Origin: Antedon mediterranea
Taxonomy: Eukaryota; Echinodermata; Crinoidea; Comatulida; Antedonidae
Reading direction: 5' to 3'
Assembly: GCF_964355755.1 (NCBI RefSeq)
Contig: NC_092678.1
Coordinates: 6,668,922 to 6,732,921, forward strand
DNA: 64,000 nt
Within the stretch, counting starts at the first letter, position 1. Every line of letters begins with the position of its first letter. A program made the translations under genes and the position numbers. Under the pieces are notes generated by a model that was not told where the DNA came from, made no database searches, and saw only the letters and a list, made by a program, of their open reading frames with translations. Of the stretch, positions 1 through 64,000 are shown piece after piece.

Positions 1-639
1 CTAAAAAATATTTAAATGGTATTTTGCTATATTAATAAAAATGATTAAACCTGCCTGAAAAAGAATTATAAGTATGTATAAAAAAAAAAGTTAAAAATGA
101 ATATAAATGCCTATATAAATACAGTTTATAGAAAAACATTGAATTAAACTACCTGCATGAGACAAATTGTAAATGTAAAAAAATCAAATGTTTAGGATAA
201 ATTCTTTTAATTGTCAATTTAACTATTACCTCAAAAAGTGTGCAAGTATATGTAAGAAAAACATTACAAAATAAATAATGATATATAATATTCAAATAAA
301 TTTGGTATAAAATATTTAAGAAAAAAATGTACAAATAATGATATAATATTCAATAGAAATGCAAAAAAAATTAGTTTTGGTACTTAGTATATTTGAAAAA
401 ATCTAACTATTATATTTCCTGAAAAAAATAGTATTAAATTAGTATAAAGTAAAGGAGACTTCCTGCCTGGAAAAAAATTGTAAATGTAAAAAAATGGATT
501 TTACATAATATGAATTGTGTTATTATGAATGATTCTATTCCTACAAATGCATTTCATAATTTAAAAAGAAAAACAAAAAAACTTGTTGTTATTATTTGTA
601 AAATTGTAACTGTACTGTAAACTATTTTAAGTTTAAAAG

Positions 640-1830
640 GCAAAATTTGTAAACAAAATTAGATGTTGGTATATTTGAACAATCTAAATATTGTACCTCT
701 CAGCGTTTTGACCTTATAACTTAAGCATGCCTTATTCAAATTTAGTCAAATTCAAACAGTAAGTTTACACATATTTTTGTATAGCATTTTTTTTAATAAA
801 ATTTTTAAAAATCTATCTATCGACTTTTTTAGTTTACTGCCTGAGAAAAATGAATATTACACAACCTTTGAATTTTAATTGTATATATTTTTTTAACCAT
901 AAAAACAAATAATTCAACCTTTTACCAACAATTATTTTGTTTTTATAAATGGTTCAACTTCCTGACCACAAATTCTATTAACTTAGAATGGCTAAGTTTA
1001 CAGATATTTAACACCAATATATTCCATTTTTATGAATAATCATCACATTCTACTGTTAAGAAATTCCATTTTTTTCCAAAGTTTGTAAACAAAATAAGAT
1101 TTTTGTATATTTGAACAATTTCAATATTGTACCTTTCATCTTTCTGACCTTATAACTTAAGCATGCCTTATTCAAATTTAGTGAAATTCTTACAACAGTA
1201 AGTTTACACATATTTTAGTATAGCATTTTTTTTCTAATACAATTTTTTTTTAATTTTCAAATATTTTATTTATAAGTTATTTTCCTTTACATCTCTGATT
1301 TTGCATCTTCTATTGACTTTTGACCGAGAAAAATGCAAATTACACTACCTTTGAATTTAAATTTTTTAAATTTTATTAACCGTAAATGTTGATTTTAATG
1401 AATTCAATACAGTACAATATTGTATAACATTTTGAAGCAGTGTTTTTTAAAATAAAGTGGTCTTCCAATGAACATTACATCAATTGCATTTTCCAGTTCA
1501 AGCATAACAATACTGTAGGATCAACAAGTATTTCTTGAAACAAAACTATAAAATGTTTTGTTTCCAAACTTTCTTTCTAAACTAACTTCAAAAGCTTTAA
1601 CAAGTTTGAACATTTCCCAATTTGTTCTTCCAACAATAACAGAGCTTTCAAAATAAAATTTTAAAACATTTGTAAAAAATATGTTTTTTGACGAAATTTG
1701 TAAACAAAAGTACTGTAGATTTTGGTATATTTGAACAATTTAAATATTGTACCTTTCTGACCTTATAACTTAAGCATGCCTTATTCAAATTAAGTTAAAT
1801 TCTTACAATTTTAAGTTAAATTCTTACAAT
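640..1830. repeat. Three dispersed copies of an AT-rich repeat
   Basis: Near 640-800, 1,078-1,230 and 1,685-1,815 the same block recurs. It contains GACCTTATAACTTAAGCATG followed by CCTTATTCAAATT, and is preceded in each copy by TATTTGAACAATnTnAATATTGTACC. The copies are about 150 bp long and diverged by point changes and small indels. The rest of 1-2,400 is AT-rich and shows no gene. Confidence 0.7.
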
Positions 1831-2736
1831 TTTAAATTAAATACCTTCTTTCTAATTTAACACCAAAAGTTTTAACATTTTACATAAATTTTTCAAAAAT
1901 ATTTTACTGTTTTTCCTTTATCTCTCACAGTATAAACTCAAATGTCTCTTTTTTAGTTTAGTACCGGGGTCAAATTTAAAAAAGACATATCAAAATGCAA
2001 ATTACTGTTCATGACATACAGTATAAACTCAATGTGACCTAGCCAATTCTCTATATCTCTTGTGACTGAACTCTATCTCATTATTGTTTGGGGTAACCCA
2101 CTTCTTCATAAAGTTAATAATTTTAGTGAATTCAATGCAACATTTGATTGTATGAGATTGATTGTGTAAGAAAAATGGATATAATGAAAATTGAAAGAAC
2201 ATTATGATGGCAAGGGGAAACTGGCGGGACCATTGTCATCGATTGAATTGATTGTATTAGATAAGAAAAACAGATATAATGAACAGAGATGGAGATTATG
2301 AAAACAGGAGGGGACCGTTGCTATTGGTTTAGTAAAAGACAGTGCCCTCACTGAGGGGATGTCGGGCTACTTGAAAAAGCAAACATAGGGTAGTACTTTT
2401 TTTGAAGTACTTTTTAAAAATTAGTAATTACTCTTTAAAAAGTAACATAATATGATACTTTGAGCAATTCATACTGTGAACTGGACAGGGCACAGGTATG
2501 TCTATAAAGTAAAATATTGGGATAATAACTAACAGATGATGCTATAAAAAAAAAATGTATTTTAAAAATTATTTAACATACTAGGGGCCAGTACTTTCAA
2601 TACATTTTATGCTATCAGGATTTTTTTCTCCCATCTAAAAAAATGTACTGTACCTTAACGGAAGGCAAACGGATTAAAATAAAATATTATACTGTATATG
2701 ATACTGTATATATATAATTTGCAAAGATAAGATGAC

Positions 2737-2787
2737 GAAATCTGTGAGAATGAGAAAAGTCGACTTTTTCTCATTCTCACAGATTTC
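2737..2787. repeat. Near-perfect 51-bp palindrome
   Basis: Two arms of about 22 bp (GAAATCTGTGAGAATGAGAA and its complement) flank a central GTCGAC. The only difference is one extra T in the right arm. An outer GATAAG/CTTATC pair extends the symmetry to about 2,726-2,793. It could be a small foldback element or a cruciform-forming site. No gene was seen in 2,400-3,480. Confidence 0.85.
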
Positions 2788-3502
2788 CTTATCATATCGT
2801 TTCAAATTAATTAATACATTTTCAGTATATCACCAGGCTGTTTAGGATTTAATTTTCTATGCCTGTGGTGTTTATAAATATCTGGAATATGGATCCGCTT
2901 ATATAGTTTACATAATTATATAATAATTTTTTACAGATAAACAATGCTGAAAGAGACATTTTTTCGGAATGTCAAAAAGACAGGAGCATGCTCATAGTTA
3001 GGTATATTAAGTGTTAAAGTTAGTGTTAGGAACCATTTTATGACCATGCACCTGTATTCCTTTTGATGGTCCCACTAATGTAGCTCTAAATATAGAAAGC
3101 ATTGAACTGTATTTCACTACTTATTAAATCAAAGAATTTCCAAGTGATAACAACTTGTTACTGCACATGGAATAAGACATGCGCGAAAAAAAAAAGAAAA
3201 AAAAAGGATGAAATGCAGATATGTTTGTACAGGTCACCTAGCAAGAAGTGAGGACAAAAGGTAGGCAAAAGAAGAAAAAGAGGTAAAATATGAAAACAGA
3301 AAGACCTATAACTATTTGGGCAGCATAGTTACAGAAGAGTTGTGAAGAGAAGAATGGGTACATCCAACATAGATGGAGGAATGGACAACAGTCTGGGAAG
3401 TAAATCAAGCGCTAAATCCAAAAGGTAAAGGACTGAATCAAAATAATTTACGGGATTAAAACCTTTGTAACAGGCTAAAAAAAATGATATTGGCGATTGG
3501 CA

Positions 3503-3600
3503 ATTGGCTAATGCACAAGCACGGACAGCCATAGAAAAGTGGTGATTGGCTAATGCACAAGCACGGACAGCCATAGAAAAGTGGTGATTGGCTAATGGAC
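3503..3600. repeat. 42-bp tandem repeat, about 2.3 copies
   Basis: The unit begins ATTGGCTAATGCACAAGCAC and recurs at 3,503, 3,545 and 3,587 (the last is partial). The stretch 3,600-5,080 shows no recognisable gene. Confidence 0.85.
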
Positions 3601-5092
3601 AAGCAAAAAGTGCAACTGCGAATGATGTAGGTTAGGCTACCAATAACTGTGACATTGTATAGGTTTGAATTTAATTTACCTCCGCCAACGAGCTATATGT
3701 AATCGATTGTTTGTTTGTTAGTGTAGTGAAAATAGCCTAAATCACACACAGCATTAAGACAACAATTTAAAATATTTTTTTCATTTTTCAGTGACATCTT
3801 GTGTAGGAGAATTTACACTAGGCTGAGGTATGCACTCTCTGAGTGTCTTTCTAGTTGAATACTGTGACATATAAACCTTGTCGACAAAATGTATCAAACA
3901 TTACTTTATAGATAGTCAGAGGATTTGAAACCAATTGCATGGTTTTAATAGAAAAACGTTTTGCTGTGGTGAATATTGGAGCAATTTCTTTTTTGTTTGA
4001 CAGTGTCTGTGTGCAGTAATATTATAATTCTTTTCATTTTATTTTTTTAATCAAACTCCAATATGTGTTTTTCACAGGATTACCTCTATTTTCTATCAAA
4101 CATTGGTGTTTTCCCCTATAGATTTTCATTGTTTCGACGTTTTTGTTTTGTGTTTGTCTGTTGTAAGCTATGCAACCTCTGATTGCTCTTGTATTTTAAG
4201 TAAATGAACGATTTCGGCTAAAAACAAATAAATAAAAGAGAACTTAAACTACATGGTGAAACTATCCCCCGCCGGACACCATCCCGGTACTTCTAGAACT
4301 GGTTTCGGGGGTTGGTTCAAACTATTATGGTATTTGAAGGTTTTCGGGAAGTACATACGTAAACATACTTCATTAATTGTGCAGATTGGTGACCTTTTAG
4401 TTTTTGCAAGTATCAATCTATATTTGTGACTGTGAGACATAATTTGGAAATGATGGTTGCCAGGATGGTATGGATCATTTACTTATCAATGTTCGTATAA
4501 TATTAAAAAACTGTTTTATAGTACATTTTAAAAACGAGAACAAAAAAGGCCATTGTTTCACAGTACATTTAAAAACTATTCTTTCAAGAACAAAGACTTT
4601 TTTACTTTACAAAGAACAATTAAACGACAAATGCTTGATCACATGAAAGAGAATGATAAAGCAATGTTTGAGAACCAAAATCATTAACTGGCTTTTCTTT
4701 CTTTTTTTTTTAAAGATTTTCATAATTTCATGTTTTATTATGTGTTGTCTCAACACAACATATCACTATAGTGTATTTTTCATTTTACACAATCCTACAA
4801 ATCAAGCAAAAAAGTTTTTTAAAACTAAAAAGATTTAAAATTAATAAGAAAATACACAGTAAAGACATTTTTTACAGTCCAGTTTTTGTCATCTAAGAAT
4901 GTTTAAATCATATTTTTGTAACAAAACTTGTAAATTCCAGGAGAAAAATGAATTAAGAGAAATGCTTTGTATCAAAAAGACAAAGCACAAGAAAGGAAAT
5001 TATCCAAGTCAAAGAGACAACGGCAAAATGGGTAAATTAACTAGCAAGAAGATAGGACAACAGGTGGACCAAACGAATAACTGCCACCTAAG

Positions 5093-5160
5093 AGCTGGCA
5101 GAGGAAGAAGAGCTGGCAGAGGAAGAAGAGCTGGCAGAGGAAGAAGAGCTTGCAGAGGAA
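5093..5160. repeat. 18-bp tandem repeat
   Basis: AGCTGGCAGAGGAAGAAG is repeated almost four times. Because 18 is divisible by three, it leaves short open frames on both strands (Gly/Arg-rich and Ser-rich). Nothing else suggests a gene. Confidence 0.85.
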
Positions 5161-5956
5161 AAGACCTTTTTTAAAACGTATTTATTCAACAAGTGGTCAA
5201 GGGTACAAAAGTTGTCCCCAACCCTCACAAAATGCATAAGATACTTGTGCAAGGACATGAGAACCATTAACTGCATTAGAATACGCTAAAGGGGAGAGGG
5301 GGGGGGGGGGAAGGTGGTAAATAAAAGTATATTTAAAAATTATGCCTAAATGGCGAGCAATATACCTTAGTGCAATTTTCTAAGCGATGTCCCACGGCGC
5401 AATATTTTCTTTTGGAGCGATGTCCAACGAATTGTGACCATCTGAGCGATGTATGCCTACCGCTAAGTCGGACCTACCGCATAAGCGCGTACCATCAAGC
5501 GCTACCTCTGAAGTGCACCTCCGAGAAGAACGAGAAAATAATGGGACTGCGTTGCCACATCATCGATGAGGGGTATTGCCAGGAACAAAATAATCTGCGA
5601 ACTACTGTCGGGTGCTAGGCGCTACTCTCTGGCGCTACTCAACGATAGGTCACAGTTCGATATTATAGGCATGTTTCTGTAAGCCTACCTCTACGTCGTA
5701 GCCTACCTCTCCAAGTACAAGCGCTCCTACCTGTGAGCATAGGCCTCTCCTGCACTGAGAGCTCAGACCACAGAGTGATATAATTATTGCTAGGTAATAT
5801 TATTTTAGCTTTTATGTATGCACATCAGTATAGGCGATACTCTCTGATGCTAGGCATACTCTCAGGCGCTACTCACAAGGATACTATAGGCTACAGTTCA
5901 AAATTATAGGCCACCACTTCCATCGTCTTCTGTCCATATGTGGTCGGTAGATTGAA

Positions 5957-6150
5957 CCACCTGTATGTGTGCGTGTGTTGTATAACATACCGGAAGGAGC
6001 GATATCAGTACACCGCGCCTCACCACACCACCTGTATGGTGTTCGTGTGTTGTATAACATACCGGAAGGAGCGATATCAGTACACCGCGCCTCACCACAC
6101 CACCTGTATGTGTGCGTGTGTTGTATAACATACCGGAAGGAGCAAAAATC
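5957..6150. repeat. 71/72-bp tandem repeat, about 2.7 copies
   Basis: The unit runs from CACCTGTATG through TATAACATACCGGAAGGAGC to the next CACC, starting at about 5,958, 6,029 and 6,101. The preceding 5,360-5,920 is a moderately GC-rich stretch with GCGCTACTC motifs and two related segments (5,617-5,670 and 5,833-5,912). I see no gene there or in 6,200-7,120. Confidence 0.85.
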
Positions 6151-7126
6151 AGTATGCCGCTACTCACCACCTGGATCGACCTACAAGCTACATACCGTTT
6201 TTATTTGAATAAACGCCTCTTACCTATAGAACATCAATTGGAATAAAGCCGCCCCACCCCTCGAATAACGCCCCGTACCGTTTGTATATTTCCTCGACTG
6301 CCTCGCCACATAATAATACACAATATTGTATTTTAACACATTTCTGTTTTATTTACTGAAAATTGTAAAATTCAATAAAAAAAATAGTCAAATTGTGTGT
6401 TCAAATTTCGTTTATTTAGGCCTATTTGTCTTTTGGTAAAATAAGTTTTTCTACAGACGTGAGAGGCCTATAAACTTAGATTGTATTCATCAATTCATCA
6501 ATTTTTCATTCCAATTTTCTCTTACAATATTAATTATTTTTATTTATCAGATTATAATTTTTTATTAATAAGCCTACTGTTGTATTTTATACACTATGCT
6601 GTTTTTTAACAAAATTCCATCCGTAACCAATACAGTATTAGGATTTTTTATTTACGGTATCATGGATATTGTGTGCGTTTTCTAAAAGCATTATTTACGT
6701 TCGGATTCCAATTTTCTTTGGTTTATCGTTAGTACTTACTATTAATATACTATTACTTACTTACAAAAATGTTTCTATATGGAAAAAATAAAAGATTATT
6801 TATACAAATCTTCCAGATGTCTTTTGTTCATAAAATAATGTTGATAATAAATTGTTTTAAAACTTGGTTTTGTACGTAATGTTTTTGGAATTAAAACTAT
6901 ATACTGAAAGTAATGTATATATTACTTGAAGCAATTCATTATCAACACATTTACATTAATGTCTTTAAATAAATAGTAAAGTACTTTTTTACTATTTATT
7001 GAATTTACGCACTTTTGTTTAATAAGTTATCATACAATCACAACAGGAGCTACATTCACCGTTTCACTGAACGAATGACGGCGCCAATAACATTCTGATT
7101 CATATGATTTCTACGATGTTTCTTTT

Positions 7127-7245
7127 TAGTCGCGTGCGTGCAACGCGACTCTATAGCTCACTGTGGCGGTCGGTCGGTCGGTCGGTCGGTAAACACTAAC
7201 TCAAATTTTCGCAAGCAACGCGCAACTTCAGCCATGTATATGGCC
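7127..7245. repeat. Dispersed repeat with a GGTC microsatellite (copy 1)
   Basis: The block starts TTTTTAGTCGCGTGCG, contains five tandem GGTC units, then GGTAAACACTAACTCAAATT, and ends CAGCCATGTATATGGCC. A second copy lies at 14,711-14,795. The stretch 7,250-8,100 holds nothing recognisable. Confidence 0.7.
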
Positions 7246-8099
7246 TGCCACAATTAAATTCGAATGCAATATTTTAAGAAATACTTGTTTTAATGAAAAT
7301 TATGTACAATAAATATTATTAGGACATGTGTATTGAAGGTTCAACAAACTTTAACATAACTTATTACTAGATAACATGTAAGAAAAAAACACATTTTGAA
7401 CCATTTAATTAAAGCTACCATGGCATTAAATTAATTTATGTGTTAAGTTCTTTAAAGTTTTGTTATTGTTTTTAGTAGAATTTACCACGAACCTCTCCTT
7501 ACGATAGTGTTCCTCTGCTTGAGGAGAGTAACCAATTATATTATTATATTAGATAATAATTATATTTAAGAGATAAGATACATTTTACACATTCACGGAA
7601 AGCAGAGATGTTCTATTCTAAACGATTTTCCATTGTTTTTTTTTTTATTTATTATAATTTTTTATTTATTTTAACCAAAATAATTATGTTTTTTGCTTTT
7701 AAAATTACATTTTTTCAGGTAATATTTTTTTTTCGATCCATTCGTTCATTCATCTTTTTATTTCGGAATATCATGGTGAAATAATATTATATCCATAGCA
7801 AAAGAGAGAAAAAAAAAATCTTAATCTAACAGCTCACAGAACAAAAACAAAGATATGTAAATATATAAAGTCAATGCAACAAAGCATTCCATTGTATGTG
7901 CATTTTTGACACATTAAGAACGTGGCGATTAATGGCCATGATCAAGAAATTACTACTTGCGTTCAGCAGCAAACGTAAGGCATTGTTATAACATACTTTC
8001 AGTGATCAGTGACAGTAACTCTTAAATAGATAACATTTAGTCTTAGTAGAACATTTTCCAAACTTTCTATTTAGAGAGTTGACCCTAATGCAAATAGAT

Positions 8100-8925
8100 C
8101 GATATTGACGTTTGATGTCACTGACTTTCATCACTCAGATTATTACTGATCTCATGACCAAGATAGGTTATTGAATTATCAACGATTAGAGGTGCCCCAT
8201 TTAAGGTAATATGTGGAACACCTTTGAGGTTGCGGACTTTCGGGCAAAATAGCAAGCATTTGGATTTGGTTTCATTAAAAGTAATATCATGGTCACTAGC
8301 AAAACCTTCACAGAGTCCAAATAGGCTTTGTAAGCCAATCACTGAAGGAGCCAAAAGGACCAAGTCATCGGCAAAGCTTAGGCAATTCAGTTTAAAATTA
8401 ATTAATTAATTTCACAACCTTCTTTTGACTTAGTCAGTTCAACAGTTAACGGATCAGTGTACACATTGTAAAGTAGAGGGGAAATAACACCTCCCTGGCG
8501 AACCCCATTACGAACAGTGAAAAAAATCGGAAACGGAACTACCCCACCTGACAACAAATTCCTGATTCCTATACCATGACCTCAGTATCTTAACTACAGG
8601 TGAAGGGGTACCCCTGTCAATTAGGGTCTTGAAAAGTGTCCAGTGGTTCACTTTATCAAAGGCTTTGCTAGCGTCCAAGAAACAGCAATAAACTGGGCTA
8701 CCATGATTGTTGTAATACAATAATCTGTTTAAGAGCAAATATACACAATTCGGTTGAGTGACCAGATTTGGAGGCAAACTGGCTGTCATGGGAGTCCAGT
8801 GAATTACCACAATGTTGTATCATTACATTGAGCACCTTTAACGCTATATAAATCGAACGATTGATTGATATTATATTCAACAAAAACAATTTAAGGCACA
8901 ACTTTAAGTTCTTCGTTTTTAACAA
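8100..8925 (-). pseudogene. LINE reverse transcriptase remnant
   Basis: On the minus strand, fragments of a non-LTR reverse transcriptase can be read in order. They are a SGHSTELCIFALKQ segment (frame of 8,698-8,925), FLDASKAFDKVNH (frame of 8,508-8,810), VRQGGVISPLLYNVY across 8,430-8,520, and a FADDLVLLAP catalytic motif near 8,340-8,370 followed by a thumb-like stretch ending at 8,118. The pieces sit in different frames, so the copy carries frameshifts. It lacks the endonuclease and the 3' end. The domain order fits the jockey/CR1-like group; the clade is not resolved. Confidence 0.85.
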
Positions 8926-9197
8926 AGTAGTTTACTTATATTCTTGTAATTTATTATTTATTTTTTTATAATTTCGATATTACAAAAGTATCATCCAATA
9001 AATAATTAAGTTAACGAATTGTTTTTTGCTTCTGCAATGAGGGATAATAATAATAGTTTTAAAAGTTCCTGATCTTCCTACATTACAAATTACGTCAGAC
9101 AAAGGCAAAACATCTGACCAATAAGCGACTACAATTATTGACAGCCAACACTTTTAGTATAAGTTGTATAATGTAAATAAAATGAAATCGTAGTTAC

Positions 9198-9361
9198 CTT
9201 TTAGTACACATATAAATTTAGCGGTGTTGCCTTGTTCCACGACACGGCTTTGCGGACGAAACGCGAACTCTGGTGGTGTGACCATCTCCACGTCAATGGT
9301 CACAACTGGACGGGGCATCTTGAGGTCTTCATCTACATCGTATTCATACTCAGACACGTCA
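9198..9361 (-). CDS. Isolated Ig (I-set) domain exon
   Basis: A 164-bp internal exon lies between a TATACAG acceptor and an AAAAG|GTAACT donor. It encodes an acidic linker (SEYEYDVDEDLK), then PPEFAFRPQSRVVEQGNTAK and FICVLKG. That matches the first half of an I-set immunoglobulin domain, as found in titin-, palladin- or MLCK-like proteins. The conserved Cys of strand B is present; the Trp and second Cys would be in the next exon. No matching exon was found nearby, so the parent gene is unknown and most of it may lie beyond the window. A stray duplicated exon is also possible. Confidence 0.6.
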
Positions 9362-10299
9362 CTGTATATAGATTAAATTAATTTAAAATGCATCATGCCA
9401 TTTTTTATATATTTTTTGTATGCATTTATAAACTGTATAGTTATAATCTAACAATAAACTTGTTCCTCTGTTATACAATTTAAATGGTATTTCTTTTAAT
9501 TGTTCGTTTCTTGCAGGTTGTAACATACTCTAAATAATTACGAGAGTAGGCCTAATACCTAACAAGTGCTATTATACACAGATGGACATTACTGCATGAT
9601 TGTAGGTAATATAACGATATTGTATATAATTTAGCTATTAATATTAAAGTTTCCATTCAAAACTGCATTGACGTTTATAGTTTATCTGGAAAACTACACG
9701 ACGAGGTCAACAAATCAGAAGAATGCTGTAGCGACACTGCGATAGCTCATTATAGTGGTCTACATTGTTGTGGCCCAATTCATTTTATATTGTAGGCCTA
9801 CAGTTCCTACCTATTCTATTATTGTTTATTTCTTGTAATTTTGTATTTTTAGGTGTCAGTGGGTTTCCTGCTGCTGTAGTGTTAATTATCAATGGTATTG
9901 TAGTTTCTGTAGTTGAATTGTTTTGACATTTTGACCTACGTCGACTTTTTATTGTTGGCCTAATTGTTATTTTCTATATCATGTTGTTTTTTTTTTGTAC
10001 ATTTCTTTTGGATGCACCTTCCATTTGGTCGAGTGCCACTGTTGTTAAAGTGTAATCTCCAAATAAATTATTATTATAATAATAATTATAACTCTGTATA
10101 GCGATAATACAGGCCGCCCTCAACGTTGTAGGGAATTTCCCCAAATTAAATTTGATAAACATCATAATTTAGAGGCCAACATAATTTGTTTTAATTGTTA
10201 TTACTTCAATTCATTATTCATTCAGTAAAGTTAAATACAACTATCGAATCATGGTTTGTAATGTTATTATAATTAGGAATTGTTTTTAGGCCTGCAATA

Positions 10300-10560
10300 T
10301 ACGTGCACACCTACTAATCCAAGCCTAGGCCTAGGCTAGCTAGGAGGCTATAGGCCTACTCTACTTAGCCTAACAAATTCTACTAGCTGCTCGGGCCAGG
10401 CCTGCGTCGTAGGGGCCGCCAGGCTTAACCGGATAATAAGGCCTAGCTAGGCAGAAGGTTCGGCTAGACTTAGTAGTTGCTTTTCGTACTACTAGTAGTT
10501 GCATTTCGTACTACTACTGTCTCAGTCAATGAAAGCTAGCTAGACTTTCAACGACTTTTT
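10300..10560. other. GGCCTA-rich spacer before the LEM gene
   Basis: The stretch is dense in TAGGCCTA and CTAGCTAG motifs and includes a 2 x 26-bp direct repeat around 10,468-10,520 (AGTAGTTGCWTTTCGTACTA). It may hold the promoter or a noncoding first exon of the downstream emerin-like gene, but no splice structure could be assigned. The stretch 9,370-10,300 shows no gene. Confidence 0.4.
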
Positions 10561-10749
10561 TTGTATTCTAAAATGCCTGGCAGGAGGGGCCTAGCCCTAT
10601 CAAGCATTTATCTTATCTTATTATTTGTCTTGCTCATTTTAATCATTAATTTACTGGCGTATGTTAATTTTGGTAATTGAATACACTACTGTTTCTCAAC
10701 ACAGAGTTCACCCATTATGAAAACACAACTGTTTAAAAACAAATTGATT

Positions 10750-13451
10750 ATGGTTGAAGAACTAAGTTTAGAGGAACTTAGAACAGAACTTGAAGACAGA
10801 AGTCAAACTGTTGGACCACTTCTAGGTAAAGTTTTCTTCTAGGCAAGTAGCCTAGTTCCAATCCATCCTTCATTATAGAACAATTTTATTTGAACCCCTA
10901 TTAAGAGGACACCTTCATGACCCTAAAAAATGTGTTCAATTATGTAGGATTGTCCACTCTATAGGTGTTTACCGTAGTGTTCAAATATATATTTCACATC
11001 AATGGTTTTACCAGAAACATCTCCCCATTAAATAAGAGTTGGTCAGACTCTTGGTAAATTGTCCCTTTAAAATGTGAAAATACGCAAACTGTAACAAACA
11101 TATATATCTTCCCTTTTTTAATCACTTTGTCGGGGTCATCTTACTATCTGTTTACTTCTGTCTTTCAACATCAACATTTAATTTTTAAATCACCTTTATT
11201 TATTATCGTTGTTATCATAGATTCAACTATTAAAGTTTACCAACGACAACTTGCTAGATTGTTAGCTGAAGAAACAAGATCAGGAGGCAACGTGGAGTAC
11301 GCAGAAGAGGAGGAAGAACGATATAGCAATTCAGATTTAGGGTGTAAGTTTTTATAACTATGAGGTTAAAGGTCGTTTTCTTTAATTTACAATTGATATT
11401 ATAGTAGTCGCATTTTAAATCGTTATCTTAAGAATATACTTACCCAAAAAAATCCTTTGAACCTCAATAAAGATTACGAATGTATCTAGCCTCACTCCAT
11501 ACAAAGTTGATTTATCTTGACCAAAATAAAACATGTTTTACTTTGTTACATTACAAAAAATATTAAAATATATATATATATATAAAAATATATTTGGACG
11601 TTCTTCAATAATAATGTGTCGTTCTTATATAGCGCTTCTCGTACAAAGCCTCTAAGCGATTCACATTATTATTCCGGTCATTTTTTTTATCAAACACGAA
11701 TGAGAACATACTCCCATAATGCAGCCTCTGCACAGCGTTTTCCTTGCCACAATGCAACTTTTGATCACTAGTCCAACACACTGCGCGCTACATGTCTTTG
11801 GTGTATCTTTCAAAATATAAAATATTTATACTGTATTGGGTATACTTTTAGATGAAGATGAAGAAGATGAGGATGAACGAAACAGTCATGTTCAAGCAGG
11901 AGGAGATTCAGGGTACATATTTTTTATGCAATGAAAAGTAAAAATTGTAGACTTACCATTTCACAGAAGTATGGCAATCAATGCTGAGAGGGTAATGTTC
12001 ATGCTTCAGTGGGTAGTGGTCATGCCTCAGTAGTTAGTAGTCATGCTTCAGTGGGTAGTGGTCATGCCTCAGTAGTTAGTAGTCATGCTTCAGTGGGTAG
12101 TGGTCATGCCTCAGTAGTTAGTAGTCATGCTTCAGTGGGTAGTGGTCATGCCTCAGTAGTTAGTAGTCATGCTTCAGTGGGTAGTGGTCATGCCTCAGTA
12201 GTTAGTAGTCATGCTTCAGTGGGTAGTGGTCATGCCTCAGTAGTTAGTAGTCATGCTTCAGTGGGTAGTGGTCATGCCTCAGTAGTTAGTAGTCATGCTT
12301 GAGTGGGTAGTGGTCATGCCTCAGTAGTTAGTAGTCATGCTTCAGTGGGTAGTGGTCATGCCTCAGTAGTTAGTAGTCATGCTTCAGTGGGTAGTGGTCA
12401 TGCCTCAGTAGTTAGTAGTCATGCTTCAGTGGGTAGTGGTCATGCCTCAGTAGTTAGTAGTCATGCTTCAGTGGGTAGTGGTCATGCCTCAGTAGTTAGT
12501 AGTCATGCTTCAGTGGGTAGTGGTCATGCCTCAGTAGTTAGTAGTCATGCTTCAGTGGGTAGTGTTCATGCCTCAGTAGTTAGTAGTCATGCTTGAGTGG
12601 GTAGTGTTCATGCCTCAGTAGTTAGTAGTCATGCTTCAGTGGGTAGTGGTCATGCCTCAGTAGTTAGTAGTCATGCTTCAGTGGGTAGTGGTCATGCCTC
12701 AGTAGTTAGTAGTCATGCTTCAGTGGGTAGTGGTCATGCCTCAGTAGTTAGTAGTCATGCTTCAGTGGGTAGTGGTCATGTCTCAGTAGTTAGTAGTCAT
12801 GCTTCAGTGGGTAGTGGTCATGCTTCAGTAGTTAGTAGTCATGCTTCAGTGGGTAGTGGTCATGCCTCAGTAGTTAGTAGTCATGCTTCAGTGGGTAGTG
12901 GTCATGCCTCAGTAGTTAGTAGTCATGCTTCAGTGGGTAGTAGTCATGCCTCAGTAGTTAGTAGTCATGCTTCAGTGGGTAGTGGTCATGCCTCACACCA
13001 TTGTTTTTTTTGTTGTGATTGTAATTAAAATTATAATCAATTAAAATACCTTATTGTTTACGTTAGGAAAATTATTATTAAATTACATATTTAGAAAAAA
13101 ATCGGGTGAGATTCAAACCCACAACCTCCAGATTACTAGCCTGGCATTTATAACTCTGGACCACCGAGCATACATTATTCTCACCTTCGGACAAATATTT
13201 TCAGTGTTCAATGCAATATTAACAATCATATTTTTATTTCTATTCTTAGGCCACGCCAAAGACCCAGTGCGCAAAAGTCGTCAAGCCAACCACAACAGAC
13301 TAGTCCGTCACAACAGACAAGTAAGGCCAAAGGATTGGTACCGATATGGGTACAGAGTCTTGCCTTATTGATCCTATCGCTTTTAATTTTCGCAATATGG
13401 TATAATATGGAAGAAAGCGGTAGCTCAACTCCCAAAATTACTACAAACTAA
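10750..13451 (+). CDS. EMD: Emerin-like LEM-domain protein, complete 4-exon gene
   Basis: Exons are 10,750-10,825, 11,221-11,343, 11,852-11,912 and 13,250-13,451. All have GT-AG borders, and the phases join into 153 codons plus TAA. The exon 1/2 junction rebuilds a LEM domain (residues about 4-42): LSLEELRTEL, then VGPLLDSTIKVYQRQLARLL. This fold binds BAF on chromatin. An acidic stretch (YEDEEDEDE) and a Ser/Gln-rich linker follow. A single C-terminal helix (residues about 117-138, starting LVPIWVQSLALL) ends 15 residues from the stop. LEM at the N-terminus plus one C-terminal anchor is the emerin plan, implying insertion in the inner nuclear membrane. At 153 residues it is shorter than vertebrate emerin. 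An in-frame ATG 33 bases upstream (10,717) would add 11 residues; I prefer the second ATG because LEM domains usually start at the N-terminus. The symbol is by architecture and could instead be a LEMD1-type paralogue. Confidence 0.85.
11999..12995. repeat. 42-bp minisatellite, about 24 copies, in LEM intron 3
   Basis: The unit is built from two related 21-bp halves: GTGGGTAGTGGTCATGCCTC+A and GTAGTTAGTAGTCATGCTTC+A. A CTTGAG variant recurs at 12,300 and 12,594, exactly 294 bp (seven units) apart, which shows a higher-order duplication. The array is open in one frame (Gly/Ser/His/Ala/Val) only because 42 is divisible by three. It lies between the donor at 11,913 and the acceptor at 13,248, so it is intronic. 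Confidence 0.95.
13095..13172 (-). repeat. tRNA-derived SINE head
   Basis: The minus strand reads CGGTGGTCCAGAG (A-box-like), then GGCTAGTAATCTGG (anticodon-arm-like), then a T-arm-like GTGGGTTTGAATCTCAC. The acceptor stem does not pair fully, so this is a tRNA-derived SINE or decayed tRNA copy, not a working tRNA. It lies in LEM intron 3. Confidence 0.55.
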
Positions 13452-13818
13452 AAGTTTTTTTTGCATTAATGGGTACAAGCTCTGAAATATAATCCTGCTA
13501 GATTTTGGTGATCAGGTACACTCTTACCAATTGTATAAGCCCATAGGGCTTATACCAAACCTGTTATGCTCCATAGTTTTTTAAGGCTTGGTTAACATTA
13601 GGATGCAACATGAACAGTACACACAAATTGACCAATCCGGTGAAAGTTTGAATGATCCAAATTGCTTGTGATTGGTCAAATTGCTTGCATTGTAAATCAA
13701 GGTTAACGATGATGGGACTGGCTAGCCCATTTGTACAATACACCCATTAGTACTGCTTATTCATTCAAATCTTTTTAAATAATTACTTTTTTTTACATTC
13801 ATAATTTCATACCACAAT

Positions 13819-13824
13819 AATAAA
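13819..13824 (+). terminator. Candidate poly(A) signal of the LEM gene
   Basis: An AATAAA lies 368 bp after the stop of the emerin-like gene, a plausible 3'UTR length. Other AATAAA hexamers occur further down, so the one used is not settled. The stretch 13,830-14,700 has no gene. Confidence 0.4.
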
Positions 13825-14710
13825 GTCAAAAACATGATATAATGTTATATTTTTGCTTGTTTCATTTAATAATTTATATTACGTAGCAATGAGAAAATAT
13901 TAATTAAGTATTCTAAATTAATAATAACACATAATATTGTTTAATAATTATTTCAAGACATCGTTGAATATAAATTATTTTTTACTGTACTGTAGCTACT
14001 AAAACTAAACATTTACACTTAGCATTTATGTGTATTTGCATGAAACATTTGAGGTTTTTTGTCAATTTATTTGTTTGTTGTTGTTATTAAAAAAAAGTAG
14101 AAAACCCTCTTTTTTGGGATGCCCAATACAGGGACACTTTACTGTGGAACAACTACACATTATCAGCCAACCCTGAAAGGGATCACTTTGTTGTGTCTTG
14201 TCTCTATGTACTATATTTAGGACCAATTTTTCACAGCAAATGTTTTTTTATAAATAAAATGTACTTTACTTTAAAGTATTTGATTTATCGTATACTTTAC
14301 CAAGTAAAAAATATTTGTTTAAAAAAAATATTATTAATAGGCTAAAAAACGAGGTTAGTTTTACTGTTTTTTTATTAAACGAATGAATTTATTTATACAG
14401 TACCTCTTTCACATTGCCTAGCAAAACTTCACAATTTACACACATCTGTGTTTCGTATTGAGCATTCCCCCAGTTGTGCGTAAACTGCCAAGTTTTGCTA
14501 GGTGATGTGAAAAGGGGTATTAGTTCTACTATATATGAACATTTAGTTTTTCACAACTTCTTTTAAAGTTAAAGATCATTTTGCAGCTTCAATCAAGTTA
14601 ATCACTTTCGTAGGGAAAAAATGGAGAAAATAATGTTTTCACTTTTAAAAAGACAATAAACGTTTAAATTCAATTAGCATCCACCTATTTTTTGCTTTAA
14701 ATTACAGTTT

Positions 14711-14795
14711 TTAGTCGCGTGCAAACGTCGGTTGGTCGGCCAGTCGGTAAACACTAACTCAAATTTGAGCACGCGACTGCAGCCATGTATATGGC
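14711..14795. repeat. Dispersed repeat copy 2, with inverted ends
   Basis: This copy of the 7,127-7,245 repeat has perfect 10-bp inverted ends, AGTCGCGTGC at 14,713 and GCACGCGACT ending at 14,778. They enclose CGGTAAACACTAACTCAAAT, and CAGCCATGTATATGGCC follows. Confidence 0.65.
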
Positions 14796-14899
14796 CTTGT
14801 TAAGGTACATATACATTTTTTTTTAGGGGGACAATAGATTTTTACAATGTTAGATGAATTGTTCGTTTTCTATTATATAGCTACATCTTTTATTAATGG

Positions 14900-14975
14900 C
14901 ACTTTTGGCTTGCGATTAGCTTGCCTTTCAATCCCAAGTCTCTTGGTTCAAATCCTGTACAATGCAGGATTTTTA
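14900..14975 (+). repeat. Possible tRNA-derived SINE fragment
   Basis: A B-box-like GGTTCAAATCC lies at 14,945-14,955, about 35 bases after an A-box-like TGGCTTGCGATTAGC. No clear tail is seen. The stretch 14,980-15,390 has no recognisable content. Confidence 0.35.
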
Positions 14976-15392
14976 GTAAAACAATGCATTGTCATATTTG
15001 GATTGAGTTTAGTATTTTTTTCTCTAACATATTATATTTCTTTGTTTTGTGTATTGATACAATTGTGAGATTATTATATTTATTGTGGATATAGTAATAA
15101 AAAAAATAGCCGAAATTGTTTTATATTTTATTTATTGTTTAGCCAATATAAAAATGGCAAAATTTATCACAGTAATAATAGTATAATCCTTCATACCCTC
15201 TCTCAGGAGCGAGAATCGAAGGTCAAGGGGTAAATTGAGTACCCAAAAAAACTCATGGAAGGTCAACATTACCATTTGACCCCTACATATTTGTTCTGCT
15301 CAATGCAGAATTCTCAATTGATGTTCTGCTTTTGACGAGTGGAGTGGGGCATTTATTTGCATTTAAAAATTAGAAAGAATGCAGCACAATGA

Positions 15393-15660
15393 CGTGGGAA
15401 CCAACGACACAACAGTGCAGGAAAAATTGCTACGGGATATAAAATCAGTTTGATTTCACGTAACAATGCAAGCAAAAGAACAATGGAAAACATAGTATGC
15501 GGGTTAAACCAGGTCAAAGTCTACGGAAACTGACGTTGACGCGCAACTAAGCAGGTTTGATTTCATGCAGGCCGGGGAAACACAATTATTGGAAGGGCAT
15601 TTTCTTACGTTGCGCAGTTTGCGTTCATATCTAGTGAGAACTATGCTTTACTGCGTATCA
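15393..15660. repeat. Decayed copy of the GGTTCCCACTAGAACG MITE family
   Basis: The stretch contains GTTTGATTTCATGCAGGC, GGAAGGGCATTTTCTTACGT and TTGCGCAGTTTGCGTT in the same order as the elements at 55,085-55,200 and 55,557-55,764. Its ends are diverged. Confidence 0.5.
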
Positions 15661-15957
15661 AAGATATTAACTATATGTATAATATATAATTTTATCATAT
15701 AACTTTGACCCCTATTCATAAATCGTTTTCTTGTACTCTTGATACAGCCAGCAAAATTGCACACCCTCTTTCCCCACTCTCATAAGCGTCGGAAATACTG
15801 TAAAAGAATCAATTGACGCCACCATCAAAATAAATTAAGTTAAGTCAAGATTGTGCTTTTGATCCAACAAAACTGTCAAAATTCTGCTTAAAACGTAGAA
15901 AATTATCTTAAAATAAAACAGTTATACCTATAAACACATGCACGTCCAAAAATGTCC

Positions 15958-16018
15958 AGCTCTTCTGCTTAGTGCTCACACACCTCGCTCTTCCGCTTAG
16001 TGCTCACACACCTCGCTC
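15958..16018. repeat. 31-bp tandem duplication
   Basis: CTTCTGCTTAGTGCTCACAC plus ACCTCGCT occurs twice in tandem (CTTCYGCTTAGTGCTCACAC), just downstream of the FAM185A 3' end. Confidence 0.75.
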
Positions 16019-16126
16019 AGTGGTTTACACCGCATTATCAATATTACCTTTATTCAACACTAAAAAAATTGTTTGTGCTTTCAGCGCTTCCTCAACTTTA
16101 TGTCCACTCTCAATTAAAATTATAAT

Positions 16127-19100
16127 TCAGACTTCTTTCATTATTTTTCTGAAGGATAACGAATCAAACCACGACAGTGTCTTTATTTTGATGCGTCCAT
16201 TGTCTGCTTTAACGTGAATCTTGTTATCTTTTGAATGATCACCAATCACACCTGAAAAATTGGCACCATGGTATATAATATTATACAAATAATGAATGTT
16301 TATGAGTGTAATGGTACAAATAATGGCATGCAGTAAATGATGAAATGAAAAATTGGCACCATGGTATATAATATTATACAAATAATGAATGTTTATGAGT
16401 GTAATGGTACAAATAATGGCATGCAGTAAATGATGAAATGAAAAATTGGCACCATGGTATATAATATTATACAAATAATGAATGTTTATGAGTGTAATGG
16501 TACAAATAATGGCATGCAGTGAATGATGAAAGCATATATATCAATGATTCCACGTCTTGTAGAGATGTTCCCATTAATTAATCAAAATCCTACACGATCT
16601 AAAGCTAATTTAAATGCCTTTTTAATGGAAATTAGTATATATCTCTACAAAAACGTACTTCCATTGCGAAAAAATCAGTCGCCGTGAAAGTACAAAATAG
16701 GTGGCGCTGTTGTCTTTCAAAAGCAATAGTATAAAACAAAATATTTTACAAACGCGAAAAGATTTTTTTTCCCGTACACAAAAAAAAGGTACTATTAAAC
16801 AATCGTTTCACCCATATTCGTCCAATCAAATGACAGGAATTTATTTAGGAGTTATATCAATATATATATTATAGCTCAAATATTGACTGTCTGGCGATTA
16901 GTTGAAATGGTATTGCATGATCAACTTTTTTCGAGCGTGTGTAGTAAATTTAGACTAGAATAGCTTTTATAAACACAGCCTACTGATTTGACATTTGATT
17001 GGTTAATTACGCATAGCGTGCCGTTCATGATTTTGCACTATTTTATATCAGAGTTTGCATAACACAACGCTTTCTTTCTGCTATATTAAACTGCACCTGA
17101 CATAATAATTATGTGCTTTTCATTCTTTTCATTCGTGAGCGGTAATCCTATGCACACTTTTGTAATACACCAGACAGGCCAGTGATGTAAGTCTGTTATT
17201 TGCTTCTTTTGATTGCTCTCTTTAGTTTAGTTCAGGCTTAATACCATATTTGTACATTTTGTTAATTTAACCTGAATACATTTTAGTTACGTTTTTAATT
17301 TGAACCGCAATAAATCAAATGAAGTGCAAAACCTGGTTGGAAGTTTTTTTTTGTATACCGAATAAGTACGACGCTACGAGCGTTACAGAGTTCAATGATG
17401 GTGCAGCACAACCAGAATGTGCGACTGTCGACTGTGCGTTCGAAAATCAATTTGTAGTGTGCGCCATCTACAATCGCATATTCAAAATCAGATTGCTTGG
17501 CCTAGTGGGTGTCTTAATAATGAATGTTTTATATGAGGTGAAATTTTCACCTCATGAAATTATTTGTACAAATGCACTCATAAACATTCATTATTTGTGT
17601 TCTATTTGCCAATAAACAACTTGAAAACTAGAGTGTGCCACCTATAACTCCTGTACCCAAAACCAAACTCTAGCCTCCTTCGACAATTGGAAATATCTGA
17701 GCCATAATATAAAACAAAATATGCAAAGAATATTTTTAGTTTATGGTTAAAATTATGAGTGCTTGGTGCCAGCAATTTACCTTCTACTTTTGTAATGTCC
17801 CCAGCTTGTTCTTGAGCACAATCTGAAAACTGAGGTGTTTCTGGTAGAATAACCTCATTTGCATTCAAATGCAGGTGTGTTTTTAGCTCAGTCGGTACTT
17901 TGACTACAACATCTCCTAAAAATGTTAAACCATAGTATTATACAGTATTCTATATAATCTTTTTGAGAATGATATGGTATAATGGAACGGTGTATCAGCC
18001 TACTGTAGCATGTGAAAGGCATGGGTTCGACCAGTGTGTGCCATATTGCTTTTCACTATAGGCAAGACACTTTACTCTCGTCCTTCTGATGGGACATAAA
18101 GCTGTTGGTCCTCCATACAATGCAAGTGTGACAATCCAATCAAAATGTCTTCATTTTCCAGTAAAACCAAGGATGATTAATTCAATACATTTACTCTGTT
18201 GTTATTATTTCTACCTTGAGTATTGTTAATGTAGATATCTTTGTGTCTGATGGCGTAAACATCAAGAAGTCCACTTGTTACTTCTGAATATAACGAACCG
18301 TCTAAGCTACCTGTCAACACAAAAAGTAACAATGACAATTTATGTTTACTAATATAATATAAATTGAATTTTCAGTACTTTGCTAATTTGACTATTTTTT
18401 GCTTTAAATTACATTTTTTTAAACTAAATAATTTTTTTTCTCGTGTATTGCAGTATTTTGGACGTTTGACTACTCATCGTCAGATCAAGGTTCGAATCCA
18501 ACTCTCGCCGCATTACTTGTATTCTTAGGCAAGATACTTTACTTACGTTTGCCTCTCTCCATCCAGTTGTATAAATGGGTACTTGGTTTATAGATCAAAA
18601 CACAACCTTTCGCTGATTACTAGCTGCATTATTTTTTTTAAATTTTAATTTTTATACTGTATTTTGTATCATCATTGTAAACGACATTTAACTGGAGACT
18701 TTAAATTTATATTTACAAAACTTTCAAAAAACAATTAAATCAGATTATAATTTAAGGTAAAATGGTTAATAAAACACTAAAAATAAAATATTGACACTCC
18801 ATCAAAGTTAGGTACAGTATTGTACTTTTTGCTCTTTAGTTTCTTTTTGTACAATCCGTTTCCTTATAATTGTTTATTTTTTCCTTTTTATTTTCTCTTT
18901 ATACTTTTATTTAGCCTTCAGGCTAACATAATGTATGTAATGTATGCCGCCGATTTAAAGGCGTATGTTCAATTATTATTATTATAGGAGTATGTTTCCA
19001 TACGTGTTTGATCCAAAAATGACTGGGGTAATAATATTCAGCGCTTAGAGGTTTCACAACATTATAACATCATATATCATCAGGAATAGTCCTGGACAGG

Positions 19101-22100
19101 GAGATGAGCGCCCCTGCCCACCGATGAGTTTCGGGATCCCTTTGACCCGGAGGGAGAGTACCCGTCAGGGTCCCTACCAAGGGTTACAGGTCCCAGGTTT
19201 TTAGTTGTTTTTAAAATTAATTAGTGTTCCATGACCTTCTCATCAAAATTAACGTCTCTCATTGTTGTGCTATGTCAACATAATGTCATTGACAGCGAAA
19301 TGTCCCCAATAATGGGGATAGCTATGCAAACAAGTAACAAGTAAGTAATATAAATCCAGGATTATTATAAAATTTTTGACCTATGCGACACTAAAATGGC
19401 ATATTCAACAAAAAACTATTTTTTCAGGGGGACAATATATCTATAACCTTTTAAATTATATTAGGGTTTTTAAATGTTTGTGGTAATGGTGTGCCACTAT
19501 AATAAAAGTATAGTATCCAAATAAATACTATGTTTACATGTTCAATCATTAGGCAAATTCCTAGATACAGTATCACATGTTACATTAATTTTAATCTAAC
19601 CTAAAAAGTATTTATATGATATAGTACTATGTGAAGAATATGTGACACTGTATCACTCCTACAATCAGAAAATAGTAAAAAAAATAACAATACCAATATG
19701 AACGTCTCCAGATTCAGTCTTTATATTGCACTCTCCGTGCAGATTACCAGTTATTATATCGCCCTCTTGTGATTCTATCGTCGTTGCTTTTCCATAAATA
19801 TCACTACACGTAATTGTGCCTTCTTTTGATGTTAATTTTACAACGTGACCCTGAATCTTGTCCGTCTTAATATTCTGAAAAAATTAATACATTGAAAAAT
19901 TATACTGTTCACATTTGTAGTACCAGGGGTGGATTGCTATAAAACAGTCTTAACTGATGGTCTTAATAACTCCATAATAAAAGCCGGTTTTATCAGATAG
20001 ACGGTCGGAACAGTAACAAATTGAGGGCGTACTTTTTGCATAGAATACCAAATAAGGTAATGTTCATCACGCTTGCTCAATTCACAATCATAACAGTACG
20101 TACATTTCTAGGCGAGAAAATATCATATTTTATGCTTTTTATTTTATTATAGCCAGCTAAGACTGTTTATAGACCGTTTATAGCAATCCACCCCTGGTAA
20201 ATTTTAACAACAAAACATAAGAATGTTTTAAAATGTCATTATTATCATCTACAAACTTAAATTAGGAGTGTATTTTTATGTGTGTTCTATTAAGAAAATG
20301 TTAAACTCAGCTGAGTAGTTTCTGGGGATATAGGAACGTACTGTACCTCAATTTTCTTAAAATCACAGAAAGATACTAAATCAATAAAAAGGTGTCCAAA
20401 TGCAAACAGGTGGTTTGTGGTTGTCATTTAATTTCGAAGAAAAGTTCAAAGAGCTCAGGATTATGTTTATCAATGGTAGAATCCCTATTTGGAGAAACCC
20501 CAACAAAATGTCAACAAGAGTGTCCCCTAAAAATAGGTTGGCTGTACAGTAAGTAAGGGGTAAAATGTTTATTTCTTGGACATTGTACTGTCCCCTTAAT
20601 AGAGGCGTCTCCTGAAAAAGGGTTCTACTGTAGGATGCAACATGCACAGTTTAGTGGCGTGGCTAAACCAGGGGCCCTGAGCAGGGCCAAGAGTAAGAAA
20701 ACTAGCATAAAAATATGTCGAAAAAGGGTCCTAGCTAAAAATTCCAGAGGGCTCCAGCGTTGACGGGCCGCTTTAGAGTCTATAAACCAAGGGCCTCTGA
20801 TGTCTGTGTTACACCACTGAACATGCAATACTTACTCCATTATTGTTTGCAGTCAATGAAACATTTCCAAGAAGGGACTTTACAATGCTAATATTACCAC
20901 CTTGACTAACAGCTGTAGCCTGGCTTGTCTGTGAAAACAAATCAATAAATCAAATATTTATACAAGCTTACTGTATGCTTAACATTTAAAATTTAATATT
21001 ATAATAACAGAATGTTCTTAGTAAGTTTAATTTGTGTGACGTAATCGCAGTTTAATATAAGTGAAACCCCACTCCACATTACCTCTTCACTGGGGAGGGG
21101 GGTGTATATTTAGTACACTCTCATTCTAAAAAAATATTTAAGTTAATTTATTAAGTTCAACAGTGGAACACCTCCTTTGGGACACCTATAAAAGGGACAT
21201 TTCCACAAAGGAATGAGGGAAAATGTATATGCTAACACTACTACCGGGGACACCCCTATTAATGGGACACGCTCTTGTGTAACGAATCAGGGAAAATAAG
21301 AGTTTTAACAAGAGACCTCTATTATACCCCATCTCACTAGAATGTGATTATACTACGATGGCCAAATTGTCCTGGATCTTGCTAGATCGGCTGTAGCGTA
21401 GTCGTTACGGGACGAAGCGTCTGTGAACGGGATGGAACGGCATAGTCCAGAACGCAGCTTTTACGGCTGTCGTCCAACGGGACTCAATCGCCGATAACGG
21501 GGTAGAACCGGGGCAGAAGCGCCTTCGACCCTGGGTCCTTTTTGGACACGCTTGCCGATCGCCCAGAAGCCCAGTACTAGCGGGGGCCAATCATCAATAA
21601 CAGAGCTTGGCCGCAACTCTGTCTTCCACATTGTATCTGGATCTGGGCTCTTCTTTAGCGGGACTCTATCGTTTACGATCGGCTTGGAAATGTAGTACTA
21701 TCGGCGTACGCACGCAACACAGGCGCTTCCCTATCAGCTGTAGCTCAGTACTCGTGTAGTAGAGTGCTTTCAGGAATTGAAGCCGATTCTCCCCGATTTG
21801 CAGATCGGGATGGATCGCCATTGTCCTCCCAGATACGGCTTCTAGTGAGATGGGGGATTTAAGGAAAACTTTTTGAGTTACAAAAGTGTCCCCGTAATAG
21901 AAAATCAAATGTATTATCTTTTTCTGACATCCTATTAAATAAAATTGAATATTTAATCATTTCGAAAATTATTTTGACAATGAATCTACACTATCAAACT
22001 GACAAAAAATGTGATGTGCCCATATATAACGGTGACTGTAGTTTCTGTAATACTTGCCTTCAACGAGCGCATGATGCAGTCGCCCTTTTCCGTTTCAAAA

Positions 22101-23206
22101 TCACAACTTTTGTTCTCAAATTTTTCAACATAGATATGTCCTTGTCCGGTAGACTGAAGTTGGAGATCTTGAAAAATTATATTAATTTTTATGCAATATA
22201 ATATTTAGTATGAAATTATATCGTTCAAAAAATGATCAGATGTTTTACAGTAGAATCTGCCTATTTATGGGACACTTCCTACTGTATGAAATAATATGAG
22301 GCGAAATATATATTTTAACACTGAAATCAACCCTTGTTTAGAGGAAACCCATATTAAGGGCCATGAAATAAGTGAGGGGATATGTTTTATAATACTGTAC
22401 CAACCCTTATTCAGCGAATCTCCTATTGAGGGGGCATTATCTCATGAAACAAACGAATGCAAGGTTTTAACACTACGATCCACCTCTATTTGGGTAACTT
22501 CCTAGCATAAGGGGACAATTTGTTGGCGCCAAAGGTGTTTTGTTAATAAACATTTAAAAATTAATTACTTACCGAAGCTCATTGGAACTTCAACATACCA
22601 GCCAAGATTAAGTGAATGTTTCTGAAATTCCTCAGCACATTCATTGTCCAAAAAGTCACCTTTAATCGCAAGAACTTCATCATCTCCATTGTAGTCAACA
22701 TCAGTCGAACATGAATCACGAAATGTATGATTGATAAAATCTGGCAGACTATCACCAGCTATTGGTGACCGTAAAAGCAAGTGTACAAATATTCTATCTG
22801 CTGACGGGAACTCAATTGGGTTGAGCGGAACGACTCGCATCGGAAAACTTGTATTGCTGATAAGTTTACCAAATGGATTATCCAGCTCAAATGCCCAAGA
22901 CCGAATTTTAGCAGTTTGTTGGTCATCATTAGCTAAGTTAGTGCTGCTAGCGAACGACCGCACACTAATTCTAACTAAGTACGCATCACGTACTCTGCTA
23001 GGCCGTAGCATATGGTTGACATGTGGCAGCTGGAACTGCTGCTCCACCGTCCTGCCGCGGGAGGCTGAAAACAATGACCGCGTACATAGGTCTAACCGAG
23101 GCCTAGCCAAAAAGCACTTAGTATTTGTAGAATTATAATCACAAACATACCTCCTCATCGAAATTGGTGACTTTAATTGTCGAAGTACAGGATACAAACG
23201 AAGCAT
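16127..23206 (-). CDS. FAM185A: FAM185A homologue, complete 7-exon gene
   Basis: Exons in order are 23,206-22,573, 22,167-22,058, 20,928-20,836, 19,874-19,694, 18,310-18,215, 17,915-17,781 and 16,251-16,127. Their phases join into 457 codons plus TGA. All borders are GT-AG except intron 2, which has a GC donor (AAG|GCAAGT). The body after about residue 90 is a run of short beta-strand-like repeats such as LQLQSTGQGHIYVEKF, NISIVKSLLGNVSLTANNNG and GSLYSEVTSGLLDVYAIRHK. This is the DUF4097/putative-adhesin beta-solenoid pattern of FAM185A. The first about 50 residues are rich in Arg, Ser and Leu with few acids, resembling a mitochondrial presequence; mitochondrial location is therefore inferred. 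The molecular function is not known. It is somewhat longer than I expect for the mammalian protein. The minus-strand AATAAA at 16,049-16,054 is a plausible poly(A) signal. Confidence 0.88.
16258..16530. repeat. 93-bp tandem repeat, three copies, FAM185A intron 6
   Basis: The unit starts TTGGCACCATGGTATATAAT and recurs at about 16,258, 16,351 and 16,444, immediately next to the last-exon acceptor (16,252-16,253). The first two copies are nearly identical. The array may push the branch point or duplicate the acceptor-proximal intron sequence. Confidence 0.9.
17512..17600. repeat. Imperfect palindrome related to the 93-bp repeat
   Basis: AATAATGAATGTTTTATATG on the left pairs with CATAAACATTCATTATTTG on the right, around a central AGGTGAAATTTTCACCT hairpin. 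The right arm is an inverted piece of the 93-bp unit at 16,258. It lies in FAM185A intron 6. Confidence 0.65.
17955..18140 (+). repeat. tRNA-derived SINE, FAM185A intron 5
   Basis: The head carries an A-box-like TGGTATAATGG and a B-box GGTTCGACC (18,024-18,032). The tail has the CACTATAGGCAAGACACTTT segment shared with the next SINE. The two copies have different heads but a similar tail domain. Confidence 0.6.
18440..18610 (+). repeat. tRNA-derived SINE, FAM185A intron 4
   Basis: A B-box GGTTCGAATCC lies at 18,489-18,499. It is followed by a conserved SINE tail with TTAGGCAAGATACTTTACTT and TTGTATAAATGGGTACTTGG. Confidence 0.6.
18640..18965 (+). repeat. Dispersed repeat, copy 1 of a family also at 58.9 kb
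   Basis: The segment from TTTTGTATCATCATTGTAAA to TTTAGCCTTCAGGCTAACAT matches 58,862-59,380 in the opposite orientation. The second copy has extra AT-rich sequence in the middle. It ends in a TTATTATTATTAT stretch like a retroposon tail. Confidence 0.7.
19030..19345. repeat. GC-richer unclassified insert, FAM185A intron 4
   Basis: A locally GC-rich block (GAGCGCCCCTGCCCACCGAT, GACCCGGAGGGAGAGTACCC) is followed by an AT-richer tail ending AACAAGTAACAAGTAAGTAA. It is probably a retroposon fragment, but it was not identified. Confidence 0.35.
19921..20199. mobile_element. MITE with about 24-bp TIRs, FAM185A intron 3
   Basis: The left end TACCAGGGGTGGATTGCTAT AAA is mirrored by TTTATAGCAATCCACCCCTG GTA at the right. 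The element is about 279 bp. A CAGGGGTGG terminus is typical of hAT-like elements, but I could not see a clean 8-bp target duplication. Confidence 0.75.
20455..22510. repeat. Scattered copies of a GGGACAC-type repeat
   Basis: Segments around 20,480-20,620, 21,140-21,325, 21,855-21,900 and 22,250-22,515 share motifs of the form CCTATTAATGGGACAC and CCCCTTAATAGAGG. Another copy is at 63,690-63,850. They are degenerate members of one genome repeat, in FAM185A introns 1-3. Confidence 0.6.
21327..21855. mobile_element. 529-bp TIR element, GC-rich, FAM185A intron 2
   Basis: The 16-bp ends CCCCATCTCACTAGAA and TTCTAGTGAGATGGGG are perfect inverted repeats. The interior is unusually GC-rich for this window, with several GATCGG/CCGATC motifs and near-terminal GTCCTGGATC/GGATCGCCATTGTCCT similarity. 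It holds no transposase. It sits inside a GGGACAC-type repeat, so it inserted later. Superfamily unknown. Confidence 0.7.
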
Positions 23207-24305
23207 TATAGATCTTAGGTCGAAATATATAATTAACAGTTAAAAATAATTATTTTTGTTGACAATCGCTTCCACACATGTGCTGCATGTAAAATTAAAA
23301 CGTGTCAAGTGTTGTGAATTGTGATTAACGAATCTGATTGGTTAAAATCCAACTCAAGTACTGTATAGTACGGTAGCCCATAAGTGCCAAGGCAAAATAT
23401 TCAAAAAATCACGAAAAAGGTACAATTTTAATTAAAACATTGGACACAAAATACGCATGCAGAACTATTTAGTATTTGATTTTTTTTATTCATAGACATC
23501 TGTAACCGTATTATTCGAAAAACCCCCACGGGGTTGGGTATATTATTATTATCTATTCGTAAACACGAAAGAAAACCCCAGAATTTACAGTTGTCAAACG
23601 CGATGAATCACAGTGGAAGGAAACAAAGAAGCTGGGTTCATTATTAGGAGATGCCGTTAATTCAAAGCGTGGGTGTTTATTTGAATAAATACAGTACATT
23701 CATATTTCAACCAATACCAATCAATCAAAATTAATTTATTCCATAAAACTAAGGATATGTACACAAATGTCATTAAAAAGTTATGGAAAAGGGAACTCAA
23801 AATAAACAAAGCTTTTTACTTTAGTCGAGACCCCACCCAAGATAATCAACATTCATGTTTTGTTCAAATCGCACTAGGATTTTTAACACGTGACCTTTTT
23901 ATAGGTTCTACAAACATAGACATTGAAAGTATTCGGTTTTTTTTTATAAAATAGACCACTAGGGTTTTTATAAAAAAAATATTTCAGAGAACTTAACAAC
24001 AATTTACTTACATAATTTACGTACATAATATATACAGTACCACAATTAATAGGCCATATACAACAACGTGATTGGTGATATTTGTTTAGATTGAATACTT
24101 TTTATTACCATTTACTTAAGGTGCATCATCTATGTGTTTCAATTATGCGTTTAAAATATGCACATGAGAGTCTCAATTCAATTTATTTAACCACGGACAG
24201 GAGGCCCAGATCAACACATGGTTGTTCTTCCCTGGGGCCGTGCATATACACAACAAAAATTCAACAATGTTTTTACAATTTCTTACCTCAATATGCAAGG
24301 CTAGG

Positions 24306-24908
24306 TTTTCACGCTGCTGCTCTAGCCCGCTACGTCACACGAGATGACTCATTAATTAGATGAAATCAAGCAGCAGTTATAGTACTACACTTTGACATTT
24401 TTGTTAAAATGGAAACTCCACTATAATTTATAGGTAGCAGCTGCATTTCTGGTATTTATGAGTCCCATGACAATACTGTATTTCGCTGTCAGATAATCAT
24501 TGAATTATTATCAAAACAGTCCATGAAAGTTTTTGTTTGTAATATGATACTTCACACTTGAAGTATCTAAGGCGGGATGAAGTGACCCCCAGACTTGACC
24601 TTAGCAATAAAATAAACTAAATTGAGTCTGTTTCATATCAAAGTTATTCACTTCTGTAACAAAATTCACATTATAGAAGGAGAAAAGAAACGTTTAATTA
24701 TAACTCAAAAACCACATTGTCTGACAGTATTTTTTTATTTTAATTACATTTGTTTCAGGTAAAATAACTATTACTGTATGTGACAATAAAATGACACATT
24801 CAAAAACAAATTTGAAATAAAAAATATTTTTCAGAGGGACAATATATCTTTAAAACTGTTACGTCAATAAGCGAGCAGCGTTTTTTGTAAGAAATATTTC
24901 TTGTTTAT
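24306..24908. repeat. Interspersed repeat, copy 1 (second copy splits gene B)
   Basis: It starts TTTTCACGCTGCTGCTCTAG and ends GCGAGCAGCGTTTTTTGTAA. It matches 29,948-30,335 closely, but carries about 230 bp extra (24,608-24,845) that belongs to a different dispersed repeat. Between 23,207 and 24,300 no gene was seen; 23,207-23,400 should hold the FAM185A promoter. Confidence 0.8.
24728..24850. repeat. TTTGCTTTAAATTACA dispersed repeat
   Basis: A recurrent block has a TTTAAATTACA-like start, a TTTCAGGTAAAA motif, then CACTAAAATGGCATATTCAA-like sequence and a GGGGGACAATATATC end. Members lie near 14,683, 18,378, 19,380-19,450, here, 27,750-27,870 and 31,625-31,775. It was not identified. Confidence 0.5.
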
Positions 24909-25050
24909 ATTCAGTCTTAGAAAAGGCGGAACAACATTTAAGTAACTATGCCTAGAGTGGAATGTATCATTACAAAATTTAAATATATTATTTACTTTAG
25001 TTAGGAGTTAAATTATGAAGAATGTTATATACAAGTATAAGATTATTTAC

Positions 25051-25680
25051 AGTTTGCATTTTCACATAGGACCCGTGAACAGGAACAGGTTGAGAATATG
25101 CACCCCAGTTGCTCTGAACCACCATGTGCAGTTTGCATTTCACATAGGACCCGTGAACAGGAACAGGTTGAGAATATGCACCCCAGTTGCTCTGAACCAC
25201 CATGTGCAGTTTGCATTTCACATAGGACCCGTGAACAGGAACAGGTTGAGAATATGCACCCCAGTTGCTCTGAACCACCATGTGCAGTTTGCATTTCACA
25301 TAGGACCCGTGAACAGGAACAGGTTGAGAATATGCACCCCAGTTGCTCTGAACCACCATGTGCAGTTTGCATTTCACATAGGACCCGTGAACAGGAACAG
25401 GTTGAGAATATGCACCCCAGTTGCTCTGAACCACCATGTGCAGTTTGCATTTCACATAGGACCCGTGAACAGGAACAGGTTGAGAATATGCACCCCAGTT
25501 GCTCTGAACCACCATGTGCAGTTTGCATTTCACATACGACCCGTGAACAGGAACAGGTTGAGAATATGCACCCCAGTTGCTCTGAACCACCATGTAAAGT
25601 TTGCATTTCACATAGGACCCGTGAACAGGAACAGGTTGAGAATATGCACCCCAGTTGCTCTGAACCACCATGTGCAGTTT
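25051..25680. repeat. 78-bp tandem repeat, eight copies
   Basis: The unit begins CACATAGGACCCGTGAACAG and the copies are nearly identical (one TACGAC variant, one GTAAAG variant). Since 78 is divisible by three, long open frames appear on both strands. It lies just past the 3' end of gene A and is most simply a young minisatellite. Confidence 0.93.
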
Positions 25681-25737
25681 ACTTCTTCTCAATAATCTCA
25701 TCTCTGAAAAAAATAAATAAGGAAAACAATAAAAACA

Positions 25738-26932
25738 TTAAATGTTAATGTGGTCCTGTCCAAAATAATAAATAATGTTATGTATGTAAATAATATTGAT
25801 TATATATATTGATATAATAATGCTTAGGTTTGATGTTAAGCTGGGGGTGATTGGATGATGACCACGTGAACAATGATGATGATGAGAAGGGTGGCATTGG
25901 ATGAGGACAATTTGTAATTGCATAGACGCTCCATCACACGCATGTGTGCCACTGTTAAAAAAGGTGAAAATGATGATCAAGCTCAGCAAGTATACTTACT
26001 TGGCACGCCTCTGGTAACAAAATACAGCAAGACAAATGAAGCCTATCAACAAAACTCCTGTACTAACATAAGGGGTTATCAATACTGCTTTTGTCACCAG
26101 CACTTTTCCCTTCAAAGCAACATCGCAACTTTGTTCATTCGTATAATTTCCCTTACATTTCGTACCTGCGCATTCAGACTCCCGTACCACATCACGTGAC
26201 CTTACGCGTTTCGTTGCATTTTCACAAGATGACCATTCAGTCCATGTACTCAGTTGACAATCAACATTCTTGCATTCACAGCACTGACCACTAAAGGACT
26301 TTAGACAATCACAACCTTTTTCTGTTAGGGTCCCTTCATTGTAGCAAACGCGGTTGCAGGATCGGTTATCACTGGTTCCTTCGAAGCATAACCCGCACGC
26401 TTCAGTGACGTTCCTGATCCTGAATTGAGTGCCGAATAGACCACATTCGTGTGTACATTCAGACCAATCACCCCAATCACTATACTGGCAGTCACTGTAC
26501 TCCACTTCACATGACTGGTTTTCGAAGGTGATCGAGTTCCAATGGTCTGCATCCAATATCTGTCTCAAGCACATTTCTTACCCTATACCGAGTCCCATTT
26601 TCTCCAAGTTCTTCAGAATGACAGGAGAACCAAACCCCCCATTCAGTGTACGTACAGTCAATGAATTGTTCTATACATGATTGAAATTCAACGATAGGTT
26701 GACAGCATTCAGACGGTTCGTTTTCTCCACGTTCTTGTGAATGACACGCAGACCAATTACTCCAATCAATGTATGTACAATCGCTTTCCGTTTTTGTTGC
26801 TTTAGCTTTCCCTGAGAAAAATCCTCCAAGGAAACCAACTCCTAACAATATTACCAACAAAATTCCTATTCCTACTTTCGTAGTAGTGTCAACGTCTTTA
26901 TTAGGCCTGTCGGTTTCTTTATTATCCGCCAT
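25738..26932 (-). pseudogene. TSR membrane protein A, frameshifted
   Basis: Exon 1 (26,932-26,000) opens with a 20-residue polar stretch and a helix (GIGILLVILLGVGFLGGFF). Two TSRs follow, then a one-base frameshift near 26,533 within GAACTCGATCACC. The reading continues in the next frame (25,996-26,574) with a TSR (DCQYSDWGDWSECTHEC), an EGF-like knot (CYNEGTLTEKGCDC), a final TSR (STWTEWSSC) and a membrane helix ending CYQRRA. A phase-2 donor (AA|GTAAGT) leads to exon 2 (25,951-25,738), which starts GTHACDGASMQ, similar to the DGASQE tail of E and F. TSR1 also lacks about a dozen residues between GEN and the CCQP segment. The frameshift could be real decay or an assembly error. Compared with E it has fewer TSRs. 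Confidence 0.75.
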
Positions 26933-27021
26933 GGTGCAATGAAGTGCGTATAATTACAGGTTAATTCACAATATATTGATGAAGTGTAATGATAATGTGT
27001 GTGTAAACGAACATTAACGAG

Positions 27022-27066
27022 TATTATATACGGTTGATACAGGTTTATTGTTAAAAGGAAATTCCC
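27022..27066 (-). promoter_or_regulatory. Gene A promoter block
   Basis: On the sense (minus) strand, a kB-like GGGAATTTCC (27,057-27,066) is followed by AACAATAAACC (27,042-27,052) and TATATAA (27,024-27,030), about 92 bases before the ATG. The same order is kept in B, C and D. Confidence 0.55.
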
Positions 27067-28079
27067 AGTTTGACAAAGATATTACACAATTATAGCAAGA
27101 TCAATGACAGCATCTAAAAATAAATACCATATCACCTGCCAGCGACAATTCTTTTTCTATACAAACGTTTACAATTAAGGAATATTATAAGGAGCCTTTA
27201 TCAATTGTTGTTATTCATGAGTCAAAAAATTGAAAAACCTGATAACTATTAATAGACAAAATGTAATAAAATGTCACTGAACTAGAGGAGAGAAGAGCCT
27301 ATCGACCTACTTATACATGGGTTGACACACCCGGGTTGACATGGGTTCGGTGAGAATTACATTCATGGAAATTGCGGGGTAATAATTGGTCAGGGTAGTT
27401 TGGGGTTTTAATCAATCTTACAGACAAAAAAAACAGATGAATGATTAGTAACTGAGGCAACACTAAAAGTACAGTTTTTGTAAACACAATAATTGATCTC
27501 TTTTCATACATGACATCACACACAGGTCTCATCAAAAATAAATTTCATACAATTATGGACTTCCCTGAAAGAGTGAAATTCCACTCTTCCGTAAAGTAAT
27601 TAGTATTGAGATGGTAAATATTTAATAAGGAGTCAGATTTATTTTATTTTAAAGATGTATATGTAAAACCTGAACAAATGTTTTCACTTATAAAATAACA
27701 AAATAAATTGTTAAATTCAACACAAAAAAAACCCATTGGCTAGCAGCCAATTTGACATTTTTTTGCTTTAAATTACAGTTTTTTTTCAGGTAAAACTTTT
27801 TTTTTCGATCTAATTTTGTGGATAACTATTATATGACATTAAAATGCCATATTCCACAAAAAGGTCAATTTCTAGAAAAATCCGGTGTCATTTCGAAGAC
27901 GCTGCAATCCATTTTTTGTACTACTGAATTCCAACATGACATTTGTCCAGTATCATAGAGATTCTATATTACAGTGTCACATATATTATATCATGAAGTT
28001 TGGCTTATACCCAATGATACAGGCATCACATGTGATATGTGATGCTGTGGTAATGAATTTGCTCTATTGATACAGGAAA

Positions 28080-28945
28080 CAAATATAAAAGTTCTACAAT
28101 ACTAAGCATCGGCTAGATGTATGTTTTGTTTTTGTTTTGTTTGTTTTTTATTATCATAACTACAACAGCACCTGTACCGGTATTTGTTTTTCTATTATGT
28201 TGACATACAAAAGACACAAATAGAAATTTGTGTAATAATACAAAACACTGGGTTTTTACAACATATTTTCAGTACTGACGCAATGATCTAAACACGTTAT
28301 AATTTCTTGTTATTTCTTTTGATGTATTACTATAATAGTAATAATACCATAATTGTATTATGCAAGCCTTTAATCTGTATGTATTATACATAACCTAGCT
28401 TTTAATGTATATTTGTGTATTTAGTTGTAATCTTCTGAATTTGTATAGTATATCTTTTTTTTATATATTTTATGCCAATTTCAAATGAATTTCCATTTAT
28501 ATTTACTACGGACAACAAAATAATATCAGTATCAGTAATAGCAAAATTATAGACCATGATCATTTGAATGACTTGTACATAAAATGAGCATAAAATGGGT
28601 TTGTCAACGTTAACAAACACGTCAACATCACCGAGGAAGTGTTTTGAAAGCCCAAAGTTTTAAATCTATCAAACCAGTTTGACAAAAATGTGTGCTGTGC
28701 CCAAATATGGCAGTGATATGCTTAAACATGGTAGTGATATGTCATCTTGTCCACATGAGCACAAAACATTTTTGTCACATAAAGTTTGTGTAGACAGAGC
28801 TTAATGTTACAATAAAAAAAGAGAAGAGAGAGCATTATAATTCTATAATAACCTTTATTATTCCAACGTATATTACACCTTACAGCATTGTTAGTTGACA
28901 ATAAATGCATCAAAGCGATTCAAACACTTTTGTCCTTTATATTAT
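28080..28945. repeat. Segmental-duplication spacer S1
   Basis: This spacer matches 33,240-33,850 (continuing at 35,628-35,760) and, in its second half, 42,015-42,430. Shared marks include CCGGTATTTGTTTTTCTATT, GTCAACGTTAACAAACACG and GACAATAAATGCATCA. These spacers lie between gene units and show that the array grew by block duplication. The stretch 27,070-27,870 is the upstream flank of A and matches 41,310-42,000 upstream of G. Confidence 0.8.
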
Positions 28946-29205
28946 TTTATAGGTATTTATTCATAAAAAACACATAAATAGTACAAACAGAAGGCAGCCA
29001 ACGGCTGAATAATTCTGCAAACAACGTACAAAGTAAAAATTCAAAAGAATTTATATATACAAGTACACAGTAAATCAAATCATTAAAATGCCGTTAAAAT
29101 TCTTTAAAATGTCAAAAGACCCAAATTCAGTCATAAACCAAGGCATTCGGTAATCATTAATTAATTCGTTATTATTAATGTTATAAACCTACAAAGTTTT
29201 AAACA
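28945..29205 (-). mobile_element. LINE 3'-end fragment (probable)
   Basis: The sequence is absent from the equivalent place beside gene C, where the flanks are continuous at 42,425. Its minus strand reads GCCGTTGGCTGCCTTCTGTT then ATGAATAAATACCTATAAAA, typical of a non-LTR retrotransposon 3' end. Confidence 0.5.
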
Positions 29206-29267
29206 TAAACATATTCTATAACTAAAATAATAATGAATTGTATCTGAAGTAAGTAAACTTAAAGTTA

Positions 29268-29652
29268 GCAATCTAAATAAGGTAATTATATTTCTAAGGA
29301 AGACATTTTTATACAGCAATCTAAATAAGGTAAATATATATTTAAGCAATACATTTTTATACAGCAATCTAAATAAGGTAAATATATATTTAAGCAATAC
29401 ATTTTTATACAGCAATCTAAATAAGGTAAATATATATTTAAGCAATACATTTTTATACAGCAATCTAAATAAGGTAAATATATATTTAAGCAATACATTT
29501 TTATACAGCAATCTAAATAAGGTAAATATATATTTAAGCAATACATTTTTATACAGCAATCTAAATAAGGTAAATATATATTTAAGCAATACATTTTTAT
29601 ACAGCAATCTAAATAAGGTAAATATATATTTAAGCAATACATTTTTATACAA
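29268..29652. repeat. 48-bp tandem repeat, about 7.5 copies, in the 3' flank of B
   Basis: The unit CAATCTAAATAAGGTAAATA plus TATATTTAAGCAATACATTT is near identical across copies. The single-copy version is present downstream of gene C (42,488-42,530), so the array expanded only at B. It stays open on the minus strand because 48 is divisible by three. Confidence 0.92.
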
Positions 29653-29831
29653 AAAGTGTATAGAGCCTTTTGTTTTATACCGGTATCTATTAATCATTTA
29701 CACACATTTGTTTGTATTGTAGGCATTATCAATTGCTAAAGGTTATGCTAGGCTGGTTGACAGTAATTAATTAATTGAAGCTGATCCTTAATCTGTCTGA
29801 ATTGACGATCAATCTGATAACATATGATAAT

Positions 29832-30975
29832 CTACATGATGATGATGTAGATAATGATGAGGATAATCTGATAATACAATGATGGTGATGATGAAGATGA
29901 TGACGTACCATCGCAATCTGGTTTCTTCGTAGGTATGTTTGTTTGTATTTTTCACGCTGCTGCTCTAGCCCGCTACGTCACACGAGATGACTCATTCATT
30001 AGATGAAATCAAGCAGCAGTATAGTACTACACTTTGACATTTTTGTTAAAATGGAAACTCGACTATAATTTATAGGTACCACCTGTTGAATCCAAAAAAC
30101 GGCTGGGAAAAGAGTCTAATGACAAATCTCAAAGCATTTCTGGTATTTATGAGTCCTATGATATTACTATAATTCACTGTCAGATAATCATTGAATTATT
30201 ATCAAAACAGTCCATTGAAGTTTTTGTTTGTAATAGGATACTTGAAGTATCTAGGCTTGATGAAGTGACCCCAGACTTGACCTTAGCAATAACAATAAGC
30301 AAGCAGCGTTTTTTGTAAGAAATATTCTTGTTTATTTTATGTTTTTAGGCAATGTGGCCAAGGATTACCCATAGTGAATTAATCACTGTCTTATCCGATA
30401 GGTGGAAAGATATTACAGCGTCGTCCTTCAACGGGTTGTACCTTGCATAATCCGCAGGTTTCTGTGACGTTCCTGATCCTGAATTGAGTTCCATCACATT
30501 CAGACCAATCACCCCAATCACTATATTGACAGTATTCTACTTCACACGACTGTTCTTCGAAGGTGGGTTGCAATATGCATTCATCTATATCATTCTCAAG
30601 TATGTTCCTACTTCTATACTGAGTTCCGTTTTCTCTACGTTCTTGTGAGTAGCACGGTGACCAAGGACCCCAATCAGTGTATTGACAATCAATGAACTTA
30701 TTACTACATGACTGTAGGTCTACTTCGGTGACATGTTTACTACATCCATTTTGCTGAACAATGTTCCTAACTCGAAATTGAGTTCCATTTTCTCCACTTT
30801 TTTGTGAATGGCATGCGCTCCAGTTACCCCAGTCACTGTACGTACAATCATTTTCCTCCCATGGTTTCCCGCAAAACATTCCTCCAACAAATCCTCCAAC
30901 AAAAACTCCTGCCACAAATAAGAAACATATTCCTGCTTTCTTTAATGTTACATTACTTTTCTTACACTCCTTCAT
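29832..30975 (-). pseudogene. TSR membrane protein B, split by a repeat insertion
   Basis: The body (30,975 to about 30,412) has a basic start, a helix with two FVGG units (GVFVGGFVGGMF), three TSRs and CGLCKVQPVEGRRCN, then runs into foreign sequence and a stop after FPPIG. The missing end lies at 29,939-29,832: NIPTKKPDC, a Ser run, then YYQIILIIIYIIIM and a stop, closely matching gene C. Between them, 29,948-30,335 is the interspersed repeat seen at 24,306. About 18 bases of the original junction are lost. The last TSR also lacks the segment between WSEC and GTQFRIRN. It may make a truncated secreted or anchored product, but as a family member it is broken. Confidence 0.8.
29948..30335. 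mobile_element. Interspersed repeat inserted in gene B
   Basis: The sequence from TTTTCACGCTGCTGCTCTAG to AAGAAATATTCTTGTTTAT matches 24,306-24,908. It separates two parts of B that are contiguous in C. No clear target duplication remains. Confidence 0.75.
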
Positions 30976-31062
30976 GGCGTAAAGAAGCTCGATTCACAAA
31001 ATTCAAGCGTAACGTAATAATGTGCAAGTACCACAAGCAGCAGTAAACGATTAATGACAGAG

Positions 31063-31104
31063 TTTATACGGTGGAAACTGGTTTATTGTTACGCCGACAT
31101 TCCA
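31063..31104 (-). promoter_or_regulatory. Gene B promoter block, degenerate kB site
   Basis: TATA-like GTATAAA (31,063-31,069) and AACAATAAACC are kept. The kB-like motif is reduced to TGGAATGTC (31,096-31,104). Confidence 0.45.
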
Positions 31105-31909
31105 AATTTGACAAAAATAGTACAGAATTACAATACTTTATTGCAACATCAAATTACGTCATCAAAAAATAAATACCAGCTATACAAATGTTTACAAAAA
31201 AGAAAAATGAAGAAACCTCATTGGCTGTGATTCCCTTCATAAAACGTTGTTTATTAATGAGTTAACAAGTTGAAAACCCTTATTTGTAGACAAAATGAAG
31301 AGGAGAAAGTTACGACTAAGGCATCTTTGTTACGGCCTTTGATAAAGCGTCAGAAAAAGATTTAATACTACACTTCGTTCACCTTTTAAAGTTAAATCTC
31401 TTGAACTCTGCCAAACAATTGATAATTTATTTCAAGAACAACTACAACAAATATTATATAAACAAAAAGATGTATCATCTCCCAAAAACATGAAATGAAC
31501 ATTAATAAAATCAGACTTTCATCAGGTCATTTTGTAGTTTTAAAAAAACACCCAAAGAATAATGTTTGCATTTATAAAAAGACACACAATAAACGGTTAA
31601 ATTCAACCCAAAACCCATTAGCTGACAGGCAATTTGACTATATTTTGCAGATTTTTCAGGTAAATAATTTTGTTTCCCATCCACTTTGTGGTCAAAGTTA
31701 ATAGCTACTTAGTAACACTAAAATGGCTGCGCTTATTCACAACATTTAAATTTTTTATGGGGGACAAAGGGAGAAGGCAGCTCAAATGAGTTATAACTCA
31801 TTGCTTTAGGATGTCACCAAGGTAAGCTTCAGTAATGTAAGCATGCCTTCATAGAACAGAATATTGACAGAAATGTTTAAATACAATATAGTTTGATTTT
31901 AAGAATAAC

Positions 31910-32185
31910 ATGTGTATGTTTCTTGCTTAGAAATATATTTACCTTATTGAGATTGCCAACTTTGAGTTTACTTACTTCAGATCCAATACATTATTATTTT
32001 AGTTATAGAATATGTTTTATGCTGAAATATAAAGGACAAAAGTGTTTGAATCGCTTTGATGCATTTATTGTCAACTAACAATGCTGTAAGGTGTACTATA
32101 CGTTGGAATAATAAAGGTTATCAAAAGAAAATAACAAGAAATTAGAACGTGTTTAGATCATTGCGTCAAAATATAGTCAAATTGT
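31910..32185. repeat. Inverted duplicate of the gene-unit 3' flank
   Basis: Read on the minus strand, this is the 28,850-28,945 spacer joined to the 29,200-29,290 flank (AACATATTCTATAACTAAAA, CTTAAAGTTGGCAATCTCAA) and preceded by AATTTCTTGTTATTTTCTTT. It is the only inverted piece of the array seen. The stretch 32,190-33,240 has no recognisable gene. Confidence 0.75.
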
Positions 32186-33852
32186 CGAAATGTCGTTCTT
32201 TTTTAAGCGTTATTTTTCTATTATGTATAAACATGTATATTGATAGTAAATTGCAAAATGTAGTAAAGAAGGTATGAATTAAACACATTGTAAAAAAAAC
32301 AAAAAATATTATATACTAATTTTATTTGATAGAATGTTTTAATATTTTAAAGAATGTGTACATGTATTTAAAGAAATTATACTGAGTTAAAGCAAGATTG
32401 TAGTATATCACAGGGCGTTTATGATTTCTTCTATGCCTTAAAAAAGTACAGAAAATGTAATAAACAAATGATACAGGCGTTACATGTGATACATATGACA
32501 AGTTGTACGTCGTACATAATTGATACAGGAACAAATATAAAAGGTCTACAATATTAAGAATCGGCTACTAGATGTGGCAATAACATGTAGTGTGTTATTA
32601 TATCTGGTCAGTCAATCATAATAATTATGTTTAACAAGAAATATTTCTTACAAAAAACGCCGCTCGACATTTTAACATTAATCATTGTTCCTTTGATTAA
32701 TTTATGATTAATTATTAAAAAGATGTCCTTTTATCGCAAAAATACATACAAATCACAGATAGTTCTTTAATTATGAATCACATGCCCATTTTTTCACTAG
32801 TTAATTGTATACACAGCATTTGAAAGAAGACATGTGTACCTTTCCAACAATGTATACTAATTCAAAAATGGCATTTAAAATGGTCAATTTTGAACTTCAA
32901 TGTGCTGTAGCCTGTTTGTGTGTGACCTCAACCTGTACAACTGAATACCCTCTAGAGACAACGTGACTTCACGGTGGTACAAGTGAACAGTCTGTTGATT
33001 CGCGTCAACCAATCAAAGGGCGAGAATCCAAAATCGTTCAACCGTGAGCCCTCATAGACTCTCTTTTTTTTACCAGACGTTTTTTGGGTCCAGCAGCTGG
33101 GACCTTTGATACTAAAGCTACCGCTATGAAACAGCTTATTAATGAATATGTCCTACTGGGACATAGCTGGCTAGAGCTGCGGCGCGAAAAAGTTGACAGT
33201 CGAATAAAAGTGAACACGGTACCAAATATATATATTGTTTCGTAATATCATAAGCACAGCAGCACCTATACCGGTATTTGTTTTTCTATTATGTTGGCAC
33301 ACAAAAGACATTAAATAGACATTACAGTGTTATATAATACAAGACACTCTGGGTTTTTACAACATATTTCCAGTACTACGCAATATATATAATGCGACAT
33401 TTACCAAAGACAATAATTAATTAATGACAATAAAAAAATAAAACAACGAAGATGATTCAAACACCACCGCACTGTTCCCCTGCAATTTAAGGCGCAAGGC
33501 CCGCCTAGACAGTATTCACAAGTGCCATAGTGGTGTTTGGCGTCTATGCCTGCAAATGATCTAATACGTTCTAATTTCTTGTTATTTTCTTTGATTTATT
33601 ACCATAATAATATAAGGTTATAGGTCACGATCATTTGAACAACTTGTACATACCATTAGTATAACATGGGTTTGTCAACGTTAACAAACACGACAACCTC
33701 ATCGAGGAAATGTTTTGAAAGTTTTAAAGCTCTGTTTACAAAAAAAAGTGAGATATGCCCAAAAATGGTGACATGCTTAAATATGGAAATGATATGACAT
33801 CATCATGTCCATACATGAGCACACTCACATAAAGTTTGATGTGTAGACGGAG

Positions 33853-34868
33853 CTTCTGATGAGTTCGCTCTACCCTGGGGTGTACCACAGGGATCCGTAA
33901 AAGGTCCACTCGATTTCATCTTATACACTGGACCACTCAACAACATCATTGATTCCCACCCGGAAGTTCGTCATATGATCTATGCAGATGACACTCAACT
34001 ATATTTAATCATGAAACCTACACATCACTCTGAATCTGTTAACAACCTTGAATCATGCATTGCAGATGTTCGCTCATGGGCCATTCCAAAGTTCCGTGAG
34101 GCATCATCATTTCCTTTGGTCCATATCGGAGATACTAGTGTCTCTACCTCCAGCTCAGCCAGAAATCTAGGCGTCCAACTAGACAACAGCCTCGGTTTAA
34201 AAGAACACATTCGTAATGTTTGCCGTGGTGCTTCCTTTGGAATTTACCAGATCGGCCAGATTCGTAAGTACCTTGACAAAACATCAACTGAACGTCTTGT
34301 TCATGCTTTTGTTTCATCTCGTCTGGACTGTAATAACTCGCTTCTGTACGGCCTACCAACTTCTTATCTGTCTCCTCTTCAACGAATCCAAAATTCCGCC
34401 GCAAGACTTATCACTGGCACTAAACGACATGAACATATTTCTCCCGTTTTACGTGACTTACACTGGTTGCCTGTTGATCAGCGCATTCGTTTTAAAATTC
34501 TGTTGCTGACATATAAGGCCATCAACGGATGTGCTCCAGCCTACATATGTGACATCATTACTCCGTCAACCAACTCTTCGCTTCGTTCATCCAGCAGACT
34601 TCTTCTAAAACCTGGACCCCGTTCCAGAACTCGGTTTTACGGTGATCGTGCTTTCGCTGTCGCAGCCCCAAAACTCTGGAACACTCTACCACTCGAAATA
34701 CGCTCATCAAAATCTGTTATCACATTTCAAACTAAACTCAAAACTCATCTCTTCAGAGAAGCATAATCGCACGCTACTACTTGCACTGATCTTGGAAAAC
34801 ACAGCGCTTTGAAACCTTTGTCTCTTGCGCTTTATAAATGTTATTTATTATTATTATTATTATTATTA
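33853..34868 (+). mobile_element. 5'-truncated CR1-like LINE, RT C-terminal part
   Basis: It opens mid-RT with WGVPQGSVKGPLDFILYTGP and YADDTQLYL, then RNLGVQLDN, RIQNSAARLITGT, LHWLPVDQRIRFKILLLTYK and GDRAFAVAAPKLWNTLPLEI, ending HLFREA and a stop at 34,766. Between RSWA and IPKFREA a segment is missing compared with the usual family pattern, so the copy has an internal in-frame deletion. The 3' end is a TTA microsatellite tail (34,838-34,868), typical of CR1-like elements. It interrupts duplication spacer S2 between GGAGCTT and TGTTACAATAA. Confidence 0.9.
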
Positions 34869-34882
34869 TGTTACAATAATAA

Positions 34883-35618
34883 GAATAACTAGATTTGAAC
34901 TCGTCACTATGGACGAGTTAGGTTATTCGCAGCTCAAACGCCACGTGCACGTCATACGTTAGAATATTGCGCACAAAAAAACGATTATGCCATTGAAAAA
35001 ATGTTAGTGTGCTCTCTATTTTGTGTCACGTCTAAGTATATAATAGTATATAGTATATACGTACTACATACAGTGCTGAATAAGTGAAAATACGTGACCA
35101 AAGTTATTGACGCTTTTGAACATGATGACGCCACCACAATTGTAAAAATGGTAAATCATGCGAAAGATAATTGATTGACCTAGACAATATAAAAAAATGG
35201 GGGGAAATGGAATACGGATAAGTAGAGATGCGCTCTATTAAATGTGATGAGCTATGAAGAAAGAGACAAAAATCCTATATTTTATATTCGAGTGACCATA
35301 CGATGTCGTCACAATGTCCAATTAGCCATAGGCCTATTGATGCATGATCCGATATCTACAACTCATTTACTTCCATAATATGTAATAACAATAAACTTCA
35401 CCATGTAGTTTAGAAACTATGACTGTTTAAAAAAAGGCATAATTTTGACGAATTTTTTAACTTGTTCATCAAAAACGCGCCCAAATTGCGCGCACGTGGG
35501 AATTTTGACATGCTTAAAATTACATGAAACGCGTAGAAAGTTGATTAGAAATTAATTTTGCGCGCGTAACTTTATGTGACACCAGCCATTTTTAATCCAT
35601 AGAAAGTTTGCTGATAAC
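34883..35618. mobile_element. About 740-bp insertion flanked by CAATAATAA
   Basis: Relative to the matching spacers at 28,810 and 42,295, about 740 bp is inserted between two copies of CAATAATAA (34,874-34,882 and 35,619-35,627). No ORF or terminal inverted repeat was recognised. Motifs include GAACTCGTCACTATGGACGA and GCGCCCAAATTGCGCGCACG. The class is unknown. Confidence 0.55.
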
Positions 35619-36755
35619 CAATAATAAAAAGAGAGAAGAGAGAGAATTATAATTCTATGATAACCTTTTAGTTAGTTGACAATTGTGTATATAATTAAGA
35701 AGAAATAGAAAGAAAGAAATAATAAATGCATCAGAACGATTCAAACACCGTTGTCATTGTTATATTTAAACATAAAATAATTTTTCCCTTTTTGGTTAAC
35801 CACCACCTTTTAAATAATAATTTATATACATTTTTTCTAACTTTTTTTGTGTTATTTTCTGGTTTTTTTTACCTCTATTTATTTATTTATGTTTTATTTT
35901 AGTTCCGTATCATACTTAGATTAATACTATCTACCCATTACTCAACATTATTTTTGTTAAATCAAATTCATATATTTATTCTATCATTAACATGTTTTCT
36001 TTCGTTTCGTCTCCCACTTTTATTTCATTTCAATAATTATACTTATATTGTACATTACAAACACTTGTAACCTACTGTACCTGTATGTATCTATAGTAGG
36101 TATATATGCTTCTTTATTTAGGCCTATTATATATATATCCTTTCATTTTATTTCTTCTTAGTTCGGTTATAGTTATTTTTCTCGTATCTATCATTACACA
36201 TCATATCACATGTTTTCGCGCCGCGCCTTTAGGCAGTTATATTCAAGAGGACGGAAACATTAGGAAACTGTATCACGCGGAAGCTAATAGTACTAGAGGC
36301 TGACAGAAATGGGAATTTTTAGAAAAATCTGTCTGTCTGTGGGCTGTCAAAACAATTTATCATTGAACAATGGTCAAAACATTCCTTCCTCTATGGTAAC
36401 TATTTTTGGAGTATAATGGTGTATAAGCCTAATAGATGAAGGCTGGAAAATTATAACATTTGTTTACTTTATTGTTGGGGCATGTGGTCCCTACCCTAGA
36501 ATATGTTTAGTGCTATAGTTTAGTTTATGATTATATTTTTGTTTTGTACAGTTAGGCCAGACTATATTTACGTTACACAAAATTATTATTATTATTTCTG
36601 AAGAAAGAACAAAATGTCGAGCGGCGCTTTTTTTTTTCTCTAGGACCACCACCGCTTCTGTTGTTCGCGCCGAGTTAACACATAACATGGCGTGGGTATT
36701 AAGGTGTATTCGTCCAAATCATGCGTGAGAAATACAGCATTACTGTAAAAATTGA

Positions 36756-36901
36756 GTCAAGTTTAGTTTTTTTAATGTCTCTCTGGATGTTATTACGTAA
36801 AGTACAGTAACGTTTATATAGTTCAGGATCTCTCGGACGTTGTTTGTTTAGTTTAGATAACAATTTATCGCGTTCCTCTATTTTACTTAACATTTCGTGG
36901 G
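36756..36901 (-). mobile_element. Inverted fragment of the adjacent LINE
   Basis: The minus strand encodes MLSKIEERDKLLSKLNKQ and is nearly identical to 37,500-37,646 of the direct copy. The junction with the direct copy is a perfect hairpin, TTTTAGGCAAT/ATTGCCTAAAA (36,903-36,929). The stretch 35,765-36,750 has no other recognisable content. Confidence 0.8.
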
Positions 36902-36902
36902 T

Positions 36903-39817
36903 TTTTAGGCAATATCTTATTGCCTAAAACAAAACCAATACTGCTAGGAACTATTTACCGTCCTCCATCGCAAAGTTACGTTTCTTTTTTAGATAACATA
37001 GACAGGATTATGACAGGTTTCATAACGAGATGGTCATCCTTGGGGATATGAATATCGATATGAACAAAAACGACAGCATGTTAAAGAAATACCAAGATTT
37101 TATGAACACTCATTCTCTTGATCAGATTATTAAAGAAACCACGCGTACAAGAACGGAATCTACGGAAACTATTATCGACCATATTCTTTGCAGTAACATT
37201 AACTTATACCAAGCTGGAGTTTTGAAAATTGGAATCAGTGATCATTTTGTAACGTTCTGTACTAGAAAGAAAAAACGAAGTCAATTCACAGGTAGCAAAT
37301 TCTGTAGGATTCGGTCCTTGCGCAACTATGACCCGGAAAACTTTTCCCTTTTACTTAACGAATATGACTGGTCGGTCGTGAAGGACTCTACTGATGCCAA
37401 TGACGCCTGGTACAAATTTAAATCGATGCTTCAATCTATTTTAGATAAAGTGGCACCGTCCAAAAATATTCGAATTAAAAAAAGAACTGAAGACTGGATG
37501 ACCCACGAAATGTTAAGTAAAATAGAGGAACGCGATAAATTGTTATCTAAACTAAACAAGCAACATCCGAGAGATCCTGAACTATATAAACGTTACTGTA
37601 CTTTACGTAATAACATCCAGAGAGACATTAAAGAAACTAAAGTTAACCTTGTATTGAATAAATTGGAAGAATATAATCCAACCCTAAACAACTTTCGAAG
37701 CAACGACGTTGGGAAAATAGCTTTGAATATTGAAGATAATATATGTTATTCAGATGTTTCCATCGCTCAACATTTTAATAGATTTTTTACAAATGTTGCC
37801 TCTGCCCTAGTAAATAAGCTTCCAATTGTAAGAAGCTTGTACGGTACACAGAGCGAATTGTTTCAGTCATTTTACCAAGGTAAAATTACAAATAGGTTCT
37901 TCCTTAGTACTATCGATGACAAATTCATCGAAGATCAACTTAATGGTTTGAATGCAACCAAAAGTACAGGTCTTGATAATATTCCTGCTCGATTTTTAAA
38001 AGACGGAGCGTCGGTACTTAAACAACCTATTATGCATATTGTAAATCTGTCAATTATTAACGGTATTGTCCCAGATGATTTCAAAGTTGCTAAAGTAAAA
38101 CCACTATTCAAAAAGAACAGTCGGACTGACGTAAATAATTATCTGCCTATAGTTTCGAAGATCCTCGAAAGGGCAATACACCAACAGCTTGTTAAATATT
38201 TAGAAACTAACAAATTAATTTATGAATTTCAGTCAGGATTTCGTAAATGTCACTTGGCAAACTTACTGGGATGGTGCTTTTGGACTTACAAAAAGCATTT
38301 GATACCGTTAATCATTACATTCTATTTAACAAGCTTGATGCAATTGGAGTTGATTCACTGCAATGGTTTAAGTCATATCTAAGTGATAGAAGCCAAGTTG
38401 TTCATGTCAATGAAATTTGTTCCGATAAACTATCAATTGATTGTGGTGTTTCCCAGGGGAGTATACTGGGTCCACTGTTGTTTTTAATATACATTAATGA
38501 CATATATCTATCGGAGTAGATTCTGAATGTAAAGTTATGCTATATGCTGATGACAGCACCTTAATTTATGCTGATAAAGACCCTTTGATAATTAAAAATA
38601 AATTAACAACTAACTTAAATAGTTGTAATAACTGGCTTAATGAAAATAAGCTATCATTGCATATGGGTAAAACTGAGTGTATATTATTTGGTACCAATAG
38701 CAGACTTAAGCAAATTGATGAATTTAAAATTGAAACTTTGGATTACTATATTTTTGGAAAACAGTCAGTAAAATATCTAGGTGTTGAACTAGACAATAAT
38801 GTATATGGGGACACCATTGCTTCAACTGTTGTTAAGGAAGCTAATGCTAGGTTAAAGTTTCTCTACAGACAATCTGATTATCTTAATTTTAATTGTAGAA
38901 AACTTCTATCAACGGCCCTTATCCAATGTCTTTTTGATTATTCATTTTCATCGTGGTATGTCGGTATATCCAAGAAATATCAACATAAACTTCAAATTGT
39001 TCAAAACAAAGTAGTTAGATTCATTAATAAGAAAGGCCTTCGGACTCACGTCGGTCAAAACGAGTTAAATTTGTTAGGATTTTTTAATGTTGATGATCGA
39101 GCAAAGTTTTTAAGATTATGTCATGTCTATAAAGTTGTGCACAATAGCAGCCCACAATACATGCATTAACAACTTCCATAGGATTGTTCATTCCGACAAC
39201 TATAACACTAGAAATAGTTCATTTAATTTTAGAATTCCCACTAAATCATCAAATACATTCTTCTACAAGTCTATCAAGGATTGGAACGCTTTGCTCCAAC
39301 CAATTAAAAGTAACCCGACAATCTACTCTTTTAAATTAAACGTTAAGAAACATCTAAAAGACAAAGCACTACATACATAATAATTATGACGATAAAAATA
39401 AAAATACTTATAATAATATGGAAGCAATTTAAAATATCTTTTGTTCTGTTTGCTGTTTTTTATTTGTACATTTTGCTATTGGCATATCATTTTTTGTCTT
39501 CTGTTTAAATGTTATTATTTTCTTAAGGACCCCATTGGAAATAAGTCCTATAACTAGGACTTTCCTGGACTTTCCTTGCATCTCTAAGTCTGATTTTTTA
39601 TTTTACTTTTTTAAATTGTATTATTAAATTGTAGTTAAGTACAAATAAAAGAGATTCAGTCAAAAAAGAATTTTAATAACTATGAAGGAAAATTTTAAAA
39701 ATGATTGTAATTATGTATGATATATTTTAATAGACTGACTTTTTAACTTGAATTTGTGTAATTATGTATTTAACCATGTCATGTTTTTTGAGATGTAAAT
39801 AAAACAAACCAAACCAA
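36903..39817 (+). mobile_element. 5'-truncated jockey-like LINE, endonuclease and RT
   Basis: The coding body is spread over several frames. The endonuclease tail has GTIYRPPSQSYVSFLDNIDR and then VILGDMNID (from 37,030). The RT palm follows, with LNATKSTGLDNIPARFLKDG, LLDLQKAFDTVNHYILFNKL, GVSQGSILGPLLFLIYINDI and MLYADDSTLI, and then KYLGVELDN and the C-terminal FYKSIKDWNALL (stop about 39,380). Breaks in frame occur near 37,025, 38,250, 38,515 and 39,165, and RT sequence around FRKCH is missing. A noncoding 3' region runs to AATAAAACAAACCAAACC at 39,817. The copy cannot be autonomous. Confidence 0.88.
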
Positions 39818-40458
39818 ATACTGTATAAGTACAGTAAAGTAGAGATGTTCCGCATTATTGAGAGATTACTATAATATAATAATAGTACTTACTGGGAACA
39901 GAGATTAACATAGAATTACTAAAATTGGAATTGAAAAAAGTAACAATCTTACAACTACAGCAGTACTACAGTGTACTGCCCTAATTAAGGACCATCAAGA
40001 CCAAACTAAGAAACATATACACATACAGCAGTACAAGGCGAGGCACAGCACAAACAAAAATATAAACAAATACAACGTAAACAAAATAAAAAATAGTACA
40101 GCTACCAACAGTAAGCCTATACTGCAAAATGAACATTTGCAGTTCCCACGGTGTTCCTTTTGAGACTATTTCTTCCTATATAGAAAGAAAGAAAGACGTT
40201 TTAAACAGTGGTAGATTGAAATAGTTAATTAAACAATATACTCGAGTCTTCGTGATGATCCATTTCCAATTTTTATTTAACAATCCGGTGCTAAAGGAAA
40301 CGAAAAGACTTAGATGAGGCAGGGCCAGCAGAACGTTTCGAAAGTTGGGGTCGGGAGGGTGGGGGAGGGTTGAGTCCCAATAAAATAATATGACCTCTGG
40401 TGACCGGAAGTCGCAATCTTAAAAATGATCGGGATAAAATGGTAAATATTTAAACTTG

Positions 40459-41344
40459 CTATTTCAACCCACCGTGGTTGGGACTGAAGTGAAAAATGAA
40501 TGGAGAAAAATATACTTAAGTCACTCAAACGCCCACCTCTCTCTTCCTACCCTCACAAACAAGTAACACGTACTACTTACCAAATTAATATTAGGCATAT
40601 TGTTGCCAACATAATTGTGCCAAATAATGGATGTCCTAGTAAACTGACTCCTGCAATTGAAGCCGCCGATATGGCATTATAGTTTCTGAAAGCAGGAGGC
40701 GTATCAGGCACGTGCTTTTTGGCAGCTATATCGTATATAGGCCTATAGTGAATATCATCACGGAGTTCATCATCATCATTATCATCATCACCACCAACAT
40801 CATGAATAACAGTAGGCATCGTGTGATCACAATTGGTCTTTTGATGAACCAAATCTTTTTTTGTGGAATTTCGTTCCTTGTAGCATTTGTCGTTAGTAAC
40901 ACATGTCAGAGCGCTAGGGGCTATTGGATCATCAACATCAACGGGTGGATCGTCGTTTTTAATAAGTGTAGGCGTATGGTTGTTTGAAAATTGGGCATCA
41001 TTGTCGTTAGTAACACGATAACTCAGAGGGCTAGGGGTATTTGAACAATCACAACCTTTCTCTGTGGACGTCCCCTCATTGTAGTAAACGGGTTGATAGG
41101 TTTTCTCAGTGGTTCGTTCTAGGCGGATTTGCTGCATCATCCTTTTGACCTCATCTATATCAACAGATAATCTATATAGGGGATCCACATCACTATGTTT
41201 GTTTGTACTGTATTCACTGCACTGACAATCGCTTTCCTTTTTTGTTGCCACAGCGAACATATATCCCCCAACGAAAGTGACTGCCAACCCTATGTACAAA
41301 TGTCTCGGAAAGGAAATTCCCAGTTTGACAAAGATATTACACAA
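40459..41344 (-). pseudogene. TSR-family derivative G, TSRs and start codon lost
   Basis: The open frame keeps family landmarks but no TSR. It has an N-terminal helix (LAVTFVGGYMFAV), TKKESDCQCSEYS, then YYNEGTSTEKGCDC like the EGF-like knot of A and F, an acidic Asp-rich region (DDDNDDDELRDD) and a C-terminal membrane helix (PLFGTIMLATICLILI). It ends at a phase-2 donor (TG|GTAAGT), as in A, E and F. A possible last exon at 40,483-40,459 would add CPNHGGLK and a stop. There is no in-frame ATG before the first helix. Instead the frame runs into the kB-like promoter motif (41,312-41,321), so promoter, 5'UTR and start were deleted by a fusion. A deletion within the old TSR region probably made the rest. 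An unseen upstream exon could still rescue it. Confidence 0.6.
41312..41321 (-). promoter_or_regulatory. kB-like motif fused to gene G
   Basis: GGGAATTTCC on the sense strand is identical to the gene A site. In A it lies 125 bases before the ATG; here coding sequence of the first helix follows directly. Confidence 0.5.
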
Positions 41345-42014
41345 TTATTAGCAAGATCAAATAACAACATCTAAAAATAAATAACATTTCACCTGCCAGC
41401 GGCAATTCTTTTTCTATACAAACGTTTACAATTAAGGAATATTATAAGGAGCCTTTATCAATTGTTGTTATTCATGAGTCAAAAAATGGAAAAACCTGAT
41501 AACTATTAATAGTAAAATATGTAATAAAATGTCACTGAACTTGAGGAGAGAACAGCCTATCGACCTACTTATACATGGGTTGACACCCGGGTTGACATGG
41601 GTTCGGTGTGAATTACATCCATGGAAATTGCGAGGTAATGGCCTAATTGGTGTGGGTAGTTTGGGGTTTTATTCAATATTACTGAAAAAAACTAGATGAA
41701 TAATTAGTAACTGAGGCAACACTAAAAGTACAGTTTTTGTAAACACAATAATTGTTCTCTTTTCATACATTTTTCTCATCAGGTCTCATCAAAAATATAT
41801 TTCATACAATTATGGACTTCCCATAGAGAGAAATTCCACTCTTCCTTAATGTAATTACTACTGATGGTGAATATCCAATAAGCAGTCATATTTATTTTAT
41901 TTTAAAGATGTAAAACATAAAAAAATTTTTTCACTTGTAAAATGACAAAATAAATTGTTAAATTCAACACAAAAAAACCATTGGCTGGCAGCCAATTTGG
42001 CAATTTTTTGTTAT

Positions 42015-42430
42015 TTTTTTAAAAGGTTATAGGCCATGGTCATTTGAATGACTTGTACATAAAATGAGTATAAAATGGGGTTGTCAACAAACACGACAAC
42101 ATCATCGAGGAAGTGTTTTGAAAGCCCAAAGTTGTAAAGCTCTGTCTGCACTAGTTTGACAAAAAAGTGTGATGTGCCCAAATATGGTAGTGATATGATT
42201 AAATGGTAGTGATATGACATCATTATGTCCATATAATTATGAGCACAAAACATTTTTGTCACATAAAGTTTGTGTAGGCAGAGCTTAATGTTACAATAAA
42301 AAGAGAGGAGAGAGAGAATTATAATTCTATGATAACCTTTATTATTCCAACGTATAGTACATTTTACAGCATTGTTAACTGACAATAAATGCATCACAAC
42401 GACTCAAACACCATTGTCCTTTATAAACAT
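42015..42430. repeat. Segmental-duplication spacer S3
   Basis: This matches 28,540-28,945 and runs straight into the 3' flank of gene C (42,430-42,560). It therefore preserves the uninterrupted arrangement. Confidence 0.8.
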
Positions 42431-42711
42431 ATTCTACAACTAAAATAACAATGTATTGGATCTGAAGTAAGTAAACTTAAAGTTAGCAATCTAAATAAGG
42501 TAAATATATTTCTAAGCAATACACTTTTATACAAAAAGTATAGAGTCTTTTGTTTTATATCTATAATCATTTAAAGCTACCAACTTGTTAAAGGTTATGC
42601 TTCTATAGCTACGCTGGTTCACAGTGCAATCCATCCGGAACTTTCGTTAACCTAAGCTGATCCCTGTCTGATCTCTGTCTCACGATAAATCTGATAATAA
42701 AAGATGATAAT

Positions 42712-43617
42712 CTACGTGATGATGATGTAGATAATGATGAGGATAATCTGAAAATAAAATGATGAAAATGATGGTGATGATGAAGATGATGACGTACCAC
42801 CGCAGTCTGGTTTCTTCGTAGGTATGTTACATGTTGTACCTTGGCGATTACAGGGTCGTTCTTCAACGGGTTGTTCCTTGCATAATCCGCAGGCTTCTGT
42901 GACGTTCCTGATTCTGAATTGAGCGCCGAATTGATCACATTCTTGTGTACATACAGACCAATCACCCCAATCAGTATACTGACAGTCACTGTATTCCACT
43001 TGGCATGACTGTTCTTCGAAGGAGGGTTGCAATATGCATCCATCTATATTATTATCAAGTATGTTCCTAACTCTATACTGAGTTCCATTTTCTCCACGTT
43101 CTTGTGAGTGGCACGATGACCAAGAACCCCAAATACTGTATTGGCAATCATTACTTTCTTGCCTACATGACTGTTCTTCGAAGGTGGGTTGCAATATGCA
43201 TCCATCTATATCATTCTCAAGTATGTTCCTATCTCTAAACTGCGTTCCATTTTCTCCACGTTCTTGTGAGTGGCACGTTGACCAAGGACCCCAATCAGTG
43301 TATTGACAGTCAATGAACTCGTTACTACATGACTGTAGACCTACTTCGGTGACATGTTTACTACATCCATTCTCCTGAACAATGTTCCTAACTCGAAATT
43401 GTGTTCCATTTTCTCCGCTTTTTTGTGAATGACATGCGCTCCAGTTACCCCAATCACTGTACGTACAATCACTTTCCTCTTTTGTTTCCCATGGTTTCCC
43501 GCAAAACATTCCTCCAACAAATCCTCCGACAAATCCTCCAACAAAAGAAGCTCCTGCCACAAGTAACAAACATATTCCTGCTTTTTTTTTTGGTACGTGA
43601 TTTTTCTTACACTCCAT
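42712..43617 (-). CDS. TSR membrane protein C, intact, four TSRs
   Basis: The single open frame of 301 codons has a basic start (MECKKNHVPKKK) and then a helix with three FVGG units, which would act as a signal or signal-anchor. Four TSRs follow, each opening DCxYxxWGxWSxC (residues about 50, 103, 155 and 208). They carry WxxW motifs suited to Trp C-mannosylation and a repeated GENGT sequon for N-glycosylation. TSRs 1-3 lack the CG pair of classic TSRs; TSR4 has CTQEC. After CNIPTKKPDCGG comes a Ser run and a hydrophobic end (YFQIILIIIYIIIT), resembling a GPI-attachment signal or tail anchor. The ATG is followed directly by the basic region shared with B. No EGF-like knot or phase-2 donor is present. 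Extracellular, cell-surface location is inferred; the ligand is unknown. Confidence 0.8.
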   Translation of the reverse strand: MECKKNHVPKKKAGICLLLVAGASFVGGFVGGFVGGMFCGKPWETKEESDCTYSDWGNWSACHSQKSGENGTQFRVRNIVQENGCSKHVTEVGLQSCSNEFIDCQYTDWGPWSTCHSQERGENGTQFRDRNILENDIDGCILQPTFEEQSCRQESNDCQYSIWGSWSSCHSQERGENGTQYRVRNILDNNIDGCILQPSFEEQSCQVEYSDCQYTDWGDWSVCTQECDQFGAQFRIRNVTEACGLCKEQPVEERPCNRQGTTCNIPTKKPDCGGTSSSSSSPSFSSFYFQIILIIIYIIIT

Positions 43618-43707
43618 TATGGCGTAAAGAAGCTCGATTCACTAAATTCAAGCGTAACGTAATAATGTGCGAGTACCACAAGCAGCAGTAAACGATTAAT
43701 GACAGAG

Positions 43708-43749
43708 TTTATACGGAAAAAACTGGTTTATTGTTACGTGGAAATTCCA
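43708..43749 (-). promoter_or_regulatory. Gene C promoter block
   Basis: On the sense strand, TGGAATTTCC (43,740-43,749), AACAATAAACC and GTATAAA (43,708-43,714) lie in the order and spacing seen in A and D, about 90-130 bases before the ATG. Confidence 0.55.
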
Positions 43750-43854
43750 AATTTGACAAAGATAGTACAGTATACTATTCTTTATTGGAACACCAAATAT
43801 TACGTCATCAGCTGTATAAATGTTTACAAAAAAGAAAAATGATGAAGCCTCATT

Positions 43855-45748
43855 CAGGGGTGGCGCCAGGATCTTCCCGACGCGGGGGCTACATTCCCCG
43901 ACGAGGGGGCTATGCGAGCGAAGCGAGCATCACAAGGCTGGGGGCCAGGGGGCCGCCAAGGGCCCCCGGTGGGAGTCCAGGGGGCGAAGCCCCCGGAAGC
44001 AACGCGTTCTAGCGTCATTTGAGGTCATTTTAATCAGATTTAGGGTAGCCATTTTTTCCATTTTTTATAATGCATAAATAAAATACTGCGTGCAAAAAAA
44101 CGATGCGCGATGACTGTTTCAATCCATATTTTTCAATTTAAAAAATAAAAGTTCAAAGAAAATTTAGAAAAATAGAGTTGGAGGTCCTGGAAATTGGACT
44201 TATTATACTTCAAAACATGAAACAAAATATATAAGTCCCTATCATGGTTGTGACTGAGCTAAGAAGTGTTTGAAAAATAGAGATGTTAGGTCCCGGAAAA
44301 TGCACTTCTTGTACTTCGAAATATGACCAGCTTTATTGTTGGGGCTGAGCTAAGAAAATGTTTAAAACTAGAGCTGCAGGTCTTCAAAAAATTGCATTTT
44401 ATACTTTGGAAACATCAGGCCCAGAGGCTTAAAAAACGCAAGCGTAGACCTTTTTCAGTCGGGGAAATAAGTTTATTCCTCCCAAGTGTATGCCTGCGTA
44501 CCATCTGGACTTCCGAGTGGTGAGAAATTCATGACATCAGGACATTGAAAATTTAATAACTTAGCTATAATAAGATGTTGGCTAAGCGAAAATGGCATGT
44601 TTTTTTGTTTAGTAATGGATGAAATATTTATTTTAGGTGCCCCACGGTACAGAAGGTTACTTGTAAATTAAAAAATTGGTGAACATACGAACAATTAACA
44701 TAATTCGTTTTTGCTGTAGTGTAGCGCACGTCGACACAGTACACGACGTAACCGTCGGTAAACTTCGCCTGGAAAATAACTACAGTACACATTTTGGTCC
44801 CTGGATGGAACATGATATCACGACCCAACGTTGAACGATTCGTACAACGGGATACCGCCAGACAAGTGCGTACCTATAGCTATTGTTTAGTAGTAAGTTA
44901 GATCGCTGGCAATAATGAATGCATATAAAGTGCATAATATCACTCTGACGTACTCTCACGGTCAATGAAACGTCGAGGTTTTCTAGGCGCTGAAGCTACG
45001 AAGTGAACGCGAACGAATTATATTCCCCGACAAAAAGTACCCGAACCGTCGGTAAACTTCGCCTGGAAAATAACTACATTACACATTTTGATCCCTGGAT
45101 GGAACTTGATATCACGCGTCTCGACCCAACGTTGAACGATTCGTACAAAGGGATACCGCCAGACAAGTGCGTACCTAGCTAATGTTTAGTAGTAAGATCG
45201 CTGGCAATAATGAATGCATATAAATTGCATAATAGCACTCTGACGTACTCTCACGGTCAATGAGACGTCGCGGTTTTCTAGACGCTGAAGCTACCAAGTG
45301 AACGCGAACGTTTTTTACTGTATATTATATTCCCCGACAAAAAGTACCCGTGTTCCCTTCGGTAACCGTCGGTAAACTTCGCCTGGAAAATAACTACATT
45401 ACACATTTTGGTCCCTGGATGGAACATGATATCACGCGTCTCGACCCAACGGTGAACGATTCGTACAAAGGGATACCGCCAAACAAGTGCGTACTAGCTA
45501 TTGTTTAGTAGTTAGATCTCTGGCAATAACGAATGCATAAAAGTGCATAATAGCCCTCTGACGTACTCTCACGGTCAATGGAACGTCGTGGTTTTCTAGG
45601 CGCTGAAGCTATATGAAGTGAACGTGAATTTTTTTTACTGTATGTTATATTCCCCGACAAAAAGTACCCGTGTTCCCCGACGGGGGGGGCTAGGCTCCCC
45701 GACGAGGGGGCTAGAGCCCCCGTAGCCCCCCCGCTGGCGCCACCACTG
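43855..45748. mobile_element. Non-autonomous hAT-like element upstream of C
   Basis: The ends CAGGGGTGGCGCCAG and CTGGCGCCACCACTG are inverted with one mismatch. The element is flanked by the 8-bp duplication GCCTCATT (43,847-43,854 and 45,749-45,756). Gene B's upstream flank shows the empty site (AACCTCATTGGCTGTG near 31,212). Inside are GC-rich ends, a degenerate about 100-bp tandem block (44,169-44,430) and three copies of a 294-320-bp unit starting CCGTCGGTAAACTTCGCCTG (44,752, 45,046, 45,366). No transposase ORF is present. TSD length and CAGGGG ends point to hAT. Confidence 0.88.
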
Positions 45749-45896
45749 GCCTCATTGGCTGTGATTCCCTTTATAAACGTTGTTGATTAATGAGTTAAAA
45801 AGTGATATTTGTAGCCAATATGAAGAGGAGAAAGTTACGACCAAGGAATCTTTGTTACGGCCTTTGATAAAGCGTCAGAAAAAGATTTAATACTCC

Positions 45897-48800
45897 TAGT
45901 CCGGTGGCAGGAGGGGGGATATCACCTCCCGAAAGGGGACAAATTGCCATCCAACTTTTCTAGACCAGAATTTTCCGTAGATTACGAATATGGAAGGTAA
46001 TCGATCAGGATAGGAAGCGTTTTTGAGATATAAGGGGTCAAAGTTCAAAATTGATCAATATAAAAACATGCTATATCTCTGGAAATTCTGGACATAGTGA
46101 GATAATTTTGGTGTCAAATTGTTCACAATTGTTTATATTAGCTCTAACAGAACTTTCTTTGTAAAATTGACCGGAAACCCCATTTTTAGCAATGTTGACC
46201 TTTGACCTCTTTTTGCTATATCTAAGTAACGGCAGGTCGGAGAGAATTAAAAATAGGAGCAAATTGTTCCCAAGATATACATTTTATATTCAGTGTAACA
46301 GATGATATTGCTTGAAAATGACCGGAAGTGTGGTTATTAACCTTTGACATAATTGAATAAGGTTATAAAAACATAAATCAATAAATATTTGTCGTAAGGA
46401 GCCAATTTTGGTATCAAATTGTTCACAATATATATGTTTATACTTGCCATAATGCAACATTTTTTTAAAAAAAGTGACTGAAACACTATTTTTCTGTAAT
46501 TTTAACCTTTGACCTGTTTTTCTCATCTAAATAACGACATGGCATAGAGATTTCTAACGGCAAATTGTTTATAATAGATATTTTTATTCAATCCAATAGA
46601 TTATACTGATTGAAAAATACAAGTGTGATTATTGTTTTGAAATCCTGTACATAAGAGCCATCGGGCGGATTGAATGCAAAGAGGTGTGGAAGGGGAATAC
46701 TACTACTATACAGTACAATGTCTTTGAGAAACATTTGAGCAATTTCAATCAGGTATCCATGTATTATCTCCAATAAACGGAATGTACGGTTCACGGTGAA
46801 TTCAGAAGTTACCCTTGGTTCATTTTGGCAAATCCATATGGGTTCCTTTTAAAAGGATTGAGGGTGAACAGACAGGCTTTTCCCATGGCTTAATATTGGA
46901 ACCTACAGTTTTAGTTACCCGATATATTTCTAACACAGTAACTTATGTAGCCAAATGCATTGATCCGATACAGGGGCCAAATGTAGAACTGAACATACAG
47001 TAGAGAGGGTCTAAATAGATGACCTGCTGTTGTTTCATTTTAGGCAAAATCCAAATCGGTTCCTTAAGGATCGAGAGTGCACAGGCAGCTTTATTCCATG
47101 TGCCTGTCTATATAAACCCACATTGTCACCCCTTATATTTCTATTATGGGGCTTAATGTCCAACCATGGAGGACCAGCCTTTGGGGGGGGGGGGGGGGGG
47201 GTTAATTTTGGCAAATCCATAAGTGTTCCTTAAGGATCGAGAGTGCACAGGCAGCTTTATTCCATGGGCCGCGCCTGTCTATATGAACTCACAGCGTCAC
47301 CCCTTATATTTCAATTATGGGGCTTAATGTCCATCCATGGTGAACGACCGGCCCTTGGGTTAATTTGGGCAAATCCATCAAATGTTCCTTATGGATGATC
47401 GAGGGTGCACAGGGATATTTATTATATCTCTATGAACCCACATTTTCACCCCACATACAGTATTTCCAATATAGGGTCTCTTGTAGACCCACATAGAGAA
47501 CCCCGAAAGGTCCATGGAGGACCGGCCCTTGGGTTCATTTGGGCAAATCCATAAATGTTATTTAAAGATTGAAGGTGAACATTTTAGTTTTATTCCATAG
47601 TTCATCTTTGAACTATTTACCCCATATTAATTTGTAATACAGGGCCTTATGTAGCACACCACATAGATATCCCAAAAGGGTCCTTAGAGGGTTCATTCGG
47701 GCAAATCCATATGGGTTATTTTAGAATCTTTTGTGTACAGGAAAACTCTTTCCTGTATGGGCCAAACTATCTGTGGCTATATAAAAATTGTGGTCTGGCT
47801 GTGTAGTGAGTTGTGGATTGAGTTTGGTCACCTGGATCTGCCTATCCTGTACGAATTGGTATTCTCTGGTTCTGATGAATAGTAGTTTATTTTCCAAAAA
47901 CGAATATTGTAGCCCTAATAAATGCAATTGTATAGTGGCAAATCATTGAAGGTCAGCGTAACATTTTAACATCATAACATTTTAACCGTCATAATATTAA
48001 TAATATTAATAATTTTATTATTTATTTGACAGTATTATATTAATACATTTAAAATAATGCGCACTAGAAAAAATATAAAAATACCATAACTTCACAGATC
48101 AAATAACGTGATTACATTATGAACATCGATCTCATAGTTCGAATAACTTTGCATTATTTAGTATATCACTTGTTCAAATGTTGACTTTTGACCTATGTCA
48201 ACTTGTGTAATGATAAATGTGCTCTTTTGATTGTGTATGAATGATAGATGTCTTAACAGAATGATAAAACATAACATTTTGTCTTAAATGTTAGTTTTTA
48301 TTTGGGTTTATATGCAAATTGTGTGATTTGTCAATATTGACATTTGACCTTTAATTGAAAAGTATTTGTTTTATAAGGCGACTGAATAGATACCTATAAC
48401 CATACAAATGTATTAAAAGACCAAATTGAACTTCAATAAATTGGTTATAATACATATGTATATAATACATTGTTATAATTGGTCAATTTTGAACTTTAAC
48501 CCCTTATCTCTTTCTATTCGCTTCCTATCCTGATCAAAGTCTGATTTGATTAAATACAGTATTATAATTATATTAATCAAAATTATAATGAAATAACATA
48601 ACTTTACTAATCAAATAATTTGATTACTTGTAAAACCATCAATATCATAGTTTGGACAACTTTGCATTTATTTGTTAACTAATACGTGCATTAAAATGTT
48701 GACCTTTGACCTTATGTCAACTGATGAAATGATGTATTCGCTCTTTTACATTGTGTATGATTGATTAACAGGATGAGAAAACATCCAATTTTTATTAAAT

Positions 48801-49160
48801 ATAAGTTTTTATTTGGTTTTATAGGTACGTTCTATGATTGGTCAATATTGACATTTGACCCTTAATTACGAAGGATTTTTTTTTCTCCATAAGGTGATTA
48901 AATAGACACTTAGGCCTATAACCATAAAAATGTAATAAAAGACCAAATTGTGCTTCAATAAATTTGTTATAATACATATATATAATACATTGTTGTAATT
49001 GGTCAATTTTGAATTTTGACCCCTTATATCTCGAAAACGCTTCCTGTCCAGATCGATTACCTTCCATATTCGTAATCTACGGAAAATTCTGGTCTAGAAA
49101 AGTTGGATGGCAATTTGTCCCCTTTCGGGTGGTGATATCCCCCCTCCTGCCACCGGACTA
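45897..49160. mobile_element. 3.26-kb long-TIR element upstream of C
   Basis: The terminal inverted repeats are about 170 bp and nearly perfect. They begin TAGTCCGGTGGCAGGAGGGG and include GATTACGAATATGGAAGGTA. The element is flanked by TCC (45,894-45,896 and 49,161-49,163). Removing it gives TTTAATACTCCACTTCG, matching gene B's uninterrupted TTTAATACTACACTTCG (31,361), so a 3-bp target duplication is supported. The interior has two half-arrays with GTTGACCTTTGACC motifs and a central run of about five degenerate units near 46,830-47,700 (GGCAAATCCATAWGGGTTCC). No transposase ORF exists. Superfamily unassigned. Confidence 0.88.
46830..47710. repeat. Degenerate about 170-bp tandem units inside the long-TIR element
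   Basis: TTTTGGCAAATCCATAnGnGTTCCTT recurs near 46,830, 47,040, 47,208, 47,366, 47,541 and 47,697. Each copy is followed by GATCGAGnGTGCACAGG-like sequence. A poly-G tract (47,187-47,202) interrupts one copy. Confidence 0.7.
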
Positions 49161-49711
49161 TCCACTTCGTTCACCTATTTAAGTTAAATCTCTTGAACTC
49201 TGCTAAAAAAATTAATTGTTAGTACTTCTATCAATATCAATTCAAGAACAACTACAACAAACATTATATAAACAATAAAGATGTATCATCTCCCCAAAAC
49301 ATGAAATGAACATTAATAAAATCAGACTTTCATCAGGTCATTTTGTAATTTTAATAAATATAATCAATTTCGTAGAAAAAAACACCCACAAAATAATGTT
49401 TGCATTTATAAAAAGACACAATAACCGGTTAAATTAAACTGTGTTTAGTTTATGCAAACGTATTGATTGGCGATAAATGGAACATCAATCTCTTAACAAT
49501 TTTTTTAAAGCGTATACAAAACACATATTTAAAAAACTTTATTACTGATAGTTGCTTCTCAACGTTTGTATTAATTAATAATTACAAAAAATATAAAACA
49601 CCAAAAAGGCCAATATTGAGGTAAGAATTGTATTACAAATGGAAGTTATGATAAAACGTTCTAACATTGTTGAAACTTTAAATACACTTATGAATTTGCT
49701 ATGTGTTGCAC

Positions 49712-49752
49712 GATAACTGGTATTAACTGGTATTAACTGGTATTAACTGGCG
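49712..49752. repeat. 12-bp tandem repeat
   Basis: AACTGGTATTAA is repeated three to four times. The rest of 49,440-50,780 is AT-rich 3' flank of gene D, with no gene seen. Confidence 0.8.
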
Positions 49753-50780
49753 ATTATACAATCATGGAAACAATAACAACAAGGTATAAAGAACATAAAA
49801 CAGTGCAAAAGATAGGACATTAGATTAAGTTTCAAAATCTTGGACCCGTCAGTGACACTTATTGGAAACTAGGCGATGATTGGACCATGGACCTATAATT
49901 AGTTTTTGTTTCTAGGATACCACAATGTGCAAACACAACACAATCATTGAGAAAAAAATAATTCATTCAGAATAATGAAATGTTTATGTGTATAAAATGG
50001 CCTTTGAAAATGATTGTATTTTCTCCTAAAAACATGAAAAATGAAGATTAATAAAATCTGATTTTGAATAGGCCATTTTAAAATTTTAATACAGTTAATC
50101 CCTTAATCCAAATTTCACTACAATAATTCAATAATCTAAAATAAATAAAACCAATGCTTTAGAAAAAGAGTTTTAGATAGTTCGAACAGTTCAAGCAGAA
50201 GTGTTTTTGAAAGTCTCAATTGAAAGCTTCCAGTTTTAATAAAATGATAATCAAATAATATAGATGATATCGTTTGGATATGGCCTATAATGGCACTTGA
50301 TTAACAAACTATACAAATTATATTCACAGTTAGCTATAATGAAATAAAACAAAAAATGACCCCGAAAAAGTATAAATGTAACAAGTCTAGCCTTACAATT
50401 GTAGCTAAATATTATTACTATAAAAGGACAGATTTGAATTATACAACAATAACTTTATTATTCTAACGTAAGTACATTTCATAGTATTGCTAGAATTGAA
50501 TGAAAATGAATGGAATAAGAAATTAAAAAAAATGACAATGTATCAGATCGCAAACAAACTTTAAATTTCAAATTCCCATTACTAAAGTAATACCTTTTCT
50601 AAGCAAGACGTTATATTCCAAGCATATAATGGCTTTTGTTATTATTTATCTAACTAACATTTTTCATATTGTACGTCTACCGTACCAATTTGTAAAATGT
50701 TAGTGCTTCTCTAACTGGCTTCATGGTTCACACATAAAATGAACTATCCATTATTCAAGCTGTAATAAAATGGTGATCAT

Positions 50781-51326
50781 CTACAAAATGATGAAGTGAA
50801 TAATAATGAGGATAATCGGGTAATAAAATGATGATAATGATGACGAAGATGATGCACTGCCACATTCTAGTTCTTTCGATGGTCTTTTGCAACTCTTATC
50901 GCGATTACACGGTCGTTCTTCAGCGGTTGATTCCAAGCATAATCCACAGGCTTCGGTTACCTTCCTGATCCTGAATTGGCTTCCGAATTGACCACATTCG
51001 TGTGAACACATAGACCAATCACCCCAATCACTATACTGACAGTAACTGTACGCTACTTGGCATGATTGTTCTTCAATCGTAGGTTCGGAGCATGTTAACG
51101 GTCCGCATCCGTTTATCTCAAGCACGTTCCTAACCCTGTACCGAGTTCCGTTTTGTCCACGTTCTTGTAAGTGGCAAGTGGACCACATGCCCCAAGAACT
51201 GTACGTGCAATCACTTTCCTTTTTCGTTACTTTGTGTTTTTCGTAAAACATTCCTCCAACGAAAGCTCCCGCCAATAATAATAGTCCTCCTATTGTCTTA
51301 ATTACATCCCATTTTGTACACTCCAT
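50781..51326 (-). CDS. TSR membrane protein D, short intact member
   Basis: The single frame of 181 codons starts MECTKWDVIK, followed by a helix (TIGGLLLLAGAFVGGMF) with one FVGG unit. Two TSRs follow, starting DCTYSSWGMWSTC (residue about 40) and YCQYSDWGDWSMC (about 94); the second has CSHEC. GQNGT gives an N-glycosylation sequon in TSR1. The end is LECGSA, a Ser run, and FYYPIILIIIHFIIL, parallel to C and B. The C-terminal hydrophobic stretch could serve as a GPI signal or tail anchor. It is the smallest member with an uninterrupted frame. Promoter motifs match those of A and C. Confidence 0.8.
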   Translation of the reverse strand: MECTKWDVIKTIGGLLLLAGAFVGGMFYEKHKVTKKESDCTYSSWGMWSTCHLQERGQNGTRYRVRNVLEINGCGPLTCSEPTIEEQSCQVAYSYCQYSDWGDWSMCSHECGQFGSQFRIRKVTEACGLCLESTAEERPCNRDKSCKRPSKELECGSASSSSSLSSFYYPIILIIIHFIIL

Positions 51327-51413
51327 GTCGTAAAGAATTCTCGTATATGTTCACCAAAATTCAAGTTTAAAGTTAATGTGAATAACACAAGCAGTAAACG
51401 ATTAATAACATAA

Positions 51414-51463
51414 TTTATACCGCACTGGTTATGGTACTGGTTTATTGTTACATGGAAATTCCA
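51414..51463 (-). promoter_or_regulatory. Gene D promoter block
   Basis: On the sense strand TGGAATTTCC (51,454-51,463), AACAATAAACC and GTATAAA (51,414-51,420) keep the spacing of the C block. Confidence 0.55.
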
Positions 51464-51547
51464 AATTTGACAAAGATAGTACAGTATTACTATACTTTAT
51501 TGCAACATCGAATTACGTCATCAACAAATAAATACCAGCGGTGATAT

Positions 51548-51752
51548 ATTTGTTTTCAATTTTACTTATTTGACCTCCTTTCACACTTCTATGTTGTTTT
51601 TTTTTTAAAGTACAAGTATCTCATATATTCTTTTTTAATTAGATTGATTACCTTACTGTTTAGTACTATGATACCTGTTATCATTGTTTCACTTTACTTG
51701 TACTATTTTTGAAGTGTGAAAAATTCAATAAAAGAAAAGAAAAAAGAAATTA
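51548..51752 (+). mobile_element. LINE-like 3' fragment with A-rich tail, upstream of D
   Basis: About 200 bp is inserted between AAATACCAGC and AATTAAGAAGCC, which are close together in gene B's flank (31,182-31,215). It ends TTCAATAAAAGAAAAGAAAA, a retroposon-like tail. Confidence 0.55.
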
Positions 51753-51901
51753 AGAAGCCACATTGGCTGTGACTATCGCTATGAATTGTTGTTTACTATT
51801 TAGTCAAAAAGTGGAAAAACCTGTTAGGCCTACTTATATTTATAGACAATATGAAAAAGGTGTAAATAACGACCGAAGAATCCTGGTTGCGGCCTTTGGT
51901 A

Positions 51902-54900
51902 AAGCGTGGTTCCCACTAGAACGTAACGCAGCGATGTATCGACGCAAAGTGCTGTATTGCGTAATCACAACTGGGAACCGACAACGCAATAGTGCTGCAA
52001 ACATTTTTCAATTCAATTCAATTCACATTTATTTACTCATCGTTTATAAATACAGTTTCATAGCATAAATGATGGCAAGGATCCTGCATAGAGAATAGAA
52101 GTTTACACTTCTGTTTTCGCAGGACCCTTTTACATAAAAGACATAAAACAATAAACACAACATAATAGATACAAAATAAAAAAAAAACATTCCTATATAC
52201 ATTTTAGAGTTGTTCATCATCAAAAAGCGATACTGTTTTTTTAACATGATTATTTGTACTATGTGTGTATACTCGCACACACCAACACAAATGCATAATA
52301 TATGCATCTATATTTTATGAGTAAAGCATTTTAAGTTCTGTAATTCGATAAAATGTCTTTTTTTACATATTTTTTTAGTATTTTATAATTTTTGTTAACA
52401 ATATCTAAGTGATTTCTACAGAGCTCATTCCATAGTTTCGGTCCGTGAATACTGATAAAATGTTGACCAGACGTTAACCTAGAGTATGGTTGTTTTACGC
52501 TACAAATATTTCGAAGATTATGGGTAGTATTTTCGTTTCTTTTGAATATCATTTGGATTCGTCTGGGTAAAACATTGCTTTTAATCTGGGCCATGAAACC
52601 TAGGACGGTAACTCTGTTGATATCTTGTATGTTAAGAATATTTAATTGCTTAAACAGTGGCTCAGAATGTTGCCATGGCTTTTTAAATAAAATTATTCTA
52701 GCAGCCTTTTTCTGGAGTTTAAGAAGGGATTCTAGTGTACTATCATATGTACTGCCCCAAATAATGTTTCCATACTGAAGGTGCGGTAGAATTAATGTAT
52801 TATACAAATTTGGAGTTTTTATCAATATTCCAATAGACCTAGCGGTTTTTTTGCTAATAAGCCTTATATGATTTTTCCAGCAAAGGTTCTCATTTATTAC
52901 AACCCCAAGAAATGTTACATTTTTTTGTTGTTCTAAAGTAATGTTATTCATTTTCAATTCAATGTTGGTTGTAATAATACGCCTTTGGGCAGTTTTAAAG
53001 ATTACGTAATTTGTTTTGCTGGTGTTTAATAAAAGTTTATTAGCTTTGAACCACATATTAATTCTATCTAGTTCCACATTCATAGTGTTTGCCAATGCGT
53101 TCAGGTTATTTCCACACTTGAATCCTGTTGTATCATCGGCAAAGCTAATTAATTCAATTTGTGTACTTGAGTTACATATATCGTTTACATATACAAGAAA
53201 CAACAAAGGTCCCAAAACGGACCCTTGTGGAACACCAATACTAGTCTCCTTAATATTAGACGAAGTACCATTTATAAAAACATATTGCTTTCGTGATTTT
53301 AAGTAGTTACTGAACCATTTTAGTGTAACACCTCTTATACCATAGTGGAATAGCTTGTTCAGTAAGATACTGTGGTCAATAATATCAAATGCCTTTGACA
53401 AATCCATAAATGTGGCAATTACGAACTCTTTGTTTTCAAATGCCTTTAGTATTTTGTGGATCAGATCAATTATAGCGTGGGAGGTTGACTGATTGTTTCG
53501 GAAGCCGTATTGCCAATCATTTAGTATATTGTAAGTTTTAAAGTAATTATACAATCTGGAATGGACTATCTTTTCAAAGATTTTAGAGAAAATTGGTAGT
53601 AGTGATATCGGGCGATAATTCGAGGCTAAATGACGGTCCCCTTTTTTGTATATGGGAATTACTTTTGCAATTTTTATCTGTTCCGGTATTGAGCCGGAGT
53701 GAAGAGATACGTTGAATATATAAGTCAAGGGCTTTACAATAGCATCACCAACTGCCTTGACTACCTTTGGTGAAATATCATCAAAACCAGGTGTTTTGTT
53801 TGCATCAAGTGATTGAATCACTTTTAACACTTCCTCCTCATTTACATGGTAGAAAAACATAGAGTTACTTTGCCTGTTTAGCAGGTAATCAGAGTATTGT
53901 GCCGTTGATGGCTCAATACTGTCTCGTACCTTGAGACCAACATTAATAAAATAATCGTTAATGTGGTTTGCAATAGGCTCACAACCCTCTATGAGTTTGT
54001 CACCAGATGTAAAAGTGGATGGAACATTATTTTTGCCTCCACCTGGATTTATAATATCATTTATAATATTCCATGTTTTTTTTTTATTTCCTTTAGTATT
54101 GTTAAAAACATTTTCATAATATGATTTCTTTGCCTTTTTGCATGTACGCATAAATGACTTATTAAACTCTTTATAAATATCCTTATTTTTTGACGAGGGA
54201 TGTTTTATAAATTTGTTGTACAACACATGTTTTCTTTTGCTAGACTTTAAGAGTCTTGAGCTCATCCATGGTTGTTTGAACTTTTATACTTTTTGTGATT
54301 TTCTTGAACTTTTTTTTTTTTTTAAAGTTTTTATTATATAATTTTTTGAAAGTGTTGATAAAAGCATTGTAAGCATCATCAGGGTTTGTCCTTACATATA
54401 CATCAGCCCAATCAACAGGTAATAAGTCATTATATAGTTTATTTATATTTCTTTCGTTTATTGCATATTTATGAGGTTCTATATTACCGGTTTTTACTTT
54501 AATATGTTTGTCGGGCACGGAGTGGATAATTTGGTATACCGGTAAATGATCAGATATGTCTGAGATTAGTATACCAGATAACATTTGTTCAGAAAGTGTA
54601 TTGGAGAAAATGTTATCAATTAATGAAGATGTGTTGTTTTGTATTCTAGTGGGTCTTGAAATCGATGGGTAGAAGGAATGCGACATCATTACTTCTAGAA
54701 AATTATTTACAAAATCAGTCGATGCATGCTTAAGTAAATTAATGTTAAAATCACCCATAATGTGGCATGATTTTCCCTCGATATCAATAGTATTAAGAAT
54801 ATCGTCTAGTGATCTATTAAAAAGTTCTATATTCGAATCAGGAGGTCTATATATTATACCAACAATCGTATTGTTACATTTTTTTTTCAATTATTTCAAT

Positions 54901-55204
54901 AAAAATACATTCACAAGATTCAATAAATAGATCTTTTCGTTCTTTTATGTCAATTGTAGCAGAAACAAACATACCAACTCCCCCTCCTTTACGGTTCTTC
55001 CTATCTAATGCGAGGAAGTCATAGCTCGGTAAATATGGTTTTCACGATGTATTGTTTAACCATGTTTCCGATATACCAATAACTGTAAAGGGGTGCATCG
55101 CAGGTTTGATTTCACACAGGCGAGGGCAAACACATTGATTTGAAGGGCATTTTCTTACGTTGCGTAGATTGCGTTACGTTACGTCGCTACTGAGAACCAA
55201 GCTT
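51902..55204. mobile_element. Harbinger-like MITE interrupted by a LINE
   Basis: The outer ends AAGCGTGGTTCCCACTAGAA (51,902) and TGAGAACCAAGCTT (to 55,204) are inverted. The internal parts (51,902-52,010 and 55,087-55,204) together match the reverse complement of 55,557-55,764. The LINE at 52,012-55,087 therefore landed inside this MITE. The MITE itself sits in the upstream flank of D, between AAAGCG and TTCAGGAAAAGATTTAATAC. Confidence 0.75.
52012..55087 (-). mobile_element. 5'-truncated jockey-like LINE, nearly complete RT
   Basis: On the minus strand the endonuclease begins within VIGISETWLNN (about 55,080) and continues with RKGGGVGMFVSA, GIIYRPPDSNIELFNRSLDD and HIMGDFNINLL. A 644-residue frame (54,265-52,331) follows, with the RT motifs LASNYRPISLLPIFSKIFEK, FMDLSKAFDIIDHSILLNKL, GVPQGSVLGPLLFLVYVNDI and ISFADDTTGF, and a C-terminal domain. 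Defects are an in-frame stop in the endonuclease, a shift at an A-run near 54,890 and a shift near 54,250. The 3' end is an AATTG repeat (about 52,008-52,025). This is the best preserved LINE here but is not intact. Confidence 0.92.
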
Positions 55205-55361
55205 GAGACTTCAGGAAAAGATTTAATACTACCCTTCGTTCATCTCTTTTAAATATTCGAACTGTCAATCTCTGGAACTCTTTGGTAAACAATTTAATTT
55301 TTAGTAGACCTACTTCTATCAACACTTTAACACAACTACGACAAAGATATACAAAACACTA

Positions 55362-55764
55362 AAGCTTGGTTCTTAAGCTTGGTTCCCACTAGAACGTAAC
55401 GCAAGGACCACGTAACGCAACGCAAGTGAATTGACCAATCACAAGCGATGGCTTATTCGCTTGTGATTGCCAACTGTCTATAACTTCGCTTTTATTGGTT
55501 AACACGCTTGCGTTGCGTTTACGTCCTTGCGTTACGTTCTAGTGGGAACCAAGCTTTACTAGCGATGCAAAGTAACGCAATCTACGCAAGGTAAGAAAAT
55601 GCCCTTCCAAATCATTGTGTTTGCCCCCGCCTGCGTGAAATCAAACCTGTTATTTTTACAGAAATGTTGCGTCGTCGGTTCCCACTTGCGATTACGCAAT
55701 ACATCACTTTGCGTCGATACGTCGCTGCGTTACGTTACGTTGTGTTCTAGTGGAAACCACGCTT
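55362..55764. mobile_element. MITE of the same family, host of an inner MITE
   Basis: The outer left end AAGCTTGGTTCT (55,362) and right end GGAAACCACGCTT (to 55,764) flank sequence matching the D-upstream MITE in reverse. It is interrupted by the 180-bp element at 55,376-55,555. Confidence 0.65.
55376..55555. mobile_element. 180-bp MITE with about 50-bp TIRs and TTA duplication
   Basis: The ends AGCTTGGTTCCCACTAGAAC through GTAACGCAAGGAC are mirrored perfectly on the right. A short mismatch and a further matching AACGCAACGCAAG follow. TTA flanks both sides (55,373-55,375 and 55,556-55,558), which suits PIF/Harbinger-type MITEs. The middle contains CAATCACAAGCGATGGCTTA with its own inverted partner. 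Confidence 0.85.
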
Positions 55765-56436
55765 TACGCGGGAGGGATTCTGCTGTAATTTTCTTTTCAG
55801 ATTTTTCTTTCTTTTCTGTATTTATATACCGGTAATGTTTTCTACTGATGACGATGTTGATGAAGATTTAAATGAGTGATAATGTAGTGCATTATATTAC
55901 GATAACTGCTATGATACTTACTGGACATACACCACACAAAATTTAATGTAAGTCTAATATTCCCGCCAGTCGCGCGCTTTATAGGCTACTAATATTTCCT
56001 TTGACACTAATTCTTTTTCATTCAATTAAATAGGCCTACTAAAGGTCCGCATCATTTTTAAAATACGTTCCAAACAACTCCATATACCGATTTCCATTTT
56101 TGTCGAGAATGTTGAAATACATTTTTGTGGCATTTGTCAAGTTTTTAAAAGTTGTTTGAACTACCTTTTAATAACATATTTTATTAATACTTCCAATGTT
56201 GATAAGCCTAGGCCTATAATATATCAAATAAATTATCAAAAAACGTAATTTTACCAAGAAGTAACTAGAATAGGCCTACAGTACAAATTGTGTCAAATTC
56301 TTAAATTGTTGTTCATTTGCAGTCAATAAATTCTACTACAAATAGAAAACGTTTATTCGATAAAGAAATATTTGCCTCAGCGTTTATTCGAGAGTTTGTA
56401 TTGGAATAAGTGCGGTATAATGTTGTCATCAATCAG

Positions 56437-58305
56437 TTATCCAATAATAGTACATTGTTCTTCAAGTCTGTATTCTGGACTATTAAAGCTTTCTTTTTCT
56501 TGACTAGCGCCATCATCGATCTTCTTCTGGACTCTGAAAAAAAACCCCGCACAATGGTTGTAACTGAGAGAAATTGATTTTCAGCTTATTGATCAATTAA
56601 ATTAATACTATGGATAGAATGTGTAGCCTACATTTGTCAACATCCGCCAGACCTGCAGGTGGTACACGCCAAAATAAATGTATGCGTGTACACTTTAGGA
56701 TAATATAGAGAAAAATAGATGGATAGAATAAGTTTGGTATCTTCCAACTAAATTATAGAGTAGAGGCTACGTCAGCCCGATTGACTGTTGACTGATTGCA
56801 TTATTTTTTTCCTAGCATGCTGAGGCAGAAATCATGAATAATGCATAAGCTCCTATGTTAAAGAATTACAAGGTAGCTGACCTATTTCCTAAATATAACT
56901 GAACCTAACCATTAAAATACTCTCTCTTAACTACTAGAACATCGAAGATGGGTGCAGGCTTACAAACATTGTTTTATATGTTGCATAGATTTATTGTTCA
57001 ACGTAACATGAGACTATTACATTAAATATTGTTGATCAAGATCAAGGGATAGAAATATAATTATTGATGTAATCATGATTAGGATGATTTGGTAAGTGAT
57101 GATGATAAGATGTAAATAATAATGCCATAGGCCTATTTTAGGATATCATTTTCAATGAACTTTGACCGGGGGTGATGAAAATGATCATCAGTCAACCAAT
57201 AAGCAAATGGTACATACCTTACATTCCTATGCCTACACATTAATGATGCAAGACAAATCAACCATATCAACACAATTGCAGTAATAATGTTAAGGGCTAT
57301 AAATCCTGGTTTCGACACTAACACCTTTCCCTTCAAAGCAACACCGCAATTCTGTTCTTCCGTATAAGGTCCTTCACATTTTGTACCTGCGCATTCAGAC
57401 TCTCGTAAAACATCACGTGATCTTACGCGACTCGTTGAATTTTCACAAGATGACCATTCAGTCCAGGTACTCAGTTGACAGTCAGTATTCTTGCAACCAC
57501 AACACTGACCACTAAATGACTTTGGACATTCACAAAAGCCTTGGTTTGTGAGCTTCCCTTCATTGTAACAAAAACGATTGCACTGGTGTTCTTCAGTGGT
57601 TGGTTCAGAACATATTCCGCATACTTTAAGTACGTTCCTAGCCCTGAATTTAGTTCCAGAGTTGCCACATTCGTGTGAACAATCTGACCAAAGGCCCCAG
57701 TCACTATACTCGCAATCACTGCATCTCTCCTTACATGACCGCTCCTCAGTTGTAGACTTGGAGCATATGCCACTTACTTCAAGTACGTTCCTAACACGAA
57801 ATTGGGTACCAGACTCGCCACATTCTGAGGAGTAACATGCTGACCAAAAGCCCCAGTCACTGTACTCGCAGTCACCGCATCTATCCTCACATGTCCGCTC
57901 CTCGGTGGTAGGCTTAGAACATATTCCGCTTACTCCAAGTACATTCCTAATCCGAAATTGTTTACCAGTCTCGCCACATTTTGGGGAGTAACATGCTGAC
58001 CAAAAACCCCAATTACTGTACTCACAATCATTGAGTTTTTCATTACATAACTGTTTTTCAAATGTAGGTTGGAAGCATGTTAACGATCCGCTTCCATCTA
58101 TCTCGAGTATGTTCCTAACTCTATATCGAGTTCCATTTTCTCCACGTTGTGAGTGACACGGTGACCAAAGGTCCCATTCACTGTACGTACAATCAATTAC
58201 ATTTTTCAATGCTCTTTCATTTCCGAAAATCATTCCTCCAATAAAAAGTCCAAATGAAGAAAACACTAGAATAACAATCGCTATCACAACTGTTTTACCT
58301 TCCAT
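56437..58305 (-). CDS. TSR membrane protein E, intact, five TSRs, two exons
   Basis: Exon 1 (58,305-57,218) and exon 2 (56,533-56,437) join in phase 2 (AG|A) through AAG|GTATGT and CTCAG borders, giving 394 residues. Order: helix (VVIAIVILVFSSFGLFIGG, residues 6-24); TSR1 from about 39; TSR2 about 94; TSR3 about 146; TSR4 about 198; an EGF-like knot (CYNEGKLTNQGFCECPKSF, about 246); TSR5 (LSTWTEWSSCENSTSR, about 276); a membrane helix (IITAIVLIWLICLASLM); and a cytoplasmic tail with DDGASQEKESF ending CTIIG. TSRs 2-4 are close internal duplicates. TSR1 has lost the Cys found as DGCGPLTC in F (DGSGSLTC). It is probably a type I surface receptor, or has two membrane passes if the first helix is uncleaved. 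Reading through the donor instead would add a 30-residue unspliced tail. Confidence 0.85.
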
Positions 58306-58478
58306 GGCATAAATAGCATGGAGTACATTGAAATAGTACTACGTCAGTACTAAACAATTTAAGTTTGGTTGTTGAAGTGTACAATGTTAATAATAATTAA
58401 CTACACAGATGTCAGGCCCATTTTAATTCAAGCATTATGCTTCGATCGGTGAAAATTGGTTCATTGTTCGTCGTTTGT

Positions 58479-58488
58479 GGGAATTTCC
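58479..58488 (-). promoter_or_regulatory. kB-like motif upstream of E
   Basis: GGAAATTCCC on the sense strand lies 174 bases before the ATG. It is next to a second half-site (GGGATTTTC) and followed by AACAATGAACC. The block is near identical upstream of F. No clear TATA box was seen. Confidence 0.55.
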
Positions 58489-58861
58489 GAAAATCCCTCT
58501 ATTGTAAATAAATTACGGCAGCATAAATAATCGTTACTAACCCCGTAACATCAAGATGGTGAAAGCAAATATACACATGTTTCATGTACAACATAAAGAC
58601 AGTCAGCTATATGTTGTGTTTGTATAATTGATTTGGATATGACAAACTATTAATAAAAAAATGGGCGTGGTGTCTTTACTGCCGTGCTTCTTTATTTTCA
58701 GTAGTAAAACCTACAGCAAATAAAAATAAAACAAGCCATAAATATACACTGTAAACGTGCATCAGACAGCGTGTTTTGCTAGTATGACGTCAGGGACTCA
58801 AGCATCATGAATATTCATGATAATAATAATAACGTTCTTCTGGACGGTGTATTACAAACAT

Positions 58862-59380
58862 TATGTTAGCCTGAAGGCTAAATAAAAGTATAAAGAGAAA
58901 ATAAAAGAAAAAACATTTAAATGAAAGAAAACGGATTGTACAAAAAGAAACTAAAGAGCAAAAAGTACAATACTTAACTTTGATGGAGTGTTATTATTTA
59001 TTATTAGTATTATTATCAATGTTTTTAATGTTATTTTAAAGAAAATATTATTAGACCTATTATTAAAAATGTCATTTAATTTAAATATTATATTGTTTAT
59101 TATTATTTTGTTATTTATGTTCTTGTTAATACTGTATATCATTTAATTATGTTATGAGTTATGATCTTTATTTGTTATTTAGTTAAAGTAGTATTATTTT
59201 TATTATTATTTCGATTTTCCTAATTTTAATATTTAATCTTATTTTTAGTGTTTTATTAACCATTATACCTCAAATTATAATCCTGATTTAATTGTGTTTT
59301 TAAAGTTTTGTAAATATAAATTTAAAGTCTCCATGCAGCAGTTAAGTGTTGTTTACAATGATGATACAAAATACAGATAT
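58862..59380 (-). repeat. Dispersed repeat, copy 2
   Basis: The inverse of 18,640-18,965, from ATGTTAGCCTGAAGGCTAAA to GTTTACAATGATGATACAAA. About 250 bp of AT-only sequence is inserted near 58,990-59,240. The stretch 59,380-59,780 has no gene. Confidence 0.7.
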
Positions 59381-59779
59381 AAATAAAAGGCCTAAAATGA
59401 ACAGAAATTACATTTGCAAAATTAACAAATTACATTATAAAGTTAAACATAAGAAATAAATGAATGACAAGGAATTTTAAAATCAACTGATTTTTACACT
59501 ATGCAAGTCTTACTCTGCAATACAGAACGGAAATCTGGTACAATCTCTAGATCTATTAATTGATAATTGCGCAGCGCTTTTTCCATTTATCAAGTATTAG
59601 ATGGGTTTCTTTACTGAACACATGATAGTCACTTCCAAGTGTTAGGTGTATTTTAACATCAGTATTAGAGTTTATGAATAAGTGCCAAATATGATTAAGG
59701 TTAGAAGATTGCAATTGTAGTTTTAATCTCATGGTTTCTTCTTTTCTAATGTCGTCGTAAGCAGGATATTCAAATAGGA

Positions 59780-60150
59780 CACCCTAAAAGGAACAAAAAT
59801 AATGCAGGCGGGGGAGGGTGGTGCGTACGACGCAAAAGGGTCCACTTTTTAAATAAGTGCAATTTATGAAGACCTAAAGCTCCAGTTTTCAAAATTTTCT
59901 TAGCTCAATCATAGAGCTGGTGTTCGATACATTTTTTTCATATTTTGTATCATATTTCGAAGTACAATAAGTGCATTTTCTGGGGACCTACAGCTCTATT
60001 TTTTACATTTTTTTCTTAGCTCAGCCCCAACCATGGTAGGGCTGGTCCTGGAAGCTATTTCGAAGTATAATCCAATTTCCGTGAACCTACCAGCTCTATT
60101 TTCCAAAATTTTCTTATAAATCAGCCCCGAACAGCAACCAGCCTACGCCT
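59780..60150 (-). repeat. Fragment related to the hAT-like element interior
   Basis: Degenerate units with GAAGTACAATAAGTGCATTT, ACCTACAGCTCTATTTT and TTCTTAGCTCAGCCCCAACC correspond to the inverse of the 44,169-44,430 tandem block. The element ends are not both visible. Confidence 0.6.
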
Positions 60151-60964
60151 CTGTTTAACTACTATACTTTTCACACTCGGTTGATAAGAAACTGTAATGT
60201 TACCTTTAGAAACCTAGCTATAGCCTAGGGCGAATACGCAATAACATCACTGCTTGAAAGTCATAATTTATTCATGATTGTGGTTAAGTTAAGGCTACCT
60301 AATTTAACTGACACGGTAATCCAACATAAGATAAATTGTCAAATCCAAATTAAAGTAAAATAGATTCTGTTAATAACTAATCTATCTATATCAACAACTA
60401 GTATTACGCCTTTTCACGAAACGGAAGACATCTTCGATTAAATGACAAACAATACTGTGCAGGGAAGCGTAACTAAAAGAAATAACATATTTTCAGGGGA
60501 TTTCAGGACACACCATGTTAATTAAAAAATCGTATCGCATGAGAAAAAAAATTGCCTACATTAATGAATGATTAAAACAAATTAGAAAAACAAATTATGA
60601 TCCCATAAAATCCAACGCAGGGTGTTCAATTTTTCAAAATCATAAGTAATGTAGACCAATCTTTTATAGTTTTTAATACAAGTTAGGAATCAAAAATTAA
60701 TTTTATTCAATTGTTCAGGCAATAAAAACGTAGTACTGTGACCTGTAGGTAACCAGTGTTCAATTCGGAAGAATTGCAATGGTTTTCCCAACTAATGTTC
60801 ATAAAAGTTAAAATGAAAATACAGTATATATAAATTGACAATAAAAGTAGTTTATTAAAAAAAAAAAAAATATGGTCTTAGTCGACTTCTTTGAAACCCA
60901 CCGACACGATGCAGCGGAACATGCAACTGGCACTGTCTAATGTATGGCGCACCAAAGCTGTCAT

Positions 60965-61092
60965 TTATTCGGAAATAAAGATATCTTAGTTTTAAACTAA
61001 AATATCTTATTACTAAGATAGCTCTATTATTAAAAGAGATATCTCTATTTAAAACTAAGATATGTCTATTAAACAAAGATATCTCTATTCTT
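60965..61092. repeat. Degenerate AAGATATCT repeat
   Basis: The AAGATATCT/AGATATCTCTATT motif recurs about five times with TTTAAAACTAAGATAT spacers, in a stretch built of local palindromes. No gene was seen in 60,150-61,240. Confidence 0.65.
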
Positions 61093-61244
61093 GCATACTA
61101 ATGGATTCATAAATTTACTAATATTGCATAGCGGAAAAATAATGTCTCATAACCATTTAAAGTGTATGTTTTCAATGAGGTTGATGATTAGAAAATCAAG
61201 AAAAAGGTTAATAAAAATCAAGATAAGAGAAAATATGATGTCAA

Positions 61245-62662
61245 TTATCCCAAAACAGGTTCTTCTAGTCTGCCGTCTGAAATACATCTAACGCTTTCCT
61301 CTTCTTGACTAGCGCCATCAGTATCTTCCTGGGTTCTGAAAAAACCCATCAAAGAAATACTAAAATTTATTTTAAATTTATTGATCAAATAAATCAATTG
61401 CTATGATCGTAAATGTATTAAAAAAATGTTGGTGTCCACCTAGAAATTATGACGTCATATGGAGGTACGTTGAGTTTGGTTAAGGCTTAATTACTTGCTA
61501 AGATGGCTTCGTGGAGCTGTCACTGTAGTGGGTAGGTAACCAACTTAGGGTAAATAAGCCTAAACATGCTCATAGCTAGTTTTTCAAGTCGTCAAACACA
61601 TCGGACTAAATTTGACCGGTTTTTACAGACGAGATAGCCAACTGCTGGACGACGACTTGGACAAACGATAATATAATATGAAATTTTATGATAAAAATAT
61701 CATTTACAAATGAAACCTCAATATTGCTTACCTGCCACGTCTATGTCTACAAAACAATGACACAAGACAAATCAAGCATATAGTCAACATAACAGTAATA
61801 ATGTTAAGAGCTATAAATCCTGGTTTCGACACTAAAACTTTTCCCTTTAAAGCGACACCGCAATTCTGTTCTTCCGTGTAAGGTCCTTCACATTTTGTAC
61901 CTGCGCATTCAGACTCTCGTAAAACATCACGTGATCTTACGCGACTCGTTGCATTTTCACAAGATGACCATTCAGTCCAAGTACTTAGGTGACAGTCTAT
62001 ATCTTTGCAACCACAGCAATGACCACTAAAGGACTTTGGACACTTACAACCTTGTTCTGTGAGTGTTCCTTCATTGTAGCAAACGCGATTACAGTGTCGT
62101 ACTTCAGTGGTTGGTTCAGAACATATGCCGCATACTTTAAGTACGTTCCTAGCCCTAAATTTAGTTCCAGAGTTGCCACATTCGTGTGAACAATCCGACC
62201 AAAGGCCCCAGTCATTGTACTCGCAATCACTGCATCTATCCTTACATGACCGCTCCTCGGTGGTAGACTTGAAACATATTCCTCTTACTTCAAGTACGTT
62301 CCTAACTCGAAATTGTGTACCAGACTCGCCACATTCTGGGGAGTAACATGCTGACCAAAAACCCCAGTCACTGTACTCACAGTCATTAAAGGTTTCATTA
62401 CATAACTGTTCTTCGGCGGTAGGTTGGAAGCATGTTAACGGTCCGCATCCATCTATCTCGAGTATGTTCCTAACTCTATACCGAGTTCCATTTTCTCCAC
62501 GTTCTTCAGAGTGACACGGTGACCAAAGACCCCATTCACTGTACGTACAGTCATTTTCTCTTTTTAATGCTCTTTCATTTCCGTAAACCATTCCTCCAAA
62601 AAAAAAATCCCAGTGCAGCAAAGCAAAAAACAACGCCTGCTATTAACTGTGTTACCCTCCAT
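61245..62662 (-). pseudogene. TSR membrane protein F, frameshifted N-terminus
   Basis: Exon 1 carries TSR1 (DCTYSEWGLWSPC), TSR2 (DCEYSDWGFWSAC), TSR3 (DCEYNDWGLWSDCSHEC), the EGF-like knot (CYNEGTLTEQGCKC), a last TSR (LSTWTEWSSCENATSR) and a membrane helix, to the donor GGCAG|GTAAGC at 61,732. Exon 2 (61,335-61,245) adds TQEDTDGASQEEES and ends LEEPVLG. Phase 2 matches E. The family ATG context is at 62,662 (MEGNTV), but small indels after GTT and in a run of ten Ts put that start out of frame with the body. The open body frame has only a late in-frame ATG (MVYGNER) that would drop the signal helix. It is either a recent pseudogene or a homopolymer error in the assembly; everything downstream is intact. 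It has one TSR fewer than E. Confidence 0.75.
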
Positions 62663-62819
62663 GGCATAAGTACGGAATATTAAGCAGCATTCAGTTTAAT
62701 ATTAACTGTACACACCCAGTTATGGTACTACACATAATAGGCCCAGGTAAATCAAGCATATTGAGAGTTCGGCCCACACACTTTGATCGGTGAAAAGTGG
62801 TTCATTGTTCGTCGTTTTC

Positions 62820-62829
62820 GGGAATTTCC
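62820..62829 (-). promoter_or_regulatory. kB-like motif upstream of F
   Basis: GGAAATTCCC on the sense strand lies 158 bases before the family ATG, in the same GGGATTTTCGGAAATTCCC block as E and followed by AACAATGAACC. Confidence 0.55.
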
Positions 62830-62839
62830 GAAAATCCCG

Positions 62840-64000
62840 CTATTGTAAATAAATGAAGTTATAGGAAATAGTTAATCCCCAGTATAGGTAGAAATATTGA
62901 AATGGTGAAAACAGAGACAATGTTTCATAGAACATGAACCCAGTCAGCCATTTTGTGTCATAAACTGAAATTATATGTAAATCGGTCCAGACTTTCAAAG
63001 ATAAAATAAAACTCTTTTCTCTTTTGTTAGACGCTTACAATATTGTACCTTGAAATAATAATATACCAATTGGTCCATCGGTCATTGACCTAAGAACTAC
63101 TTTGTTTTTTTAACAACTTTTAGATAAAACAACAAAAGTACATTATTTTTGTGTTACGCCTTCTACTATACAACAACAAAAATATCCCTTCATGACCTTT
63201 GATCCTAAATCCACTAAGACCCTGTATCACAACAATATGTGCAAATAATAAATCTGTAATTTATTTGTGCGAGGAGTACTCTTTTCGTCATTTTTCGGAA
63301 TTTTCATCTTACTGACCCCTATATGACCTTTGATCCCAAGTTATGAACACCACATAAATGAGAAGGTGGTATGACCAAGTTTAGAGAAAGTTTATAGCAG
63401 AAAGAAAGAAAGAGATTTTGTTCTTTTATAGTTTTTAATACAAATAACAAAATATATGCCTAGTTAAAAACAAAGCTTATTTCTTTATATATAAAATGCT
63501 ATATCATTATAAATTACTATACGTATATAATTAATATAATCCCAAATAGTGAAAATGTTAGACAACGTAGGCCTACTTCAAAATTGTGAGCCAGTAATAA
63601 GTACCCATTTACGCTTAGTAAAGAAAAAGGAAAGGAAAACGTTTTATATTTAACAAGAGTTTCCCCTCTCACTTTTGGTTAACAAATACAGTAAAACCCT
63701 ATTAACCCTTCAGGACCCAACAAAGTCTCCCCTTAATAGAGGTTTCTTCGGATAGAGATTGGCCCCAGTGTAAATATATATTGTGGCTTGCTTATTGCAC
63801 GAGAAAGTTTCTCCTAATATGGATTTCCCCTGAAGATATATGTATATCTCGGTATCTTTATTTCACTTTAAAAAAAAAAATCAATTCACTAAGGAAAATA
63901 AAATCCATGATAGTAGCCAAAAAACCTGGATTGAGAATTTTTTTTACAAAAGGCCTTTAATTAAAAACATAAAAACACTATTTCATACAAAATGATCTAC
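62840..64000. other. Upstream flank of F and end of window
   Basis: Part of 62,870-62,960 aligns with the E upstream flank (TGGTGAAAnCA, ATGTTTCAT, CAGTCAGC). A TATGACCTTTGATCC motif repeats near 63,190 and 63,326. A GGGACAC-type repeat lies at 63,690-63,850. No gene was seen. Confidence 0.5.

Follow-up and report, generated by a model that had tools for sequence, protein, structure and literature searches.

The 64-kb window, that is, the whole stretch of DNA that was analysed, carries seven related copies of a TSR gene family (W1 to W7), all on the minus strand between positions 25738 and 62662. Judged from their sequence, these copies are best read as a new membrane-anchored TSR(+EGF) family, and we put at about one half the probability that it is a Rel/NF-kB-regulated family of surface proteins for defence or recognition.

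Results

The sequence-only reading of this DNA had proposed at least seven related genes on one strand, of which seven were confirmed, and its limits proved exact, with the W7 start codon at 62662 and the stop codon of W1 exon 2 at 25738. The proposed range of TSR number, from 0 to 5, and the differing integrity of the copies also held, with four TSRs in W1 (one partly deleted), three in W2, none in W3, four in W4, two in W5, five in W6 and four in W7. In intact copies, an initial methionine and a hydrophobic helix preceded TSRs of the form DCxYxxWGxWSxC. Each of the 13 members measured had the N-terminal hydrophobic helix, and those whose end was intact had a second one at the C-terminus. Moreover, two C-terminal endings were distinguished, as had been suggested: an EGF knot, a TSR, a transmembrane (TM) helix and a tail in W1, W6 and W7, versus a Ser-rich and hydrophobic end in W4, W5 and, as a remnant, W2. 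Only W4, W5 and W6 had uninterrupted frames in the window; W1, W2, W3 and W7 were broken, although the frameshift calls rest on the assembly as it stands and may include assembly errors.

W6 (56437..58305) was uninterrupted, and its exon 1 (58305-57218) encoded the N-anchor, four TSRs, the EGF knot, a further TSR and the TM helix. Its intron (57217-56534) ran from AAG|GTATGT to ttttttttcag, and exon 2 (56533-56437) encoded a tail containing DDGASQEKES, to give a predicted spliced product of 394 aa. W7 (61245..62662) had the same plan with three TSRs before the EGF knot in exon 1 (62662-61732), an intron at 61731-61336 and a tail containing TDGASQEEES in exon 2 (61335-61245), and its N-terminal helix was out of frame after MEGNTV owing to two indels. 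In W1 (25738..26932), exon 1 (26932-26000) encoded the N-anchor, the TSRs (of which the first was the partly deleted one), the EGF knot, a TSR and the TM helix, and the DGAS tail lay in exon 2 (25951-25738) behind a 48-bp intron; a frameshift near 26545 broke the frame, and W1 is probably a pseudogene. The W4 frame (42715..43617; 301 aa) and the W5 frame (50784..51326; 181 aa) each comprised the N-anchor, four and two TSRs, respectively, and a Ser-rich and hydrophobic C-terminus, which in W4 was likened to a GPI signal. W2 (29800..30975) retained the N-anchor and three TSRs (30975-30394, ending in a premature stop), followed by an insert of approximately 470 bp and a remnant of the Ser-rich/hydrophobic tail; the insert contained a dispersed repeat with a second copy at 24306-24615. 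The degenerate W3 (40580..41344) had lost its TSRs. Its upstream DNA shared 90% identity with that of W1 and had been fused by a deletion to the helix-coding part, with loss of the start codon and the core promoter.

Several other elements were observed in the window. LINE-type reverse transcriptase/endonuclease frames lay between TSR copies at 8121-8819 (minus), 33840-34763 (plus), 36997-39166 (plus) and 52334-54890 (minus). A tandem array of 24 copies of a 42-bp unit (11999-12995) encoded HASV(G/V)S repeats over a long frame, and a second array of eight 78-bp units with 98% identity (25050-25680) adjoined W1 downstream and was open in several frames on both strands. In addition, a 224-aa open frame at 22568-23239 had no Pfam match.

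The TM-type genes were predicted from sequence to consist of two exons. Phase-2 donors lay at the same place in seven TM-type copies, three in the window and four elsewhere in the genome (W1, W6, W7, L1A, L1B, L2C and L3E), with the W1 and W7 donors reading CAA|GTAAGT and CAG|GTAAGC, and acceptors with long pyrimidine tracts preceded homologous tail exons in W6, W7, L2C (ending in RDNDNELEKD) and L3E (containing ANDNDECEKD); no exon 2 was found downstream of L1A. The short basic tails that appeared to end the TM-type open frames were rejected, as the stops resulted from read-through of the 5' splice donor, and a first reading of the open frames as intronless genes fell with them. Because the TM-type genes proved to have a splice donor and an intron, a retrogene origin was also dropped. 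The homologous tail exons, together with this read-through, indicated that the DGAS tail of the sequence-only reading was real, namely a separate short cytoplasmic exon behind a phase-2 GT-AG intron that follows the TM helix. Inspected by eye, the cytoplasmic tails showed neither a TIR or death motif nor a clear ITAM/ITIM, nor any other known signalling motif. The ending of W2, W4 and W5, a Ser-rich run plus a hydrophobic terminus with no tail, resembles a GPI signal. Its Ser-rich and Ile-rich halves were both encoded by a single degenerate (TCA/ATC)n stretch, each half in a different register (42715-42800, 50784-50870 and 29840-29930). A derivation of this tail from the 3' region of TM-type genes was discarded, since no alignment was found.

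Domain searches placed the copies in the TSR superfamily, with TSP1_spondin and TSP_1 matching TSR copies above the Pfam curated cut-offs (E down to 3e-22); in the window copies, only TSP1 models were matched. The W-family profile matched TSR structures of F-spondin (1vex, 1szl) and thrombospondin-1, and the W6 sequence alone had no match in the PDB. An AlphaFold model of W6 with the window paralogues (mean pLDDT 32) was too poor for a fold test. The view that no named family has this exact layout was borne out to the extent that Pfam and PDB matches stopped at single TSR domains, and the absence of the layout from the open-access literature searched is weak evidence of absence. The tree of individual TSRs that the earlier reading had called for resolved TSR types specific to three positions (first, pre-EGF, membrane-proximal) and traced the middle TSRs to internal duplication.

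The genome (354.4 Mb; 18 contigs, eleven of them chromosome-sized) was searched with W6, W4 and L2C. It contained a single let-7 locus, which marks the host as a bilaterian. The family amounted to approximately 15 copies in four places on three chromosomes, the distant loci lying at C5:30.64 Mb, C3:1.03-1.04 Mb and C5:27.2 Mb, and no further family match was found on C9 outside the window. The W1-W2 and W3-W4 intervals had long homologous stretches in common, which indicated that a two-gene unit had been duplicated. Approximately nine of the 15 copies were broken (four of seven in the window, and most of the distant ones). The birth-and-death turnover in tandem clusters looked for in diversifying immune receptors was found.

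A second gene set in the genome consisted of secreted TSR genes with poly-Arg behind the signal sequence. In L005 to L009, which had no kB site upstream, the signal sequence was followed by nine or ten arginines and then by TSRs (L006 to L009) or by approximately eleven TSR-EGF modules (L005, an 866-aa frame). With E 9.8e-28, L005 exceeded the cut-off of TSP1_CFP_C, the properdin-type model. Another related gene, a TSR-EGF array of approximately 15 modules (L001:698-4048), contained two frameshifts in different modules, both yielding a nearly identical out-of-frame peptide, NVVDHALFLY, as if the frameshift had spread through duplication or gene conversion.

Alignment of upstream DNA revealed a kB consensus site, which read GGGAATTTCC/GGAAATTCCC in W1, W3, W6 and W7, whereas W4 and W5 carried the form GGAATTTCC. 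All of these sites lay on the minus strand. The W1 block (27042..27065) comprised GGGAATTTCC and ACAATAAACC, followed by the TATA-like TATATAA at -98, and the W4 (43725..43748) and W5 (51439..51462) blocks comprised GGAATTTCC and ACAATAAACC, with TATAAA at -96 and -93, respectively. The W6 (58458..58488) and W7 (62799..62829) blocks comprised GGGAATTTCC (as GGAAATTCCC) and ACAATGAACC. W3 retained its site upstream (41312..41320), and the W2 site, also on the minus strand, was degenerate (TGGAATGTCG). Sites were also found upstream of the distant copies L1A (-71), L2D (-117), L3E (-166), L4F (-119) and L4H (-154), and L2C had a near-consensus site at -131. A second conserved promoter word, ACAATRAACC, came after the kB site in six window copies, all except W3 (27042-27052, 31080-31090, 43725-43735, 51439-51449, 58458-58468 and 62799-62809, minus strand). 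Genome-wide, the pair of GGAAWTTCC and ACAATRAACC occurred at five cluster genes only, and the reversed pattern had no match.

Within the whole window, GGAAWTTCC was seen seven times versus 0.51 expected, and six of the seven lay at family promoters. Scored as GGGRNWYYCC with at most one mismatch, 50-220 bp upstream of 15 copies in 11 lineages, a kB site was present 71-183 bp upstream in 12 copies (shuffle mean 2.7, maximum 9) and in nine lineages (shuffle mean 2.0, maximum 6); with zero mismatches, six of the 15 copies were positive versus 0.18. Among 300 permuted motifs, none reached 12 copies and one reached nine lineages. Since the motif was already known when the scoring was done, all 6- to 9-mers were also ranked unsupervised, and for each word length the kB core took first rank; the p value of the 9-mer multiplied by 66286 words was 1.6e-6, an overstated significance because lineages whose promoters share descent were treated as independent. 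Across the 354 Mb, GGAAATTCC occurred 2,927 times, or once per 121 kb, approximately twice as often as its reversed control. No kB site was present within 600 bp upstream of four secreted TSR genes or at the mutually overlapping HSP70 loci, a thin sample of unrelated promoters. The forkhead word GTAAACG near the kB site (4 of 11 lineages) was not significant after correction.

The copies therefore have the conserved promoter-proximal kB site expected of a Rel/NF-kB target, and kB sites were kept where dS was 1.0-1.3. As the family promoters share descent, these sites reflect retention under selection and not independent gains. Rel-homology domains were encoded in the genome at C6, C7 and C10. 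A GGAAWTTCC site at L019:2223, within approximately 700 bp of a Rel-homology exon, is possibly autoregulatory.

Pairwise dN/dS was 0.20-0.43 across all eight pairs, with the lowest values in the TSRs; by windows, the TSRs were mostly at 0.05-0.4, and the helices were looser (0.4-0.7). These values indicated that amino-acid change was constrained and not diversifying, and dN/dS above 1 in the ectodomain was not found in the pairwise comparison. The earlier description as fast-evolving recognition receptors was consequently supported as to the birth and death of copies only, and not as to an arms race, of which dN/dS gave no sign. Overall, the interpretation as a tandem multigene family of variable TSR number survived without the arms-race sense of fast evolution, and the proposed immune-type role gained independent support from the conserved kB element.

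Discussion

Cysteine-rich TSR stalks that are anchored in the membrane and have short tails would fit roles in surface adhesion, recognition or opsonisation, and the kB element makes induction through the Rel pathway plausible. In the proposed mechanism, an extracellular stalk of 1 to approximately 15 spondin-type TSRs, which in most members ends in an EGF-like knot followed by a membrane-proximal TSR, would be tethered to the membrane by the N-terminal hydrophobic helix and either a C-terminal TM helix with a short tail or a GPI-like signal. Transcription would most likely be driven by Rel/NF-kB acting on the kB site approximately 70-185 bp before the start codon. The proteins would then appear on demand in immune or stress responses and may serve in adhesion, recognition or opsonin-type surface roles. 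Copy number shifts through segmental duplication and TSR number through internal duplication, and many copies die. The sequence itself shows the modules, the exon structure, the turnover of copies, the conserved kB element and purifying selection; topology, splicing, Rel binding, induction and a role in defence are inferred from it.

The layout, which runs from the N-anchor through TSRs, an EGF knot and a further TSR to a TM or GPI-like terminus and is coupled to a conserved kB promoter, appears to be a new combination of known parts. F-spondin (SPON1) is close in its TSRs, in that TSP1_spondin was the best family model and the profile matched its structures; however, no reeler or spondin_N domain was found by Pfam in the window copies, and the W family is predicted to be membrane-anchored with an EGF knot and a TM tail. 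Likewise, neither the type 3 repeats nor the TSP C-terminal domain of a thrombospondin was found in the Pfam search. The apicomplexan TRAP/MIC2 proteins, which the profile matched at E 5e-6 to 2e-3, likewise combine a TSR stalk with a TM helix and a short tail in the cytoplasm, but no VWA domain was found in the W family by Pfam, and its host is a bilaterian animal. Tetherin (BST2) has an N-terminal TM helix, a C-terminal GPI signal and a coiled-coil ectodomain. W4 and W5 may have the same two anchors, by analogy only, as there is no sequence relation and their ectodomain consists of TSRs instead of a coiled coil. The cnidarian repertoire of TSR-only and TM-TSR proteins is similar in comprising diverse host TSR proteins, some with TM domains, linked to microbe recognition (PMC5446238). 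However, most cnidarian TSR proteins were without TM domains (Neubauer et al. 2017; PMC5446238), the words EGF, GPI and intron are absent from the text of that paper, and no link to kB was found.

The Rel-regulated defence reading has to be weighed against the possibility that the kB site is read in another context. Rel factors also work in development, and the site might be bound by other factors that recognise GGAA; furthermore, dN/dS is well below 1, unlike that of many recognition receptors, and a majority of the copies are broken. It is conceivable, with a real though lesser chance of being right, that these are adhesion or matrix proteins of development or tissues, controlled by a Dorsal-like factor or another that binds GGAA. 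Such proteins often contain TSR and EGF modules, and the observed constraint would suit a structural role; nevertheless, tandem birth and death with so many broken copies would be unusual for dosage-sensitive structural genes. Doubtful, too, is the far-reaching version of the defence reading, in which Rel/NF-kB-inducible, double-anchored TSR-EGF receptors, switched between a TM-signalling and a GPI-like form, would be a main pattern- or self-recognition system of a bilaterian lineage in which little is known of such receptors.

It is improbable that the W proteins are membrane-tethered, properdin-like complement or opsonin cofactors. A properdin-like role has been proposed for cnidarian TSR-only proteins (PMC5446238), the secreted relative L005 matches the properdin-type model, and the W proteins share with properdin (CFP) a build of stacked TSRs with little besides, and a weak TSP1_CFP_C similarity. 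However, W6 reached only 17.9 bits against the cut-off of 27, and properdin is secreted, whereas the W proteins carry a helix at the N-terminus, an EGF knot and, at the other end, a TM helix (as in W6) or a GPI-like signal. More improbable still is a decaying multigene family of no present function: the interrupted copies would agree with decay, but dN/dS is 0.2-0.3 between long-separated copies, kB sites are kept at dS of at least 1, and the exon-1 frame is uninterrupted in W4, W5, W6, L1A, L2C and L4F. Polymorphic self/non-self (allorecognition) loci would account for the tandem array, the variable ectodomain length and recombination between copies, but positive selection was not seen, and we regard this reading as the least probable.

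TSR proteins have been proposed as invertebrate recognition molecules, and their defence role is usually deduced from domain content alone. Here, the kB site, whose spacing to the start codon is similar in copies on three chromosomes despite saturated neutral sites, would tie an uncharacterised receptor-like family to Rel/NF-kB. Beneath this conserved promoter, both the membrane form (TM with a tail, or GPI-like) and the stalk length vary by duplication.
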